Source of the DNA: Rickettsiales bacterium
Lineage (GTDB): Bacteria; Pseudomonadota; Alphaproteobacteria; Rs-D84
Direction: 5' to 3'
Assembly: GCA_031260805.1 (NCBI GenBank)
Contig: JAISKV010000009.1
Coordinates: forward strand, 1 to 50,711
Length of the DNA: 50,711 nucleotides
Shown: positions 1 to 50,711 of the stretch, piece after piece
How the letters are laid out: every line of letters begins with the position of its first letter
Position numbering within the stretch: position 1 is the first letter of the stretch
Program-made: the position numbers and the translations under genes
The notes under the pieces: generated by a model
Told to the model about the DNA's origin: nothing
Databases searched by the model: none
The model's input: the letters and a program-made list of their open reading frames with translations, nothing else

Positions 1-120
1 ACACTCTGTTTATTATAGCAGACAACGATAATTCTTAATTCTTATTTTTTAATTTTTAATTAAATCTGGTAAACCACCCCGTCGCTGCGCGCCACCCCTC
101 CAAGGGAGGGGAACTGGCCA
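1..120. repeat. Composite interspersed repeat, copy A
   Basis: Three blocks in order: a GACAAC block (ATTATAGCAGACAAC at 12-26), a heptamer array built on AATTCTT/AATTTTT (30-65), and a palindromic block (70-118) in which GGTGGTTTAC and CCCCTCC motifs appear in reverse orientation. Nearly the same arrangement recurs at 48231-48343, and variants recur at 28284-28400, 30457-30618 and 47797-47921. No reading frame worth calling lies in the first 185 bases. Confidence 0.85.
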
Positions 121-125
121 CTCTC

Positions 126-160
126 GCACCTTAAACCTCACACCTCACACCTTAAACCTT
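126..160. repeat. Heptamer array (TTAAACC/TCACACC words)
   Basis: About five 7-base words (TTAAACC, TCACACC, TCACACC, TTAAACC, TTAAAAA) lie between the palindromic block of composite repeat A and the gyrA terminator. Read on the minus strand this is the AGGTTTA/AGGTGTG family, the same family that flanks the palindromic block at 28286-28310 and 30458-30490. Confidence 0.8.
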
Positions 161-187
161 AAAAAACGCGGCGTCGCCGCGTTTTTT
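161..187 (-). terminator. Rho-independent terminator of gyrA
   Basis: A perfect GC-rich stem (ACGCGGC / GCCGCGT around a 2-base centre) is flanked by A6 and T6, so it would act in both directions. On the minus strand it overlaps the gyrA stop codon (186-188), leaving essentially no 3' untranslated region. Confidence 0.85.
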
Positions 188-2864
188 ACTCGTCTTCGCT
201 GGGTTCTTCCATTTCTATGCTTGTTGCGCTGATTACCCGTTCGTCTTCCGCCGTCTTGAACAGCGTGACACCTGCGGTTGCGCGCCCGGCGATTCTGATT
301 GATGCGACCGGCGTTCTGATAATTTTCCCGCCGTTCGTAACCATCATGACATCGCGGCCGTCGCCAACTGGGAAAGTTCCCGCGACCGCCGTATTTTTTC
401 CGCCCAGTTTGATTCCGGCAAAGCCCCCGCCGCCGCGGTGCGTTATACGATACTCGTACGCGCTGGTGCGCTTGCCGAACCCATTCTCGCTTACTGTCAG
501 TATGAACTGTTCCGCCGCTTCCAACTGGGCAAACCGTTCGTCTGTCAAGACCAGGTTCGTTGTTTCTTCATCCGCGTCCGCGCTGGCTTCTTCTTCCACG
601 CCGGTAAGCGCGCGGCGTTTCGCGCGGCTTTGTTTGATGTATGCGGCGCGTTCTTCGCTGGTTGCGGTTCCGTGATCCAGCATGGCCATGCTGATAATCC
701 TGTCATTTTCATCCAGCCGGATTCCGCGGATTCCATCAGACGCGCGGCCGGCAAACACGCGGATTTCCGGCACAGGGAATCGTATCACCCGGCCGTGCAG
801 CGTTGACAGCAGGACATCTTCGGATTCCATCGCCGGCAGCACTGATACCAGCGTGTCGCCGTCATCCAATTTCATCGCTATCTTGCCATTCGTGCGGATG
901 GACTCGAAATCATCCCACTTGTTGCGGCGCACATTTCCGGACGCGGTCGCGAACATCAGGTACCCGTCCTTGGTTTCCGGTTCCGGCAGAATCGCGGTTA
1001 TCGTTTCGCCGGCCGCCAATGGCAGCAAATTAATCAGCGGACGGCCCTTGGCTGCGGCCGCGCCCTCGGGCAGTTTATATGTTTTAAGGCGATAGCACAT
1101 GCCCAGAGAACTGAAAAACAGCAGCGGCGTATGCGTATTCGCGACGAACATCTGCACGACGAAATCGTCTTCCTTGGTCGTCATGGCATTGCGCCCCTTG
1201 CCGCCGCGCCGCTGCGCGCGGTAAGTATCCAGCGCGACCCGCTTGATGTATCCGGTATTGGAAATTGTAACGACCATGTCTTCGCGGGCGATTAAATCTT
1301 CCATATCCATATCCAGTTCGGAATCAGAGATTTCCGTCCGGCGGTCATGTCCAAAGTTTTCAATGATAAAGTTGGTTTCTTCCTTGATAATTTCAACTAT
1401 CCGTTCATGGCTGCCCAGGATTTCCAGCAAATTCTTGATAACCGCGCCCAATTCAACCAGATCGTTATGAATTTTCTCGCGTTCCAATCCTGTCAGTCTG
1501 TGCAGTTGCAGTTCCAAGATGGCTTTGGCTTGCTCCGCGCTCATATAAAACATTCCGGCTTCGTATGTGCAGTTCGGGTCTTCAATCAAATTGATATAGT
1601 TTTCTATATCCCCCGCGCGCCATCCGCGCGACACCAATGCGGTGCGCGCCGCCTCTGGATTTTCGGATTTTTTGATAAGTTCAATGACTTCGTCCAGATT
1701 GCCGACGGCGACCGACAGCCCCAGCAATGTATGCGCGCGGTTCCGCGCCTTGTTCAACTCAAAAATAGTCCGCCGGCGAATGACATCCGTTCTGAAATCA
1801 ATAAATGAATCCAGCACTTTTCGCACAGTGAACAACAGCGGGCGGCCGCGGTCCAACGCCATCATGTTGGACGCGAAACTGCTCTGCAATTCTGTGTATT
1901 GGAACAACTGGTTTAATACGACTTCCGGCACGGCGTCGCGTTTTAATTCAATAACAACGCGGACATCCTTGGCCGTTTCATCGCGGATTTCACCAATGCC
2001 TTCTATCCGTTTTTCTTTGGACAGTTCGGAAATTTTCGCAATCAGCGTCGCCTTGTTCACCTGGTATGGAATTTCATCAACGACGATAACCGCATGGTCT
2101 TTGGATTGCTCGAAATGAGTTTTGGAACGAATTATCATGCTGCCGCGGCCTGTGGTATGCGCGCGGAACGCCCCGCTGCGCCCCATGATGATTCCGCCGG
2201 TGGGAAAGTCCGGTCCGGGAATAAAATCAAACAACTGCTCGTCCGAAATTTCAGGATTATTAATGACAGCCAGCATGCTGCGGCATACTTCACGCAGATT
2301 GTACGGCGGCACATTAGTCGCCATTCCGACGGCGATGCCCTGGCCCCCATTAACCAGAAAGTTCGGGAATTTGACCGGCAGAACGCGCGGCTCGCGCAGG
2401 CTGTTGTCGTAATTGGGCTGCCAATCTATGGTATCCTTGTCAATGTCGTCCATCAGATACATGGCCAGTTTGGTCAATTTTGCCTCGGTATATCTGGCCG
2501 CGGCGGCTTTGTCCCCGTCCATTGATCCAAAGTTTCCCTGGCCGTTCACCAGGCATTCGCCCATGGAAAAGTCCTGGGCCAGGCGGACCATCGCCTCGTA
2601 TATTGAACTGTCCCCGTGCGGATGGTATTTACCCATGACTTCGCCGACAATTCGCGCCGACTTAATCGTGCTGCGCGTCGCAGGCGCCATGTCCCCCATG
2701 ACATACAGAATTCGTCTGTGCACAGGCTTGCACCCGTCGCGCGCATCCGGCAGGGCGCGTTCAACAATAACACTCATCGCATAGTTCAGAAACGATGTTT
2801 GCATTTCGGATTCAATCGCGGACTGCGGCACGGAAATCGGATTTATTTGATCATTTTCGTTCAT
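186..2864 (-). CDS. gyrA: DNA gyrase subunit A
   Basis: This is the breakage-reunion subunit of DNA gyrase, which with GyrB introduces negative supercoils. The 892-residue protein has the winged-helix/tower N-terminal domain with the catalytic tyrosine in AAAARYTE (Y125) and the HPHGDSSIYE quinolone-resistance region. The C-terminal beta-pinwheel carries the GyrA box QRRGGKG, which separates GyrA from ParC. In the quinolone region the residues equivalent to E. coli S83 and D87 are S86 and E90; Glu at the second site is usual in ParC and less so in GyrA. An acidic insert rich in E/A/D lies near residue 770, as in many alphaproteobacteria. The ATG at 2864 has an AAGGAA ribosome-binding site 8-9 bases upstream. 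The gene stands alone, divergent from rmuC. Confidence 0.97.
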   Translation of the reverse strand: MNENDQINPISVPQSAIESEMQTSFLNYAMSVIVERALPDARDGCKPVHRRILYVMGDMAPATRSTIKSARIVGEVMGKYHPHGDSSIYEAMVRLAQDFSMGECLVNGQGNFGSMDGDKAAAARYTEAKLTKLAMYLMDDIDKDTIDWQPNYDNSLREPRVLPVKFPNFLVNGGQGIAVGMATNVPPYNLREVCRSMLAVINNPEISDEQLFDFIPGPDFPTGGIIMGRSGAFRAHTTGRGSMIIRSKTHFEQSKDHAVIVVDEIPYQVNKATLIAKISELSKEKRIEGIGEIRDETAKDVRVVIELKRDAVPEVVLNQLFQYTELQSSFASNMMALDRGRPLLFTVRKVLDSFIDFRTDVIRRRTIFELNKARNRAHTLLGLSVAVGNLDEVIELIKKSENPEAARTALVSRGWRAGDIENYINLIEDPNCTYEAGMFYMSAEQAKAILELQLHRLTGLEREKIHNDLVELGAVIKNLLEILGSHERIVEIIKEETNFIIENFGHDRRTEISDSELDMDMEDLIAREDMVVTISNTGYIKRVALDTYRAQRRGGKGRNAMTTKEDDFVVQMFVANTHTPLLFFSSLGMCYRLKTYKLPEGAAAAKGRPLINLLPLAAGETITAILPEPETKDGYLMFATASGNVRRNKWDDFESIRTNGKIAMKLDDGDTLVSVLPAMESEDVLLSTLHGRVIRFPVPEIRVFAGRASDGIRGIRLDENDRIISMAMLDHGTATSEERAAYIKQSRAKRRALTGVEEEASADADEETTNLVLTDERFAQLEAAEQFILTVSENGFGKRTSAYEYRITHRGGGGFAGIKLGGKNTAVAGTFPVGDGRDVMMVTNGGKIIRTPVASIRIAGRATAGVTLFKTAEDERVISATSIEMEEPSEDE

Positions 2865-2891
2865 TATTTTTATTCCTTATATTGCCCGATA

Positions 2892-2921
2892 AACATAGCA
2901 AAAATCCGCATAATTGGTCAA
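2892..2921 (-). promoter_or_regulatory. Sigma-70 type promoter of gyrA
   Basis: On the minus strand TTGACC is followed by 18 bases and then TATGTT, about 30 bases before the gyrA start. The match is by eye and there is no transcript evidence. Confidence 0.5.
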
Positions 2922-2935
2922 GAAAAAAGCATTTC

Positions 2936-2963
2936 TTGCAAAGCCTTTTTTTTCAGGTAAAAT
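2936..2963 (+). promoter_or_regulatory. Sigma-70 type promoter of rmuC operon
   Basis: TTGCAA, a 16-base spacer and TAAAAT. The -10 box ends 9 bases before the rmuC ATG at 2973, so the transcript would have a leader of only a few bases and no room for a ribosome-binding site. Confidence 0.5.
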
Positions 2964-2972
2964 GAGAACGAA

Positions 2973-4058
2973 ATGGAAATAATTTTTATAATTTTGGGCA
3001 TTGTAATCGGGTTTGTCATCGGGTGGCTGGCACGGCCCCAGAATAAACTCGGCGACCAGTTGCGCGCCGCAATGGACGCCCAGCAAAAGATGATGATGGA
3101 CAAGTTCAAGTCCATATCGTTTGATGTTGTGGAAAAGCAGCGCGATGCTATGGTTGGAACCCAGAAATTGGTGGTCGGGCCGGTCGCCGAAGAAATGAAG
3201 AAATTGCAGGCTTCGTTTGATGACAAGATTAAAGAAATCGTCGCGTCGCGCGCGCAGATTCTGGCGGCCAGCACTAACCTGAACGCCAGCGCGGAAAACC
3301 TGGCCAACGCGCTGAAAAACAAAAAGCAGCAGGGCTGTTGGGGCGAACTGCAACTGGAAGTAATTTTTGACATGCTAGGCTTTGTTGAAGGGCGCGAGTA
3401 TTCGCGCGAAGAAAACACCAAGACTGCGGACGGCAATATTCGCCCGGATTATATCCTGAATCTGCCGAACGACCGTCGCGTGATTATTGACAGCAAGGTG
3501 TCGCTGGCCAGTTATATAAACTATGTGAATGCGGCGGACGAATCGGAAAAGCAAAAGTTCCTGAACGAATTTATCGCCGCGACGGAAAATCATATCAAAA
3601 CTCTGGGCAGCCGCGATTATCAAAAGCGCGTAAAGGATTCCAAACTGGATTATGTGTTTATGTTCATGCCGCTGGAATCCGCCTATTTCGCCGCATTGAG
3701 CGGGCGCAAGGACCTGTACCAACTGGCGTTCGAGAATAATGTCGCGATTATAACGCCGTCGCTGCTGCTGCCGATGATGCGGACGATTGACACCTTGCTG
3801 AAAATGGACAAGCAGAATAAAAATATTGAGAAAGCGGTCGGCGAACTGGAAGGGATTTATAACCAATTCGCAACATTCACGAAAACTTATGCGGAAATCT
3901 CAACAAAAATTGAGACCGCTGAAAAGGCGATAAAAAATGTCCGCGACGAATATGTTCATTCGACCGAGCAACTGGGCCGCGGCGTTAAAAAATTGGAAAA
4001 TGCAAAACACATCGGCGGCATCCAGCCATCCAAGCAAATGGCGGTGTCCGATGAATAA
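2973..4058 (+). CDS. rmuC: DNA recombination protein RmuC
   Basis: RmuC proteins are membrane-anchored predicted nucleases that limit inversions and rearrangements at repeats. The 361-residue protein has an N-terminal membrane helix (residues about 3-18), a coiled-coil stretch (about 25-120) and the RmuC nuclease-like domain (about 120-330). This includes GCWGELQLE, the IRPDYILNLP and VIIDSKVSL motifs (the D and D-x-K of a PD-(D/E)XK fold) and FMFMPLESAYFAAL. The C-terminal part returns to a coiled coil. The start ATG has no convincing ribosome-binding site and lies just downstream of a -10 box. The end overlaps def by 8 bases. In a genome this full of inverted repeats an RmuC is a fitting neighbour, but that is inference. 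Confidence 0.93.
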   Translation: MEIIFIILGIVIGFVIGWLARPQNKLGDQLRAAMDAQQKMMMDKFKSISFDVVEKQRDAMVGTQKLVVGPVAEEMKKLQASFDDKIKEIVASRAQILAASTNLNASAENLANALKNKKQQGCWGELQLEVIFDMLGFVEGREYSREENTKTADGNIRPDYILNLPNDRRVIIDSKVSLASYINYVNAADESEKQKFLNEFIAATENHIKTLGSRDYQKRVKDSKLDYVFMFMPLESAYFAALSGRKDLYQLAFENNVAIITPSLLLPMMRTIDTLLKMDKQNKNIEKAVGELEGIYNQFATFTKTYAEISTKIETAEKAIKNVRDEYVHSTEQLGRGVKKLENAKHIGGIQPSKQMAVSDE

Positions 4059-4554
4059 CCTGCAAATGCGGCTTGTCGGAGACTTGTCCCTGCGCGAAAC
4101 AGCGGCGCCAGTGGCAGATATCGCAGCGATTTCCGACGCCATGAATGACATGGTGAATATGATGAATGACCAGCGCGGTGTTGGACTGGCCGCGCCCCAG
4201 GTCGGGATTTTGCAGCGATTCTTGGTCATGCAGGATCCGGACACGCATGAAGTCTATAAAATCATCAACCCGAAAATAATCTCGTTTTCGGACAAGACCT
4301 GCAAAATGGAAGAAGGCTGTCTGTCGGTCGTTGATTCTGACGGCATTCCGATATTCGCCGATGTAGTGCGGCCCGACGGTGTTGTTATGGAATGGACGGA
4401 TGAAAACGGCGCAGCGCATTCGGCGAAGTTCATAAAAACTATGGCGCGAATCGTACAGCATGAATACGATCACTTGGACGGGAAATTATTTATTGACTAT
4501 CTGTCGCCGATAAAACGCGAACAGGTTATGAGAAAGGTAAAGAAAAGAAAGTGA
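4051..4554 (+). CDS. def: Peptide deformylase
   Basis: Removes the N-formyl group from nascent proteins. It is 167 residues when started at the ATG at 4051 (MNNLQMRLVGDLSLRE). An upstream in-frame ATG at 3937 would add a tail that only reads through rmuC, so it is rejected. All three deformylase motifs are present: GVGLAAPQVG (motif 1), EEGCLSV with the metal-ligand Cys (motif 2), and QHEYDHLDG with the HExxH-type metal and catalytic residues (motif 3). The start overlaps rmuC by 8 bases, so the genes are probably translationally coupled. fmt follows after a 105-base gap filled with an inverted hexamer repeat. The pairing with fmt is the classic one, because Fmt adds the formyl group that Def removes. 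Confidence 0.96.
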   Translation: MNNLQMRLVGDLSLRETAAPVADIAAISDAMNDMVNMMNDQRGVGLAAPQVGILQRFLVMQDPDTHEVYKIINPKIISFSDKTCKMEEGCLSVVDSDGIPIFADVVRPDGVVMEWTDENGAAHSAKFIKTMARIVQHEYDHLDGKLFIDYLSPIKREQVMRKVKKRK

Positions 4555-4652
4555 AGTTGTGGGTGAAAGTGTAGGTGAAGGTGAGGGTGTAGGTGTAAAT
4601 GCGTTTGTTGCGCTCACCTTCACTTACACCTACACCTTCACTAAAAAACGGA
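4551..4652. repeat. Inverted hexamer-array hairpin between def and fmt
   Basis: Left arm: GTGAAG/GTGTAG/GTGAGG-type hexamers (4551-4600). Right arm: the reverse-complement words CACCTT/CACTTA/CACCTA (4614-4641). The loop is AT-rich with a short GTTGCGCTC segment. The array begins inside the def stop codon and ends just before the fmt ribosome-binding site (CGGAG). The same hexamer family brackets 21320-21764 and 42837-43013, and stands alone at 45235-45262. Confidence 0.85.
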
Positions 4653-4659
4653 GTTTTTT

Positions 4660-5505
4660 GTGAAACTAATCCTGATGGGGACGCCGGAATTCGTCGTTCC
4701 GATTTTTGATAAAATCGCAGACCAGCATGAAATCGCCGCAGTCTTTACACGCGCGCCGAAACCTGCGGGGCGCAAACGGGAACTGACCAGATCGCCGGTG
4801 CACGAATGGGCGGAATCCAAGGGCGTCCCCGTTTATACCAAGATTTCAGAATGCAGGGCGCGGGATTCTATTGATTGCGTTGTCGTCATTGCGTACGGCG
4901 TGATAATTCCAGACGATTTATTGGCGCAATTCCGGTTTATAAATATTCATCCCAGCGATCTGCCAAAGTACCGCGGACCTTCGCCGATTGCGACCGCGAT
5001 TTATAACGGGGACGCGGAATCGGCGGTATGCCTGATGCAGGTCGCGCATGCCGTTGACGCGGGTGCCGTCATGATGCGGCGAAAATTCGTTATCAATGAA
5101 AATGAAACAGCAGCGGATATTGAAAACAAAGTATCTGCTATCGCCCCTGACATGATATTAGAATATCTGGATGCGCCGGATAAGTTTCCATCCACGCCGC
5201 AGGCTGGGGAACCTACATTCACGCGCAAATTCACAGGGGACGATGAAATTATTGACTGGACGCGCAGCGCGCCGGAAATCCATAACCAGATCCGCGCGAT
5301 TGGCGGCCGAACCAAGATTAATGGGATTGATGCCAAAATTTTGGAAACGCAGGTGGCGAATAACGAATTGAAAATAATCAAGTTGCAGCCGGCCGGAAAA
5401 AAGCCTATGGATTGGAAATCGTTTACCAACGGACTGCATTCTGATAATTCCCCTTCGCTTGGCGAAGGGGTGGGCATCACGCCGAAGCGAAGCGTAGGCG
5501 GATGA
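4660..5505 (+). CDS. fmt: Methionyl-tRNA formyltransferase
   Basis: Transfers a formyl group from 10-formyl-THF to Met-tRNA(fMet). It is 281 residues, shorter than the usual 305-320. The GTG start at 4660 is preceded by CGGAG. The N-terminal Rossmann domain opens with LILMGTPEFVVP. The formyl-THF site has INIHPSDLPKYRGPSP (catalytic Asn and His in the NxH pattern, and the SLLP-like loop as SDLP), and a later Asp lies in HAVDAGAVM. The C-terminal OB-fold domain seems cut short: after KKPMDWKSFTNGL the last 20 or so residues are encoded by a palindromic repeat (5449-5501) and look like noise rather than conserved protein. The stop overlaps the truA start as ATGA. Confidence 0.95.
   Translation: MKLILMGTPEFVVPIFDKIADQHEIAAVFTRAPKPAGRKRELTRSPVHEWAESKGVPVYTKISECRARDSIDCVVVIAYGVIIPDDLLAQFRFINIHPSDLPKYRGPSPIATAIYNGDAESAVCLMQVAHAVDAGAVMMRRKFVINENETAADIENKVSAIAPDMILEYLDAPDKFPSTPQAGEPTFTRKFTGDDEIIDWTRSAPEIHNQIRAIGGRTKINGIDAKILETQVANNELKIIKLQPAGKKPMDWKSFTNGLHSDNSPSLGEGVGITPKRSVGG
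5449..5501. repeat. Palindromic repeat forming the 3' end of fmt
   Basis: A perfect inverted repeat CCCCTTCGC / GCGAAGGGG (5450-5470) is followed by a second GAAGCG/CGC-rich part. The design resembles the CCCCTCC palindromic block of the composite repeats (stem, GTGG, second stem). It is read in frame as the fmt C-terminal tail and runs up to the truA start codon. Confidence 0.7.
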
Positions 5506-6257
5506 CGCGGTATAAACTGACTCTTGAATACGATGGAACGAACACGGTCGGCTGGCAGATTCAGAACGGCCATGGCAGCGATAAATACCTAAGCATCCAG
5601 CAATTGCTGACCGACGCGGTTTTCCGGTTCTGCGGCCAACAGGTTGCCGTTGTCGCGGCCGGCCGCACGGATGCGGGCGTGCACGCGCTGGGCATGGCCG
5701 CGCATTTTGACTTGACGGGCGATGCGCGGCATGCAGACACCGTTAAAAACGCGCTTAATTTCTGGCTGCAAGATGCCGGCGCGCCGGTGGCGGTATTGGG
5801 CGCTGAAATCGTGCCAGATGATTGGCATGCGCGATTTTCATGCGTGCGGCGCAATTACCGTTATGTTATTGTGAATCGCGGCGCGCCGACGGTCTTGGAT
5901 AAAAATCGGGCTTGGTGGGTGCCGCGGCCGCTGGATGTCGCGGCAATGCAGGCAGCGGCGGCACAGTTAATCGGCAAACACGATTTCACCAGTTTCCGTG
6001 CGAGTGAGTGTCAGGCGCGCAGTCCGGTGAAAACGCTGGATGAATTAAGAATTAAAAAAGAAGAATTAAGAATTATTATAGAAGTGTCTGCGAAATCGTT
6101 TTTGCATCACCAAGTGCGGAATATGGTGGGCACGCTGGTCGCAATCGGTCTGGGCAGGCCTTATTCAATCCCAGAAATTCTGGCGGCGCACAGCCGCAGC
6201 GCAGCCGGCCCAAACGCCCCCGCGCACGGATTGTATTTTACCAGCGCAGAATATTAA
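5502..6257 (+). CDS. truA: tRNA pseudouridine(38-40) synthase TruA
   Basis: Converts U38-U40 of the tRNA anticodon arm to pseudouridine. It is 251 residues, a normal length. The catalytic Asp lies in AAGRTDAGVHA (about residue 57). RNYRYVIVN, TSFRASECQARSPVKTL and the C-terminal FLHHQVRNMVGTLVAIG motif are all typical. Between SPVKTLDELRI and the next strand, 12-14 residues rich in E, L, R, I and K are encoded by a GAATTAA heptamer array (6041-6080), apparently tolerated at a beta-hairpin. The ATG overlaps the fmt stop, so rmuC-def-fmt-truA reads as one operon. No clear terminator follows; the 169-base gap to the next gene holds a palindromic repeat. Confidence 0.95.
   Translation: MTRYKLTLEYDGTNTVGWQIQNGHGSDKYLSIQQLLTDAVFRFCGQQVAVVAAGRTDAGVHALGMAAHFDLTGDARHADTVKNALNFWLQDAGAPVAVLGAEIVPDDWHARFSCVRRNYRYVIVNRGAPTVLDKNRAWWVPRPLDVAAMQAAAAQLIGKHDFTSFRASECQARSPVKTLDELRIKKEELRIIIEVSAKSFLHHQVRNMVGTLVAIGLGRPYSIPEILAAHSRSAAGPNAPAHGLYFTSAEY
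6041..6080. repeat. Heptamer array inside truA
   Basis: Words GAATTAA, GAATTAA, AAAAGAA, GAATTAA, GAATTAT read in frame as part of TruA residues about 180-193. This is the same word family as the intergenic arrays at 39694-39731 and 48255-48292. Confidence 0.85.
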
Positions 6258-6318
6258 ATCTCTCTGATATCGCAGATCACCACTACCCCGTCCTCCTCCT
6301 CACACTGAACCTATCACA

Positions 6319-6400
6319 CCATCGTCACCCCGGGCCACGACTCGGGGTCCACTGTTCAATGGATTCCGGGTTTCGCTTCGCTCCCCCGGAATGACGATGG
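6319..6400. repeat. CATCGTCA-type inverted repeat
   Basis: Outer arms CCATCGTCA and TGACGATGG enclose two inner stems (CCCCGGGCC / GGGGTCC and GGATTCCGGG / CCCCCGGAA). The same family is at 30640-30721, 42919-42952 and 47588-47660, and such elements are common between genes in alphaproteobacteria. It lies between the convergent truA and the 6427 gene and may also end transcripts, although no T-run is attached. Confidence 0.8.
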
Positions 6401-6426
6401 GGTGGGGACTGGCATCCAACTACCAA

Positions 6427-8664
6427 CTAACTTGTCGGGCATGAAACGCCGTTCGTCAATATTCCGTTATTTGTGCATTCACAATAATTGATTGGCGATG
6501 CCTTGGTTGATGCGGTGCCCAGATTGTACTTGGCAGTAATCAAAAATGAAGAGTTCGCATACGCACTGCAAAATCCTGTGCTGGTTATGCATTGTCCGCC
6601 GTAATAGACATAGCCCGCATCGCACATGCACTGGCTGTTCGCATAGACGCGCGTATTCGCCGCTGTTCCGGTGGTTGGGACATTTACTGCATTCAGGCTG
6701 CCCGCTGTCGCTGTTCCTGTGGCTGCGGTTCCGATATACTCTGAATTATCCGGGCACAACAGCGACTGATAGAATATATTGGAAATATTTTCCAGGCATG
6801 TTTTTTCAGGTGTTGTTCCGGTCGTCGGGCATCCTGTTGCGGTCGCATCATCTGCAAACACGGCATACGCGCAGGTCAGCGCGACGCTGCGGCATGCGCC
6901 GGTCATAATATTTTTGATATAGGTCTGGTTCGCTGATGTCGTCCATCCGTTTATCTGCGATACCTGCTGGTTATAGCATGCCGCGATATCGGTCATGCAG
7001 TTCGCGGCGTATTCAGCGATGATTGTTTCCTGGGCGGCCTTGATATTCACCATCGCGCGCTGGACATAGTTCACGACGACTTCATTGTAAGGGTTGTATT
7101 TTTTCTTGCCGACATCCCCGGTATAGGCAACCTGGCGACAGTGATCCAGCACCGGCCGGCACAGCCCGGAATTCACATCCTCGCTGACGCCCATTTTCGT
7201 CATCAGATATTTCATTATGCAGCGCCCGTCATTTTGATTCGTCGTTGTGCAGTATATCGTGGTCAGTTGCGCGGACATCGCTGTGTTTTTCAGATATTCG
7301 CCCGTGATTCCGGCATTGTTATAGGTTGAACCGATAAAAGCCTTGATATCCGTGATTTTCTGCCCCAGAACGACGACGCCATTTTCGTTGATGTATTTTT
7401 TCGTCGGATCCAGGCACTTGTAATAGTTGTCGCCGCACACCATGTCGTCGGTCATGCAAGTGTTCAGCGCGGATATGCATTCCTTGGTATCATATTCGGT
7501 CTGGCTTTCCAGCACGGACAGCCGCGCTTTTTGCAGCATGTTCGTCGCGCTGCGCACATTGGTTTTCAACTGGGTGTTTAACTTTTCCAGGCCGTTTTCG
7601 TAAGTAGTGCAATCCTTGTCAATTTCCATGTCATACCGGCCGGATACCTGGTTTGTCGTCGCGCCGGCCGCCTTGCATTGCTTTAACACCGTTTCGCACT
7701 GCTTTTTCGCCGCGCTGTAAAGCGCGGTTCCGCGCAGGTTGGTAAAAGAAAATCCGCTGTCCAGCGCGCCGACATTAAACATGTCCAGCCCGGATGCGTC
7801 GGTAAAGTCCAGATCGGACCAGTCATAACTGCTGCTAGATCCTGACGAAGCGGTGGTTGTGAATGTTCCCGGTTCTTCAATCAATTTTTCCAGATTCGCC
7901 AGCAGCCGTTTGTTCTGGGTGGTGTCTTTGACCTTGGACATTTCGGTCTCGGCCTCGGTCGCGCTCATAATCGCGCGGATTTCGGTCGCGGACAGTCCGA
8001 CATAGCGAATACGCTGGGCGACCTGGTTCAACTGGTCGTTCGCTTCCTTGACCGCCTTTTCTACCTTGGTATACTGGGACAAGCGGTTAGAGCACACGCA
8101 CCGCTTTTGATTCGCGTCAATAACATTGCAGAATTGGTCCATGCAGTCCACATACTGCGTGACGCAGGCGTCGGTCGCGTCCTTGGACGCCTTCATGTCT
8201 TCAATCGTGATTGTCGGGACGGCCTTGGTCGCGCGCGCAGTTACCAATCGCGCCTGTTCAACATTTGATCCGGTCATCTGGCCGCTGTCGCCGACAATCG
8301 CGCGGCCGCCGAATTCTGCGACCGTCGGACGCAACGAAACGCCGGCCCGGCGCACAGCGCCTGAATTGGAAACGGAAAGTTCGGAATCATCGCGGCCGGT
8401 GCGCGCAGCGGCTGCCGCGATCCGCGCGGATTCGCCGTTGACCGCGCCCGCTCGCGATACTGTCGTGGCCGTTTCCGCCGCGCGCACAGTGTCGGAATTG
8501 GATACCGTTCGCCCGACAACCGTGGTGCGCGCCGCAGATTGGTTCTGATTTTGTTGTACTGGCGCGACTGGCGTCAGGTTCAGGCTGCGGCTGGGCTTTA
8601 CCTCTTCCGCAAAAACTGTTGAAAAAGAAAAAATAATAAAGAATACAGAATAAAGTTTTCTCAC
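6427..8664 (-). CDS. Large cysteine-rich exported protein
   Basis: Not assignable to a named family. It has 745 residues and an N-terminal signal peptide (MRKLYSVFFIIFSFSTVFA, cut before EEV). A low-complexity Ala/Arg/Val/Ser region follows (about 30-140). After that comes a long part with some 30 cysteines in pairs, such as CVTQYVDCMDQFC, KRCVC, CETVLKQC, CISALNTC, CRPVLDHC and CMTDIAAC. Helical heptad-like stretches connect these. The end resembles EGF-like modules (CMCDAGYVYYGGQC, NYCECTNN). Even pairing suggests disulphides formed in the periplasm or at the surface. The start is GTG; a TAAAAT -10-like box ends 6 bases upstream, suggesting a leaderless transcript. The protein at 28459-30429 has the same style. 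A surface or T4SS-linked structural role is only a guess. Confidence 0.75.
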   Translation of the reverse strand: MRKLYSVFFIIFSFSTVFAEEVKPSRSLNLTPVAPVQQNQNQSAARTTVVGRTVSNSDTVRAAETATTVSRAGAVNGESARIAAAAARTGRDDSELSVSNSGAVRRAGVSLRPTVAEFGGRAIVGDSGQMTGSNVEQARLVTARATKAVPTITIEDMKASKDATDACVTQYVDCMDQFCNVIDANQKRCVCSNRLSQYTKVEKAVKEANDQLNQVAQRIRYVGLSATEIRAIMSATEAETEMSKVKDTTQNKRLLANLEKLIEEPGTFTTTASSGSSSSYDWSDLDFTDASGLDMFNVGALDSGFSFTNLRGTALYSAAKKQCETVLKQCKAAGATTNQVSGRYDMEIDKDCTTYENGLEKLNTQLKTNVRSATNMLQKARLSVLESQTEYDTKECISALNTCMTDDMVCGDNYYKCLDPTKKYINENGVVVLGQKITDIKAFIGSTYNNAGITGEYLKNTAMSAQLTTIYCTTTNQNDGRCIMKYLMTKMGVSEDVNSGLCRPVLDHCRQVAYTGDVGKKKYNPYNEVVVNYVQRAMVNIKAAQETIIAEYAANCMTDIAACYNQQVSQINGWTTSANQTYIKNIMTGACRSVALTCAYAVFADDATATGCPTTGTTPEKTCLENISNIFYQSLLCPDNSEYIGTAATGTATAGSLNAVNVPTTGTAANTRVYANSQCMCDAGYVYYGGQCITSTGFCSAYANSSFLITAKYNLGTASTKASPINYCECTNNGILTNGVSCPTS

Positions 8665-8712
8665 AGAGTTATTTTATCAGAAATGTGAGAAAACGAATAG
8701 TGAAAAATAGTT

Positions 8713-9765
8713 TCAAGTCGCTGGATGACCAGAACCTTTGATTTTATCTTTGATGCCCTGGGTAATCGCGTTCGCCGCTGCGGCCCATTTTTTCATCCGC
8801 GCGCGCAGATAATTTTCATACACAAAGAATAATCCCCCGACCCCTATCAGCGGCAGCAGATAATAGATTATTCTGAATGCCAGCAGGCTGGCGAACAGCG
8901 TTGCCCGATCCGCGCCCGACGGCAGGATTGCCAGAAATATAGACTCAAACACGCCGATTCCGCCCGGCACTTGGCTGAACACGCCCGCGGTCTGCGCGAT
9001 AACGAAAATCCCCATGAATGTTCCGAACGGGATCTGTATAAACGGCGTCATGACAAAGTACAGCACCAATCCCGCCAGCACGCTGTCCACAATCCCGGTC
9101 AGCATTTGCACTGCGGCCGCAGACACGCCAGGCACGCGAAAGTCCAACTTGAAAATTTTTATCTTCTTGCCAGCAAACAGCGCGGCCAGCGCAAAGTACG
9201 CCCCCAGGCAGCAGCAGCAGAAAATAAACAATCCGCCGATTCCAACGCTGACCCCGACTGATTCATTAAACAGCGAGTGCGGCACCATAAAGTACCCTGC
9301 GATGACAATCGCAGTGCAGCCCAGAAAGTAAGTAAATCCGTTGAAAGTCAGGATTTTCACGATTTCCCCGGCTGTTATGCGCCACCGCGTGTACAGCCGG
9401 TATCGTATCGCCGCCCCGCTGACCACCGCGTGCCCGGCGTTGTTTGATATTGCGAACCCCATCATCCCCGCCAGCATCCATTTCCACCAAGGCAGTTTCT
9501 TGCCGATGTACCGCAATGCCTGGAAATCATAAAAAGCCAGCGCGACATACCCGGCCAGGCATGCGATGCACGCGTACACCAGGTTTATAAACGGGATGTT
9601 CCACAGCGCGCGCGCGATATCCATCAGCGAATAGTGCCGCAGTTGCCACCACAGCATGCCGATTGCCAGCGCAAAGAAAAATATGCCGGCATAAGAAACA
9701 GCCCGCTTAAAAACTTTTTTTAATCTGCCAGCCACAGTGAATCCTTTATCTCTTTCGCGACCCAT
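8713..9765 (-). CDS. Lysylphosphatidylglycerol synthase-like (UPF0104) membrane protein
   Basis: An integral membrane protein of 350 residues with about 8 transmembrane helices. It matches the flippase-like N-terminal domain of MprF (LPG_synthase_TM) without the aminoacyl-transferase domain. Family marks are NNAGHAVVSGAAIRYRLY, the GFTYFLG segment, TAGVFSQVPGGIGVFESIFL and the following RIIYYLLPL. Such stand-alone proteins are thought to move lipids or carry unknown envelope substrates, and the substrate here is not known. The ATG at 9765 lies inside dnaQ (46-base overlap); a GTG at 9735 would reduce the overlap to 16 bases and is a fair alternative start. It is probably co-transcribed with dnaQ. 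Confidence 0.85.
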   Translation of the reverse strand: MGRERDKGFTVAGRLKKVFKRAVSYAGIFFFALAIGMLWWQLRHYSLMDIARALWNIPFINLVYACIACLAGYVALAFYDFQALRYIGKKLPWWKWMLAGMMGFAISNNAGHAVVSGAAIRYRLYTRWRITAGEIVKILTFNGFTYFLGCTAIVIAGYFMVPHSLFNESVGVSVGIGGLFIFCCCCLGAYFALAALFAGKKIKIFKLDFRVPGVSAAAVQMLTGIVDSVLAGLVLYFVMTPFIQIPFGTFMGIFVIAQTAGVFSQVPGGIGVFESIFLAILPSGADRATLFASLLAFRIIYYLLPLIGVGGLFFVYENYLRARMKKWAAAANAITQGIKDKIKGSGHPAT

Positions 9766-10418
9766 TCGCGATGCGCGGCGATTTGTTCAGCCGATACGGG
9801 GAATTCGCGCCGCGGAAAGTTCCCGTCCGACTTTGGCGCGGCCAGGAACGCCGCATGTTGCTCTGCGGCGATTTCCGCGATTGTTTTCTGATCCGCCGCC
9901 GCGGACAGTTCCAGCCAAACCTTGGCCAATATTTCGGCGTCTATCAAGGCGCCATGGCTGTCCGCGCGCGTCGCCAATGAAATATTGAACCATTTTGCCA
10001 ATGCGTCCAGGGTGTACTTTGGAATATTGTAAATCTTGCCCTGGGCGACAATCATGGAATCAACCTGCTGGCTGCGCGGAATTTCAGCCAATCCGGCCGC
10101 CCGCAGTTCCCAGTTGATAAATGGAAAGTCAAACCCCAGCCCGTTGTGCGCGACAACCGGGTCGTCCCCGATAAATTCCCGGAACGCGGGCGCAATCGCG
10201 GCAAACAAGGGCTTGTCATTCAGGAATGCGTTTGACAACTTGTGAACCCGGTAAGAATCCGGCGGTATAATTTTCCCGCCCGGATTGATGTATTCGTGGA
10301 AAGTTTTGTCTGTTATTTTGCCGTCAATAAGTTCAACCGCGCCGATTTCAATAATCCGGTCGCCGGATTGATAATTGAATCCTGTTGTTTCAGTGTCAAA
10401 GCAAATGGTTCTGGTCAT
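9720..10418 (-). CDS. dnaQ: DNA polymerase III epsilon subunit (3'-5' exonuclease)
   Basis: The proofreading exonuclease of the replicative polymerase. It is 232 residues from the ATG at 10418 (MTRTICFDTETTGF); a longer frame from 10454 only adds leader sequence. The DEDDh exonuclease motifs are visible: FDTETTGF (Exo I, D and E), HNGLGFDFPFINWEL (Exo II) and DSHGALIDAEIL (Exo III, H and D). GDRIIEIGAVEL and YRVHKLSNAFL are typical for epsilon. The C-terminal alpha-binding segment is short. A TTGCAA...TAAATT promoter ends 6 bases before the ATG, so the mRNA may be leaderless. It is divergent from uvrD across 51 bases. Confidence 0.93.
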   Translation of the reverse strand: MTRTICFDTETTGFNYQSGDRIIEIGAVELIDGKITDKTFHEYINPGGKIIPPDSYRVHKLSNAFLNDKPLFAAIAPAFREFIGDDPVVAHNGLGFDFPFINWELRAAGLAEIPRSQQVDSMIVAQGKIYNIPKYTLDALAKWFNISLATRADSHGALIDAEILAKVWLELSAAADQKTIAEIAAEQHAAFLAAPKSDGNFPRREFPVSAEQIAAHREWVAKEIKDSLWLAD

Positions 10419-10424
10419 GGCGGT

Positions 10425-10453
10425 CAATTTACAAAATTTTCGTTGTTTTTGCA
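10425..10453 (-). promoter_or_regulatory. Promoter of dnaQ
   Basis: On the minus strand TTGCAA (10448-10453), a 17-base spacer and TAAATT (10425-10430). The -10 box ends 6 bases before the dnaQ ATG, placing the likely transcription start at or next to the start codon. Confidence 0.5.
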
Positions 10454-10469
10454 ACCCCGAAATGTTTTA

Positions 10470-12419
10470 ATGGAATCCATGGACAAATTGAACGATCGTC
10501 AGCAGGAAGCAGTTAAAACGACAGATGGCGCGGTTCTGGTGCTGTCCGGGGCCGGAACTGGGAAAACCACAGTCATAATTTCGCGCATCTCGCATATCTT
10601 GCAAACGGGTCTGGCGCGGCCTTGGGAAATTCTGGCCCTGACATTCACGAACAAGGCCGCGAACGAGATGAAGGAGCGGCTGCTGCCGTCGGTTTTTGAC
10701 TGGTGCGGGACTTTTCATTCAATCTGCCTTAAAATCCTGCGCCGGGAAAGCGAGCGCAAAAACTTTCTGGTATTCGGCGAGGATGAGCAAAAGGCGGTTC
10801 TGAAAACAGTTTTCGCGGCAATGAATCTGGATAACAAAGATTACGACCCGGGGACATGGGTTGAAAAAATAGCGTTGTTCAAGGATACCGGCCGTAAAAA
10901 TGACAGCAAAAAATTCAATGAAATTCTGGCGGCGTACAATGCAGAGTTGCAAAGGCTGAACGCGATTGATTTTGCCGATATCATTAATCATGCAAATGCT
11001 TTGCTGGCCGAAAATGCCGCGGTGCGCGAAAAATATCAAAAACAATTCAGATACATTCTGGTGGACGAGTTTCAGGATACAAATCCGCCGCAATATCAAT
11101 TGGTGAAAACTCTGGCGGCCGGATACGGCAATATCTGCTGCGTTGGCGACGATGACCAGAGCATTTATTCATGGCGCGGCGCGGAAATCCAAAATATTCT
11201 TAATTTTGAGAAGGATTTTCCGGGCGCCAAGATTGTCCGTCTGGAAATAAACTATCGCAGCACCGGGAATATTCTGCTGGCTGCGAACAAGTTGATAAAA
11301 AACAATAACGGGCGGCTGGGCAAGGAATTGCAGACAACCAGCGCGGCTGGAAATTTAATAAATATCCGCGGGTTTAATTCGGACCTGGAAGAATCATCGT
11401 ACATTGCCGACAATATTAGCGAGCCGAAAAACACTGCGATTCTGATACGCAGCGGATCGCTGTCAAAACGGTTCGAGGATGAATTTCTGCGCCGCGGCGT
11501 TTCATACAAACTGGTCGGCGCGCAAAAGTTCTATGACCGCATGGAAATCCGGGATGCGATTGCGTATATCCGCTTGCTGGTTTACCGCTTTGACGATTTG
11601 TCGTTGCTGCGGATTATCGGCAAGCCGCGGCGCGGATTCGGTGATAAAGCAATTGCGGACCTGCGCCGCGCCCGAATCCCATTGTTTGACGCGGTCATGG
11701 CGCATAAAAACGGCCCGTTGTTCACGGACGCGTTTGACTTTGATTGGCGCGAATTGCCGCCGGCGGCCGCTGCGTTAAAAATACTGGAAGATTCCGGGTA
11801 TATAAAATATTGGCAGGAGTCCAAGGATGACGCGGCCCCGGACCGGATAAAGAATATTCACGAATTGATAAACGGGACGATTGCGAAATACAACACTTTG
11901 CCGGAATTTATTGAAAACGCCAGCCTGATGATTGCGGACGATATCCAGGATGACGCCATGACGAAAGAAGCCGTTTCAATCATGACGATTCATGCGGCCA
12001 AGGGCCTTGAATTTGATACTGTGTTTCTGCCCGCGTGGGAAGAAGATATTTTTCCGAACAAGATGTCCGTGGAAGAAGGAAATTTGGAAGAGGAGCGCCG
12101 CCTGGCCTATGTCGCGATAACGCGGGCTCGCAAAAACCTGACCATTTCCCACGCGTACAGCCGCATGCAATACGGCCAGTTCCAGAACAACATGCCCAGC
12201 CGGTTTATCAGCGAACTGGGCGCAGGTATTAAAAGTGAAAAGTTAAAAGTGAAAAGTGAAAAAATAGGCAATACTCTGCCGCCGATGATTGGAAAAATGG
12301 TCCGGCACAATGAACTGGGCGACGGGGTTGTCATCGCGATTGATGAAAATATTCTGACAATCGCGTTCAAGAAAAGCGGAATTAAGAAAGTTGAGAAAAG
12401 TTTTATCACGCTTGCTTGA
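10470..12419 (+). CDS. uvrD: UvrD/PcrA-family superfamily 1 DNA helicase
   Basis: An ATP-dependent 3'-5' helicase of repair and replication restart. It is 649 residues from the ATG at 10470 (MESMDKLNDRQQEAV); 10479 is also possible, while the longer frame from 10242 runs through the dnaQ opposite strand and is rejected. Helicase motifs in order: Q motif LNDRQQEAV, Walker A GAGTGKTT (27-34), Ia LTFTNKAANEMKER, II LVDEFQDTN, III GDDDQSIYSWRGA, IV LEINYRS, V MTIHAAKGLEFDTVFLP, VI LAYVAITRARKNL. A Tudor-like C-terminal domain (VRHNELGDGVV) follows. It is shorter than PcrA (about 720). Between motif VI and the Tudor part, about 12 lysine/serine-rich residues are encoded by an AAAAGTG heptamer array. 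It overlaps comF by 29 bases. Confidence 0.92.
   Translation: MESMDKLNDRQQEAVKTTDGAVLVLSGAGTGKTTVIISRISHILQTGLARPWEILALTFTNKAANEMKERLLPSVFDWCGTFHSICLKILRRESERKNFLVFGEDEQKAVLKTVFAAMNLDNKDYDPGTWVEKIALFKDTGRKNDSKKFNEILAAYNAELQRLNAIDFADIINHANALLAENAAVREKYQKQFRYILVDEFQDTNPPQYQLVKTLAAGYGNICCVGDDDQSIYSWRGAEIQNILNFEKDFPGAKIVRLEINYRSTGNILLAANKLIKNNNGRLGKELQTTSAAGNLINIRGFNSDLEESSYIADNISEPKNTAILIRSGSLSKRFEDEFLRRGVSYKLVGAQKFYDRMEIRDAIAYIRLLVYRFDDLSLLRIIGKPRRGFGDKAIADLRRARIPLFDAVMAHKNGPLFTDAFDFDWRELPPAAAALKILEDSGYIKYWQESKDDAAPDRIKNIHELINGTIAKYNTLPEFIENASLMIADDIQDDAMTKEAVSIMTIHAAKGLEFDTVFLPAWEEDIFPNKMSVEEGNLEEERRLAYVAITRARKNLTISHAYSRMQYGQFQNNMPSRFISELGAGIKSEKLKVKSEKIGNTLPPMIGKMVRHNELGDGVVIAIDENILTIAFKKSGIKKVEKSFITLA
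12229..12263. repeat. Heptamer array inside uvrD
   Basis: Words AAAAGTG, AAAAGTT, AAAAGTG, AAAAGTG, AAAAAAT read in frame as residues about 587-598 (alternating K, S, E, L, V). They sit in the linker between the helicase core and the C-terminal Tudor-like domain. Confidence 0.85.
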
Positions 12420-13104
12420 CGCGGTCATGCCGCCGCTCTGTCCGTATTGCGACGGCCTTGTCGCGGCGCACGGCCAGTTGTGCGCGGCATGCTGGAACAA
12501 GTTCAATTGGATCGGCGATCCGAAATGTGACATTTGCGGATACCCTTTTCCCGCGAACATTCATGGCGACAAGAAATTAATGTGTCCGGTCTGCGCGGCC
12601 GGAAAAAACGAATTGGACTGGCTGCGGTCCGCATGCGTTTACGATGATGTCAGCAAGAATATCATGCTGCCGTTCAAGCATGCCGGCAGATTGCAGTATA
12701 AAACACTGATGGCGCGCGCGATGATTTCCGCGCTGCGCGGGCATCCGGAATTTGATGTTGTCATGCCAGTGCCGCTGGCGAACAGGCGCTTGTGGAAACG
12801 CGGATACAACCAGGCGGCGATTCTGGCCAAAATAATCGCGCGGGATTTCCAGCGGCCGGTTGACTATGATTCAGTGCGGCGCGCGCATCGGCCGGATATG
12901 GGGCATAAAAACGCTGCGGCGCGGGCGGCAAATATCCGCGGCGTCTTTACGGTCGCCGGCAATGTCCGCGGACTGCGGATTTTATTGGTGGACGATGTAA
13001 TGACGACCGGCGCGACATTTTCGGAATTGCGGCGGGTGTTAAAGCGCGCCGGGGCGGCCGCCGTTTACGGCGTTTCATTCTGCCGGGTGGTCAGGGCGAT
13101 ATAA
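12391..13104 (+). CDS. comF: ComF family phosphoribosyltransferase-like protein
   Basis: ComF proteins are needed for DNA uptake or processing in competent bacteria and combine a zinc finger with a PRTase fold; the reaction is not established. It is 237 residues with a TTG start at 12391 (an ATG at 12427 would still keep the zinc finger). CPYC and CAAC, then CDICG and CPVC, form the four-Cys zinc modules (residues about 17-70). PVPLANRRLWKRGYNQA and HKNAAARAANIRGVF precede the PRPP-binding loop ILLVDDVMTTGATFSE. The start lies within the uvrD 3' end, so translation is probably coupled. No terminator is visible before the next promoter. Confidence 0.9.
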   Translation: MRKVLSRLLDAVMPPLCPYCDGLVAAHGQLCAACWNKFNWIGDPKCDICGYPFPANIHGDKKLMCPVCAAGKNELDWLRSACVYDDVSKNIMLPFKHAGRLQYKTLMARAMISALRGHPEFDVVMPVPLANRRLWKRGYNQAAILAKIIARDFQRPVDYDSVRRAHRPDMGHKNAAARAANIRGVFTVAGNVRGLRILLVDDVMTTGATFSELRRVLKRAGAAAVYGVSFCRVVRAI

Positions 13105-13116
13105 AAAAGATAAAAA

Positions 13117-13145
13117 TTGCTTTTTGCGATATTTTTGTTTAGTAT
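13117..13145 (+). promoter_or_regulatory. Promoter upstream of the DUF2147 gene
   Basis: TTGCTT, a 17-base spacer and TAGTAT, followed by a GACGGAG ribosome-binding site 8 bases before the ATG at 13170. Confidence 0.45.
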
Positions 13146-13169
13146 TTAACGACCCTGACGGAGAAAATT

Positions 13170-13697
13170 ATGACAAAATCTTTATCTTTTATCTTTTCAT
13201 TTTTATTTTTAATTGGTGTTTGCGGCGCAAACGCGGCAATGCCGCTGACCGGATTTTATCAGACCATTGATGATGAAATTAAAAAGCCTAAATCAATCGT
13301 CCGCCTGTATGAATGCGGCGAAAATTTATGCGGGCGCATTGTCGCGCTTTATGACTTGGAATCCGGAAAAGTCAGCGAAACGCTGAACAAGCCGGAACGC
13401 GTTGCGGACAAGGTTGACGGCGCGCCAAAAATGGCCGGGCTGGATATAATCTGGAACATGAAGTGGGATGCGGACGACAACGAATACAGCGGCGGGAAAA
13501 TCATGGATCCGAAAAAAGGCAGCGTGTATTCCAGCGTGATTTGGGCGGATAAAAATGATGCGGACAAACTGAATGTCCGCGGCAAGATAGGGCCTTTTGG
13601 CCGCACCCAGATTTGGAATGTTATGAATGCGGCAGAATTGCCGTCGGATTTGCAAAAACTGGACACCGGAAAATGGGAAGCAAAGATTATAAAATGA
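13170..13697 (+). CDS. DUF2147 family exported protein
   Basis: A 175-residue protein with a signal peptide (MTKSLSFIFSFLFLIGVCGANA) and one DUF2147 domain. The family marks are PLTGFYQT near the start, a Cys pair in YECGENLCGRIV, LDIIWNMKWDADDNEYSGG and the C-terminal KIGPFGRTQIW. The function of the family is unknown; it is periplasmic or outer-membrane associated and common in proteobacteria. The hydrophobic core of its signal peptide is encoded by a heptamer array (13180-13214). It overlaps valS by 4 bases (ATGA), so valS may depend on this promoter, an odd pairing of an exported protein with a tRNA synthetase. Confidence 0.88.
   Translation: MTKSLSFIFSFLFLIGVCGANAAMPLTGFYQTIDDEIKKPKSIVRLYECGENLCGRIVALYDLESGKVSETLNKPERVADKVDGAPKMAGLDIIWNMKWDADDNEYSGGKIMDPKKGSVYSSVIWADKNDADKLNVRGKIGPFGRTQIWNVMNAAELPSDLQKLDTGKWEAKIIK
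13180..13214. repeat. Heptamer array encoding a signal-peptide core (DUF2147)
   Basis: Words TTTATCT, TTTATCT, TTTCATT, TTTATTT, TTAATTG encode the F/S/L/I-rich residues about 4-15 of the DUF2147 protein. The same words occur at 24869-24902 in another signal peptide. Confidence 0.8.
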
Positions 13698-16033
13698 CAA
13701 TTGAACTGGAAAAAATTGAAACGCGCGATTTGGAAACCGGAATTCAGAAATTCTGGGACGGGCATGACTTTTGGGAAAACGATGTAAAATCGCAAAAGCC
13801 AAAGTTCTGCACCATGATGCCGCCGCCAAATATCACGGGCAGCCTGCATTTGGGCCACGCGTTCGAGAATTCGCTGACCGACATCATCTGCCGGTACAAG
13901 CGGATGTGCGGGTATGATGTCTTGTGGCAGCCCGGGACCGATCACGCGTCAATCGCGATGCAATTGATGGTTGAAAAAGAACTTTCCGCGAATGGCCGGA
14001 ATCCGCGCGCGATGACAAATGCCGAATTATTGGACGCGGCGTATGATTACAAGGCGCGCGTCGGCGGGCAGATACTTAACCAGTTTCATATTCTGGGAAT
14101 CACCCCGGCATGGAAGGCGGAAAGATTCACGATGGATGCGGGGCTGTCGCGCGCTGTAATAAAACTGTTTGTGAAAATGTATAATGAAGGCTTGATTTAC
14201 AGGGCGAAACGATTGGTGAATTGGTGCCCGAAACAACGAACGACTATTTCCGATTTGGAAGTTGATGTTAGGGAAGAAAACGGCAAGTTTTATTATTTTA
14301 ATTACCCGATTGCGGGCGGCGGCGCGGTACAAATCGCAACGACGCGGCCTGAAACAATGTTCGGCGACCGCGCGATTGCAATCAGTCCGGAAAATGAAAA
14401 GTTAAAGCATCTGATTGGCAAGACCGCAATAATTCCGCTTACAACAATTGAAATTCCGATTATCGCGGACGAACACGCTGATCCGGACAAGGGCACGGGC
14501 GCGGTGAAAATCACGCCTGCGCACGACCGGGATGACTGGGCGGTCGGGCTGCGTCATGACCTGGCGCCGCTGTGCATCCTGACCGAAGACGCAAAGATGG
14601 CGGACGATCCGGCGGTTCCGGAAAAGTTTCGCGGAATGGATCGTTTCGCCGCGCGCAAGGCAATTATCGCGGATCTGGAAGCGGCCGGATTATTGGTCAA
14701 GATCGAGGACAAGATTATCCCGATGCCTTATTCCGAACGCGGCGGATGCATCATTGAATACATGGTACGCGACGAATGGTTTGTGGACGCTGAAAAGTTG
14801 GCCGCGCCGGTTATCGCGGCGGTGGAAGCGGGCAAAACCAGATTCTTGCCGGAACCGCGGTACAACCTGTTTATGTCATGGATGAAGAATATTCACGAAT
14901 GGTCAATTTCGCGCCAGTTGTGGTGGGGCCATCAAATACCGGCCTGGTATGATGAAGACGGCAATGTCTATGTCGCGGAAACCGAAGAAGAATTGCCGCG
15001 GGATAAAAAACTGGTTCGTGATTCGTCATGTCTGGATACTTGGTTTTCGTCGGGGCTCTGGCCGTTTTCTACCCTCGGCTGGCCGGACAAGACGCAGGAA
15101 TTGGATAAATATTACCCTACGGATTTCATGAATACCGGGAACGACCTGATATTTTTCTGGGTCGCGCGAATGATGATGATGGGAATTTACGCAACGGGGC
15201 AGGTGCCTTTTGATCTGGTGAATTTTCATGGAATGATACGAGACAACAAGGGCGCGAAGATGTCCAAGACCAAGGGCAACGGGATTGACCCGCTGGTCGT
15301 TATTGATAAATTCGGCGTTGACGCGTTCAGATACTGGGCGGCGACCGCGCCGATTGGCGGCGATTTGCGATACAGCGAGGACGAGATTAAGCGGGGCAGC
15401 AAACTGCTTACCAAACTGTGGAATTGCGCCAAGTTTATCTGCATGAATCTGGGTGATTACCAACTACCAACTACCAACTGCCAATTACTAATAGAAGATA
15501 AATGGTTGCTGTCGGAATTGGACAAGACGATTGCCGCGGCGCGGCGGGGGCTGGATAAATACGATATATTCAACGCGCGGGCGGAAATTGATTCGTTCTT
15601 TTACGATGTGCTGTGCGACCAGTACCTTGAATTTGTAAAAGACAGGCTGTGGAATGACGCCGCGTCCAAGCCGGCGGCGTTGCAGACGCTGCGGACCGTG
15701 CTGCGCGCGGTTCTGGGGCTGTACGCGCCGTTTATCCCGTTCCAAACCGAGTATTTGTGGCAGAAAATTTTTCAAGAATCTGAAGGCGGCGAAACGCTGC
15801 ATCTGACTGAATTTCCGGCCGTGCAAAATATGGATGCGCCGAATATCCAGCCTGCGTTGGATTTATTGAAAGCGGTGCGCGGATTGCGAACGGATAGGAA
15901 AATAGGGGGCGGCGCGCGGATTTCGGAATTATTTGTGCCGAATGACACGCCGGCGGAACTGTTTGATCTGATAAAATCGGCAGCGCGCGCGGATAAAATC
16001 GTTATCGGCGACAAACTGGATTTTGTTTTGTAA
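13694..16033 (+). CDS. valS: Valyl-tRNA synthetase
   Basis: Class I aminoacyl-tRNA synthetase charging tRNA-Val. It is 779 residues from the ATG at 13694; a longer frame upstream reads through the DUF2147 gene and is rejected. The HIGH signature appears as PNITGSLHLGHA and KMSKS as AKMSKTKGNG. The editing domain (CP1) carries TTRPETMFGDRAIA and GAVKITPAHDRDDW. The anticodon-binding domain follows with LWNDAASKPAALQTLR. The protein stops after a short C-terminal segment, so the coiled-coil arm of typical bacterial ValS (900 or more residues) is missing or minimal. An insert of about 12 residues (QLPTTNCQLLIEDKW region) at the catalytic/anticodon-domain junction is encoded by a CCAACTA heptamer array. 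Confidence 0.95.
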   Translation: MTIELEKIETRDLETGIQKFWDGHDFWENDVKSQKPKFCTMMPPPNITGSLHLGHAFENSLTDIICRYKRMCGYDVLWQPGTDHASIAMQLMVEKELSANGRNPRAMTNAELLDAAYDYKARVGGQILNQFHILGITPAWKAERFTMDAGLSRAVIKLFVKMYNEGLIYRAKRLVNWCPKQRTTISDLEVDVREENGKFYYFNYPIAGGGAVQIATTRPETMFGDRAIAISPENEKLKHLIGKTAIIPLTTIEIPIIADEHADPDKGTGAVKITPAHDRDDWAVGLRHDLAPLCILTEDAKMADDPAVPEKFRGMDRFAARKAIIADLEAAGLLVKIEDKIIPMPYSERGGCIIEYMVRDEWFVDAEKLAAPVIAAVEAGKTRFLPEPRYNLFMSWMKNIHEWSISRQLWWGHQIPAWYDEDGNVYVAETEEELPRDKKLVRDSSCLDTWFSSGLWPFSTLGWPDKTQELDKYYPTDFMNTGNDLIFFWVARMMMMGIYATGQVPFDLVNFHGMIRDNKGAKMSKTKGNGIDPLVVIDKFGVDAFRYWAATAPIGGDLRYSEDEIKRGSKLLTKLWNCAKFICMNLGDYQLPTTNCQLLIEDKWLLSELDKTIAAARRGLDKYDIFNARAEIDSFFYDVLCDQYLEFVKDRLWNDAASKPAALQTLRTVLRAVLGLYAPFIPFQTEYLWQKIFQESEGGETLHLTEFPAVQNMDAPNIQPALDLLKAVRGLRTDRKIGGGARISELFVPNDTPAELFDLIKSAARADKIVIGDKLDFVL
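15456..15490. repeat. Heptamer array inside valS
   Basis: Words ATTACCA, ACTACCA, ACTACCA, ACTGCCA, ATTACTA, ATAGAAG read in frame as residues about 588-599 of ValS, at the boundary between the catalytic core and the anticodon-binding domain. Confidence 0.85.
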
Positions 16034-16064
16034 AGATAAAAAATAGTTTTTAGTAAAAACTGAA

Positions 16065-16100
16065 ACCCGCAGGCGCAAAGGCTCTGCGGGTTGTTTTTTA
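16065..16100 (+). terminator. Terminator of valS
   Basis: Stem ACCCGCAG / CTGCGGGT with an 11-base loop is followed by TGTTTTTTATTTT. It lies between the convergent valS and the restriction endonuclease gene. Confidence 0.8.
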
Positions 16101-16144
16101 TTTTCATAATTTTTCTATGTCTGCAATATGTCTTTTTTCTGAAT

Positions 16145-16723
16145 CTATATCAAATCTTCGCCGTTTTTCTTCTTTTTCACGACATCATCTGATGTATAAA
16201 CACCTGTTTCGGCAACATATTTCCCGTCAATAACTGCAATCGCTTTATGTTTTTTATTCCCCGCTCGGACAAATTCTATGGCTTCGCGAACTTGGGTTGT
16301 TTGATGTCCGCCTTCTCCGTGAATTGTTTTTTGAGAGCCATAAATTTTCTCTTTTTTATATTCCAAAACAAAATCTGCCGATTTTGTCAAACCATATTCT
16401 GCTTTTGCTCCGATAACTATTTCTCCATTATCCATTCTGAAACGAATATTTAACTTTCCTCCGGCAGGAAGTTGTTCCGCCCCGATTTTTTTGATTACTT
16501 CCGCTTCATCAAGATTTTGTTTCATAGCATCTTTCGCCATTCTTGCGCATAATTTTTCATTGGCAAGACAATCGGCAGCAACTTGCTCTCGCGTCCAATG
16601 CTTGCTTGGATAGCGCGAGATAAAATTAGCAATGCGCGTTTCATCCAGTTTATCCAACTTTCCTGAAACAAGCCGCGCTCTGAATTCTTTCAATGTTTTT
16701 TCATAAATTGTTTCTGTCATCAT
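16145..16723 (-). CDS. Probable type II restriction endonuclease
   Basis: A 192-residue protein directly downstream of a DNA methyltransferase (6-base gap). No named family was recognised with certainty. The second half has a plausible PD-(D/E)XK core: KSADFVLEYKKEK gives D117, E121 and K123. It is followed by HGEGGHQTTQVREAIEFV, a pattern seen after the catalytic strand in many restriction enzymes. The N-terminal half is helical and may be the DNA-recognition part. The gene is AT-rich with A/T-ending codons, unlike its GC-richer neighbours, as expected for an imported restriction-modification pair. The alternative is another small PD-(D/E)XK nuclease. Confidence 0.65.
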   Translation of the reverse strand: MMTETIYEKTLKEFRARLVSGKLDKLDETRIANFISRYPSKHWTREQVAADCLANEKLCARMAKDAMKQNLDEAEVIKKIGAEQLPAGGKLNIRFRMDNGEIVIGAKAEYGLTKSADFVLEYKKEKIYGSQKTIHGEGGHQTTQVREAIEFVRAGNKKHKAIAVIDGKYVAETGVYTSDDVVKKKKNGEDLI

Positions 16724-16729
16724 ATTCCC

Positions 16730-17878
16730 CTAGAATAAAGCCGGTTGCCGCTTCGAGATATGATTATCACCGCTCATTTTGTCAAAATACAAATAATTTA
16801 GAAAATTATATGCAAAGTTGAACGATATTCGCTTTCTGTCTTTATCACGATAATTCGTCATAAACAAGGAATTATATTCCTGCCGCTTTTCTTCCAGTTC
16901 CCGATTGAATAGTTTTATAAGCTCTTCCTGTTCCGCCACAGACACAAACGAAGGAAATACAAGATTTATCTGATTACGGCTTGTTTTTATGCTAACCAGC
17001 GCGTCATATCCATATTTGCGTATATCCTCCAAACATATCTTTCCGTCATCGGTTCCCGTATCTATCGCTTTAAGAACGACTATATTATTTTTTATTATAT
17101 TCCAAGTTGTTTCATCAACTCTAAATTCGCGAATAGTATCCAAATGATTATACGCGGCTGTAATAGGATAATTTCCAATCCGCAAATCATCTTCTTCCAG
17201 CCGATATATTTTTAATTTATTTTCATATTTGTTTATCAGGGCAAGAAAATCGCCGCCAATCTGCCAATTATGATTGCGGAAAACGCGGATGTGTTTTTTC
17301 ATTTTACTGGGATAAATGGTGAAATCTATTTTCATTTGCGCCGAGAATTCGGATTTTTTGCGATAATGAAAAGCGATAACATTATAAGTCGTGTCATCAA
17401 AAACCTGTTCTGTAAAATAATTCGCTTTTATTATCTCAAATTTATCCAAAAATATCTGGCGTATGTATTTGGAGTTTTCAGCGGATAAAAAGTTTATCGG
17501 GACGATAACAATGCCTTCTTCCGAATCCATAATTTTTTCAAGCGATAGCTGATACAAATCCGTATGCTTGCTATTTTTCAGAATCGCATTATCTGACATC
17601 TTATTTTGATAAAGGTAAGGCGGATTTGTTAAAACAAATTCATATTTTTGCGGATTTTGCAATGAGTCATTTTTTTTTATGCTTTCACAAACCAACGCAT
17701 CATCTATATCAAATCCTAAAATAGAGCCAGCGCCATTTTTCTGCGCCCAATCCAGCAAATCACCGCCGCCTGCGAATGGGTCTGTTATATTCTTATTTAC
17801 AACAAAAGATTCCAGCCCCGATAAAATATAATCGGTGTTTCTAGTAAAAAACTGCCCAAATTGTTGTTTCTTGCACAT
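16730..17878 (-). CDS. Type II DNA adenine (N6) methyltransferase
   Basis: A 382-residue amino-group methyltransferase using S-adenosylmethionine. It has FGQFFT at the N-terminus (motif X), DPFAGGGDLL (motif I, SAM binding), GFDIDDAL (motif II) and the catalytic TNPPYLYQN (motif IV, NPPY), the order of gamma-class N6-adenine enzymes. The C-terminal region (about 190-382) should be the target-recognition domain. It precedes the endonuclease gene on the same strand, the usual protective order. Base composition is AT-rich. The recognition sequence cannot be read from the protein. A GGAG/AGGAA ribosome-binding site lies just before the ATG. Confidence 0.87.
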   Translation of the reverse strand: MCKKQQFGQFFTRNTDYILSGLESFVVNKNITDPFAGGGDLLDWAQKNGAGSILGFDIDDALVCESIKKNDSLQNPQKYEFVLTNPPYLYQNKMSDNAILKNSKHTDLYQLSLEKIMDSEEGIVIVPINFLSAENSKYIRQIFLDKFEIIKANYFTEQVFDDTTYNVIAFHYRKKSEFSAQMKIDFTIYPSKMKKHIRVFRNHNWQIGGDFLALINKYENKLKIYRLEEDDLRIGNYPITAAYNHLDTIREFRVDETTWNIIKNNIVVLKAIDTGTDDGKICLEDIRKYGYDALVSIKTSRNQINLVFPSFVSVAEQEELIKLFNRELEEKRQEYNSLFMTNYRDKDRKRISFNFAYNFLNYLYFDKMSGDNHISKRQPALF

Positions 17879-17978
17879 GCTCCAATTTCCTGCTTTATAT
17901 CATACGAAATCTTGATAAAAAATACCAGCATTTTTATTTCTTGCCGGATAAAAAAGGACGAGAGCCGGCAGGGTATAA

Positions 17979-18006
17979 AAAAAAATCCGCCTGGGGCGGA
18001 TTTTTA
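17979..18006 (-). terminator. Terminator of the bamA operon
   Basis: The stem AATCCGCC / GGCGGATT with loop TGGG is flanked by A-runs and T-runs. On the minus strand it overlaps the bamA stop codon (18004-18006) and ends in T9, so lpxD-fabZ-lpxA, which often follow bamA, are not continued here. Confidence 0.85.
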
Positions 18007-20265
18007 GAACTGTGTCTCAAACGACAGCAGGAATCGCTGCTCGCGATCATACGGCTTTTTCGTAATCGGCCAGCCCCATGAAAAATTCATCGGACCCATC
18101 GGCGTATTCCAATAAACGCCGACGCCGGCCGCTGTGCGGATTGATTCGTCAATCTCGCTGGGGATGCCATAGAAATTATTTTCTTCCGCCGGCGGGCGGC
18201 CAAGAACGCCGTAATCCATAAATACAAAGCCCTTGACCTGATATTCGTCCGGGATAAATATTGGAAAGTTCAACTGCGTTGTGCCATTCAACTTCCACAG
18301 TCCGCCCAGCGCGTATGTCGGAAACAGTATATTGCGCGATCCGACGCCCGCGATATCAAATCCGCGCAAAGATTCCCCGCCCAAAAAGTACCGGTATACG
18401 CGCGCGATATATGTGTCGGCCGGCGCCTGAATCAATCCGAATTCCAGCGTTGATTTCAATTGCCAACGGTTGTCAAAAAAGTTCACCAATCCCGTAAAAT
18501 CAGCGTTGTACCGCATAAATTCATCCGTGCTGATTCCAAATCCTGTGTATGCGGCGCCAAAATTCGCAACGATTCCCGTATGCGTGTTTTGCTGAAAATC
18601 CGTATTCAGATTATAATAGCGGAAGTTCGTCCCCAGCGTATACAGGTTCGCATTCACCCAGCCCTTGTGAATGTCATAGTTCTGATCGTACGCCGCCGAC
18701 AAACGCAAAGATTGCGACCAGTGATCGGACCATGCCCAACCCAATCGTCCGCCGATTGACAATGAATCCCTGTCATACCCATAACTGCCCAGTCTGGAAT
18801 AGTTATACATCGTGTACGATATATCAAACCCGCCGGACAATGCGCGGCCGAACAGGTATGGTTCCGTGAAACTGAACAAAGCCTGTTTTTGATACTGGGC
18901 GATGCTGCCCTTGATCTGCACGATTTGTCCGCGGCCCATAAAATTGCTTTCCGTGATTCCGGCGTCAATCATGAATCCGTTGATGTTGGACCAGCCTAGC
19001 CCGCCAGACAATTCGCCGGTAGGCTGCTCTTCCACCTTGATATCCAGATTCATCAGGTCCGTTCCGGCAACGCGCGTCGGCACCATGTCAACGCTCTTGA
19101 AAAATCTGGTGCGCATCATCCGCTGGCGGCCTTCTTCAATCGTCTGCAATGAAAAAGGATCGCCGCTGCGCATCGGCGTCTGCATTTCAATAACGCTGTC
19201 AAATGTGCGCACATTGCCGAGTATGTTTATGGAATTCAGATAAACCCGATTCGTTTTCGCAATATTGAATTTTATCCCTATCGTGCGATCGCTGTCATTC
19301 TTGACCGGCACAGGTTCCACATTGATAAAGGCATACCCTTTTTCAGCAACCGCGCCGCGCAGATTGGAAATCGTTTTTTCAATCAAGTCCACATTGTAAA
19401 TGTCGCCGGCATCAAACGCGACCGCATCCTGCAAATCATCGTCGTCAATATCCGGGAAAGGATTGTCAATAGAAACCTGGCCGAATTTATAGCGCGGCCC
19501 TTCTTCCAAATCAAACACGACAGAATACCATTTGCGGTCATGCGTAAAAGAACCGGCGGCCGATTTTATCTTTACATCCGCATAGCCGTTGCGCAGATAA
19601 AACTGGCCCAGCATCTGCTGGTCATACTTTATGCGGTCTTCGTCATAAACATCAAACGATGCCATGAATTTCCACCATGCGTATTCGCGCGAAAGTATCG
19701 CATCGCGCAGAGTGCTGGCGCGGAACGCGTGATTCCCGGTAAAGTCAATGCTGTCTATGTATGTCGGATGACCCTCGGCAATCTCAAACACGACATTCAC
19801 GCGGCCGTCGTCCGTATTTATTTTTTGCGGATTCACTGTTGTTCCGAAAATTCCCTTGCGCTGGTACAGCGCCAGTATCCGCTGGACATCGCCGCCGATA
19901 ACCGATTCGTCGTATGTCCCGCGCGCAGCGGTCCGGATTTCTTTTTTCAGATCATCCGTGCTTATCTCGTCATTGCCCTCGGTCGTGACCATGGCGATTG
20001 TCGGCGCTTCCGCCACTTTTATTTGCAGCAGCGCGCCGTTTTGCGATACTGAAACATCGCTGAATAATGAAGACGCCTGCAACTGCTTTACAATCTGGTT
20101 TATCGCATTGCTGTCCGGATTGTCGCCAACCCGAACCCCCGCCAGCAAACGCACGGATTCCGCATCCATGCGCTGGTTGCCGATGACTTCAATGCGCGAA
20201 ACAACATTCGCGCAAAGTGAAGAGTGAAAAGTGAAAAGTGAAAATATCAGTAATATTTTTTTCAT
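18004..20265 (-). CDS. bamA: Outer membrane protein assembly factor BamA
   Basis: The central Omp85 protein of the BAM complex, which inserts beta-barrel proteins into the outer membrane. It has 753 residues: a signal peptide (residues 1-19, ending SSLCA), five POTRA domains (about 20-415; for example VVSRIEVIGNQRMDAESVR and RVYLNSINILGNVRT) and a 16-strand Omp85 barrel (about 430-753). The L6 loop motif is GVGSRN/LRGFDIAGVG (the VRGF equivalent is LRGF), and it ends RFLLSFETQF with the terminal Phe of barrel proteins. The signal peptide core is encoded by a TTTTCAC heptamer array. The ATG overlaps the rseP stop by 4 bases. The presence of BamA implies a Gram-negative envelope. Confidence 0.96.
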   Translation of the reverse strand: MKKILLIFSLFTFHSSLCANVVSRIEVIGNQRMDAESVRLLAGVRVGDNPDSNAINQIVKQLQASSLFSDVSVSQNGALLQIKVAEAPTIAMVTTEGNDEISTDDLKKEIRTAARGTYDESVIGGDVQRILALYQRKGIFGTTVNPQKINTDDGRVNVVFEIAEGHPTYIDSIDFTGNHAFRASTLRDAILSREYAWWKFMASFDVYDEDRIKYDQQMLGQFYLRNGYADVKIKSAAGSFTHDRKWYSVVFDLEEGPRYKFGQVSIDNPFPDIDDDDLQDAVAFDAGDIYNVDLIEKTISNLRGAVAEKGYAFINVEPVPVKNDSDRTIGIKFNIAKTNRVYLNSINILGNVRTFDSVIEMQTPMRSGDPFSLQTIEEGRQRMMRTRFFKSVDMVPTRVAGTDLMNLDIKVEEQPTGELSGGLGWSNINGFMIDAGITESNFMGRGQIVQIKGSIAQYQKQALFSFTEPYLFGRALSGGFDISYTMYNYSRLGSYGYDRDSLSIGGRLGWAWSDHWSQSLRLSAAYDQNYDIHKGWVNANLYTLGTNFRYYNLNTDFQQNTHTGIVANFGAAYTGFGISTDEFMRYNADFTGLVNFFDNRWQLKSTLEFGLIQAPADTYIARVYRYFLGGESLRGFDIAGVGSRNILFPTYALGGLWKLNGTTQLNFPIFIPDEYQVKGFVFMDYGVLGRPPAEENNFYGIPSEIDESIRTAAGVGVYWNTPMGPMNFSWGWPITKKPYDREQRFLLSFETQF
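20212..20247. repeat. Heptamer array encoding the BamA signal-peptide core
   Basis: On the minus strand the words are TTTTCAC, TTTTCAC, TTTTCAC, TCTTCAC, TTTGCGC, giving F/S/L/T/H residues 7-18. The same word (as AAAAGTG on the other strand) is used inside uvrD and in intergenic arrays at 28366-28400 and 30552-30590. Confidence 0.9.
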
Positions 20266-21314
20266 AACTTAAATACCCGTGCGATGTCGTTCCACATGGT
20301 CAGTACGAAAATAGCGCCGATCAAGATCCATCCGCCGACCAGAATCCGCTCCATCATTTTGCCCTGCAACCGGCGCCGAATCACGCTTTCCGTACCCAGT
20401 ATTAATAAATATCCGCCATCCAGCACCGGCAGCGGCAGCAGATTCACTATCCCCAAATTCACAGACAGCAGCGCGATGATTGACAGCAATGCGAATATCC
20501 CGGCCGACAATGCCTGGCCGGAAACCTGGGCGATTGTTATAAAACTGCCCAACTGCTTTGACGACCGTTCGCCCGTGATTATTTGTTTCAGCACGACGAC
20601 CAGCGTTTTTGACTGCACCCAGACTTCCCGCGCGCCGGACCATGCGGCCTGGACTATATTTTTCCGCTGCTGGAAAGTCTTGGTCCCGTCCGCAACCATG
20701 CCCCATCTGTCCGCCGGTTCCAGTTGGACTGTAATCAGTTTTTCCCCGCGCAACAGAATTACCGTCGCGTCATCGCCGCCGGCCAAATCCTTGGCAATAA
20801 CCAATTCGCCCCAATTGCCTATCTTTTCGCCATCAATGCGCAGCACCCGGTCCCCCGCCCGAACCCCGGCGTTGTATGCGGCCGAATCACGAATAACCTG
20901 GCCCACCACCGGCGATTGAATCTGCCGCTCTTTCACCACAAACATCGTCGTGTATATCGCCCACGCCAATATAAAATTCATCGCGACGCCGGCGACCAGA
21001 ATCAAAGCCTGCTTCCAACCGCTGACCGACAGATAATGCCCGCGCTTTTGCGCCGCGGTCATTTTATTGTACTTCGCGCGGTCAAACATGTCTTCCTGGC
21101 CGTACAATTGACAATATCCGCCGAACGGAACCCAGCCCAGCCGCCATTCGCATCCGCGTTTGTCCTTCCAGCGCAGAACAGGCTTGAACCCGATGGCAAA
21201 AGCCTCTACCCGGACGCCGGACGCGCGCGCAGCCAGATAATGGCCCAGTTCGTGCACAAACACGACCATCCCCAGAACAATTATCAATGCAATTATGGTT
21301 AAGATTATATTCAT
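20262..21314 (-). CDS. rseP: RseP-type site-2 zinc metalloprotease
   Basis: An intramembrane protease of the RseP/S2P family that cleaves anti-sigma factors or remnant signal peptides within the membrane. It has 350 residues. The zinc motif HELGH (21-25) is in the first transmembrane helix, GVRVEAFAIGFKP follows, and one PDZ domain (about 125-200, GQVIRDSAAYNAGVRAGDRVL) is visible. The third zinc ligand is in LLPLPVLDGG (about residue 298). E. coli RseP has two PDZ domains and about 450 residues; the single-PDZ form is common in alphaproteobacteria. Its ATG overlaps the stop of the four-helix-bundle gene by 4 bases, and its stop overlaps bamA. Confidence 0.93.
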   Translation of the reverse strand: MNIILTIIALIIVLGMVVFVHELGHYLAARASGVRVEAFAIGFKPVLRWKDKRGCEWRLGWVPFGGYCQLYGQEDMFDRAKYNKMTAAQKRGHYLSVSGWKQALILVAGVAMNFILAWAIYTTMFVVKERQIQSPVVGQVIRDSAAYNAGVRAGDRVLRIDGEKIGNWGELVIAKDLAGGDDATVILLRGEKLITVQLEPADRWGMVADGTKTFQQRKNIVQAAWSGAREVWVQSKTLVVVLKQIITGERSSKQLGSFITIAQVSGQALSAGIFALLSIIALLSVNLGIVNLLPLPVLDGGYLLILGTESVIRRRLQGKMMERILVGGWILIGAIFVLTMWNDIARVFKL

Positions 21315-21700
21315 AGTTTATCTCTTTGTGTAGGTGCAGGTGTAGGTGTATGGCCAAGACTATTTATTAAGCCTGTTAACATTCTGCAAATTTTATTAAG
21401 TTGATCTGTCAGCCTGATATAAGTTTCATTATCAATAAAACCTAGTTTATGCGATATTTTCATCTGACATCTTAATTCTGCCGCCGATCCCTTGGATATG
21501 CCTACAAAATGCCTGTATTCGTTAGATGTGTTTCTTGATGCGCCTTCTGCCAAATTAGAAGTTATTGATACCACCGCTCGTTTCATCTGCGATACCAACC
21601 CAAACATTTCACTTTTTGGGAATGTATCCATAATTTTATATACATCAACTGCGGTATCTATACCAAGATTATAAACATCTAAATCTTCAACTGATTTCAT
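21311..21700 (-). CDS. Four-helix-bundle protein (23S rRNA intervening-sequence / S23 type)
   Basis: A 129-residue protein from the ATG at 21700 (MKSVEDLDVYNLGIDTAVDV). The pattern of an N-terminal helix, FPKSEMFGLVSQMKRAVVSI, TSNLAEGASRNTSNEYRHF, GSAAELRCQM and YIRLTDQLNKICRMLTGLI is diagnostic of the S23/IVS four-helix-bundle family. These are usually encoded within intervening sequences in 23S rRNA, with relatives acting as accessory factors of diversity-generating retroelements. Here it sits between cdsA and rseP, where dxr is normal. The last 15 or so residues (HTPTPAPTQ region) are encoded by the flanking hexamer repeat, and the stop overlaps the rseP start as ATGA. A longer start at 21796 would only translate the repeat (GVGESVGESEG) and is rejected. 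The function is unknown; RNA binding is suggested by the family. Confidence 0.88.
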   Translation of the reverse strand: MKSVEDLDVYNLGIDTAVDVYKIMDTFPKSEMFGLVSQMKRAVVSITSNLAEGASRNTSNEYRHFVGISKGSAAELRCQMKISHKLGFIDNETYIRLTDQLNKICRMLTGLINSLGHTPTPAPTQRDKL

Positions 21701-21764
21701 ACCCACACCTTCACCTACACCTTCACTTTCACCTACACTTTCACCTACACCTACAACACCATCA
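21320..21764. mobile_element. IVS-like element: S23-type gene between inverted hexamer arrays
   Basis: The left array GTGTAG/GTGCAG (21325-21352) and the right array CACCTA/CACCTT/CACTTT (21703-21764) are in inverted orientation and complementary, so the RNA could fold with the four-helix-bundle ORF in the loop. This mirrors the stem-loop plan of 23S rRNA intervening sequences. The cdsA stop codon lies within the right array and the rseP ribosome-binding site starts at the end of the left one. That it is mobile is inferred from this arrangement; no transposase is encoded. Confidence 0.55.
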
Positions 21765-22419
21765 CCAGCCATGTTATCGGCAGAACGAAAATCCACCCGT
21801 CAAAGCGATCCAGCGCGCCGCCGTGTCCAGGCAGAATATTGCTGTAATCTTTAATCCCCAATTTTCTTTTTATCGCGGATGCCGCCAGATCCCCGTACTG
21901 CGACAACAATGAAACGCTGATTCCAATCCACATCAATTGCGGCATGAATTGGGCGTACGCCAAATGCCCCGCTTGCAAAGCGGTGCCGATGTACCCGTAC
22001 AAGACCGCGCCAAGCGTTCCGCATACAATTCCCGCAACCTGTCCCGACCAAGTCTTGCCCGGGCTGACCGACGGCCACATTTTTTCGCCGCCAAAGAATT
22101 TTCCGAAAAACCACGCGCCGATGTCTGCAAAACTTATCGTCATCAACAGCAGCAGGATTATCCAAGGCCGTGTCCCGACCATGTATGCGGAAACAATAAA
22201 GATCAAAGAATAAAGAATAAAAAGCATCAGTTGCCGGCCATTTATTCTTTTATCTTTATTCTTTATTATTTTCCATATCAGTTCTGCGCTGCAAACCACG
22301 GCGACCACCGCGCACAGCCAGCGCACCGCCGGCGCGCCAAAGTATTCGGCAATAACCGCCCCCGCGCCAACCAAGACCATAACGCCGGCCGTCAGAATTC
22401 TTTTAATCGTTTCGCTCAT
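21751..22419 (-). CDS. cdsA: Phosphatidate cytidylyltransferase
   Basis: Makes CDP-diacylglycerol from phosphatidate and CTP, the branch point of phospholipid synthesis, in the inner membrane. It has 222 residues from the ATG at 22419 (MSETIKRILTAG); the upstream frame reads through uppS. It has about 6-7 transmembrane helices. The family signature SAIKRKLGIKDYSNILPGHGG, continuing into LDRFDG, is complete. It is shorter than E. coli CdsA (285). Residues about 48-74 (KIIKNKDKRINGRQ then LMLFILYSLIFIV) are encoded by two heptamer arrays in inverted orientation, so a cytoplasmic loop and the following helix are partly repeat-made. The start overlaps uppS (ATGA). Confidence 0.94.
   Translation of the reverse strand: MSETIKRILTAGVMVLVGAGAVIAEYFGAPAVRWLCAVVAVVCSAELIWKIIKNKDKRINGRQLMLFILYSLIFIVSAYMVGTRPWIILLLLMTISFADIGAWFFGKFFGGEKMWPSVSPGKTWSGQVAGIVCGTLGAVLYGYIGTALQAGHLAYAQFMPQLMWIGISVSLLSQYGDLAASAIKRKLGIKDYSNILPGHGGALDRFDGWIFVLPITWLVMVL
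22199..22277. repeat. Inverted pair of heptamer arrays inside cdsA
   Basis: Left part AAGAATA words (22199-22228) and right part TTATTCT/TTTATCT words (22243-22277), separated by about 15 bases. The pair is complementary, so the cdsA mRNA itself could form a long hairpin, and both arms stay open in the cdsA frame. Confidence 0.8.
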
Positions 22420-23174
22420 TTCTTGCCACCATAATTTTTTTCCTTGCCACCGCCGAACCGCCGATCGCGGCCTGCAAATTCTTGCAATACCGCCGCCCAA
22501 TGCCGCGGGCTGGCGACAAATTCAGGCCAATGGTATTTCGGAAAATACAATTCCGCGTACGCCAGTTTCCACAGCATGAAATTGGAAATCCGCCGCTCGT
22601 TGCTGGTGCGCACCATGAAATCAATCGGCAGCAGGTCGCCGGTATCCATAAAAGTCTCAAACAATTCCTTGTCCACGGCCGCGCCGCCGGCAACCGCGTC
22701 GTTCATCGCATTGATAATCTCATCCTGGCCGCCGTAATTCAGCGCGAACACAACCGTCCCGCCGGTGCCATCGGCCGTTTTACCCTCTAACTCGTCCGCC
22801 AGTTTCGCCAATTTGGCCGGAATCCTGTCCCGCGACCCGATAATGCGATACCGCAGATTTTTCTCTATCGCAGTTTTAAGATTCTTTTTCAATTCCGCAT
22901 AAAACAGTTCCATCAGAAAATCTGTTTCTTCTTTGGTTCTGTCCCAATTTTCGGTTGAAAAGATAAAGAACGAAATCGTGCTGACCCCGCGCGCGATGTA
23001 AAAATCAACCAGTTTCTCGAACCCGTTTATCCCGGCGCGATGCCCCATGACCGCAGGCAGTCCGCGCGCCCGCGCCCAGCGTCGATTGCCGTCGCAAATG
23101 AACGCGATATGGTTCGGGATTTTTCCGATTTTGGCGCCCATGGCCTTTTTTCTGAACAAATTTAATATTGACAT
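22416..23174 (-). CDS. uppS: Undecaprenyl diphosphate synthase (di-trans,poly-cis)
   Basis: Elongates farnesyl diphosphate with isopentenyl units to the C55 carrier lipid of peptidoglycan and polysaccharide synthesis. It has 252 residues. The catalytic Asp (D28) is in HIAFICDGNRRWA, followed by GHRAGINGF, STENWDRTKEE (substrate binding) and the C-terminal PIDFMVRTSNERRISNFMLWKLAYAELYFP. It is the first gene of the uppS-cdsA-S23-rseP-bamA operon; frr, often upstream, is not here. Its 5' end faces the small lipoprotein gene across 117 bases. Confidence 0.96.
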   Translation of the reverse strand: MSILNLFRKKAMGAKIGKIPNHIAFICDGNRRWARARGLPAVMGHRAGINGFEKLVDFYIARGVSTISFFIFSTENWDRTKEETDFLMELFYAELKKNLKTAIEKNLRYRIIGSRDRIPAKLAKLADELEGKTADGTGGTVVFALNYGGQDEIINAMNDAVAGGAAVDKELFETFMDTGDLLPIDFMVRTSNERRISNFMLWKLAYAELYFPKYHWPEFVASPRHWAAVLQEFAGRDRRFGGGKEKNYGGKK

Positions 23175-23241
23175 TTTTTCCCGTATATTTTGCCATGGCA
23201 GGTTAGCAGTAAAATCTTATAAAAACAAGTGCTTTTTGCTG

Positions 23242-23271
23242 TTGACGCGGCGGCCTAAAAATCACTATAAT
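23242..23271 (+). promoter_or_regulatory. Promoter of the 48-residue lipoprotein gene
   Basis: TTGACG, an 18-base spacer and a consensus TATAAT. An AAGGAG ribosome-binding site follows 7-10 bases before the ATG at 23292. This is one of the best promoter matches in the window. Confidence 0.7.
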
Positions 23272-23291
23272 CCCCGAAAAGGAGAGTCTGC

Positions 23292-23438
23292 ATGAAAAAA
23301 CTCGCTTTACTTGGATTGGTCATTGTGGCCTTGGCTGGTTGCGGCCAGGTTTATGACAGATCACCGGTTGGCGTCGGATATGACAGCAATGAACTGAAAT
23401 TGTCACCTTGCGCCTGCATGCTGGTGTACAATGCGTAA
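23292..23438 (+). CDS. Small lipoprotein (48 residues)
   Basis: A very short gene with strong expression signals. The signal peptide MKKLALLGLVIVALAGC has a lipobox LAGC, with lipidation expected at C17. The mature part is only about 32 residues (GQVYDRSPVGVGYDSNEL then KLSPCACMLVYNA), with a CAC motif near the end. It resembles in size and design the lipoprotein at 26063-26212, and both may be entericidin-like or abundant small envelope lipoproteins. No family was recognised. It may drive transcription into the VirB8-like genes downstream unless the inverted repeat at 23440-23552 stops it. Confidence 0.8.
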   Translation: MKKLALLGLVIVALAGCGQVYDRSPVGVGYDSNELKLSPCACMLVYNA

Positions 23439-23439
23439 A

Positions 23440-23552
23440 CTAGTTATTAGTTGTTAGTTATTAATTATTATACCATTGTGCGCGCCGCGACAATTCCGCC
23501 ACCACAAACAAAAGTATAATAACTAAAAATTAATAACTAATAATTAATTATT
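23440..23552. repeat. Inverted heptamer arrays (TTAGTTA / TAACTAA)
   Basis: Left arm TTAGTTA, TTAGTTG, TTAGTTA, TTAATTA (23442-23472). Right arm TAACTAA, TTAATAACTAATAATTAATTA (23517-23549). The loop is about 45 bases. It fills the whole gap between the lipoprotein and the first VirB8-like gene. Confidence 0.85.
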
Positions 23553-23560
23553 GGTGGATT

Positions 23561-24232
23561 ATGGATTATCCGAACGGATTTGATTTGACGGTGTTTCCGG
23601 CCGCGCGGCGCGTGGCTGTATTGCGCGCGATTTCAATCTGGACCTGCATCGCATTTCTGGTTATCGCCGCATTGTGCGGATTGTTCGTGTGGTCGCGCAA
23701 TTCTCTGCAACTGAATCCTTATTTGATAGCAATAACCCCGGACGGCGCAGGGTGGTCGGTTATCACAGACAAAACGCGCGGCGCGCCGATTACGCGGACC
23801 GATCTGGTCCAGGAATCCGTCGCGAATTCGTTTATCCAAAATGTTCTGATGGTGTCCGACGATGCGGAAACAAACAGCGCGCTGTGGTGCAGGTGCGACA
23901 ATGGCGCGAACGACAACTCTGCAACGCCGTGCATGATTTGCAAAAATTCGGATTCGGTCGTGTTTTCAGCGTTAAGCACGCGGGTTCTGCCCTTGTGGCA
24001 GGAAAAATTTGCAAACGGTGAAACCGTTTCCGTCGGCAATGTCGCGTTAAGCAAATTGGTCGGGAACGAATTCAGCGGCGTATGGAAATTTACGGCGACG
24101 CTGAATTCCGATACCGGCATAACGGGATTTGTGCAACTGGGCCGCGATCCTAACAGATACCCGCTGAACATCGGGTTCTTTGTTTCGGATTTCAGTTTTT
24201 ATGAAACAACGGGAACGCGGGCCGGACAATGA
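23561..24232 (+). CDS. VirB8-like type IV secretion protein (A)
   Basis: A bitopic inner-membrane protein of 223 residues. It has a short cytoplasmic N-terminus, one membrane helix (about 24-46, WTCIAFLVIAALCGLFVW) and a periplasmic domain. The SLQLNPYLIAITPDGAGWSV strand just after the helix is the pattern of the VirB8/NTF2-like fold (PYVI plus acidic turn). LVQESVANSFIQNVLMVSDD and the ending YPLNIGFFVSDFSFYE (like NPLGxxVxxY) support this. A cysteine cluster CRCDNG...CMICKN is unusual. VirB8 nucleates assembly of the T4SS inner-membrane complex. It overlaps the next gene by 4 bases. Assignment is from motif pattern, not alignment. Confidence 0.6.
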   Translation: MDYPNGFDLTVFPAARRVAVLRAISIWTCIAFLVIAALCGLFVWSRNSLQLNPYLIAITPDGAGWSVITDKTRGAPITRTDLVQESVANSFIQNVLMVSDDAETNSALWCRCDNGANDNSATPCMICKNSDSVVFSALSTRVLPLWQEKFANGETVSVGNVALSKLVGNEFSGVWKFTATLNSDTGITGFVQLGRDPNRYPLNIGFFVSDFSFYETTGTRAGQ

Positions 24233-24855
24233 AGAAAATCGTTTATTTCTTAATCGGATTCTGCATAACGGGACTGGCCGTGTACAGCATTTATCTGGGC
24301 GCGGTGTTCTTTGACGCGTCGCGGAACATACGGGTGCGGCCGGATATATTCCAGCCCAACAACCTGTCCAGCCAGCGGATTGGCAAGCCGATTCCGATTG
24401 AAGACTTGTCAGATAATTACATCATGACGCGATTGGTGAAAAAGTACATGCACGAATACTTTTTCGTAATGCCCAGCAGCGAGAACTTGACCGCGCGCAG
24501 CGCGAATACGGGAATACTGGCGCGGCTGTCCGACAGGGCCGTTATGGATAAATGGACGGCGACGCAGTTGCCGGTCATGCAAAAATTGGCGGCCGACAAA
24601 AAATACAGAATTGTGAATGTTATTGAACCGATTATCCCCCAGGAAGATTATCTGGAAGTGAACTTTCAATTGCAAACATTTGACCCGTACGCGCTGGGCG
24701 GCGCGCCTTTGATTGAAAACGGCACAGTGCATATAAGAATCAAGTACGCGAATGGGATCCAGGAAGTGGCGGATGGATTTGATGCGAAAAAATATCTGGG
24801 CGGCGGCGGGGATCCGGCCGGAATATTCAAGTTCCGCGTCATGGAAATGAAGTAA
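24229..24855 (+). CDS. VirB8-like inner-membrane protein (B)
   Basis: A 208-residue protein with one N-terminal membrane helix (MKKIVYFLIGFCITGLAVYS) and a periplasmic domain. IMTRLVKKYMHEYFFVMPSS, LARLSDRAVMDKW, YLEVNFQLQTFDP and the final GIFKFRVMEMK fit the helix-then-strands order of the VirB8 NTF2-like fold, but more weakly than its neighbour. Overlap with the preceding VirB8-like gene (ATGA) and a 2-base gap to the next gene indicate one operon. If correct, the window has three VirB8-like proteins; duplicated VirB8 genes are known in the Rickettsiales T4SS. The alternative is an unrelated bitopic partner of protein A. Confidence 0.45.
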   Translation: MKKIVYFLIGFCITGLAVYSIYLGAVFFDASRNIRVRPDIFQPNNLSSQRIGKPIPIEDLSDNYIMTRLVKKYMHEYFFVMPSSENLTARSANTGILARLSDRAVMDKWTATQLPVMQKLAADKKYRIVNVIEPIIPQEDYLEVNFQLQTFDPYALGGAPLIENGTVHIRIKYANGIQEVADGFDAKKYLGGGGDPAGIFKFRVMEMK

Positions 24856-24857
24856 GA

Positions 24858-25640
24858 ATGAAACGATTGCTTTTTATCTTTTATCTTTTAATTTTTATCT
24901 TGCCTGCGCCGCTGCATGCAGACGACCCTTTTGCGCTGGGGGACGCGGCATTCGGCAATCCGGCGACGATTGACGCAGGCGTACTCGGCGATGCGTCATT
25001 GAATGCAAATTCCGCATTCCGGGATGTTGACGGATTTGATATCGCGGGCGCGTATTTGGGAATGGACTTTGACGCGGTGCACAATTTGTTTTTCAAGCAA
25101 TCGGGCAGTTTGTACAGCCCGCGAAAAAAGAACTCGCTGATATACGCGATTGACGCGAATTGGAAAAATAATCTTGATTACGAATGCCGCCAGCAGAAAA
25201 TATTTGTCCCGGCGGAATTGGAAAAGTGCATCCGCAATCTGGCGACCAAGCGCGGGCTGCTGTACGCGTCCGAGTTGCACTTGGAACGGCCGCAAACCGG
25301 CGAAACGATAACGGTGTACTTCACCAGCAATCAAACCGGGAATATCGTCTGGCAGGTAGAGTATAAAAATGATGCGAACACCGCGGACGGCGCGGGGGAT
25401 AGTTTCTTGGACCAGCGCAACAAAAAGATATTAAAGTTCTGGCAGGATGTCTTGGACAAATACGGCCCGCCGAACAGCGGGGACGACACTTGGCTATCCA
25501 GCGATAATGAATTTGATCCGATGCTGCGCGCGTACTATGGCAAATTAACACTGTCTTATCTGGGTAAAAAGTCTGACGACGATGCGATGAACGCGATGAA
25601 ATCGCGCGAAGAATTTAATGCCAAGCCATATTCGTTTTAA
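24858..25640 (+). CDS. Exported protein of unknown function in the VirB8-like operon
   Basis: A 260-residue protein with a signal peptide (MKRLLFIFYLLIFILPAPLHA). No family was recognised. The mature part begins with a Gly/Ala/Asp-rich stretch (FALGDAAFGNPATIDAG), then GFDIAGAYLGMDFDAVHNLF, a phrase typical of periplasmic proteins with a 'GVRLGMS' repeat motif. Two or three cysteines and a basic-acidic tail follow. It lies 2 bases after VirB8-like gene B, so it is probably a partner of that pair, perhaps in the periplasmic part of the secretion machine (inference). Its signal peptide core is encoded by heptamers. yraN follows after 4 bases. Confidence 0.7.
   Translation: MKRLLFIFYLLIFILPAPLHADDPFALGDAAFGNPATIDAGVLGDASLNANSAFRDVDGFDIAGAYLGMDFDAVHNLFFKQSGSLYSPRKKNSLIYAIDANWKNNLDYECRQQKIFVPAELEKCIRNLATKRGLLYASELHLERPQTGETITVYFTSNQTGNIVWQVEYKNDANTADGAGDSFLDQRNKKILKFWQDVLDKYGPPNSGDDTWLSSDNEFDPMLRAYYGKLTLSYLGKKSDDDAMNAMKSREEFNAKPYSF
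24869..24902. repeat. Heptamer array encoding a signal-peptide core
   Basis: Words TTTTTAT, CTTTTAT, CTTTTAA, TTTTTAT, CTTGCCT encode F/I/Y/L residues about 4-15 of the protein starting at 24858. Confidence 0.85.
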
Positions 25641-25644
25641 CCGC

Positions 25645-25995
25645 ATGTCTCAATTCTCATCTTATCAGTCTGGAAAACTTGCAGAATTCTACGCGCGGTC
25701 GTTTTTGCGGCTCCATGGGTTTTCAATTGTGGAATCGCGGCATATCACGGGCCGCGGAACCGGCCGCGCGGAAATTGACATCATCGCGCGCCGCGGCAAA
25801 TTGCTGGTCTTTGTGGAAGTAAAACGCCGCGCGACCATAGAGCGCGGTTTTGCCGCGATTCGCACGGACCAGCGGATTCGGTTGCGCCGGGCGGCGGAAA
25901 ATTACTTTGCAAAAAACCAGTGGCGCGGCGACGCGCGGTTTGATGTGATCGTGGTATGCGGATGGCGCATTTTCTGGGCCCGGAATGTGATTTAG
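25645..25995 (+). CDS. yraN: YraN/UPF0102 family nuclease-like protein
   Basis: A 116-residue protein from the ATG at 25645 (MSQFSSYQSGKLAEFYARSF). The UPF0102 family has a PD-(D/E)XK-like fold resembling Holliday-junction resolvases: GRAEIDIIARRGKLLVFVEVKRR contains the E..D and E-x-K residues, preceded by SGKLAEFYA (Glu) and ending in RFDVIVV. Its function is not established. Eight residues of upstream frame overlap the preceding gene and are rejected. It is usually found next to rsmI and lpoA in proteobacteria, whereas here it closes the VirB8-like operon. Confidence 0.9.
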   Translation: MSQFSSYQSGKLAEFYARSFLRLHGFSIVESRHITGRGTGRAEIDIIARRGKLLVFVEVKRRATIERGFAAIRTDQRIRLRRAAENYFAKNQWRGDARFDVIVVCGWRIFWARNVI

Positions 25996-26002
25996 TTCCT
26001 GC

Positions 26003-26030
26003 TTGCAATAAACAATTTTCATGCTATAAT
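26003..26030 (+). promoter_or_regulatory. Promoter of the 49-residue lipoprotein gene
   Basis: TTGCAA, a 16-base spacer and a consensus TATAAT, with an AAAGGAG ribosome-binding site before the ATG at 26063. Confidence 0.65.
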
Positions 26031-26062
26031 TTATTCGTCAATCATGACAAAAGGAGAAAATT

Positions 26063-26212
26063 ATGAAAGTAGTATTCGCATTGGTTGCGGCCGCCATGCT
26101 GGCCGGTTGTGTCGGCTTTGTTGACGGCAAATCCAAATCAGGAAAAGCAACGCACGATCTGTATGTCCTGCATCCTGCCATCACAATTTCCGGGTATACT
26201 TCGGGATTGTAA
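26063..26212 (+). CDS. Small lipoprotein (49 residues)
   Basis: A short gene with a consensus promoter, a strong AAAGGAG site and its own terminator, so it is a complete small transcription unit. The signal peptide MKVVFALVAAAMLAGC has the lipobox LAGC with lipidation at C16. The mature part is about 34 residues (VGFVDGKSKSGKATHDLYVL then HPAITISGYTSGL). No family was recognised. It has the same size and architecture as the lipoprotein at 23292-23438 but little sequence similarity. High expression is likely from the signals. Confidence 0.8.
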   Translation: MKVVFALVAAAMLAGCVGFVDGKSKSGKATHDLYVLHPAITISGYTSGL

Positions 26213-26237
26213 AAAATCGCCCTCGGGCGATTTTTTA
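26211..26237 (+). terminator. Terminator of the 49-residue lipoprotein gene
   Basis: A6, stem ATCGCCC / GGGCGAT with loop TC, then T6. It starts on the lipoprotein stop codon and lies immediately upstream of the thioesterase gene. Confidence 0.85.
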
Positions 26238-26252
26238 GAGTGCGGTATCGCC

Positions 26253-26999
26253 ATGTCTGAAAAATTCTCGCAAAAAAAACAACTTAAAACTTACCAGTGC
26301 GACCGATTTGGCAACATGCGGCCGGTCATGCTGATGAACGAATTGCAGGCTGTCGCAGACACCCACGCGGACATGCTGGGGGCGGGGCGGGCGTACTGCA
26401 TGGAACACGGCATCGCATGGGTGGTCACGCATTATCTGATTGACATTATTGAATCGCCGCGCGAAACGGAAGAACTGGAATTCATAACCTGGCCGGCGGC
26501 ACATGATGAATTAAAGGCCGTGCGTGATTTCGAGGTGCGCGGCATGGACGGACGGTTGCTGGTCCGCGCAACCAGCCAGTGGATTTTGATAAACACGACG
26601 ACGCGGCGGCCGCTGCGTCTGTCGGAAAATCTGCCGTTTTGGTCGGTGGTTCCGCAGCGAGCGTATGACAGAACTTTTGATAAATTTGCAATGCATGATG
26701 CACAATTCACAATGCACAATTTTAATTGCAGATATGATGATGTGGATGTGAATCAGCATATAAATAATGCGGTATACGCGGTGTGGGCGACGGAGAGCGT
26801 CAGCTTTGAGTTTCAGAATTCGCACCGATTGACAAGATTGGAAATAAATTTCAAGAAAGAAATCCCGGCGAATACGCCGATGATTGCGGTGGCCGTTGCA
26901 ATTGATGGATTAATCAGCCATCATACGATTAAAACCGGCGATACCGTGAATGCGGATGTGATTTGCGAGTGGGCCATTCCAACTCACAACTCAAACTAA
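26253..26999 (+). CDS. Acyl-ACP thioesterase (FatA/FatB-like)
   Basis: Releases fatty acids from acyl-carrier protein. It has 248 residues from the ATG at 26253; the longer frame from 26085 runs through the lipoprotein gene and its terminator. It shows a double hot-dog fold. The first domain has RFGNMRPVMLMNELQAVAD, GIAWVVTHYLIDI and WILINTTTRRPLRL. The second has YDDVDVNQHINNAVYAVWA, in which N..H.NN is the conserved acyl-ACP thioesterase motif, and LEINFKKEI. A Met/His/Phe/Asn-rich stretch of about 12 residues joining the two domains is encoded by an ACAATGC heptamer array (26687-26722). The ribosome-binding site is weak and only 15 bases separate it from the terminator, so its own promoter is unclear. 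Confidence 0.88.
   Translation: MSEKFSQKKQLKTYQCDRFGNMRPVMLMNELQAVADTHADMLGAGRAYCMEHGIAWVVTHYLIDIIESPRETEELEFITWPAAHDELKAVRDFEVRGMDGRLLVRATSQWILINTTTRRPLRLSENLPFWSVVPQRAYDRTFDKFAMHDAQFTMHNFNCRYDDVDVNQHINNAVYAVWATESVSFEFQNSHRLTRLEINFKKEIPANTPMIAVAVAIDGLISHHTIKTGDTVNADVICEWAIPTHNSN
26687..26722. repeat. Heptamer array in the thioesterase gene
   Basis: Words GCAATGC, ATGATGC, ACAATTC, ACAATGC, ACAATTT read in frame as residues about 145-157 of the thioesterase, exactly in the linker between its two hot-dog domains. Confidence 0.85.
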
Positions 27000-27013
27000 T
27001 AACTATTTTTCAC

Positions 27014-27043
27014 TTTACTCGGACTCGGCAATTGTTTTACAAT
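27014..27043 (+). promoter_or_regulatory. Possible promoter of the OmpA-like gene
   Basis: TTTACT, an 18-base spacer and TACAAT. An AAGGGAAGGG ribosome-binding site follows, 5-14 bases before the ATG at 27065. Confidence 0.4.
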
Positions 27044-27064
27044 GAACCCAAGGGAAGGGTTTTT

Positions 27065-28255
27065 ATGCACAAAACAATTGCGATTATTCCATTGTTTTTA
27101 TTGGTTTTACCGGCGTTTGCTGATGCCGCGCTGCCGATTGTAAATGTATCCGCCGCCGGTGTTTCTGCGCGCAGCGCGTTTGGCGTCGCGCCGACGCCGC
27201 GCCCGGCCGCGCCCGCGCAGCGGGCTGTCGCGCGCACTGCAACCACACTGAAAACCGCGCCAATCGTGCAGACAGATGTGCTCTCCCCGCGCAGACCCAG
27301 CGATAATATTTGGGCCAAGAACGATGCCCCGGCCGCGCCGCGCGTCGCCGCGGTTGCAGCGCGGCCGTTCCCGCTGCCAGAAATTGACATGCTGGGCGAA
27401 GAAGAATTGGAAGTGGCGCAAATCCGCGAACAAACATTTGCAATGGACGCGCAACTTGAAAAACTGGCGAAATTGCAGGGTCGCGCGGACGCCAGCGCCG
27501 CAATGCCGGCGGAAACAAAGCGTGCTATATCTTCGTTTGATGCGCCGCGCAAAACTGCGGCGGTTGCCGCCCGGACAGCGCCGGAATTAGATAATCAAAT
27601 CGCAGTCCGCCGTGAAATCATCGGCATGGATGACAACGATTATATTGAAATGGCAACGCCGCGGACAACCGCGCGTACGGCCGCACGGGATGAAAATGAA
27701 TTTGCGAAACTATCCCCGGCAGAATTGAAACGCGCGTTCCATAAAACTTATATTTCCGGGAACAAGCATTTGTCGGCATACGCGATTGCGGACGACTTTA
27801 ATACGGCCAGCACGGTCAGCCGGTCTGCAGCCGGATTTGATTCCACGGCGGACTTGTCTGAAATGGGCGCGGGAATTCGGCCGCTGGAAATCAAGTTGGG
27901 ATTTCGCGGCGGGGACAGTTCGCTGTCGCGCGACAACTATAATTTGCTGTCCGAATATGCCGGAATTGTTGTGAATAATCCGAAACGGGCGATACAGATT
28001 TCAATTCCTGAAAATTCAACGCGGTCTTTTGACGATCGGAAACTGGCGGCGAAAAGATTGGCGATTGTGGAACAAGTACTGCATGACGGCGGTGTTGCGG
28101 ACGGACGGATTGTACCGGTGCTGTCAGAGCGGACGGACGACAGTTTTGTGCTGCGCGTGATTTCCAGCGATCAGTTCGAGTCAATAACGCAAAGCAAACG
28201 GGATATGTTTGGTGATAAAATCAGCGGCAAAACACAAAAAAGCATGACATGGTAA
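27065..28255 (+). CDS. Exported protein with degenerate OmpA-like C-terminal domain
   Basis: A 396-residue protein with a signal peptide (MHKTIAIIPLFLLVLPAFADA). Residues 25-100 are Ala/Pro/Arg/Val-rich low complexity. The middle (about 105-230) is acidic and helical (LGEEELEVAQIREQTF). The last 120 residues resemble an OmpA/MotB peptidoglycan-binding domain: LEIKLGFRGGDSSLSRDNYN, then a helix, KRAIQISIPENSTR, DDRKLAAKRLAIVEQVL and a 'GVADGRIVPV' strand. The usual NxxL..R residues are only partly kept. A role tethering the envelope to peptidoglycan is suggested. The ATG at 27065 is chosen for its ribosome-binding site and signal peptide; the in-frame upstream start at 26963 overlaps the thioesterase. 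A terminator follows directly. Confidence 0.75.
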   Translation: MHKTIAIIPLFLLVLPAFADAALPIVNVSAAGVSARSAFGVAPTPRPAAPAQRAVARTATTLKTAPIVQTDVLSPRRPSDNIWAKNDAPAAPRVAAVAARPFPLPEIDMLGEEELEVAQIREQTFAMDAQLEKLAKLQGRADASAAMPAETKRAISSFDAPRKTAAVAARTAPELDNQIAVRREIIGMDDNDYIEMATPRTTARTAARDENEFAKLSPAELKRAFHKTYISGNKHLSAYAIADDFNTASTVSRSAAGFDSTADLSEMGAGIRPLEIKLGFRGGDSSLSRDNYNLLSEYAGIVVNNPKRAIQISIPENSTRSFDDRKLAAKRLAIVEQVLHDGGVADGRIVPVLSERTDDSFVLRVISSDQFESITQSKRDMFGDKISGKTQKSMTW

Positions 28256-28283
28256 AAAAAAACGGCCACAAGGCCGTTTTTTT
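28255..28283 (+). terminator. Terminator of the OmpA-like gene
   Basis: A-run, stem AACGGCC / GGCCGTT around ACAA, then T7. It starts at the stop codon. Confidence 0.85.
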
Positions 28284-28400
28284 GAGGTATAAGGTTTAAG
28301 GTATAAGAGTGGCCAGTTCCCCTCCTATGGAGGGGGTGGCCGCAGGCCGGGGTGGTTTACAGGATTTAAGTGAAAAAGTGAATAGTGAAAAGAATGAAAC
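28284..28400. repeat. Composite interspersed repeat, copy B
   Basis: Heptamers AGGTATA/AGGTTTA (28285-28308), then the palindromic block GGCCAGTTCCCCTCC ... GGTGGTTTACAGG (28310-28363), then heptamers of the AGTGAAA family (28366-28400). The GACAAC block is missing. It fills the gap between a terminator and the next promoter. Confidence 0.85.
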
Positions 28401-28445
28401 TGATATAAAAATTCCTTTTAGTTTTTAATTTACAGTTATTTATGT

Positions 28446-28451
28446 TATAAT
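28446..28451 (+). promoter_or_regulatory. -10 box of the second cysteine-rich protein gene
   Basis: A consensus TATAAT ends 7 bases before the GTG at 28459; no good -35 is seen. A transcript from here would start at or near the GTG, leaving a leader of at most about 10 bases for the ATG at 28468. Confidence 0.45.
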
Positions 28452-28458
28452 TAGCAGC

Positions 28459-30429
28459 GTGAGAGAGATGAAGAGCAGATTATTCATTATTCATTATTCA
28501 TTATTAATTGCGTTTGCGGCATCAGACGCATTTGCTGCCATTAATGCGCCGGTGGTGCCCAAGGGCTTTGGCGATAATTTGACCAGTTTCAGCGGAAACA
28601 TGGGAGCGATTAACAATAATCAATGGAATAATTCAATAAACGGATACAGCGGCGCGGCAACCGGGCCGACTGCGAACTTTGGGAATTGTAATGCGGCGGT
28701 CATGCGGTGCGCGACGCCAAAGTGCGCGAACGGCGGCTGCACGGATATGGCGGTCGCGACGCCTATTGCCGCGGGATGCGTCCAGGTCACGGAAACTTGC
28801 GCCCAGCATGGCGACCCGCTGGTCCAGATGATTGCTGGCCAACTGGTGGCGAATTCAACGGCCAAGTCAAATGCGGCGAATGCTGCGGCGGCTGCCGCCG
28901 CGGGCGAGCAGAGCGCGGAGCAAATGGCTGCGATGCAGATGCAAATGCAGCAGATGCAGTCCCAGATGCAACAGCAGCAGGCGGAATCCGCTGCGCGTCT
29001 GGAACAGGCTTTGGAACAAAGCAGGGCAGAAGCGGCCGCAAACGCGGCGGCGATGCAATCGGCCGCGGCCGCGCAGTCCGCTGCGGCGACTCAATCCGCG
29101 CCGATGCAATCGGCGGATCAGATTGCAAGCGCCAGCGGCGTTTCAGCCGAAGTATTAATGCGCAACCAGGCATCCGGCGAAATATTGTCTAAATTGGAAA
29201 ATGTAACGGACGCGCTGGCGAATCTGAAAAAAAGAATGAATGATGTGTTTGCCTATGCTGGCTGCGATGACTTTGGAAACAACTGCACCGGGCCGAAACG
29301 CGTGGCCAAGTTCAAGGAAATGGCGAACGGATTTTTCACGCCGTACGAGCAGGTGCTGGAAGAAGCATACGACGCGCTGTCATACGCGCAGATTTTGGGC
29401 GTGGACCTGTCCGATATTTATATGTTCTTGTCGGATTCCTGCAACCAGTGGGGCCAGTTCATGTGCCAAGCCGGGGCTTCATTGTACGGGAATGATTGCG
29501 CGTGCAAGGCAGGGGCTAAACCGGCGGCCGGACAATCGGGATGCGCGTGCGAAGGGAAAAATCCACGATGCAAATTGCTGAAAGCATATTCTCTGAACGA
29601 TACGGACGCGGTGTACCAGGAATGGCTGTGGCCGGAAAAACAACAAAAAGAATGGGTGAAACAAACAGTATCAAAACCAATTTATGCCGCAGATGGAATA
29701 ACAATTGAAAGATATCAGGATGTTGTTGAAAATGTTCAGGTTGAAAATTGGAAAACTTCCGGTCATATAGAGGTTGGATGCGCGTCTGATGCGATTGAAA
29801 CTATTGGTATTTTCAAGAATCTGAAAAAGAAATCCAAGATAGATCCGGAAGTCCTGCAAATGATAATAAGTCAGGACGGGACGCCGCAGACAAAACAAGG
29901 CGTGTTTAATAAAGATGCGACATTGAAAAATTGCTTTACACACGATGGGAATACGCGAACGCAGGTTGATATTGATATCCTGCAACAATTGGTCGGAACC
30001 AAGTCATTGCCGCGCAATATTTGCCTGTCCGCGCGCAATACCGTCGCAGCGACCCAGTTGGTCGGCATGGCGTCCGGCACTTGGTGCGAAGAAACCGGCG
30101 GAACATGGGAAGCAGGACAGATTCATGTAGAGAATAAATGCAAATGTCCTGTAAATTCAAGTGCAAACTTGCTGGATGATGAAAATAAAATAGATTATAA
30201 ATGCAAATGTGAAACAGGTCGCATTATGGTCAACAACCAATGCATGAATGACAATGAATTTGCGGTATATATGGCAAACTATGTAGAATTGGGCAACGCG
30301 TCAACCAAAGATCAAATCCAGGCGTGCGCAGAAACTGCGAGACGGGCGCGAGATGATGGAAATACAGATTCAAGTGTGTTTACAGATTGTGTGAAGAAAA
30401 TCTCTGGAATGAATGAATATGGTAATTAA
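28459..30429 (+). CDS. Second large cysteine-rich exported protein
   Basis: 656 residues (653 if started at the ATG at 28468). The signal peptide MKSRLFIIHYSLLIAFAASDAFA has a heptamer-encoded core. Then come a Gly/Asn-rich segment, a cysteine cluster (NCNAAVMRCATPKCANGGC), and a long Ala/Gln/Met coiled-coil or low-complexity region (about 135-225). Next is a helical domain (SKLENVTDALANLKKRMNDV) with a cysteine-rich stretch (CNQWGQFMC...CACKAGAKPA...CACEGKNPRCK). The end has EGF-like pieces (CKCPVNSS, CKCETGRIMVNNQC). No named family was recognised. It shares style with the protein at 6427-8664, and probably both belong to a lineage-specific set of disulphide-rich envelope proteins. A terminator follows. 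Confidence 0.75.
   Translation: MREMKSRLFIIHYSLLIAFAASDAFAAINAPVVPKGFGDNLTSFSGNMGAINNNQWNNSINGYSGAATGPTANFGNCNAAVMRCATPKCANGGCTDMAVATPIAAGCVQVTETCAQHGDPLVQMIAGQLVANSTAKSNAANAAAAAAAGEQSAEQMAAMQMQMQQMQSQMQQQQAESAARLEQALEQSRAEAAANAAAMQSAAAAQSAAATQSAPMQSADQIASASGVSAEVLMRNQASGEILSKLENVTDALANLKKRMNDVFAYAGCDDFGNNCTGPKRVAKFKEMANGFFTPYEQVLEEAYDALSYAQILGVDLSDIYMFLSDSCNQWGQFMCQAGASLYGNDCACKAGAKPAAGQSGCACEGKNPRCKLLKAYSLNDTDAVYQEWLWPEKQQKEWVKQTVSKPIYAADGITIERYQDVVENVQVENWKTSGHIEVGCASDAIETIGIFKNLKKKSKIDPEVLQMIISQDGTPQTKQGVFNKDATLKNCFTHDGNTRTQVDIDILQQLVGTKSLPRNICLSARNTVAATQLVGMASGTWCEETGGTWEAGQIHVENKCKCPVNSSANLLDDENKIDYKCKCETGRIMVNNQCMNDNEFAVYMANYVELGNASTKDQIQACAETARRARDDGNTDSSVFTDCVKKISGMNEYGN
28480..28512. 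repeat. Heptamer array encoding a signal-peptide core
   Basis: Words TTATTCA, TTATTCA, TTATTCA, TTATTAA, TTGCGTT encode I/H/Y/S/L residues 8-18 of the cysteine-rich protein. The same words form the intergenic arrays around 34944-34966 and 39147-39290. Confidence 0.9.
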
Positions 30430-30458
30430 AAAAAACGCGGCCCGCCGCGTTTTTTTTA
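30427..30458 (+). terminator. Terminator of the second cysteine-rich protein gene
   Basis: A-run, stem ACGCGGC / GCCGCGT, then T8, starting at the stop codon. Confidence 0.85.
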
Positions 30459-30618
30459 AGGTATAAGGTTTGAGGTGAGAGGTATAAGAGCGGCCAGTTC
30501 CCCTCCTATGGAGGGGTGGCGCGCAGCGCTGGGGTGGTTTACAGGATTTAAGTAAAAAAGTGAATAGTGAAAAGAGTGAAAAAGGTGAAAATAACTCTTG
30601 TTCACTATGGTAGACAAC
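30457..30618. repeat. Composite interspersed repeat, copy C
   Basis: Heptamers AGGTATA/AGGTTTG/AGGTGAG (30458-30490), palindromic block GGCCAGTTCCCCTCC ... GGTGGTTTACAGG (30492-30544), heptamers GTGAAAA/GTGAATA (30552-30592), and a GACAAC block (TATGGTAGACAAC, 30606-30618). It lies in the 390-base convergent gap between the cysteine-rich protein gene and rpoC, which otherwise holds only further repeats. Confidence 0.85.
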
Positions 30619-30639
30619 AATAAGTAAACAATTCCAATT

Positions 30640-30721
30640 CCATCGTCATTCCGGGGGAGCGCAGCGAAACCCGGAATCTATTGGGCGTTGGATCCCGGGC
30701 CACGACCCGGGGTGATGATGG
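30640..30721. repeat. CATCGTCA-type inverted repeat
   Basis: CCATCGTCATTCC at the left and GGTGATGATGG at the right enclose the stems CCGGGGGAGC...CCCGG and GATCCCGGGCC...CCGGGG. Same family as 6319-6400 and 47588-47660. Confidence 0.8.
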
Positions 30722-30760
30722 CTTTGATATATCTGCTACTTCAACTGCCCCCAACTAAAA

Positions 30761-30792
30761 AACTGAACTCTGTACTCTGAACTCTGAAAACT
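30761..30792. repeat. Heptamer array (GAACTCT words)
   Basis: CTGAACT, CTGTACT, CTGAACT, CTGAAAA words just before the rpoC terminator; the same family as the hairpins at 40357-40424 and 40521-40571. Only one arm is present here. Confidence 0.85.
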
Positions 30793-30795
30793 ATT

Positions 30796-30819
30796 AAAAA
30801 ACGGCCGTTCGGCCGTTTT

Positions 30820-30822
<3 letters not shown>
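30796..30822 (-). terminator. Terminator of the rpoBC operon
   Basis: Perfect stem AAAAAACGGCCG / CGGCCGTTTTTT with a 2-base loop; symmetric and therefore bidirectional. It overlaps the rpoC stop codon. Confidence 0.88.
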
Positions 30823-34929
<4,107 letters not shown>

Positions 34930-34943
34930 TCGTTCTGCTCCAC

Positions 34944-34966
34944 TCTTCATTGTTCATTATTCATTG
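34944..34966. repeat. Heptamer array between rpoB and rpoC
   Basis: TTCATTG, TTCATTA, TTCATTG words (plus-strand reading), partly overlapping the possible upstream rpoC start. Beside it, AAAATC...GATTTT (34967-34996) forms a small hairpin over the rpoB stop codon. Confidence 0.8.
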
Positions 34967-34988
34967 AAAATCCGATGCGCTCGGCGCG

Positions 34989-37900
34989 TCAGATTTTCTT
35001 TGGCGTCATCGCCAGACCCAGTCCTTTCAATTCGCGGACCAAGACATTAAACGCCTCGGGCGTGCCGGTTTGGAAGTCCGTATTGCCTTCTATGACCGCC
35101 TCGAACATCTTGTTGCGGCCCGCAATATCGTCTGATTTGACTGTCAGCATTTCTTTCAGCAAGTGCGCCGCGCCATGCGCTTCCAACGCCCAGACCTCCA
35201 TTTCACCCAGTCTCTGACCGCCGCCGTGCGCTTTTCCAGCCAATGGCTGCTGGGTCACCAGCGAGTATCCGCCACTGCTGCGCGCGTGCATCTTGTCGTC
35301 AACCAAGTGATGCAGTTTCAGCATGTACATGACGCCGACTGTCACAGGACGATCAAACTTTTCGCCCGTGATTCCGTCAACCATCGTGAACTGTCCGGTT
35401 TCAGGCAGTTTGGCCAGTTTCAGCATCTTGTGAATTTCGTCCGCCGTCGCGCCGTCAAACGATGGCGTCGCGGTCAGAATCCCGGACGACAGCAACTTGC
35501 CCAGCCCGCGGACATCCGTGTCCGTCATCTTTTCCAACTTGTCGGCCATCTCTTTGCCATAGATTTTTCCAATCAATGCGCGCAGATCGTCCGTCACAGC
35601 CGTCTTGTTTTTAATAGAATCCAGAACTTCGCCGATTTGCAGGCCCAGATGATACGCGGCCGCCCCCAGGTGGGTTTCCAGAATCTGCCCGACATTCATA
35701 CGCGACGGCACGCCCAGCGGATTCAGAACGATGTCAACCGGCGTTCCGTCTTCCAGATGCGGCATGTCTTCAATCGGCACAACGCGCGAAACAATGCCTT
35801 TGTTTCCATGGCGTCCCGCCATTTTGTCGCCCGGCTGCAATTTGGTCTTGTGCGCGATGTAAATCTTGACTTCCTTCAAGACGCCGGCGGACAGAGAATT
35901 GCTCTCTTTCACTTTTTCAATATCGGTGTTTGCAACCGCTTCAATATCTTTGATTTCAGCGACATGCGCTTCGGCCAAGGACTTGATTTGTTCCTGGATT
36001 GCCTTGTCCTTGACAACCAGTTTCTTGATGTCGGACGGCTTGATGCTTTCAAAAATTTCGCGGTTCAGTTTCTTGCCGATAAAAGGCTTGATTGATCCGG
36101 TTCCGTTTTCAATCGTGCATCCTTCGGCGATTTGGAAGATCTGTTCGCCAAAGCCGCCTTCAATAATTGATATTTTTTCGTCGCGGTTGCGCGCGATAAA
36201 TTCAATCTTTTGCAGTTCAATCATCTGGGTGCGTTCGTCTTTCTTGACCCCGTGCCGCGTCAGAACATTGACGCCGATGACGACGCCTTCTTCATTCGGG
36301 CCGCATTTCAGCGAAGTATCCTTGACTGACAAGGCCTTTTCGCCAAAGATGTTGCGCAGCAGCGCTTCTTCGGGTGTCAGCATCGTTTCAGACTTTGGCG
36401 ACACGCGGCCGACCAGAATATCGCCAGGCTTCACCGCCGCGCCGACATAAATAATCCCGCTCTCGTCCAGATTGCGCAATGCTTCTTCGCCGACATTCGG
36501 AATGTCGCGCGTCAATGATTCCGGCCCCAGCTGGGTGTCGTGAACCTTGAATTCCTTTTCCACAATCTTGATGCTGGTAAAGACATCGTCGCGTGAAATC
36601 CGCTCTGAAATAACAATGCTGTCTTCGTAATTGTATCCGCGCCAAGGCATGAACGCGACCACGACATTCTTGCCGATTGCCAGTTCGCCATAGTGCGTTG
36701 AACTGCCATCCGCAATGATATCGTCTTTGGACACGCGGTCGCCGACCTTGACCAGCGGTTTCTGATGAACGATTGTTTCGCTGTTGGATCCCTGGAACTT
36801 TTCCAATTCGTAAATGTCAACGCCGCTGATGACGCCGCGCGAGTTGACGCATTTGATAACGATGGTGTTCGCATCAACGGATTCCACGATTCCGCTGCGC
36901 TTGGCAATCCGGCAAGTGCGGCTGTCGCGCGCGACTTCGCGCTCTATCCCGGTTCCGACCAGCGGCGCTTCGCTGCGCAGCAGCGGCACGCCCTGGCGCT
37001 GCATGTTTGATCCCATCAACGCGCGCTGTCCGTCGTCGTTTTCAATAAACGGGATAAGTCCTGTCGCGACGGAAATAATCTGTTTTGGCGCGACATCAAT
37101 CAGATCAATTTCTTCGCGCGGAATCATCTCAAACTCGCCCGCGACGCGCGCTGTTACCAATTCAGTTTCAATCGCGCCGCCGTTTGTCAATTTCGTATTT
37201 GCCTGGGCGATTTTATGAGAGATTTCTTCGTCCGCGGTCAGATAAAGGATTTCATCCTGGACCTTGCCGTTTTTCACGACATAGTACGGCGTTTCAATAA
37301 ACCCGTACGGATTCACGCGCGCGTAATTCGCCAAGTGGGTTATTAATCCGATGTTCGGACCTTCGGGCGAATTAATCGGGCACAGACGGCCGTAATGGGT
37401 CGGATGGACATCTCTAACCTCGAATCCGGCGCGCTCGCGGTTCAGTCCGCCTGGACCCAATGCGGAAATCAGCCGCTTGTGTTCAATTTCAGCCAGCGGG
37501 TTATAAGATTCCATAAACTGGGACAATTGCGAAGTTCCCAAAAATTCCGCGACCAATGCGTTCAATGGCTTTGCATTTATCAAATCCTGGGGCTGCTTGC
37601 TGGCGATATCCTGGTTGTTCAACTGATCGCGCGTCAGCCGTTCAATGCGCGACAAACCGATTCTGAATTGCTGTTCCAGCAATTCGCCGACACTGCGCAC
37701 GCGGCGGTTTGACAAGTTGTCAATATCATCCACAACATCCTTGCGGTCAATGATGTTCATAAGTGTTTTCAGAACGGCCAGAATATCCGTCTTGGTCAGC
37801 GTCCGCTCGTCTTCGGGCCGTTTGCCTGAATCAATGCGCAGCCGCTTGTTCAACTTGAACCGTCCGACCGCGGTCAAATCGTACCAGCGCGAATCAAATC

Positions 37901-39128
37901 CCTGCTGCGCGACCAGATTGGCGGCGGTTTCCACCGTCGGCCGTTCGCCCGGACGCAGAACATTGTAAATTTCTATCAAGGCTTCCTCGCGTGTTTTCAA
38001 TTTATCCGCGACCAGCGTGTTTCTGATCTGCGGATTGTAAAACGCATTGTCAATCGCCAGGATGGAAATATTTTTGATATTCAATTTTTCCAAATCTGCC
38101 AATACCTCGGCAGTTATTTCAGTGCCGGCATCAAACAAAACGGCGTCGCCATCCATGATTGCATCACAGATAAATTCGCCGATAAGATTTTCAGCCGCAA
38201 TTAAAAATTCTTTGTTCGCCGCAACCAGTTTTTCAGACTTTTTTGCATTCAGACGCGTGCCGGCCGTTGCAAAGGCCTTTTTATCCTTGGTTCCCAGCAA
38301 ATCGTGATTCAGGCGGAATTGGCCGAGATTCGCATAAGACTGGGTCTGGCCGCCAAAGAACTTGCCATCAAAAGATAATTGAATTTTATTATAGAAAGTG
38401 CCGAGTATTTCCGCATCGGTCATCCCGCGCACTGAAATGTCGCGCGGATTCTTTTCCCACTTTTTTTCATCGCCGGCCGTCGGCATGCATCGCAGCAAAG
38501 TCGTCGCATGAATTTTGCGGCGCGTGTCAATGCGTACGAAAATCTGGCCCTTGGACTCTTCCATGTCAATCCAGGATCCGCGTTCGGGAATAATTTTCGC
38601 CGCGTACGCGTTTTCAACATCGCTGCCGCGCGATTCTTTCGTTAATGTGAATATGACGCCTTGGGCGCGCTGCAATTGCGAAACAATTACGCGTTCAACG
38701 CCGGCTGCGATAAAGGTTCCGCGTTCTGTCATCAGCGGGACTTCGCCCATAAAGATTTCCTGTTCCTTGATGTCGCGCAGCGATTTTTTGCCGTCTTCCG
38801 CGATGTCCCACAGAATCAGTTTCAGACGCAGGCGCAGTTTGCTGGCATAAGTCATGTTGCGCATCATGCATTCGCGGACATTGTAAACCGGCTTTTCAAT
38901 GCGATAGTCAACGAATTCCAATTCAACGCTACCGTCGTTGTTCTTCATCGGAAACATGGACTTGAACGCGCGCTGCAACCCGACATCTTTGCGCGATGCT
39001 GGCGCGGCGTCGGCCTGCAAGAAATCATTGTAAGATTTGTATTGTATTTCAACCAGATCGGGGAGTTCGGTTTTTTGATTCAGCAGATTTTTTCCGAATG
39101 ATTTTCTTGGTTTCCAAATTACAGCCAT
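34989..39128 (-). CDS. rpoB: DNA-directed RNA polymerase subunit beta
   Basis: 1379 residues with an AAGGAGC ribosome-binding site before the ATG at 39128. Typical segments are PEGPNIGLI, GRHGNKGIVSRV, the switch region GGQRLGEMEVWALEAHGAAH and a C-terminal end with GLGLAMTPKKI. The rifampicin pocket is unusual. In E. coli numbering the cluster reads SQLSQFMESYNPLAEIEHKR followed by LISALGPGG, with D516 replaced by E, S522 by A, T525 by E and R529 by L, while Q513, H526, R528 and S531 are retained. The CPINSPEGP segment also departs from the common CPIETPEGP. These are visible directly in the codons (CTG for Leu at 529). Confidence 0.97.
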   Translation of the reverse strand: MAVIWKPRKSFGKNLLNQKTELPDLVEIQYKSYNDFLQADAAPASRKDVGLQRAFKSMFPMKNNDGSVELEFVDYRIEKPVYNVRECMMRNMTYASKLRLRLKLILWDIAEDGKKSLRDIKEQEIFMGEVPLMTERGTFIAAGVERVIVSQLQRAQGVIFTLTKESRGSDVENAYAAKIIPERGSWIDMEESKGQIFVRIDTRRKIHATTLLRCMPTAGDEKKWEKNPRDISVRGMTDAEILGTFYNKIQLSFDGKFFGGQTQSYANLGQFRLNHDLLGTKDKKAFATAGTRLNAKKSEKLVAANKEFLIAAENLIGEFICDAIMDGDAVLFDAGTEITAEVLADLEKLNIKNISILAIDNAFYNPQIRNTLVADKLKTREEALIEIYNVLRPGERPTVETAANLVAQQGFDSRWYDLTAVGRFKLNKRLRIDSGKRPEDERTLTKTDILAVLKTLMNIIDRKDVVDDIDNLSNRRVRSVGELLEQQFRIGLSRIERLTRDQLNNQDIASKQPQDLINAKPLNALVAEFLGTSQLSQFMESYNPLAEIEHKRLISALGPGGLNRERAGFEVRDVHPTHYGRLCPINSPEGPNIGLITHLANYARVNPYGFIETPYYVVKNGKVQDEILYLTADEEISHKIAQANTKLTNGGAIETELVTARVAGEFEMIPREEIDLIDVAPKQIISVATGLIPFIENDDGQRALMGSNMQRQGVPLLRSEAPLVGTGIEREVARDSRTCRIAKRSGIVESVDANTIVIKCVNSRGVISGVDIYELEKFQGSNSETIVHQKPLVKVGDRVSKDDIIADGSSTHYGELAIGKNVVVAFMPWRGYNYEDSIVISERISRDDVFTSIKIVEKEFKVHDTQLGPESLTRDIPNVGEEALRNLDESGIIYVGAAVKPGDILVGRVSPKSETMLTPEEALLRNIFGEKALSVKDTSLKCGPNEEGVVIGVNVLTRHGVKKDERTQMIELQKIEFIARNRDEKISIIEGGFGEQIFQIAEGCTIENGTGSIKPFIGKKLNREIFESIKPSDIKKLVVKDKAIQEQIKSLAEAHVAEIKDIEAVANTDIEKVKESNSLSAGVLKEVKIYIAHKTKLQPGDKMAGRHGNKGIVSRVVPIEDMPHLEDGTPVDIVLNPLGVPSRMNVGQILETHLGAAAYHLGLQIGEVLDSIKNKTAVTDDLRALIGKIYGKEMADKLEKMTDTDVRGLGKLLSSGILTATPSFDGATADEIHKMLKLAKLPETGQFTMVDGITGEKFDRPVTVGVMYMLKLHHLVDDKMHARSSGGYSLVTQQPLAGKAHGGGQRLGEMEVWALEAHGAAHLLKEMLTVKSDDIAGRNKMFEAVIEGNTDFQTGTPEAFNVLVRELKGLGLAMTPKKI

Positions 39129-39146
39129 GTATTTGCTCCTTGCAGT

Positions 39147-39290
39147 CGCAAATAGTGAATAATGAATAGTGAATAATGAATAATGTTTGCGCTCGCTTTG
39201 CTCGCAGCAATATTATTTATTATTTTTTATTCTTTCTTCACTTTTGCTTGCTGAACAACTATTCATTGTTCATTATTCATTATTCATTAA
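39147..39290. repeat. Inverted heptamer arrays between rplL and rpoB
   Basis: Left arm: GTGAATA/ATGAATA words (39150-39184). Right arm: TTCATTG/TTCATTA words (39259-39289). The middle contains GCGCTCGC and further TTATTTT words. The arms are complementary over about 30 bases. The 189-base gap between rplL and rpoB contains nothing else except the hairpin at 39289-39324. Confidence 0.88.
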
Positions 39291-39324
39291 AATAATCCTT
39301 GGGCGTTCGCCCAAAGATTATTTT
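39289..39324 (-). terminator. Hairpin at the rplL stop codon (possible attenuator)
   Basis: A nearly perfect 36-base palindrome: AAAATAATC, CTTGGGCG, TTCG centre, CCCAAAG, GATTATTTT. It covers the rplL stop codon and ends in T4 on the minus strand. E. coli has an attenuator at the same place between rplL and rpoB; whether this one terminates is not known. Confidence 0.6.
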
Positions 39325-39680
39325 AACTCAACCTTGGCGCCAGCCGCTTCCAGCGTCGCTTTCAGTTTGTCGGCTTCTTCCTTGGACAAGCCTTCTTTCA
39401 CTGTTTTCGGCGCGGATTCAACGAATGCTTTCGCTTCGCCCAGACCCAGTCCTGTCGCGTCTTTGACCGCCTTGATAACACCCAGTTTGTTTGCGCCGGC
39501 ATCCGCCAGAACAACATCAAACTCGGTCTTTTCTTCCACAGCCGCCGCCGGGCCGGCCGCAACCGCGACAGCCGCCGCGGCTGAAACGCCCCATGTTTCT
39601 TCCAATGCCTTGGACAGTTCAACCGCTTCCAGCACTGACAATTTTGACAATTCTTCAACTAATTTCTGAATATCAGCCAT
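39318..39680 (-). CDS. rplL: 50S ribosomal protein L7/L12
   Basis: The stalk protein of the large ribosomal subunit that recruits translational GTPases. It has 120 residues: the N-terminal dimerisation helices ([22 protein letters not shown]), an Ala-rich hinge (about 36-50) and the C-terminal factor-binding domain ([40 protein letters not shown]). The ribosome-binding site GGAG sits in the loop of a small hairpin (39682-39698), identical to that before rplK. Confidence 0.97.
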
Positions 39681-39681
39681 T

Positions 39682-39698
39682 TTATTACTCCGTAATAA
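39682..39698 (-). promoter_or_regulatory. Ribosome-binding-site hairpin of rplL
   Basis: A 7-base stem TTATTAC / GTAATAA closes on GGA, so the Shine-Dalgarno GGAG is in the loop, 7 bases before the ATG. An identical copy precedes rplK at 41690-41706. Confidence 0.55.
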
Positions 39699-39829
39699 TT
39701 AAGAATTAAGAATCCGGAATTTAAGAATTATTTCTTAAATCAAAGATTAAAATTCATTGTTGTTTTGCAAGAACCAAGATAAGAACCAAGAACAAAAATT
39801 CTTAATCCTTAATTATTGATTCTTAATTT
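39694..39829. repeat. Inverted heptamer arrays between rplJ and rplL
   Basis: Left arm: AATTAAG/GAATTAAG words (39694-39731). Right arm: TTCTTAA words (39797-39829). Between them is an AAGAACC/AAGATAA word array (39767-39792). The arms are complementary. The whole rplJ-rplL gap is made of this. Confidence 0.85.
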
Positions 39830-40299
39830 TTTTTCCCATATTCCGCAGAAACGCGGGCCAAACGAGATGCCGGTTCTATCAGAATCCGTGCAATCGTTCC
39901 GCGTATTTCCAGCAGTGATGGCAGTTTTGATAATTGCAACACCCCGTCCGCATTCAGCAGATTCGCGTCCATTTTGCCACCCAAAATAACTAATTTCGGA
40001 TGTGCTTCGGCGAATCGCGCCAAAACCTTGGTAACCGCCAATGAGTCATTTGCGATCGCCACGGCCGTCGGCTTTTTCAGCAATTCGGACACCGGCGCAA
40101 AGTCCGTATCCGTCAGCGCCAGTTTCATCAGACGATTTTTGACAATCTTGAAGACAGAAACAATCGGACGCAATTCGTTGCGCAATTCTTCTGTTTCCCG
40201 AACCGTCAAGCCATCGTTTTCTATGACGAAAACACCGTTTGCCTGTTTCAGTGAGTTTTGCAATGTGGATATCAACGAAGATTTATCTTCCCGCTTCAT
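39823..40299 (-). CDS. rplJ: 50S ribosomal protein L10
   Basis: Base of the ribosomal stalk that anchors L7/L12 dimers. It has 158 residues: N-terminal rRNA-binding domain (MKREDKSSLISTLQNSLKQA, FKIVKNRLMKLAL) and the C-terminal helix (RLARVSAEYGKKN) that binds L12. In many bacteria L10(L12) represses its own mRNA by binding a leader; the 270-base gap upstream here contains a plausible leader interrupted by heptamer hairpins. The ribosome-binding site is GGGAAAGG. Confidence 0.96.
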   Translation of the reverse strand: MKREDKSSLISTLQNSLKQANGVFVIENDGLTVRETEELRNELRPIVSVFKIVKNRLMKLALTDTDFAPVSELLKKPTAVAIANDSLAVTKVLARFAEAHPKLVILGGKMDANLLNADGVLQLSKLPSLLEIRGTIARILIEPASRLARVSAEYGKKN

Positions 40300-40317
40300 A
40301 ATTTTACCTTTCCCACA

Positions 40318-40520
40318 TTTGTTTTTTTATCCGGTGCTTCCACCGGGGCTCTTTTGAGTGTTCAGTTTTCAGAGTTCAGAGTTCAGTATTTTTACCGAAC
40401 TCTGAACTCTGCAAACTGAACACTGTTATTCTGTCCCAAAAGAGCAATCTCTTTTGTCTATGACGGCTTTGTTTTTTAAGGGTTTCCCCGCCATCAGTCT
40501 CGGACAAGAATCTTTTGCAG
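40318..40520 (-). promoter_or_regulatory. Probable L10 (rplJ) leader, interrupted by a heptamer hairpin
   Basis: On the minus strand the region has TCCGAGACTGATGGCGGGG, then AAAGCCGTCATAGAC, then the pair GCTCTTTTG (40437-40445 strand-reversed) and CAAAAGAGC (40348-40356 reversed), and a CCGGTGGAAGCACCGG hairpin before rplJ. The 9-base pair closes exactly around the heptamer hairpin at 40357-40424. Position and general layout match the autoregulatory L10 leader, but a covariance-model search would be needed to be sure. Confidence 0.45.
40357..40424. repeat. Heptamer hairpin 1 in the rplJ leader
   Basis: AGTGTTCAG, TTTTCAGAGTTCAGAGTTCAG, loop TATTTTTAC, then the complementary GAACTCTGAACTCTG words and CTGAACACT. 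The arms of about 29 bases are almost fully complementary. Confidence 0.9.
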
Positions 40521-40571
40521 CGTGCAGTTTTCAGAGTTCGGTAAAAATACTGAACTCTGAAAACTGGACGC
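40521..40571. repeat. Heptamer hairpin 2 between rplA and the rplJ leader
   Basis: Same family as hairpin 1 but in the opposite orientation: the loop GTAAAAATAC is the reverse complement of hairpin 1's GTATTTTTAC. Each arm is one heptamer shorter. It abuts the rplA stop codon (40572). Confidence 0.9.
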
Positions 40572-41249
40572 TTATTTTACTTCCACTTTCAATCCCGGGC
40601 CCTGGGTCGTGCTTAATGCCGCGCCCAAAATATACTGGCCTTTGGAACTGGATGGCTTTACCTTTTTCAATTGTTCAATCAGCGCGTTCACATTCTGAAC
40701 CAATTGGTCGGTTGTAAAGGACATCTTGCCAATTCCGGCATGAACTATGCCTTTCTTTTCCGCGCGATATTCAATCTGGCCGGCCTTGGCTGTCTTGACA
40801 GCGTCCGCGACATTGTTCGCGACCGTCCCCAGTTTCGGATTCGGCATCAAGCCCTTGGGCCCCAGCACGCGCGCAACCTTGGACATTTTCGGCATCATGT
40901 CCGGCGTCGCGATGACCCGGTCAAAGTCCATGAATCCATTTGCTATTTTATCAATCAGATCTTCGCCGCCGACAATATCCGCGCCGGCTTTCGTGGCTTC
41001 TTCGTCCTTGCCATTGGATATAACCGCGACGCGGACCGTTTTGCCCGTGCCGTTCGGCAGCGACAGCATTCCGCGGATATTCTGATCCGCCTTGGTTATG
41101 TCAATGCCCAGTTTTATCGCGATGTCCAAAGACTCGTTGAATTTTCCGGATGAAAAACCGCGCAAAGTTTCAATCGCATCAGCAATCGCGTAAACTTTTT
41201 TTGCGTCCAGTTCTGCCCGTTTTTGCAATCTTTTAGAAATGTGTTTCAT
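40572..41249 (-). CDS. rplA: 50S ribosomal protein L1
   Basis: The L1 stalk protein, also a translational repressor of the L11-L1 mRNA in many bacteria. It has 225 residues from the ATG at 41249 (MKHISKRLQKRAELD); the longer frame overlaps rplK. Typical parts are YAIADAIETLR, NGTGKTVRVAVI, DRVIATPDMMPKMSKVARVLGPKGLMPNPKLGTV (L1 signature region) and the final SSSKGQYILGAALSTTQGPG. It starts 4 bases after the rplK stop. Confidence 0.96.
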   Translation of the reverse strand: MKHISKRLQKRAELDAKKVYAIADAIETLRGFSSGKFNESLDIAIKLGIDITKADQNIRGMLSLPNGTGKTVRVAVISNGKDEEATKAGADIVGGEDLIDKIANGFMDFDRVIATPDMMPKMSKVARVLGPKGLMPNPKLGTVANNVADAVKTAKAGQIEYRAEKKGIVHAGIGKMSFTTDQLVQNVNALIEQLKKVKPSSSKGQYILGAALSTTQGPGLKVEVK

Positions 41250-41253
41250 GTTT

Positions 41254-41688
41254 TCAGCCCTCCACCTTGATGCCCATAGAGCGGCATTGCCCGGCAACAA
41301 TATTCGCGCCGGCGTCAACAGTCGTGCAGTTCAGGTCAGGCATTTTCGCTTCGGCGATTTTGCGCACCGCGGCCATGCTGATCGTGCCTGCGAAATCCCG
41401 GCCCGGCTTTTTGCTGCCTGATTTCAGCCCCAGTTCTTTTTTAATGAAATAAGAAACAGGCGGCAACTTCATTATAAACTCAAACGAGCGGTCCGTGTAC
41501 ACCGTGATGACCACAGGCGTCGGCTGACCCGCTTCCAAATCCTTGGACGCGTCGTTGAATTGTTTGCAGAATTCCGCGATGTTTACGCCATTGGATCCCA
41601 GTATCGGTCCGATTGGCGGCGACGGATTTGCCTGTTTCGCCGGCACAACCAGTTTCACAAGCGATTTTACTTCTTTTACTTTTGCCAT
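41254..41688 (-). CDS. rplK: 50S ribosomal protein L11
   Basis: Binds the GTPase-associated region of 23S rRNA. It has 144 residues: KLVVPAKQANPSPPIGPILG (N-terminal domain with the proline-rich thiostrepton-site helix), NIAEFCKQFNDASKD, and the C-terminal RNA-binding domain ending GQCRSMGIKVEG. GGAG in the loop of a hairpin, 7 bases upstream, is the same as for rplL. Confidence 0.96.
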   Translation of the reverse strand: MAKVKEVKSLVKLVVPAKQANPSPPIGPILGSNGVNIAEFCKQFNDASKDLEAGQPTPVVITVYTDRSFEFIMKLPPVSYFIKKELGLKSGSKKPGRDFAGTISMAAVRKIAEAKMPDLNCTTVDAGANIVAGQCRSMGIKVEG

Positions 41689-41689
41689 T

Positions 41690-41706
41690 TTATTACTCCG
41701 TAATAA
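41690..41706 (-). promoter_or_regulatory. Ribosome-binding-site hairpin of rplK
   Basis: Stem TTATTAC / GTAATAA with GGA loop, identical to 39682-39698 before rplL, at the same distance from the start codon. Confidence 0.55.
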
Positions 41707-41788
41707 TTAAAATTAAAAGATGAAAGTTCACTTTTAATCGTTAGAGTTCGCGGTCTTCCGGTGTGGCACACCTGCCGCATTTTATCCC

Positions 41789-42343
41789 TCAGACCTTTTC
41801 AACCTGAGAAAATTCCAAGTTCACAGAAGTTTCGCGGCCGAATACCAGCACGCTGGCCGTCATTTTCTGTTTAATATTGTCCACATCCTTGACAACCCCG
41901 TTAAAGTTCATAAACGGCCCGTCAATGATTTTGATTTCCTGGCCGATTTCATAATCTGAAATCTCGCCCACTGATCCGCCTTCTTCCATCTGCTTTTGCA
42001 GACGGCGCGCCTCGGCCTCGGTAATTGGGACGGGCGTCGGCAGAACCTTGGCCCCGTTGCGCCGCTGGCCCAAGAACATAACCACCTGGGGAATCGTCTG
42101 GACCGCGGAAAAAGTCGCATCCGTCATGACCATTTGCACGACGATGTATCCCGGAAAGAACTTTCTTTCGTTTTTGACGCGTTTTCCGGCCTTGACCTCT
42201 ACCACTTCGCGTGTCGGAACCAGAATTTCGCCAAACAGCGGGTTCAACTTTGCCGAGTCAATTTTTTCACGCAATTCACGGGCAACCTTGTCTTCGCAGC
42301 CGGTATGAACATTGACGATAAACCATTGCATGTTATCAGACAT
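41789..42343 (-). CDS. nusG: Transcription termination/antitermination factor NusG
   Basis: A 184-residue RNA polymerase-binding elongation factor. It has the NGN domain (MQWFIVNVHTGCEDKVARELR, ERKFFPGYIVVQMVM) and the C-terminal KOW domain (EIKIIDGPFMNFNGVVKDVD) that contacts Rho or S10. A start at the internal MQWF (12 bases later) is possible. secE lies 9 bases upstream. The 100-base gap to rplK carries an AT-rich word-like segment and a small hairpin. Confidence 0.96.
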   Translation of the reverse strand: MSDNMQWFIVNVHTGCEDKVARELREKIDSAKLNPLFGEILVPTREVVEVKAGKRVKNERKFFPGYIVVQMVMTDATFSAVQTIPQVVMFLGQRRNGAKVLPTPVPITEAEARRLQKQMEEGGSVGEISDYEIGQEIKIIDGPFMNFNGVVKDVDNIKQKMTASVLVFGRETSVNLEFSQVEKV

Positions 42344-42352
42344 CTTTACCCC

Positions 42353-42532
42353 TTAGAATATCCAGCCGACCAGCGCATTCAGCACGCTGTCTGTTAAAAA
42401 GAAAAACAATGCGGCGATTGCCGAAAAAACAATGATCAGAATCCCTGATTTAATAACAGCGTCGCGGGTCGGCCAAGTTATCTTGAACCATTCGCTGCGC
42501 ACATTTTTAATATAATTAAATATTCTGTTCAT
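42353..42532 (-). CDS. secE: Preprotein translocase subunit SecE
   Basis: An essential small subunit of the SecYEG channel. It has 59 residues from the ATG at 42532 (MNRIFNYIKNVRSEWFKITW); the longer frame would run into the tRNA gene. An amphipathic helix with the conserved EW.K..WP motif (RSEWFKITWPTRDAV) is followed by one transmembrane helix (GILIIVFSAIAALFFFL), the short single-helix form usual outside enterobacteria. It is followed directly by nusG. Confidence 0.94.
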   Translation of the reverse strand: MNRIFNYIKNVRSEWFKITWPTRDAVIKSGILIIVFSAIAALFFFLTDSVLNALVGWIF

Positions 42533-42549
42533 TTTTTTTATCTGACTCT

Positions 42550-42623
42550 TGGCAGGGGCAGTAGGAATCGAACCCACATCAAAGGTTTTGGAGACCTCTA
42601 TTCTACCGTTGAACTATGCCCCT
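42550..42623 (-). tRNA. trnW: tRNA-Trp (CCA anticodon)
   Basis: The minus strand folds as a complete cloverleaf: acceptor AGGGGCA / TGCCCCT, D-arm GTTC...GAAT, anticodon stem GAGGT / ACCTT with loop CTCCAAA (anticodon CCA), T-arm GTGGG / CCTAC with TTCGATT loop, discriminator G and an encoded 3' CCA. Its position before secE-nusG is the conserved bacterial arrangement. The 18-base gap to secE suggests co-transcription. Confidence 0.96.
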
Positions 42624-42836
42624 AAAACTTTTTACCTAATGTTTTCAACACCAAACCTGTCCGTCTTTGTTCGCCAGGGGCGAATGCGACACTGGCAAAA
42701 CTTCCATTTTTGCCGAAAAACCGCGAAAATTCAACCAATTCTTGCCACAAGTTCGTTCAGTTTAACACAATTTTTTATAAAATCAAGCGCAAATATTATA
42801 TATTTTTATCCCGCCCAGCGCAAGGGGAAAGTAGTT

Positions 42837-43013
42837 TAAGTGCAGGTGAAGGTGAAAGTGTAGGTGTAGGTGGAGATGAAAGTTAAATGCGTCGTCATTC
42901 AAGCACCGAACAACACCCCGTCGTCATCCCAGCCTGCGCGGGAATGACGACAGGAGATGGCCTTCACCTTCACCTACACCTACACTTTCACCTTCACCTA
43001 CACTTTTTTCGCT
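42837..43013. repeat. Nested repeat: hexamer hairpin with a GTCATCCC palindrome in its loop
   Basis: Left arm: GTGCAG/GTGAAG/GTGAAA/GTGTAG hexamers (42840-42880). Right arm: CACCTT/CACCTA/CACTTT hexamers (42961-43005). Within the loop lies CGTCGTCATCCC ... GGGAATGACGACA (42919-42952), a short member of the CATCGTCA family. The 447-base gap between tRNA-Trp and the virB8 gene contains this element. Otherwise there is only AT-rich DNA that probably includes the tRNA-secE promoter (a TTGATT...TAAACT match at 42759-42786 on the minus strand, weak). Confidence 0.85.
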
Positions 43014-43070
43014 TGCGCTGCATGCGCTTTTTTTTCTAAACTGAATTGACATCAGGGGGAATAATCACAG

Positions 43071-43718
43071 TTGAATCAAGTACAACCGCCAGTTTTAATG
43101 ACCAGAATCATGTCTTTTGTCTTTGCCGCGTCGCTGGGCGTCGCGCTGACAATGATTCTCGCGCTGTCAAACTTGATGCCGCTGACCCGCACGCAGGTGT
43201 TTTTTTTAACGACCTATCCGCGTGAAAATACTGAAATTTCGTTAAAGCCGTATTACCCCAGCAATGCGAACTTTGACGAATTCAAGATGAACTTTATCAA
43301 AGAGTATATCAAGGCCAGAAACGAAATCATACCAAATGCCGGGGTTATGAAGAAAAAATGGGACAGCGACGGATTGGTGCGGGCATGGTCAACAGATGCG
43401 GTTTACAGCGCTTTTGTCGGAACAACGCTTTGGAACGAATTGATGAATTCGGCCGGGGCATTGGACTTTGACTTTTCATGCCGCACTGAGTTTACGAAAA
43501 ACATCGCGCCGCGCGCCGCGGACAAATATGCGGCCAGTTTCCGGTACTTTTGCATTGTCGGGGACCAGCAGACCGTGCCGCGGGATTATACGATTGCGAT
43601 AACGCTGAAAACGGACAATCCGACCAAATGGAGCGAGCGGCTGGATAACCCGCTGGGGGTCTTGGTTGTCGGATATGATATTGAATCTGGCGGCGGGGAT
43701 CCGCTGGATTTCCAATAA
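43071..43718 (+). CDS. virB8: VirB8 family type IV secretion protein
   Basis: A 215-residue bitopic inner-membrane protein: one membrane helix (about 14-34, FVFAASLGVALTMILALS) then a periplasmic NTF2-like domain. FDEFKMNFIKEYIKARNEII matches the first helix of VirB8 (..FV.RYV.ARE..), FRYFCIVGDQQTVPRDYTIAITL the central strands, and NPLGVLVVGYDIE the C-terminal NPLGxxVxxY motif diagnostic of the family. The start is read as TTG at 43071 behind AGGGGGA; an ATG 27 bases later is an alternative. It is the first gene of virB8-virB9-virB10. Confidence 0.82.
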   Translation: MNQVQPPVLMTRIMSFVFAASLGVALTMILALSNLMPLTRTQVFFLTTYPRENTEISLKPYYPSNANFDEFKMNFIKEYIKARNEIIPNAGVMKKKWDSDGLVRAWSTDAVYSAFVGTTLWNELMNSAGALDFDFSCRTEFTKNIAPRAADKYAASFRYFCIVGDQQTVPRDYTIAITLKTDNPTKWSERLDNPLGVLVVGYDIESGGGDPLDFQ

Positions 43719-43755
43719 AAATTAAAAGATAAGATAAAAAAATATGGTGGGCAAT

Positions 43756-45234
43756 ATGAAAAAAGTATTGGTTGTAATTTCACTTTTCGCATTTCACTTT
43801 TCACTTGTTTGTGAAGATTACGGAATCCAGGAAGCGTGGGACAATCCGAACATGAACATGGCGGCCGGATCATCCAAGCCGGGCTATGCCCAATTGACAT
43901 GGGCGGCCGGGACGGTATTACCGATAAAACTGCGCAACGGCATGGTTACCATGGTGAATCTGCCGGCGGGCGAAACGATTGAAGACGGCGTTGTCGGCAA
44001 CGACGGGCTATTCAGTTTTGAGCCGCGAAACGGCGGAAATTCGTTTATAGTGACGCCTGATGTCACGAACAGCGGCGGCGATACGAACCTTATCGTGACG
44101 GGCAAGTCCGGAAACAAATACATATTTTATCTGCGCGCGGAACCGGCGAATTCGTCGGAAATTACTTATTCCCAGGTTGATGTCGCATTGGATGGGCGCA
44201 AGCAGTTGGTTGTTCCGGGCGGCGGCAGCGGTACTGGCAGCATGAACGGCAATGTCTTTGCGCGGGCCGCCAAGACGGCGACCGGCGTTGACAATGAAGA
44301 TTACGGATGGATAAAGTCAATGAAGATTAATCCGTCGGAATTCCGGTTTGATTTGGATATTTTCGTGCCGAATCCGGACGATTATGTTATTGCGCCTGAA
44401 CGGGTGTGGCGCGACAGGATATTTACTTACATAGACTTTGGGGATAAGGTTATAGCGATGACCCAGCGGCCGGTCGTGTCGCTGCTGATAGAAGGCGGCG
44501 AAAGCCCTGTCGGATTTCGCACGGATGGCGAAAACGGGCGGCTGCTGATAGTAGAGGCGGTCGGCGACATGGTTTTGCGCAGCGGCCAGCGGCTGGTCTG
44601 CATCAAGCGGCGCGAAAAACCGTTCCTGGTTGCGGACACGCAGAGTGTTATGGCATTGGCAGAAGCGAATGTAATGCAGAGCATGGCCAGTTCCCAGTCA
44701 TTGAACAATGCGGCGTATTACGGCCAAATGCCACAGTACGGCCAGCCGGCCCAGATTATGAATACGAACGGATATGGCGTCGCGCCGACAATGATGATGC
44801 CGGTCCAGCAGAACTATGCGCCGTCCGGCAGCGGCGGCGGCAGCGGGTACAATGTAAATATGGTCCCGCAAGAGCGGAATACCGCGGGCGCGTACCTGCC
44901 GCAGTCAAATATTCCGCTGATATCCGGCGCGCAGTCTGGGGTCGCGGTTGAACTGCGGTCCGATACCTCGGTCAAGGCGCTGAATGATTACTGGTCCGAC
45001 TTGCTGGCGCGGTTCAGCGGGGATGAAGGCAAGGGGATACTGAATCCATATCGCAACATGGTGTTCTTTGCGGTGGATGAAACAGGCGTCGGCGAATTGG
45101 GCGCGGACAACAACACGGCGCGGCTGTACCGTCTGCGCGTGGGTCCTTTTGCAGACATTGACGGCGCGCAGAAACTGTGCGACCAGATGCTGCGGTTCAA
45201 TGGCGCGGCATGCCATGTGGTGCGGGTGCAGTAA
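43756..45234 (+). CDS. virB9: VirB9/TrbG-like T4SS outer-complex protein with C-terminal SPOR domain
   Basis: 492 residues from the ATG at 43756 (GGTGGG upstream; an ATG at 43744 is also possible). The signal peptide MKKVLVVISLFAFHFSLVC is heptamer-encoded. The N-terminal VirB9 domain has GKSGNKYIFYLRAEP. The C-terminal VirB9 domain (about 230-300) has IFTYIDFGDKVIAMTQRPVV and the FRTDGENGRLLIVEAVGDMVL...GQRLVCIKR pattern that binds VirB10 and VirB7. A Met/Gln/Tyr/Gly-rich linker (about 315-400) leads to about 75 residues with RLYRLRVGPFADIDGAQKLC...GAACHVVRV, a SPOR domain, which binds denuded peptidoglycan. This fusion is unusual and suggests that the secretion channel is tied to sites of septal cell-wall remodelling (inference). 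Confidence 0.8.
   Translation: MKKVLVVISLFAFHFSLVCEDYGIQEAWDNPNMNMAAGSSKPGYAQLTWAAGTVLPIKLRNGMVTMVNLPAGETIEDGVVGNDGLFSFEPRNGGNSFIVTPDVTNSGGDTNLIVTGKSGNKYIFYLRAEPANSSEITYSQVDVALDGRKQLVVPGGGSGTGSMNGNVFARAAKTATGVDNEDYGWIKSMKINPSEFRFDLDIFVPNPDDYVIAPERVWRDRIFTYIDFGDKVIAMTQRPVVSLLIEGGESPVGFRTDGENGRLLIVEAVGDMVLRSGQRLVCIKRREKPFLVADTQSVMALAEANVMQSMASSQSLNNAAYYGQMPQYGQPAQIMNTNGYGVAPTMMMPVQQNYAPSGSGGGSGYNVNMVPQERNTAGAYLPQSNIPLISGAQSGVAVELRSDTSVKALNDYWSDLLARFSGDEGKGILNPYRNMVFFAVDETGVGELGADNNTARLYRLRVGPFADIDGAQKLCDQMLRFNGAACHVVRVQ
43776..43812. repeat. Heptamer array encoding the VirB9 signal-peptide core
   Basis: Words ATTTCAC, TTTTCGC, ATTTCAC, TTTTCAC, TTGTTTG encode F/S/L/A/H residues about 7-18; nearly the same peptide (SLF.F.SL) as in the BamA signal peptide. 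Confidence 0.85.
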
Positions 45235-45262
45235 AGGTGTAGGTGAATGTGTAGGTGAAAAG
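45235..45262. repeat. Single hexamer array between virB9 and virB10
   Basis: GTGTAG, GTGAAT, GTGTAG, GTGAAA words fill the 31-base gap and end at the virB10 ribosome-binding region. No complementary arm is nearby. Confidence 0.8.
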
Positions 45263-45265
45263 TAA

Positions 45266-47563
45266 ATGGCAGGGTTAAAGCAATCTTTGACGGAATTAAA
45301 AAAGACTACGCCGAAACATGTCCAGTGGCTGTTTATGGGCGTGGCTTTTATAATTGTTTTGGTTTTGCTGTTCTTGCTGCTGTCGGGAAAATCTGACAAG
45401 AAAAACGGTTCTGGGGCCGGCGGATCGGCGGCAGTGCTGGCAGCGGATCCGGACCAGATTGACTGGACTGAAAATGAAATCGGGGCGGCGCGCACCGCAA
45501 AAATTACATTGAACCCATCCGGCGGGGACATTCGGGTTATATCGGCAAAACTGTCCGCCGCGGTCATGGGGGTGAAATTGCAATCCGCCGGTTGCACGAA
45601 TCTGGCGCGGATTACTGAAAAAATCCCATGCAGCCTTGGGTTATCTTGGGACGGCCGTGAAATGGGCGAAACTGGTTTGGAAATAAACATCGCATATGTG
45701 CCGTTTGGCATGTCCGAAGAAATGGCTGAAAACTTGGTTGTCGCGATTGCGTTGGGATCGGCTGCGAAACCGGTAGAGATTGAAAAGCCGGCGGAACCGC
45801 CGGTCGCCAAGCCTGTTTACGAAATGACCGATGCGGAAAAAGAGGCCTTGATTAACGACACGCCGTCTTTGCACCGTCCGGAACATGAACCGATCGCGCC
45901 GCCTGTGGTTGTGTCGCGCCCGGAACTGACGCCGGAAAAAAGGTCAAATCCATGCTATGAATTCGCGTTTGTCGGATACGATCTGAATGGCAATCAAATG
46001 GGCTGGATACGGCCCAGCGGCGGAACTTACAAATTTCATCCGTTCAGCGACCGGGATTGTTCCAAGCCATCCGGCGAATATAATGCGGAAACCGGCTTTA
46101 TCATCGCGAACGGAAAAAAGATAGGCAGCGATGCCGAACATATCAGTTTCAGCGCGATGGCAACTGGGAATCTGCCGAAACTGTCTAATGCCGCGCCGGA
46201 AAAAACAGTCATCCGCGCCCGCCAGTTAATTATGGCGCCTGATGCCAAGAGCGGGTCAAAACAAGTATTCACGCCGACGGCCGCGCCGACAAACCTGGTG
46301 CCGAGCAGCGCGAACGATGCTTTTGTTTCCAGCGAGCCGTACGACAGAAAGTTCGTTCTGCGCCAGTACAAGCCGATTCCGGCGACGATAGTGAACGAAA
46401 TACGCGCGGAAACCAAGAATGTTGGATCGCAATTGCCGGTCCAGGCGACGGTTGACCGCCATGTGTATTCGGACAATGGGCGGACGATTATTGTTCCGGC
46501 CGGAACACTGATGCTGGGGTACTTGACGGGGGATTTGCCGGGGCCGTATAAATCAATCGGCCGCATGCATATAAACTGGTATCGGTTCGTGCGGCCAGAC
46601 GGGGTGGAATTTAACTTTAATGGCGAAGACGGCAGCGTGCCTTTTGCCGGGGATTCCCAGGGGCGCGTCGGGGTACCGGGCTATGGCAGCAGCGATTATC
46701 TGGAAAACATGCTGATGCCGATGGTTACGGCGATTGTGCCGGCAATGGTGAACATGATCGCGCCGATTTCGGACAAGTTTGTGAACCAGATTGACCTGGA
46801 TAATAATACCGTAACGCAAAGCGGGCAGATGCGGTCCAGCGAATTGGCGAAACAAGAGATAATATCGGCTTGGAACAAGGTTGCGAACCGCATGGCGATT
46901 GACATGCTGGATAATACGGTGCCGCCTTTTTCCATCGCGGCCGGCACGCGGATCACGGTGTATTCGCCCAAGGATTTGATAGTCAATTTCTGCGGCAAGG
47001 GCGATGCGGCATGTGCATCAGTTATCCAGTCTTCGCCGTATGTCGCGCACATCGCGAACAAGGCGACGGCCGCGAATCAAACGCCCGAAGAAAGATTGGG
47101 CCAGGTGCGGTCTTTGGCGGTTGATCTGAATGGAAATATTGATCCCAGCCAGATAAATGACGAGCGGTTGAAAGAATTCTATCGTCAAATGAATCAGTAT
47201 CAAGGGAAAGCCGTCGCCGCAAATCAGGCGTACGCGACGCAGCAGGCGACGAACGGCGGGGTTCAGAATAAAAAGACTGGGGAAGTTCTGGTCAAGGGAA
47301 CCAAGGAATATAATGAACAGGTGCTGGGGATAAAATATAACGACAAAGGCGTCATGCAGGATCCGTCGGGCAGTTTTCAACAGGAGGCCCCGCCGCCAGC
47401 GGCACCTGTGTCATCTGCGCCGGCCCAGATTTTATGCCCTGATGACGGAACGGTCCCGGATATGAACGGATGCTGTACCGGGGAAACTTATACCGATATG
47501 GGGGACGCAGGGTTTAATTGCTGTCCCGCCGGCGGGGGCGATTGCTTTCCACCGATATTGTAA
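45266..47563 (+). CDS. virB10: VirB10/TrbI-like T4SS protein with cysteine-rich tail
   Basis: 765 residues. It has a short cytoplasmic segment, an inner-membrane helix (about 20-40, WLFMGVAFIIVLVLLFLLLS) and a long periplasmic Pro/Glu-rich linker. The VirB10 beta-barrel domain (about 365-600) includes LRQYKPIPATIVNEIRAET, VDRHVYSDNGRTIIVPAGT, LMLGYLTGD and INWYRFVRPDGVEFNFNGEDG. The outer-membrane antenna helices follow (NMLMPMVTAIVPAMVNMIAP), then IAAGTRITVYSPKDLIV. The last 45 residues add a cysteine cluster (ILCPDDGTVPDMNGCCTG, FNCCPAGGGDC) not typical of VirB10 but like the lineage's other cysteine-rich proteins. VirB10 spans both membranes and links ATPase energy to channel gating. Confidence 0.85.
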   Translation: MAGLKQSLTELKKTTPKHVQWLFMGVAFIIVLVLLFLLLSGKSDKKNGSGAGGSAAVLAADPDQIDWTENEIGAARTAKITLNPSGGDIRVISAKLSAAVMGVKLQSAGCTNLARITEKIPCSLGLSWDGREMGETGLEINIAYVPFGMSEEMAENLVVAIALGSAAKPVEIEKPAEPPVAKPVYEMTDAEKEALINDTPSLHRPEHEPIAPPVVVSRPELTPEKRSNPCYEFAFVGYDLNGNQMGWIRPSGGTYKFHPFSDRDCSKPSGEYNAETGFIIANGKKIGSDAEHISFSAMATGNLPKLSNAAPEKTVIRARQLIMAPDAKSGSKQVFTPTAAPTNLVPSSANDAFVSSEPYDRKFVLRQYKPIPATIVNEIRAETKNVGSQLPVQATVDRHVYSDNGRTIIVPAGTLMLGYLTGDLPGPYKSIGRMHINWYRFVRPDGVEFNFNGEDGSVPFAGDSQGRVGVPGYGSSDYLENMLMPMVTAIVPAMVNMIAPISDKFVNQIDLDNNTVTQSGQMRSSELAKQEIISAWNKVANRMAIDMLDNTVPPFSIAAGTRITVYSPKDLIVNFCGKGDAACASVIQSSPYVAHIANKATAANQTPEERLGQVRSLAVDLNGNIDPSQINDERLKEFYRQMNQYQGKAVAANQAYATQQATNGGVQNKKTGEVLVKGTKEYNEQVLGIKYNDKGVMQDPSGSFQQEAPPPAAPVSSAPAQILCPDDGTVPDMNGCCTGETYTDMGDAGFNCCPAGGGDCFPPIL

Positions 47564-47587
47564 ACGCGGCGAATGCCGCGTCATATC

Positions 47588-47660
47588 CCATCGTCATTGC
47601 GGGCTTGACCCGCAATCCATTAGCGGAATGGACCCCGGGTCAAGCCCGGGGTGACGACGG
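47588..47660. repeat. CATCGTCA-type inverted repeat
   Basis: CCATCGTCATTGCGGG / CCGGGGTGACGACGG outer arms with inner stems GGGCTTGACCC and ACCCCGGGTCAAGCCCGGGG. Same family as 6319-6400 and 30640-30721. A hairpin ACGCGGC / GCCGCGT at 47565-47582 lies just after the virB10 stop without a T-run. From here to 48384 (about 800 bases) there is no credible gene. Confidence 0.8.
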
Positions 47661-47704
47661 ATAATAATGAGTCCTGAATAATAAATTCCAAACCCGAATT
47701 TCCC

Positions 47705-47733
47705 TTGATTTTTTCGCGATTTTGTGATACAAT
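47705..47733 (+). promoter_or_regulatory. Orphan promoter
   Basis: TTGATT, a 17-base spacer and TACAAT. No gene follows; a terminator begins about 14 bases after the -10 box. Confidence 0.5.
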
Positions 47734-47739
47734 AAAAAC

Positions 47740-47773
47740 CAAGTCGCCCGCGCCAAATGCGGGTGTTTTTTTA
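47740..47773 (+). ncRNA. Possible tiny transcript ending in a terminator hairpin
   Basis: Downstream of the orphan promoter, the stem CCCGC / GCGGG (47747-47763) is followed by TG and T7 (47766-47772). A transcript would be only about 33 bases long. It may be a short regulatory RNA, or the remnant of a unit whose gene was replaced by the repeats that follow. Confidence 0.3.
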
Positions 47774-47796
47774 TACCACTACCCCCGTCTTGCGCT

Positions 47797-47921
47797 ACGC
47801 GGCCAGTTCCCCTCACATGGAGGGTTGGTGCGTAGCACCGGGATGGTTTACAGGATTTATGATTTATGAAGTATGATTTAAGTATGAGATGAATCACAGT
47901 TGTCTTATTATAGCAGACAAC
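47797..47921. repeat. Composite interspersed repeat, copy D
   Basis: Palindromic block GCGGCCAGTTCCCCTC ... GGATGGTTTACAGG (47799-47853), heptamers ATTTATG, ATTTATG, AAGTATG, ATTTAAG (47854-47885), then the GACAAC block, here a clean inverted repeat GTTGTCT / AGACAAC (47899-47921) around TATTATAGC. It uses a heptamer word different from the other copies. Confidence 0.85.
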
Positions 47922-47950
47922 ATTAATTTATCCCCAGAATTTTCAGAGTT

Positions 47951-47984
47951 TTAATGTATAGCATACTAGTATGCTATACATTAA
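47951..47984. repeat. Perfect 34-base palindrome
   Basis: TTAATGTATAGCATACT followed by its exact reverse complement, with no loop (centre ACTAGT). Perfect dyads of this size usually mark operators or recombinase/resolvase sites, or cruciform-prone repeats. No regulator or recombinase gene is within the window near it. Confidence 0.9.
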
Positions 47985-48037
47985 TTCAATAATAAAAGAA
48001 CTAAAAAAGTTCCATCCTTAAATCATAAATCTTGAAG

Positions 48038-48165
48038 ACCCCACCCCGGAAAATTCTGACGAATTTTCTGACCCGCTACTGCGGGGCGGGTAGGAAACTC
48101 CGAACCAAATTACCCGCCCCCTGAGAGCGGGTCGGAAAATTCGTAAGAATTTTACGGGGTGGGGT
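48038..48165. repeat. Long inverted repeat with 55-base arms
   Basis: The left arm (48038-48092) begins ACCCCACCCCG and contains GAAAATTCTGACGAATTTTC; the right arm (48111-48165) is its reverse complement with roughly nine mismatches; the loop is 18 bases (48093-48110). Each arm also contains the small palindrome AAAATTC...GAATTTT. MITE-like in form; no coding capacity. Confidence 0.88.
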
Positions 48166-48230
48166 CGCAGAGCGGCTTTGCCGCGATGCGTGGCAGTAGT
48201 ATAATTAAGAATTATAAAATTATGTCTTAT

Positions 48231-48343
48231 GCTCTGTTTATTATAGCAGACAACGATAATTTTTAATTCTTCTTTCTTAATTCTTAATTAAACTCTGTAA
48301 ACCACCCCGGCCTTCGGCCACCCCTCCATGGGAGGGGAACTGG
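48231..48343. repeat. Composite interspersed repeat, copy E
   Basis: Near-duplicate of copy A at the window's left end: GCTCTGTTTATTATAGC and AGACAACGATAAT, then AATTCTT/TTCTTAA heptamers (48255-48292), then the palindromic block from GTAAACCACCCC to CCCCTCC ... GGAGGGGAACTGG (48297-48343). Confidence 0.88.
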
Positions 48344-48384
48344 GTAGTGGTATAAATCAACAATAATCAACAAGGAGCAATCAA

Positions 48385-48840
48385 ATGCCAAAGTACAACA
48401 GCATATCCAGAATAATGTATGACAGCGAAAACAATTGTTTGGTGCGCCAGACCCCGGATGGTCCTGTGCCTATCAGCGGCGCGTCCATCAGCGGCGATAC
48501 TGTCGTTGATTTCAGCGCGCCAGGGGCGAACCCTTGGTACCGCAAATACAAATCCGGATGGGTAGAGCAGGGCGCGCGAACCAATTCGTATACCCAGCCG
48601 GGCTTTAACTATTTTATATTTCCGGTGGAAATGGCGGATGCCAATTATTCAGTCATGGCGGGGCGCGATGCCGGCGCTGGCACACCTAATGACTATACGG
48701 CATACAACATGCTGTGCGAGCAAAAGACGACGACCCAGTTCACCCTGTTTGGGGGCGGCACGCGCGGCAGCGCGACGAACAACAGCCTGCCGGCGGACGG
48801 GGTTTGCTATGTCGTCCGCGGCTGGGGAAAACAGTCTTAG
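48385..48840 (+). CDS. Phage tail-fibre-like protein (orphan)
   Basis: A 151-residue protein with a good AAGGAG ribosome-binding site. No signal peptide. The C-terminal half has KSGWVEQGARTNSY and YFIFPVEMADANYSVMAG, phrases that recur in C-terminal receptor-binding parts of phage tail fibres and related surface-binding proteins (GW.EQGG ... FP..F.D.NY.V). The N-terminal 50 residues (ISGDTVVDFSAPGANPWYRK) look beta-rich and unassigned. No other phage gene is nearby, so it may be a remnant or a domesticated adhesin. It is convergent with the polysaccharide gene, 3 bases apart, and lies between two repeat-rich or AT-rich blocks. Confidence 0.6.
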   Translation: MPKYNSISRIMYDSENNCLVRQTPDGPVPISGASISGDTVVDFSAPGANPWYRKYKSGWVEQGARTNSYTQPGFNYFIFPVEMADANYSVMAGRDAGAGTPNDYTAYNMLCEQKTTTQFTLFGGGTRGSATNNSLPADGVCYVVRGWGKQS

Positions 48841-48843
48841 ATT

Positions 48844-50711
48844 TTAAGTGGATTCTTCCAAGGCTTCTTTTGTGGCTTGCAAATAAGCGTATCCGTATTT
48901 TTTATCCGGTTCCAAATGTTGGCCTTCGGCCCATTCATTCCAAGAAGATAAAAATATTGTATCGCGATCTGTGGTTTTAATTAATTCAGACAACCATTTC
49001 TTATACAATTCTGGCGTAACATGAAATATTGACGCCCCAGTATAAATTTTTCTGGCGGTATTATCAAAATTAATTATTGGACTTTTATAAACAGGGTATT
49101 CCGATACAGTTTGGAATTTATTGCCTGTAACAAATGATTTCATGTCGTAGAAATTTATTTTTGCCAAAGGATTTGTAACAGATTGCTTGATCCTTTTGCT
49201 AAAAATATCACCGCGCTGATGAATACTGAATTCCACCGCAGAATCTGCCCCGATTGTGCGCGGATCCGAATTTGTTGGTCTGACAATTGATATATGCGCC
49301 CGTTTCATGCCGCGCGATTCAAGTAAATTTTGGAAGTCTTCTATGAACTGTGGCAAGTTTATATCAGCATCAGAACGATAAATTATCAAATGCGGCTGGC
49401 CATTTACTTTTATATATCTTGGATCATTAAAAAATGGAATTATCGAATCAGCGAATTTTTCAACATCTGATTTAGTTGTTTTTGCAGACCATGTCTTTGT
49501 ATTAATATCCCCCTTGTCCCCCCAAGTATTTGTCCAGTCTTCGTTTGCCCAAAACAGCATGAATGGGAAATCAATTGTTTTATCCGCTAGAAAATTATTT
49601 ACCGGCTTTTCCATAATGCGTTCGCCGTCATGAAACCAATAATAATAGAAACAAAACCCATATATCCCATACATCTTGGCCAGTTCAACCTGACGATGCA
49701 TAGTATGTGTTGTTTCCAAATTATAATATCCGGTATCAATCGGAATATGTGGTTGCCAGTGCCCGACGAATTGCGGAACCGCTTGACTGGTGTTTGTCCA
49801 TTCCGTGAATCCTGTACCATACCATTCGTCATTTTGTTTAATTTGATAATATTGCGGCAAATAGTATGCTATCAATTTTTTTGACGGTTTCTTTTTTAAT
49901 GGCGTTTTGGTAATTGTAATGAAATTTGATTTATCCTGTTGTTGATTGAGAATATAATTCAGAAATTTTGTTTTATTAATAAGCAAGAATTTTATTCTGT
50001 TCTTCAGCATTGAAAAAAAAGAAGTTCGTGGGATAAATATCAAAGGCATACCAATAAATTTGATTATCTTAAAGAATTTATATCGTTTGCTGTTTATGAT
50101 GTATAAAGGCGCTGTATTTGCTAGAAAGAAAATAATCTGTTTTAACCTATTTGTAAACGGATCTTTGATTTTGCATCCTTGTTTGATAAAACTGCTGCCA
50201 AAAAATTGTTCCAAGACATGCGCGGTTTGTCCGGTGATATTACTGGTAAATTTAACAAAATCGGATTCTTGAAAATTAAGTTCTTTTACTATGCAAAATG
50301 GTTTTGCGCGCGCCAAGAACATTGTTCCGGCACAATATGAAATGTGATTTTTCTCTCCCCCCCCCCCGAGCAGTTTTTGGGTCATGTTGTCGGTGATTTT
50401 ATCTTGCGGATTTTTAGTAAACGAAAATAGAATAACTTTATGATTGCAAGCCATACCGAGTGTTTTATGACGATTAAATTTGGAAATGCATTTTGCGAAA
50501 TTATTAGGTTGTAAAAATGACAACAATGTTTCGCGCCAAATATTTCCGCTGACCAAAAAACCAGTTGGCAATCTAAATTTTATATTCATATCCCGTTTCG
50601 TATGCACCTTGACCACAAAGTCGTAATCGTCCAGGTTCACCAGCGACAGCACATGGACAAACGGCCACACATCCGCGCCTATATTTTTCGTGATGATTAT
50701 TTTCGCATCCG
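48844..50711 (-). CDS. RgpF-like and WbsX-like surface-polysaccharide glycosyltransferase (5' end outside window)
   Basis: The frame stays open to the right edge (ADVWPFVHVLSLV upstream codons continue as DAKIIITKNIG), so the N-terminus is missing. The part seen is about 622 residues. The N-terminal region matches the rhamnan-synthesis protein F family: DYDFVVKVHTKRD and ISYCAGTMFLARAKPF (cf. HTKK and PAGTMFW). The C-terminal region (about 285-608) is a WbsX/GH99-like domain with KLIAYYLPQYYQIKQNDEWY, GTGFTEWTN, GFCFYYYWFHDGERIMEKPV, FMLFWANEDWTNTW and SSWNEWAEGQHLEPD. Such fusions act in O-antigen or capsule synthesis. The gene is AT-rich and probably imported. An 11-G tract in the coding strand, at LGGGGEK, could switch the gene on and off; 11 G keeps it in frame. 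Confidence 0.85.
   Translation of the reverse strand, partial: DAKIIITKNIGADVWPFVHVLSLVNLDDYDFVVKVHTKRDMNIKFRLPTGFLVSGNIWRETLLSFLQPNNFAKCISKFNRHKTLGMACNHKVILFSFTKNPQDKITDNMTQKLLGGGGEKNHISYCAGTMFLARAKPFCIVKELNFQESDFVKFTSNITGQTAHVLEQFFGSSFIKQGCKIKDPFTNRLKQIIFFLANTAPLYIINSKRYKFFKIIKFIGMPLIFIPRTSFFSMLKNRIKFLLINKTKFLNYILNQQQDKSNFITITKTPLKKKPSKKLIAYYLPQYYQIKQNDEWYGTGFTEWTNTSQAVPQFVGHWQPHIPIDTGYYNLETTHTMHRQVELAKMYGIYGFCFYYYWFHDGERIMEKPVNNFLADKTIDFPFMLFWANEDWTNTWGDKGDINTKTWSAKTTKSDVEKFADSIIPFFNDPRYIKVNGQPHLIIYRSDADINLPQFIEDFQNLLESRGMKRAHISIVRPTNSDPRTIGADSAVEFSIHQRGDIFSKRIKQSVTNPLAKINFYDMKSFVTGNKFQTVSEYPVYKSPIINFDNTARKIYTGASIFHVTPELYKKWLSELIKTTDRDTIFLSSWNEWAEGQHLEPDKKYGYAYLQATKEALEEST
50357..50367 (-). 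repeat. G11 homopolymer tract in the glycosyltransferase gene
   Basis: Eleven consecutive G on the coding strand (C on the plus strand), encoding Gly-Gly-Gly-Gly between QKLL and EKNH. Gain or loss of one G would shift the frame and remove the whole WbsX-like domain. Confidence 0.9.

What the first reader, a model, noticed from the sequence alone, without database searches (positions are those of the whole stretch)
1..48343. A window-wide family of 7-base word arrays, mostly as inverted pairs between genes
At more than 25 places short arrays of 3-6 copies of a 7-base word occur (AAAAGTG, GAATTAA, TTCATTA, GAACTCT, CCAACTA, AGGTATA, TTAGTTA, ACAATGC, TTTATCT). The word differs from site to site, the period is always 7. 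Between genes the array is often followed by its reverse complement (23440-23552, 39147-39290, 39694-39829, 40357-40424, 40521-40571), giving long RNA hairpins. Heptameric short tandem repeats are known from filamentous cyanobacteria; here they are far more diverse in word and come as hairpins, in an alphaproteobacterium-like genome. What writes or maintains them is unknown.
Basis: partly seen in the sequence, partly recalled or inferred. Interest (0 to 1): 0.88.

Follow-up and report, generated by a model that had tools for sequence, protein, structure and literature searches.

The report
Heptamer hairpins are IVP mobile-element ends
The short seven-base repeats scattered between the genes of this gut bacterium are the inverted ends of small jumping elements built around a little-understood protein (the "23S rRNA intervening sequence protein"), and the same arrangement turns up across distant bacterial groups, which offers an answer to an old question about where bacterial seven-base repeats come from.

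Summary
In this 729-kb gut alphaproteobacterial MAG, lag-7 self-matches number 198, against 4-7 at control lags. Most are intergenic. Array length peaks at 28-36 nt, which is not the decay expected from slippage. In inverted pairs the 5' arm is G-rich and the 3' arm C-rich in 34 of 34 cases.

The cause was found by comparison. Inverted heptamer (sometimes hexamer or octamer) arrays flank genes for the 23S rRNA-intervening sequence protein (IVP/S23p, PF05635, TIGR02436). At 80 IVP loci from Pseudomonadota, Cyanobacteria and Gemmatimonadota, array density is over 20 times higher within 100 nt of the gene than farther out. Of 34 two-sided cases, 32 are inverted copies of the same word (permuted mean 2.2). 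IVP copy number tracks array density across 30 genomes (rho 0.87). Each IVP has its own word. Short hairpins sharing ends with a resident IVP element look like non-autonomous derivatives. An IVP insert in one relative is absent from the orthologous site of another.

The window carries one IVP (21311-21700, minus) with hexamer arms. How the elements move is unknown. I propose that the pentameric IVP binds about five 7-nt boxes per arm. Coxiella's rRNA IVS (S23p plus GACAGAT heptamers) is the only precedent found.

The parts
21311..21700 (-). IVP/S23p gene (129 aa four-helix-bundle protein, PF05635/TIGR02436); its 3' end reads through the hexamer array (HTPTPAPTQ)
   Evidence: Pfam E 2e-34, TIGR02436 E 3e-33, PDB 2gsc E 1e-17, AF2 model pLDDT 94.9 matching 2gsc, 2rld and Avd 4dwl
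21328..21350 (.). 3' arm of the window IVP element (hexamer array, GTGTAG on + strand)
21698..21767 (.). 5' arm of the window IVP element (hexamer array, inverted relative to 21328-21350)
23441..23552 (.). Short non-autonomous element, family A (word AACTAAT): heptamer arms, conserved core CCGCCACCACAAACAAAAG; arms and subterminal TATACC / AGTATAATAAC as in the IVP element at C13:25410-25718
39151..39289 (.). Inverted heptamer pair AATARTG / CATTATT between rplL and rpoB
   Evidence: z -7.8
39693..39828 (.). Degenerate inverted heptamer pair (TAAGAAT) between rplJ and rplL
   Evidence: z -4.0
40357..40424 (.). Hairpin with 2-4 copies of GTTCAGA per arm (word AACTCTG), next to rplJ
   Evidence: z -17.6
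40521..40571 (.). Shortened copy of the same hairpin with its loop inverted (GGTAAAAATA vs TATTTTTACC)
   Evidence: z -8.9
4545..4645 (.). Hexamer-armed (GTGNAG) short hairpin, same word as the window IVP
42833..43006 (.). Hexamer-armed hairpin, same word as the window IVP; mirrored variants in both arms; a GC-rich CGTCATCC...GGGAATGACG palindrome nested in the core
   Evidence: (z -10.8)
128..163 (.). Family C array (ACCT boxes, word AAACCTT), solitary; word of the IVP at C1:1647-1949
29..61 (.). Family B array (AAGAATT) at the contig end; the same array is at C12:29-61
48257..48289 (.). Family B array (AAGAATT), variant pattern like those at C14:9726 and C15:24147
12231..12262 (+). AAAAGTG array inside the hypervariable linker of the UvrD/PcrA-like gene (encodes KSEKLKVKSEK)
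20216..20244 (.). AAAAGTG-family array, solitary, upstream of the bamA-like gene
24872..24897 (.). AAAAGAT-family array, solitary
28479..28509 (.). AATAATG-family array
30763..30788 (.). AACTCTG-family array, solitary

Best explanation
The arrays are the terminal inverted arms of small dispersed mobile elements. The full element is about 0.4-0.5 kb: a 5' arm of about 4-5 G-bearing heptamers, a gene for an IVP/S23p four-helix-bundle protein, and a 3' arm that is its reverse complement. Most copies are short (about 50-150 bp) derivatives with the arms and a small core; solitary arrays are remnants or single arms. Each IVP lineage has its own word, so a genome invaded repeatedly carries many words. 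Shown here: the IVP-array association, the inversion and word match, the G/C polarity, co-occurrence across genomes, shared ends between short and full elements, an insertion polymorphism between related genomes, and the predicted fold. Inferred: IVP binds its own arms, one 7-nt box per subunit of a pentamer (five boxes = 4x7+5 = 33 nt, near the modal array length), as single-stranded RNA or DNA, because the G-rich arm always comes first in whichever strand is transcribed; elements persist between genes because the hairpin is tolerated or processed (RNase III, as shown for the Coxiella IVS). The chemistry of transposition is unknown and probably uses host enzymes.
For: 80 IVP loci: 5.25 and 6.01 lag-7 arrays per kb within 100 nt of the domain, 0.0-0.25 per kb beyond 250 nt; no lag-5 or lag-10 arrays near the gene. 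Of 34 two-sided loci, 32 have inverted words matching to <=1 base; permuted mean 2.2, max 7 of 500. Polarity: 34/34 inverted pairs in the genome have left arm G>C and right arm C>G; relatives 16:1, 14:4, 9:1. IVP copies vs array density in 30 genomes: Spearman 0.87, p 3e-10; within the family 0.84, p 3e-6 (inputs). Arrays in other families of the order and class: 0 in 16 sampled genomes. Own genome: 5 IVP genes; C13 IVP carries the family A word and its subterminal motifs, C1 the family C word, C5 AAACTCT, the window IVP the hexamer word. 75 of 163 intergenic arrays lie within one base of a resident IVP word, against a shuffled mean of 26 and 95th percentile of 59. Empty site: G002 L155 about 4405-4890 (IVP plus TAGTGNN arms) is absent from the orthologous site in G014. 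Other groups: Nostoc, Pseudanabaena, Geminocystis, Calothrix and Azospirillum plasmids, Gemmatirosa (octamer), 29 Pseudomonadota loci. GTAGGCA, the word of an alphaproteobacterial IVP, is matched 15-64 times in the four genomes with that IVP word and 0-19 times in seven others; reversed-pattern control 0. Fold: AF2 model matches 2gsc (TM 0.95), 2rld and Avd 4dwl.
Against: 89 of 163 intergenic arrays have no detectable partner. About half of the arrays have words with no resident IVP; they must be relics, or their IVP lies in the missing ~6% of the genome. Some IVP loci show no array on either side (for example L285, L293, L304, both faecal phage records). One genome (G016) has a few arrays and no IVP; G011 and G020 have an IVP but no array in the stretch sampled. 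No target-site duplication was demonstrated and no catalytic domain is known in IVP. Arrays outside this genome can be far longer than five units, which a strict five-box rule does not predict. Shared subterminal motifs were recognised by eye, not by a statistical search.
Confidence: 0.82

Rival explanations
1. Polymerase slippage: heptamers arise and expand because 7 nt matches the polymerase footprint (the proposal of Mrazek et al. 2007 as reported in PMC4679880 and PMC4692102); the hairpins are coincidental.
For: Period 7 dominates simple repeats in several bacterial genomes; adjacent elements differ by whole heptamers, so slippage does occur.
Against: Array length is unimodal at 28-36 nt rather than decaying. 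Conserved cores recur at a dozen loci. The 34/34 G/C polarity, the inverted word match and the IVP association are not predicted, nor is the near absence of arrays in IVP-free relatives.
Confidence: 0.06
2. IVP is an RNA- or DNA-binding regulator and the heptamer hairpins are its dispersed operator sites (a regulon), not mobile-element ends.
For: Arrays lie between genes, often within 20 nt of a start or stop; Avd, a structural relative, works in a ribonucleoprotein; short elements carry the IVP's word.
Against: Sites lie between convergent genes (24 of 66 such spacers) more often than divergent genes (12 of 88) and inside a protein linker. Orthologous sites are not conserved. IVP copies differ in number and word between relatives. 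Conserved cores spread as units.
Confidence: 0.1
3. The arrays are ordinary REP/MITE elements moved by a conventional transposase, and IVP is only a passenger or prefers the same sites.
For: Short palindromic, dispersed, intergenic, lineage-specific families.
Against: No Y1 transposase (PF01797) in the genome. Each IVP has its own matching word on both sides, in several phyla, and no other enclosed gene family was recognised. Transposases other than Y1 were not searched for.
Confidence: 0.07
4. Movement is by reverse transcription of the hairpin RNA, with IVP acting as Avd does beside a diversity-generating-type reverse transcriptase (a mechanism within the best explanation, listed apart because it was tested).
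For: IVP is a structural relative of Avd and matches the Avd profile weakly; the genome encodes a 350-aa reverse transcriptase at C12:145-1197.
Against: RVT_1 does not co-occur with IVP: 10 of 18 IVP-positive and 8 of 18 IVP-negative genomes of the family have one (counted by hand). G010 (97% complete) has IVP and arrays but no RVT_1 hit.
Confidence: 0.1

Closest known systems
Intervening sequence (IVS) of the 23S rRNA gene, S23p type (Coxiella burnetii, Leptospira)
   Same: Encodes an S23p/IVP protein between terminal inverted repeats; the Coxiella IVS has a 28-bp terminal stem and 3-4 GACAGAT heptamers before the ORF, with copy number varying between strains (PMC4990558)
   Different: Here the elements lie between protein-coding genes and in a protein linker, not in 23S rRNA; most copies are short and lack the gene; the arms form dispersed families
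GGGAATC repeats of Xanthomonas and GGGGAYT repeats of Nostoc
   Same: Period 7, mode of four units, degenerate positions (GGGANTN), 89-93% intergenic, 70-75 convergent pairs in Xanthomonas (PMC4692102); X. campestris also encodes the IVP of PDB 2gsc
   Different: Described as one dominant word and a G-quadruplex former; no link to IVP was found in the sections read, and I could not read the flanks of XCC0516
TAACTGA direct repeats of Beggiatoaceae, cyanobacteria and Bacteroidetes
   Same: Heptamer arrays of 2-6 copies between genes, sporadic distribution (PMC4679880)
   Different: Interpreted as binding sites for a translational regulator; mostly direct, one word
REP/MITE-type palindromic elements
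   Same: Short, non-coding, palindromic, dispersed, intergenic
   Different: No Y1/RAYT transposase; arms are phased 7-nt repeats and match those of IVP genes
Avd of diversity-generating retroelements
   Same: Fold (4dwl TMt 0.87)
   Different: Only 9-10% identity; Avd serves a reverse transcriptase, and no such partner tracks IVP here

Membership tests
PF05635 / TIGR02436 (IVP, S23p) | Profile match above the curated cut-off | tested here: met
   Window protein 118 bits vs 33.8 and 114 vs 24
PF05635 / TIGR02436 (IVP, S23p) | Four-helix bundle | tested here: met
   AF2 pLDDT 94.9; 2gsc TMt 0.94-0.96
PF05635 / TIGR02436 (IVP, S23p) | Homopentamer | not testable with these tools
   Known for X. 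campestris S23p (PMC4990558); 2gsc and 2rld each have five chains; only a monomer was modelled
23S rRNA IVS element | S23p ORF between terminal inverted repeats | tested here: met
   18 of 37 family loci with heptamers on both sides, 3 with hexamers
23S rRNA IVS element | Located in a 23S rRNA gene | tested here: not met
   All five own IVP genes lie among protein genes, so these are not filed as IVS
23S rRNA IVS element | Excised from the transcript by RNase III | not testable with these tools
   Needs RNA data
REP/MITE | Short palindromic dispersed copies | tested here: met
REP/MITE | Partner transposase sharing its ends | tested here: inconclusive
   No Y1_Tnp; IVP genes share the ends but no catalytic role is known
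REP/MITE | Target-site duplication | tested here: inconclusive
   Sites compared at 75-79% nucleotide identity show no clear duplication
Heptameric STRR / long simple sequence repeat | Tandem 7-nt repeats above chance | tested here: met

The most novel reading that the evidence does not exclude
Heptameric repeats of bacteria in general (cyanobacterial STRRs, Xanthomonas GGGAATC, Beggiatoaceae TAACTGA) are the ends of one widespread class of mobile elements that has no transposase: a pentameric IVP ring wraps the G-rich first arm of its own transcript or single strand, one 7-nt box per subunit (as TRAP wraps NAG triplets), and the bound hairpin is copied into new sites by host enzymes. The word changes freely because each IVP co-evolves with its arms, while the spacing is fixed by the ring.
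Probability: 0.3. Interest if true: 0.95.

Novelty: new variant of a known kind. Interest (0 to 1): 0.86.

Why it matters
Heptameric tandem repeats have been noticed in bacterial genomes for decades without a source, and IVP/S23p ("four helix bundle protein") is a common family with no known function. Joining them gives both a testable explanation: the repeats are the ends of IVP elements. It predicts where new copies should appear, suggests a binding experiment with a defined partner and a defined word, and explains why the word varies but the spacing does not. If the ring-and-box idea holds, it would be a new way of marking element ends. Among 5.39 million open full texts only one paper, on one element in Coxiella, holds both S23p and heptameric repeats; subscription papers and preprints were not searched, so prior description elsewhere is possible.

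Tried and rejected
Assembly artefact: rejected, because arrays are short and occur in independent assemblies and complete plasmids. Simple slippage: rejected as the main cause from the length distribution, polarity and IVP association. RAYT/Y1 transposase: absent. Reverse transcriptase as mobiliser: present at C12:145-1197 but not associated with IVP across the family. Family A core as a general signature: specific to this genome (12 copies; single hits in nine other genomes at background level). Stop codons in all frames as the function of the words: considered and not pursued, since AT-rich words contain stops by chance. Per-column conservation within arrays: only slightly above random (4.77 vs 4.35 invariant columns), so weak support for fixed boxes. 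Inverted pairs with long gaps and no IVP: tblastn found no degraded IVP in them; some are neighbouring short elements. Flanks of further Pseudomonadota IVP genes could not be fetched, nor an Anabaena plasmid under the accession tried.
Full report
Source. The window is contig 9 of a 729,005-base, 15-contig, 93.5% complete genome. RpoB is 72-74% identical to termite- and ruminant-gut alphaproteobacterial MAGs, several named Candidatus Enterousia. GC is 50.8%.

The observation. Exact lag-7 runs of >=10 bases number 119 in the genome, against 7-15 at lags 5, 8, 10, 11 and 13. With mismatches allowed, 198 segments reach score 12 at lag 7, against 4-7 at those lags. A simple gene caller gave 644 genes and 84% coding; 163 of the 198 arrays are intergenic. 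The arrays have 38 canonical words, but a few families dominate. Length of intergenic arrays rises to a peak at 28-36 nt and falls sharply after 36 nt, whereas control lags decay. Slippage alone does not predict a peak with a cut-off.

The arrays are arms. Family A (AACTAAT) has about 30-nt arms around a conserved core of about 40 nt, at a dozen loci; families B (AAGAATT) and C (AAACCTY) have their own cores. The core of family A is confined to this genome, apart from single background hits. Of 163 intergenic arrays, 74 have an antiparallel partner within 250 nt. By word matching, 67 of 210 have an inverted partner and only 2 a direct one. The arms have a fixed polarity: in 34 of 34 inverted pairs the left arm has more G than C and the right arm more C than G. 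Relatives G002, G028 and a pooled set give 16:1, 14:4 and 9:1. Besides heptamers, the window has hexamer arms (GTGNAG) in three elements; 14 such arrays occur in the genome, with 1 match for the reversed motif.

Relatives. Other genera of the same family show the same architecture with different words: AGATANN in G002, in one case with identical dinucleotide variants in both arms, AAGGCAT and AGAGCAT in G028, AATTAGC and AATGAAC in G012. G002 has 92 lag-7 arrays in 193 kb and 0-1 at each control lag. Sixteen genomes from other families of the order and class have none in 12-20 kb each.

The IVP link. Comparing orthologous stretches of G002 and G014 (75-79% identical) exposed two elements with an ORF between inverted heptamers. 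One (L155 about 4405-4890) is wholly absent from G014. Both ORFs are 23S rRNA-intervening sequence proteins (E 2e-35 and 4e-28). A search of 40 relatives found IVP in 14 genomes, all of this family: 12 copies in G002, 8 in G012, 6 in G004, 5 in this genome; G028 has 3. Across 30 genomes IVP copies and array density correlate (rho 0.87; 0.84 within the family; array density comes from stretches of 12-220 kb, except for this genome). Of 37 distinct family IVP loci, 18 have lag-7 arrays on both sides and 3 have lag-6 arrays on both sides.

Beyond the family. IVP genes on cyanobacterial plasmids, on Azospirillum and Gemmatirosa plasmids and in other Pseudomonadota have the same flanks. Six of 15 plasmid/phage loci and 12 of 29 Pseudomonadota loci have lag-7 arrays on both sides; Gemmatirosa has octamers. 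Pooling 80 loci, arrays occur at 5.25 and 6.01 per kb within 100 nt of the domain and at most 0.25 per kb beyond 250 nt. Of 34 two-sided loci, 32 match as inverted words, against 2.2 when downstream arms are permuted among loci. In 11 alphaproteobacterial genomes the word GTAGGCA is matched 15-64 times in the four whose IVP carries it, 19 times in a fifth (G169) and 0-3 times in the rest, with no match to the reversed pattern (overlapping matches within one array are counted separately). The loci are those with the best profile scores, not a balanced sample, and some are close relatives of one another.

Short elements and full elements. The C13 IVP element has family A arms followed by TATACC on the left and preceded by AGTATAATAAC on the right, as the short family A elements do; C1 carries the family C word, C5 AAACTCT and the window IVP the hexamer word. 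Seventy-five of 163 arrays lie within one base of a resident IVP word; the shuffled expectation is 26, 95th percentile 59. The rest are orphans, most simply relics of earlier invasions.

Position. Arrays occur in 24 of 66 convergent, 78 of 281 tandem and 12 of 88 divergent spacers, and are closer to gene 3' ends (median 40 nt) than 5' ends (69 nt). One lies in the hypervariable linker of the UvrD-like protein.

The protein. The window IVP (21311-21700, minus) is 129 aa. It matches TIGR02436 and weakly the Avd profile. Its model (pLDDT 94.9) matches 2gsc, 2rld and, with low identity, Avd 4dwl. X. campestris S23p is a homopentamer (PMC4990558). Five boxes at 7-nt spacing with a 5-nt box span 33 nt, close to the observed mode; this correspondence, and the idea that one subunit reads one box, are inference. 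Longer arrays at other IVP genes show that five is not a strict number.

Prior knowledge. Coxiella's IVS has S23p, a 28-bp terminal stem, GACAGAT heptamers upstream of the ORF, and is excised by RNase III. Xanthomonas GGGAATC repeats have a mode of four units and 70-75 convergent pairs. TAACTGA repeats are known from Beggiatoaceae. No text found joins these as one phenomenon, within an open-access library.

What is not known. How the elements move, whether IVP is required, whether there is a target-site duplication, and whether RNA or DNA is the ligand. A reverse transcriptase is encoded but does not track IVP across the family.

Noticed in passing
genome C2:30733-30900, C11:10534-10663, C11:36001-36138, C12:159518-159618: Large GC-rich palindromes without heptamers (TACCACTACCCCG..., CTGTAAACCACCCCGG...) form other dispersed families, sometimes nested with or abutting heptamer arms.
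   Followed up: no
window 42833-43006; genome C3:14237-14419, C12:150583-150717, C3:631-759: A palindromic repeat containing CGTCATTCCCGCGCAGGCGGGAATCC is dispersed in the genome, and a variant sits nested inside a hexamer-armed element in the window.
   Followed up: no
genome C12:145-1197 (L012): A 350-aa reverse transcriptase (RVT_1) at a contig end beside a family B array; similar ones occur in other family members, independent of IVP.
   Followed up: partly
L309, L311, L316 (cyanobacterial plasmids): IVP genes sit between functionally linked genes: nrdB/nrdA in Nostoc edaphicum, cas6/cas4 in Pseudanabaena, cas10/cmr3 in Picosynechococcus.
   Followed up: no
L322, L323 (faecal phage records MT835815, MT835590): Two phage-labelled contigs encode IVP without flanking arrays.
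   Followed up: no
L222 and L217 (UvrD of G012 and G003): The same UvrD linker carries different insert-like segments in relatives, as if tolerant of element insertion.
   Followed up: partly
window 16001-18000: Low-GC island (36%) with an Eco57I-type methylase-like gene.
   Followed up: no
window 45266-47563: VirB10-like type IV secretion protein in a reduced genome.
   Followed up: no
L284 (G007) and L311 (Pseudanabaena): Some IVP genes have very long arrays (over 20 and 14 copies), so copy number is not capped everywhere.
   Followed up: no

What the first reader, a model, noticed from the sequence alone, without database searches (positions are those of the whole stretch)
21311..21764. A 23S-rRNA intervening-sequence type gene living in an mRNA operon
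An S23-like four-helix-bundle gene, bracketed by inverted hexamer arrays that could pair into a stem with the ORF in the loop, sits inside uppS-cdsA-rseP-bamA. The cdsA stop lies in one arm, and the gene's stop overlaps the rseP start. This copies the layout of rRNA intervening sequences, but in an essential envelope operon, and with flanks belonging to the genome's own word-repeat system. It raises the idea that such proteins act on, or spread with, these hairpins, for example by binding them or guiding RNase III cutting.
Basis: partly seen in the sequence, partly recalled or inferred. Interest (0 to 1): 0.82.

Follow-up and report, generated by a model that had tools for sequence, protein, structure and literature searches.

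The report
Hairpin-flanked S23 gene in an operon
A small protein gene known mainly from "intervening sequences" in ribosomal RNA sits here between two essential envelope genes inside a hairpin of repeated short DNA words, and the same gene-plus-hairpin design, often with gene-less hairpin copies nearby, turns up across many bacterial phyla, pointing to an overlooked family of mobile or replicating elements.

Summary
The window gene (21311-21700, minus) is a PF05635/TIGR02436 S23-type four-helix-bundle gene between cdsA and rseP, bracketed by inverted hexamer arrays. All five S23 genes of this genome have such arms, each with a different word. Of 174 S23 loci from many phyla, 72% have matching inverted arms (mismatched partners: 3%), usually 7-nt words; none of 100 loci checked lies in rRNA. 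Most relatives have an empty cdsA-rseP junction; one sister genus carries the same insertion with both arms changed to another word. ORF-less hairpins were found almost only in S23-bearing relatives (68 with loops up to 150 nt in 910 kb, against 0 in 584 kb), and many share a word with an S23 gene of the same genome. The protein is under strong purifying selection (dN/dS about 0.06). Best reading: an IVS-type element living in mRNA operons, working like the RAYT-REPIN pair: each S23 protein serves its own word-hairpin family, but without a transposase domain. Hairpin binding, RNase III cutting and the transposition chemistry are inferred, not shown. I found no published link between S23 genes and heptamer hairpin families.

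The parts
21311..21700 (-). S23-type (23S_rRNA_IVP, PF05635) four-helix-bundle gene, 129 aa
   Evidence: AlphaFold model pLDDT 92, nearest solved structure 2gsc
21701..21755 (-). 5' arm in gene sense: about 9 copies of a GTGTAG/GTGAAG-type hexamer; carries the cdsA stop codon
21328..21350 (-). 3' arm in gene sense: about 4 copies of the reverse-complement hexamer, overlapping the S23 3' coding end
21318..21757 (-). whole element (about 415-440 nt) inserted between cdsA stop and rseP start; the same junction is 11-38 nt in most relatives
21751..22419 (-). cdsA (upstream neighbour; its stop lies in the 5' arm)
20262..21314 (-). rseP (downstream neighbour; its start overlaps the S23 stop)
4561..4641 (.). 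ORF-less word hairpin with the same GTGTAG/GTGAAG word as the S23 arms
   Evidence: fold z=-7.9
42832..43005 (.). ORF-less word hairpin with the same GTGTAG/GTGAAG word as the S23 arms
   Evidence: score 61 to the S23 flank
23437..23549 (.). ORF-less word hairpin with the TTAGTTA word of another S23 gene of this genome (L005, secA/dnaE junction)
   Evidence: fold z=-7.7
22185..22275 (-). ORF-less word hairpin (AATAAAG word) inside the cdsA coding sequence, at a segment that varies between relatives

Best explanation
The feature is a compact mobile or formerly mobile element of the IVS kind: word array, S23 gene, reverse-complement word array, set into the stop-start gap of a host operon in sense orientation, so that it is transcribed and translated with the operon. 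The two arms can pair into a stem of about 30 bp with the ORF in the loop. I propose that the S23 protein (a pentamer in solved relatives, the same fold as the DGR protein Avd) recognises the hairpin of its own word, as RNA or single-stranded DNA, and that this drives the keeping and spread of the full element and of ORF-less hairpins with the same word, as RAYT proteins do for REPINs. S23 has no nuclease or transposase domain, so the cutting and joining would fall to host enzymes. Shown: architecture, arm-to-arm matching, insertion against empty sites, concerted word change in both arms, co-occurrence of ORF-less hairpins with S23, word sharing, purifying selection. Inferred: hairpin binding, action in trans, host enzymes, RNase III cutting.
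For: 5/5 S23 genes of the genome are bracketed by inverted word arrays, each with another word. 31/33 family-level loci, most loci across the phylum, 44/77 loci from many phyla above a matched 99th-percentile control and 10/11 named cyanobacterial plasmid loci have arms. Own-arm match 72% against 3% for mismatched partners, n=174. Word period 7 in 78/95, 8 in 11, 6 in 6; the 5' arm is G-rich in 90%. Empty cdsA-rseP sites in most relatives; the G000 and G001 insertions carry different but internally matched words; G024 has an ORF-less hairpin at the same junction. Elements at two Bradyrhizobium-like sites align over element and arms, not flanks, with a 7-mer turned 8-mer in the copies of both arms. 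Hairpin pairs: 89 in 910 kb of S23+ relatives, 1 in 584 kb of S23- relatives. ORF-less hairpins share the word of a same-genome S23 gene in about 27 of 47 cases, always in the same polarity. Where both neighbours are co-directional, S23 is sense 100: antisense 5. dN/dS about 0.06. Fold matches 2gsc, 2rld and DGR Avd.
Against: No new insertion was seen within one strain and no target duplication was found, so movement is inferred from empty sites. About 20 of 47 ORF-less hairpins in this genome carry words with no S23 gene here. A few S23 genes (L027, L045, several CRISPR-linked ones) lack clear arms. S23+ and S23- genomes are related within genera, so the co-occurrence counts are not independent; in the Bradyrhizobium-like genus ORF-less hairpins are rare. 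dN/dS of 0.06 and long vertical persistence suggest a host-useful or domesticated function as well.
Confidence: 0.6

Rival explanations
1. S23 genes are passengers: some other process (replication slippage plus hairpin-templated copying by host polymerases) makes inverted word arrays, and S23 ORFs merely land in or are tolerated inside their loops.
For: Orphan word families without an S23 gene exist in this genome; words differ from locus to locus; array copy number varies at orthologous sites, as expected from slippage.
Against: S23-less relatives are almost free of such hairpins; hairpin words match the S23 genes of the same genome better than those of other genomes; related S23 proteins at different sites share words.
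Confidence: 0.2
2. An ordinary conserved operon gene with a regulatory hairpin: S23 is a host RNA-binding protein, and the arms act in translation coupling, transcript processing by RNase III, or autoregulation, without mobility.
For: Sense orientation 100:5, strong purifying selection and long vertical persistence at one site in a genus, arms abutting stop and start codons in all five loci.
Against: Empty orthologous junctions in most relatives, several S23 genes at unrelated operons within one genome, the same element at two sites with unrelated flanks, ORF-less copies.
Confidence: 0.13
3. A retroelement driven by a reverse transcriptase, with S23 as an Avd-like partner.
For: Fold similarity to Avd in DGR ribonucleoproteins; the genome has a 350-aa reverse transcriptase; words look as if copied from a template.
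Against: RT does not track S23 in the family (10/18 S23+ against 16/42 S23-, p=0.26); Avd model score far below its cut-off (31.5 against 80).
Confidence: 0.05
4. Chance low-complexity sequence around an unrelated small gene.
For: The window locus alone scores just below the 99.9th percentile of random intervals.
Against: Replicated at most S23 loci in many phyla, with word-specific arm matching.
Confidence: 0.01

Closest known systems
23S rRNA intervening sequence (IVS) with S23p ORF, e.g. Coxiella burnetii helix 45 (PMC4990558)
   Same: S23 ORF in the loop of a long stem; element of 428-444 nt against about 415-440 nt here; 28-bp stem and tandem heptamers (GACAGAT) next to the ORF in Coxiella
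   Different: Here in a protein-coding operon, not rRNA (0 of 100 S23 loci tested are in rRNA); several copies per genome with different words; ORF-less satellite hairpins; RNase III excision not tested
REPIN-RAYT system (PMC8049555, PMC3116915)
   Same: A conserved gene plus a population of short hairpins without ORF; hairpins commoner in genomes that hold the gene; vertical persistence; purifying selection
   Different: S23 has no tyrosine-transposase domain; Y1_Tnp is absent from this genome and nearly so from its family; hairpin arms are tandem 6-8-nt words that change between loci; several S23 genes per genome and some on plasmids
Heptamer repeats of unknown origin: cyanobacterial STRRs, Xanthomonas GGGAATC inverted pairs (PMC4692102), Beggiatoaceae TAACTGA (PMC4679880)
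   Same: Tandem heptamers in intergenic regions, in Xanthomonas and here often as convergent inverted pairs
   Different: Those reports name no S23 gene; the TAACTGA paper only suggests that a repeat-binding protein could be the mobile element
DGR accessory protein Avd (4dwl, 8ub7)
   Same: Four-helix-bundle fold (Foldseek probability 1.00)
   Different: About 10% identity, below the Avd cut-off, no linked reverse transcriptase

Membership tests
S23 / 23S_rRNA_IVP four-helix-bundle family (PF05635, TIGR02436) | Profile match above curated cut-off | tested here: met
   117.4 bits against 33.8; 114.2 against 24
S23 / 23S_rRNA_IVP four-helix-bundle family (PF05635, TIGR02436) | Four-helix bundle fold of 2gsc/2rld | tested here: met
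   model pLDDT 92; 2gsc TM 0.86, rmsd 1.3
S23 / 23S_rRNA_IVP four-helix-bundle family (PF05635, TIGR02436) | Homopentamer | not testable with these tools
   2gsc and 2rld each have five chains; only a monomer could be predicted here
rRNA intervening sequence (IVS) | Lies in 23S rRNA | tested here: not met
   between cdsA and rseP; no rRNA at L002
rRNA intervening sequence (IVS) | Terminal inverted repeats that form a stem with the ORF in the loop | tested here: met
   G001 ortholog
rRNA intervening sequence (IVS) | Excision by RNase III without religation | not testable with these tools
   needs RNA data
REPIN-RAYT | Tyrosine (Y1) transposase encoded by the gene | tested here: not met
   S23 matches only S23-type and Avd-like profiles; no Y1_Tnp in the own genome
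REPIN-RAYT | Short ORF-less hairpins related to the gene's flanks, commoner in genomes with the gene | tested here: met
DGR Avd | Avd equivalog score and a linked DGR RT | tested here: not met
   31.5 bits against 80; the genome's RT lies on another contig; template/variable repeats were not searched for

The most novel reading that the evidence does not exclude
A bacteria-wide class of replicating hairpin elements whose only protein is a non-catalytic S23 pentamer that recognises short tandem words: each S23 gene is master of its own word family, rRNA IVSs are a special case, and the long-unexplained heptamer repeats of cyanobacteria and Xanthomonas are its ORF-less satellites.
Probability: 0.4. 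Interest if true: 0.93.

Novelty: new variant of a known kind. Interest (0 to 1): 0.86.

Why it matters
S23 ("four helix bundle protein") genes are widespread and without known function, and the origin of rRNA intervening sequences and of heptamer repeats in bacteria is an old open question. The link found here gives all three one testable explanation, with exact predictions: which hairpins belong to which S23 gene, that the protein binds its word, and that hairpins decline in lineages that lose it. It also suggests that the family name misleads, since most sampled members are not in rRNA.

Tried and rejected
A reverse transcriptase as driver: the genome has one, but RT presence does not follow S23. 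A Y1/RAYT transposase: absent from the genome. Most S23 loci being rRNA insertions: 0 of 100. A single conserved core word: AG, TAG and GTGA are only mildly enriched over shuffled words; period and G-rich polarity are the constants. Other gene families regularly found in such loops: none seen beyond S23; the remaining large loops were pairs between separate hairpins or unrelated genes. Phage carriage: no match. Xanthomonas XCC0516 flanks: no Xanthomonas genome appeared in the sample drawn. The first strict array-pair finder missed the S23 loci and was replaced.

Full report
WHAT IS THERE. The window is contig C9 of a 729-kb genome. Between cdsA and rseP, on the minus strand, lies a 129-aa gene at 21311-21700 that matches PF05635 (E=4e-34) and TIGR02436. 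Its stop overlaps the rseP start. A hexamer array (GTGTAG/GTGAAG type) lies just upstream at 21701-21755 and its inverted counterpart at 21328-21350. The cdsA stop codon is part of the upstream array. The RNA of the element folds better than shuffles (z=-3.4). Taken alone the arm match (score 32) is near the 99.9th percentile of random intervals of this genome (36), so the case rests on replication.

REPLICATION IN THE GENOME. There are five S23 genes, at five operon junctions: yidC/dnaX, cdsA/rseP, macA/macB, gspE/gspF and secA/dnaE (gene names from the translations, by my own knowledge). All five are bracketed by inverted word arrays, each with a different word, and all five point the way of their operon. 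In each, the 5' arm abuts or contains the upstream stop codon and the 3' arm ends within about 17 nt of the downstream start. At yidC the array encodes the protein's last residues.

REPLICATION OUTSIDE. In 33 S23 loci of the genome and its relatives, 31 have arms scoring 29 or more. Further sets from the phylum, a Bradyrhizobium-size genus, many phyla (44 of 77 above the 99th percentile of matched displaced intervals) and named cyanobacterial plasmids (10 of 11) agree. Over 174 loci a locus's two flanks match each other at score 30 or more in 72% of cases, against 3% when partners are swapped. The word length is 7 in 78 of 95, 8 in 11, 6 in 6, and the 5' arm is G-rich in 90%. None of 100 S23 loci scanned lies in rRNA.

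INSERTION AND WORD CHANGE. At the cdsA-rseP junction 22 of 29 relatives have only 11-38 nt. G000 and G001 have the S23 element there; their proteins are 61% identical, and the words differ (GTGTAG against AGTGCA), yet each pair of arms matches within its own genome. G024 has an ORF-less word hairpin at this junction, and G004 has two plus another ORF; three others have a NUDIX-like gene or its remnant. In the Bradyrhizobium-like genus two S23 sites align over the element and its arms but not over the flanks, and the word differs by one G (GTAGGCA, GTAGGGCA). At non-orthologous sites, words are similar when the proteins are 60% or more identical (30% of pairs) and rarely otherwise (under 1%); many of these pairs come from the two Bradyrhizobium-like sites, but four other sets (L035/L037/L049, L070/L108, L123/L148, L043/L053) show the same.

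ORF-LESS HAIRPINS. A finder for inverted word-array pairs gave 89 in 910 kb from 16 S23-bearing family members and 1 in 584 kb from 18 S23-less ones. Counting only loops of 150 nt or less, which excludes the S23-bearing pairs, it is 68 against 0. Genomes within a genus are related, so these are not independent counts; by genome it is 12 of 16 against 1 of 18 (Fisher p=5e-5). In the own genome 47 ORF-less hairpins were found in 617 kb; about 27 match the arm word of one of its five S23 genes, always in the same polarity, and the rest fall into orphan words such as AATTAAG. The window's own word recurs at 4561-4641 and 42832-43005. Two of three 50-kb stretches of Nostoc/Trichormus plasmids also hold ORF-less hairpins, some with the S23 word GGAGTCA.

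THE PROTEIN. The model (pLDDT 92) matches 2gsc and 2rld, each with five chains in its crystal, and then the DGR protein Avd in reverse-transcriptase complexes. There is no catalytic domain. dN/dS is about 0.06 in 186 orthologous pairs, so the protein is under strong selection.

HOW IT MOST LIKELY WORKS. The element is read in sense with its operon (100 sense against 5 antisense where both neighbours are co-directional). I infer that the protein binds the hairpin of its own word and helps keep and multiply full and ORF-less copies, with host enzymes doing the chemistry. This is the RAYT-REPIN logic (PMC8049555) with another protein. The passenger and plain-operon-gene readings remain open, the first because of orphan words, the second because of strong purifying selection.

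WHAT IS KNOWN. Coxiella's 23S IVS has the same anatomy, down to heptamers beside the S23 ORF and a 28-bp stem cut by RNase III (PMC4990558). Heptamer repeats, some as inverted pairs, are described in Xanthomonas (PMC4692102) and Beggiatoaceae (PMC4679880), without S23 being named. Nine literature searches in open-access papers found no report tying S23 genes to heptamer hairpins; most subscription journals are not covered, so prior description cannot be excluded.

Noticed in passing
L384 and L385 (plasmids of Anabaena sp. 90, Pseudanabaena galeata); L114, L117, L164: S23 genes inside or next to CRISPR loci: between cas6 and cas4 (type I-D in Anabaena sp. 90) with heptamer arms on the plasmids, and near CRISPR-DR7 repeats in three other genomes, there mostly with weak or no arms.
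   Followed up: partly
L322:145-1197 (own genome, contig C12, minus): A 350-aa reverse transcriptase with an IGNLxSQ motif resembling DGR-type RTs; no S23 gene beside it.
   Followed up: partly
L050 (relative G004): An S23 frame that runs through its 3' word arm into a prepilin-like gene, giving a 270-aa fusion frame.
   Followed up: no
L001 (own genome, yidC end): The C-terminal residues of YidC (RNSGLVLGTRK) are encoded by the word array of the inserted S23 element.
   Followed up: no
L200, L209, L205 (relatives G014, G006, G009): A NUDIX-like gene sits at the cdsA-rseP junction in two relatives and looks decayed in a third.
   Followed up: no
window 39144-39289, 39686-39817 and other own-genome loci: Orphan word families (AATTAAG, AATGAAT, AAAGTGA) form hairpins but match no S23 gene of this genome; AATTAAG resembles an S23 arm of relative G002 (L308).
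   Followed up: partly
window 16730-17878 minus: A methyltransferase-like ORF (FVLTNPPYLYQN motif) just downstream of bamA.
   Followed up: no
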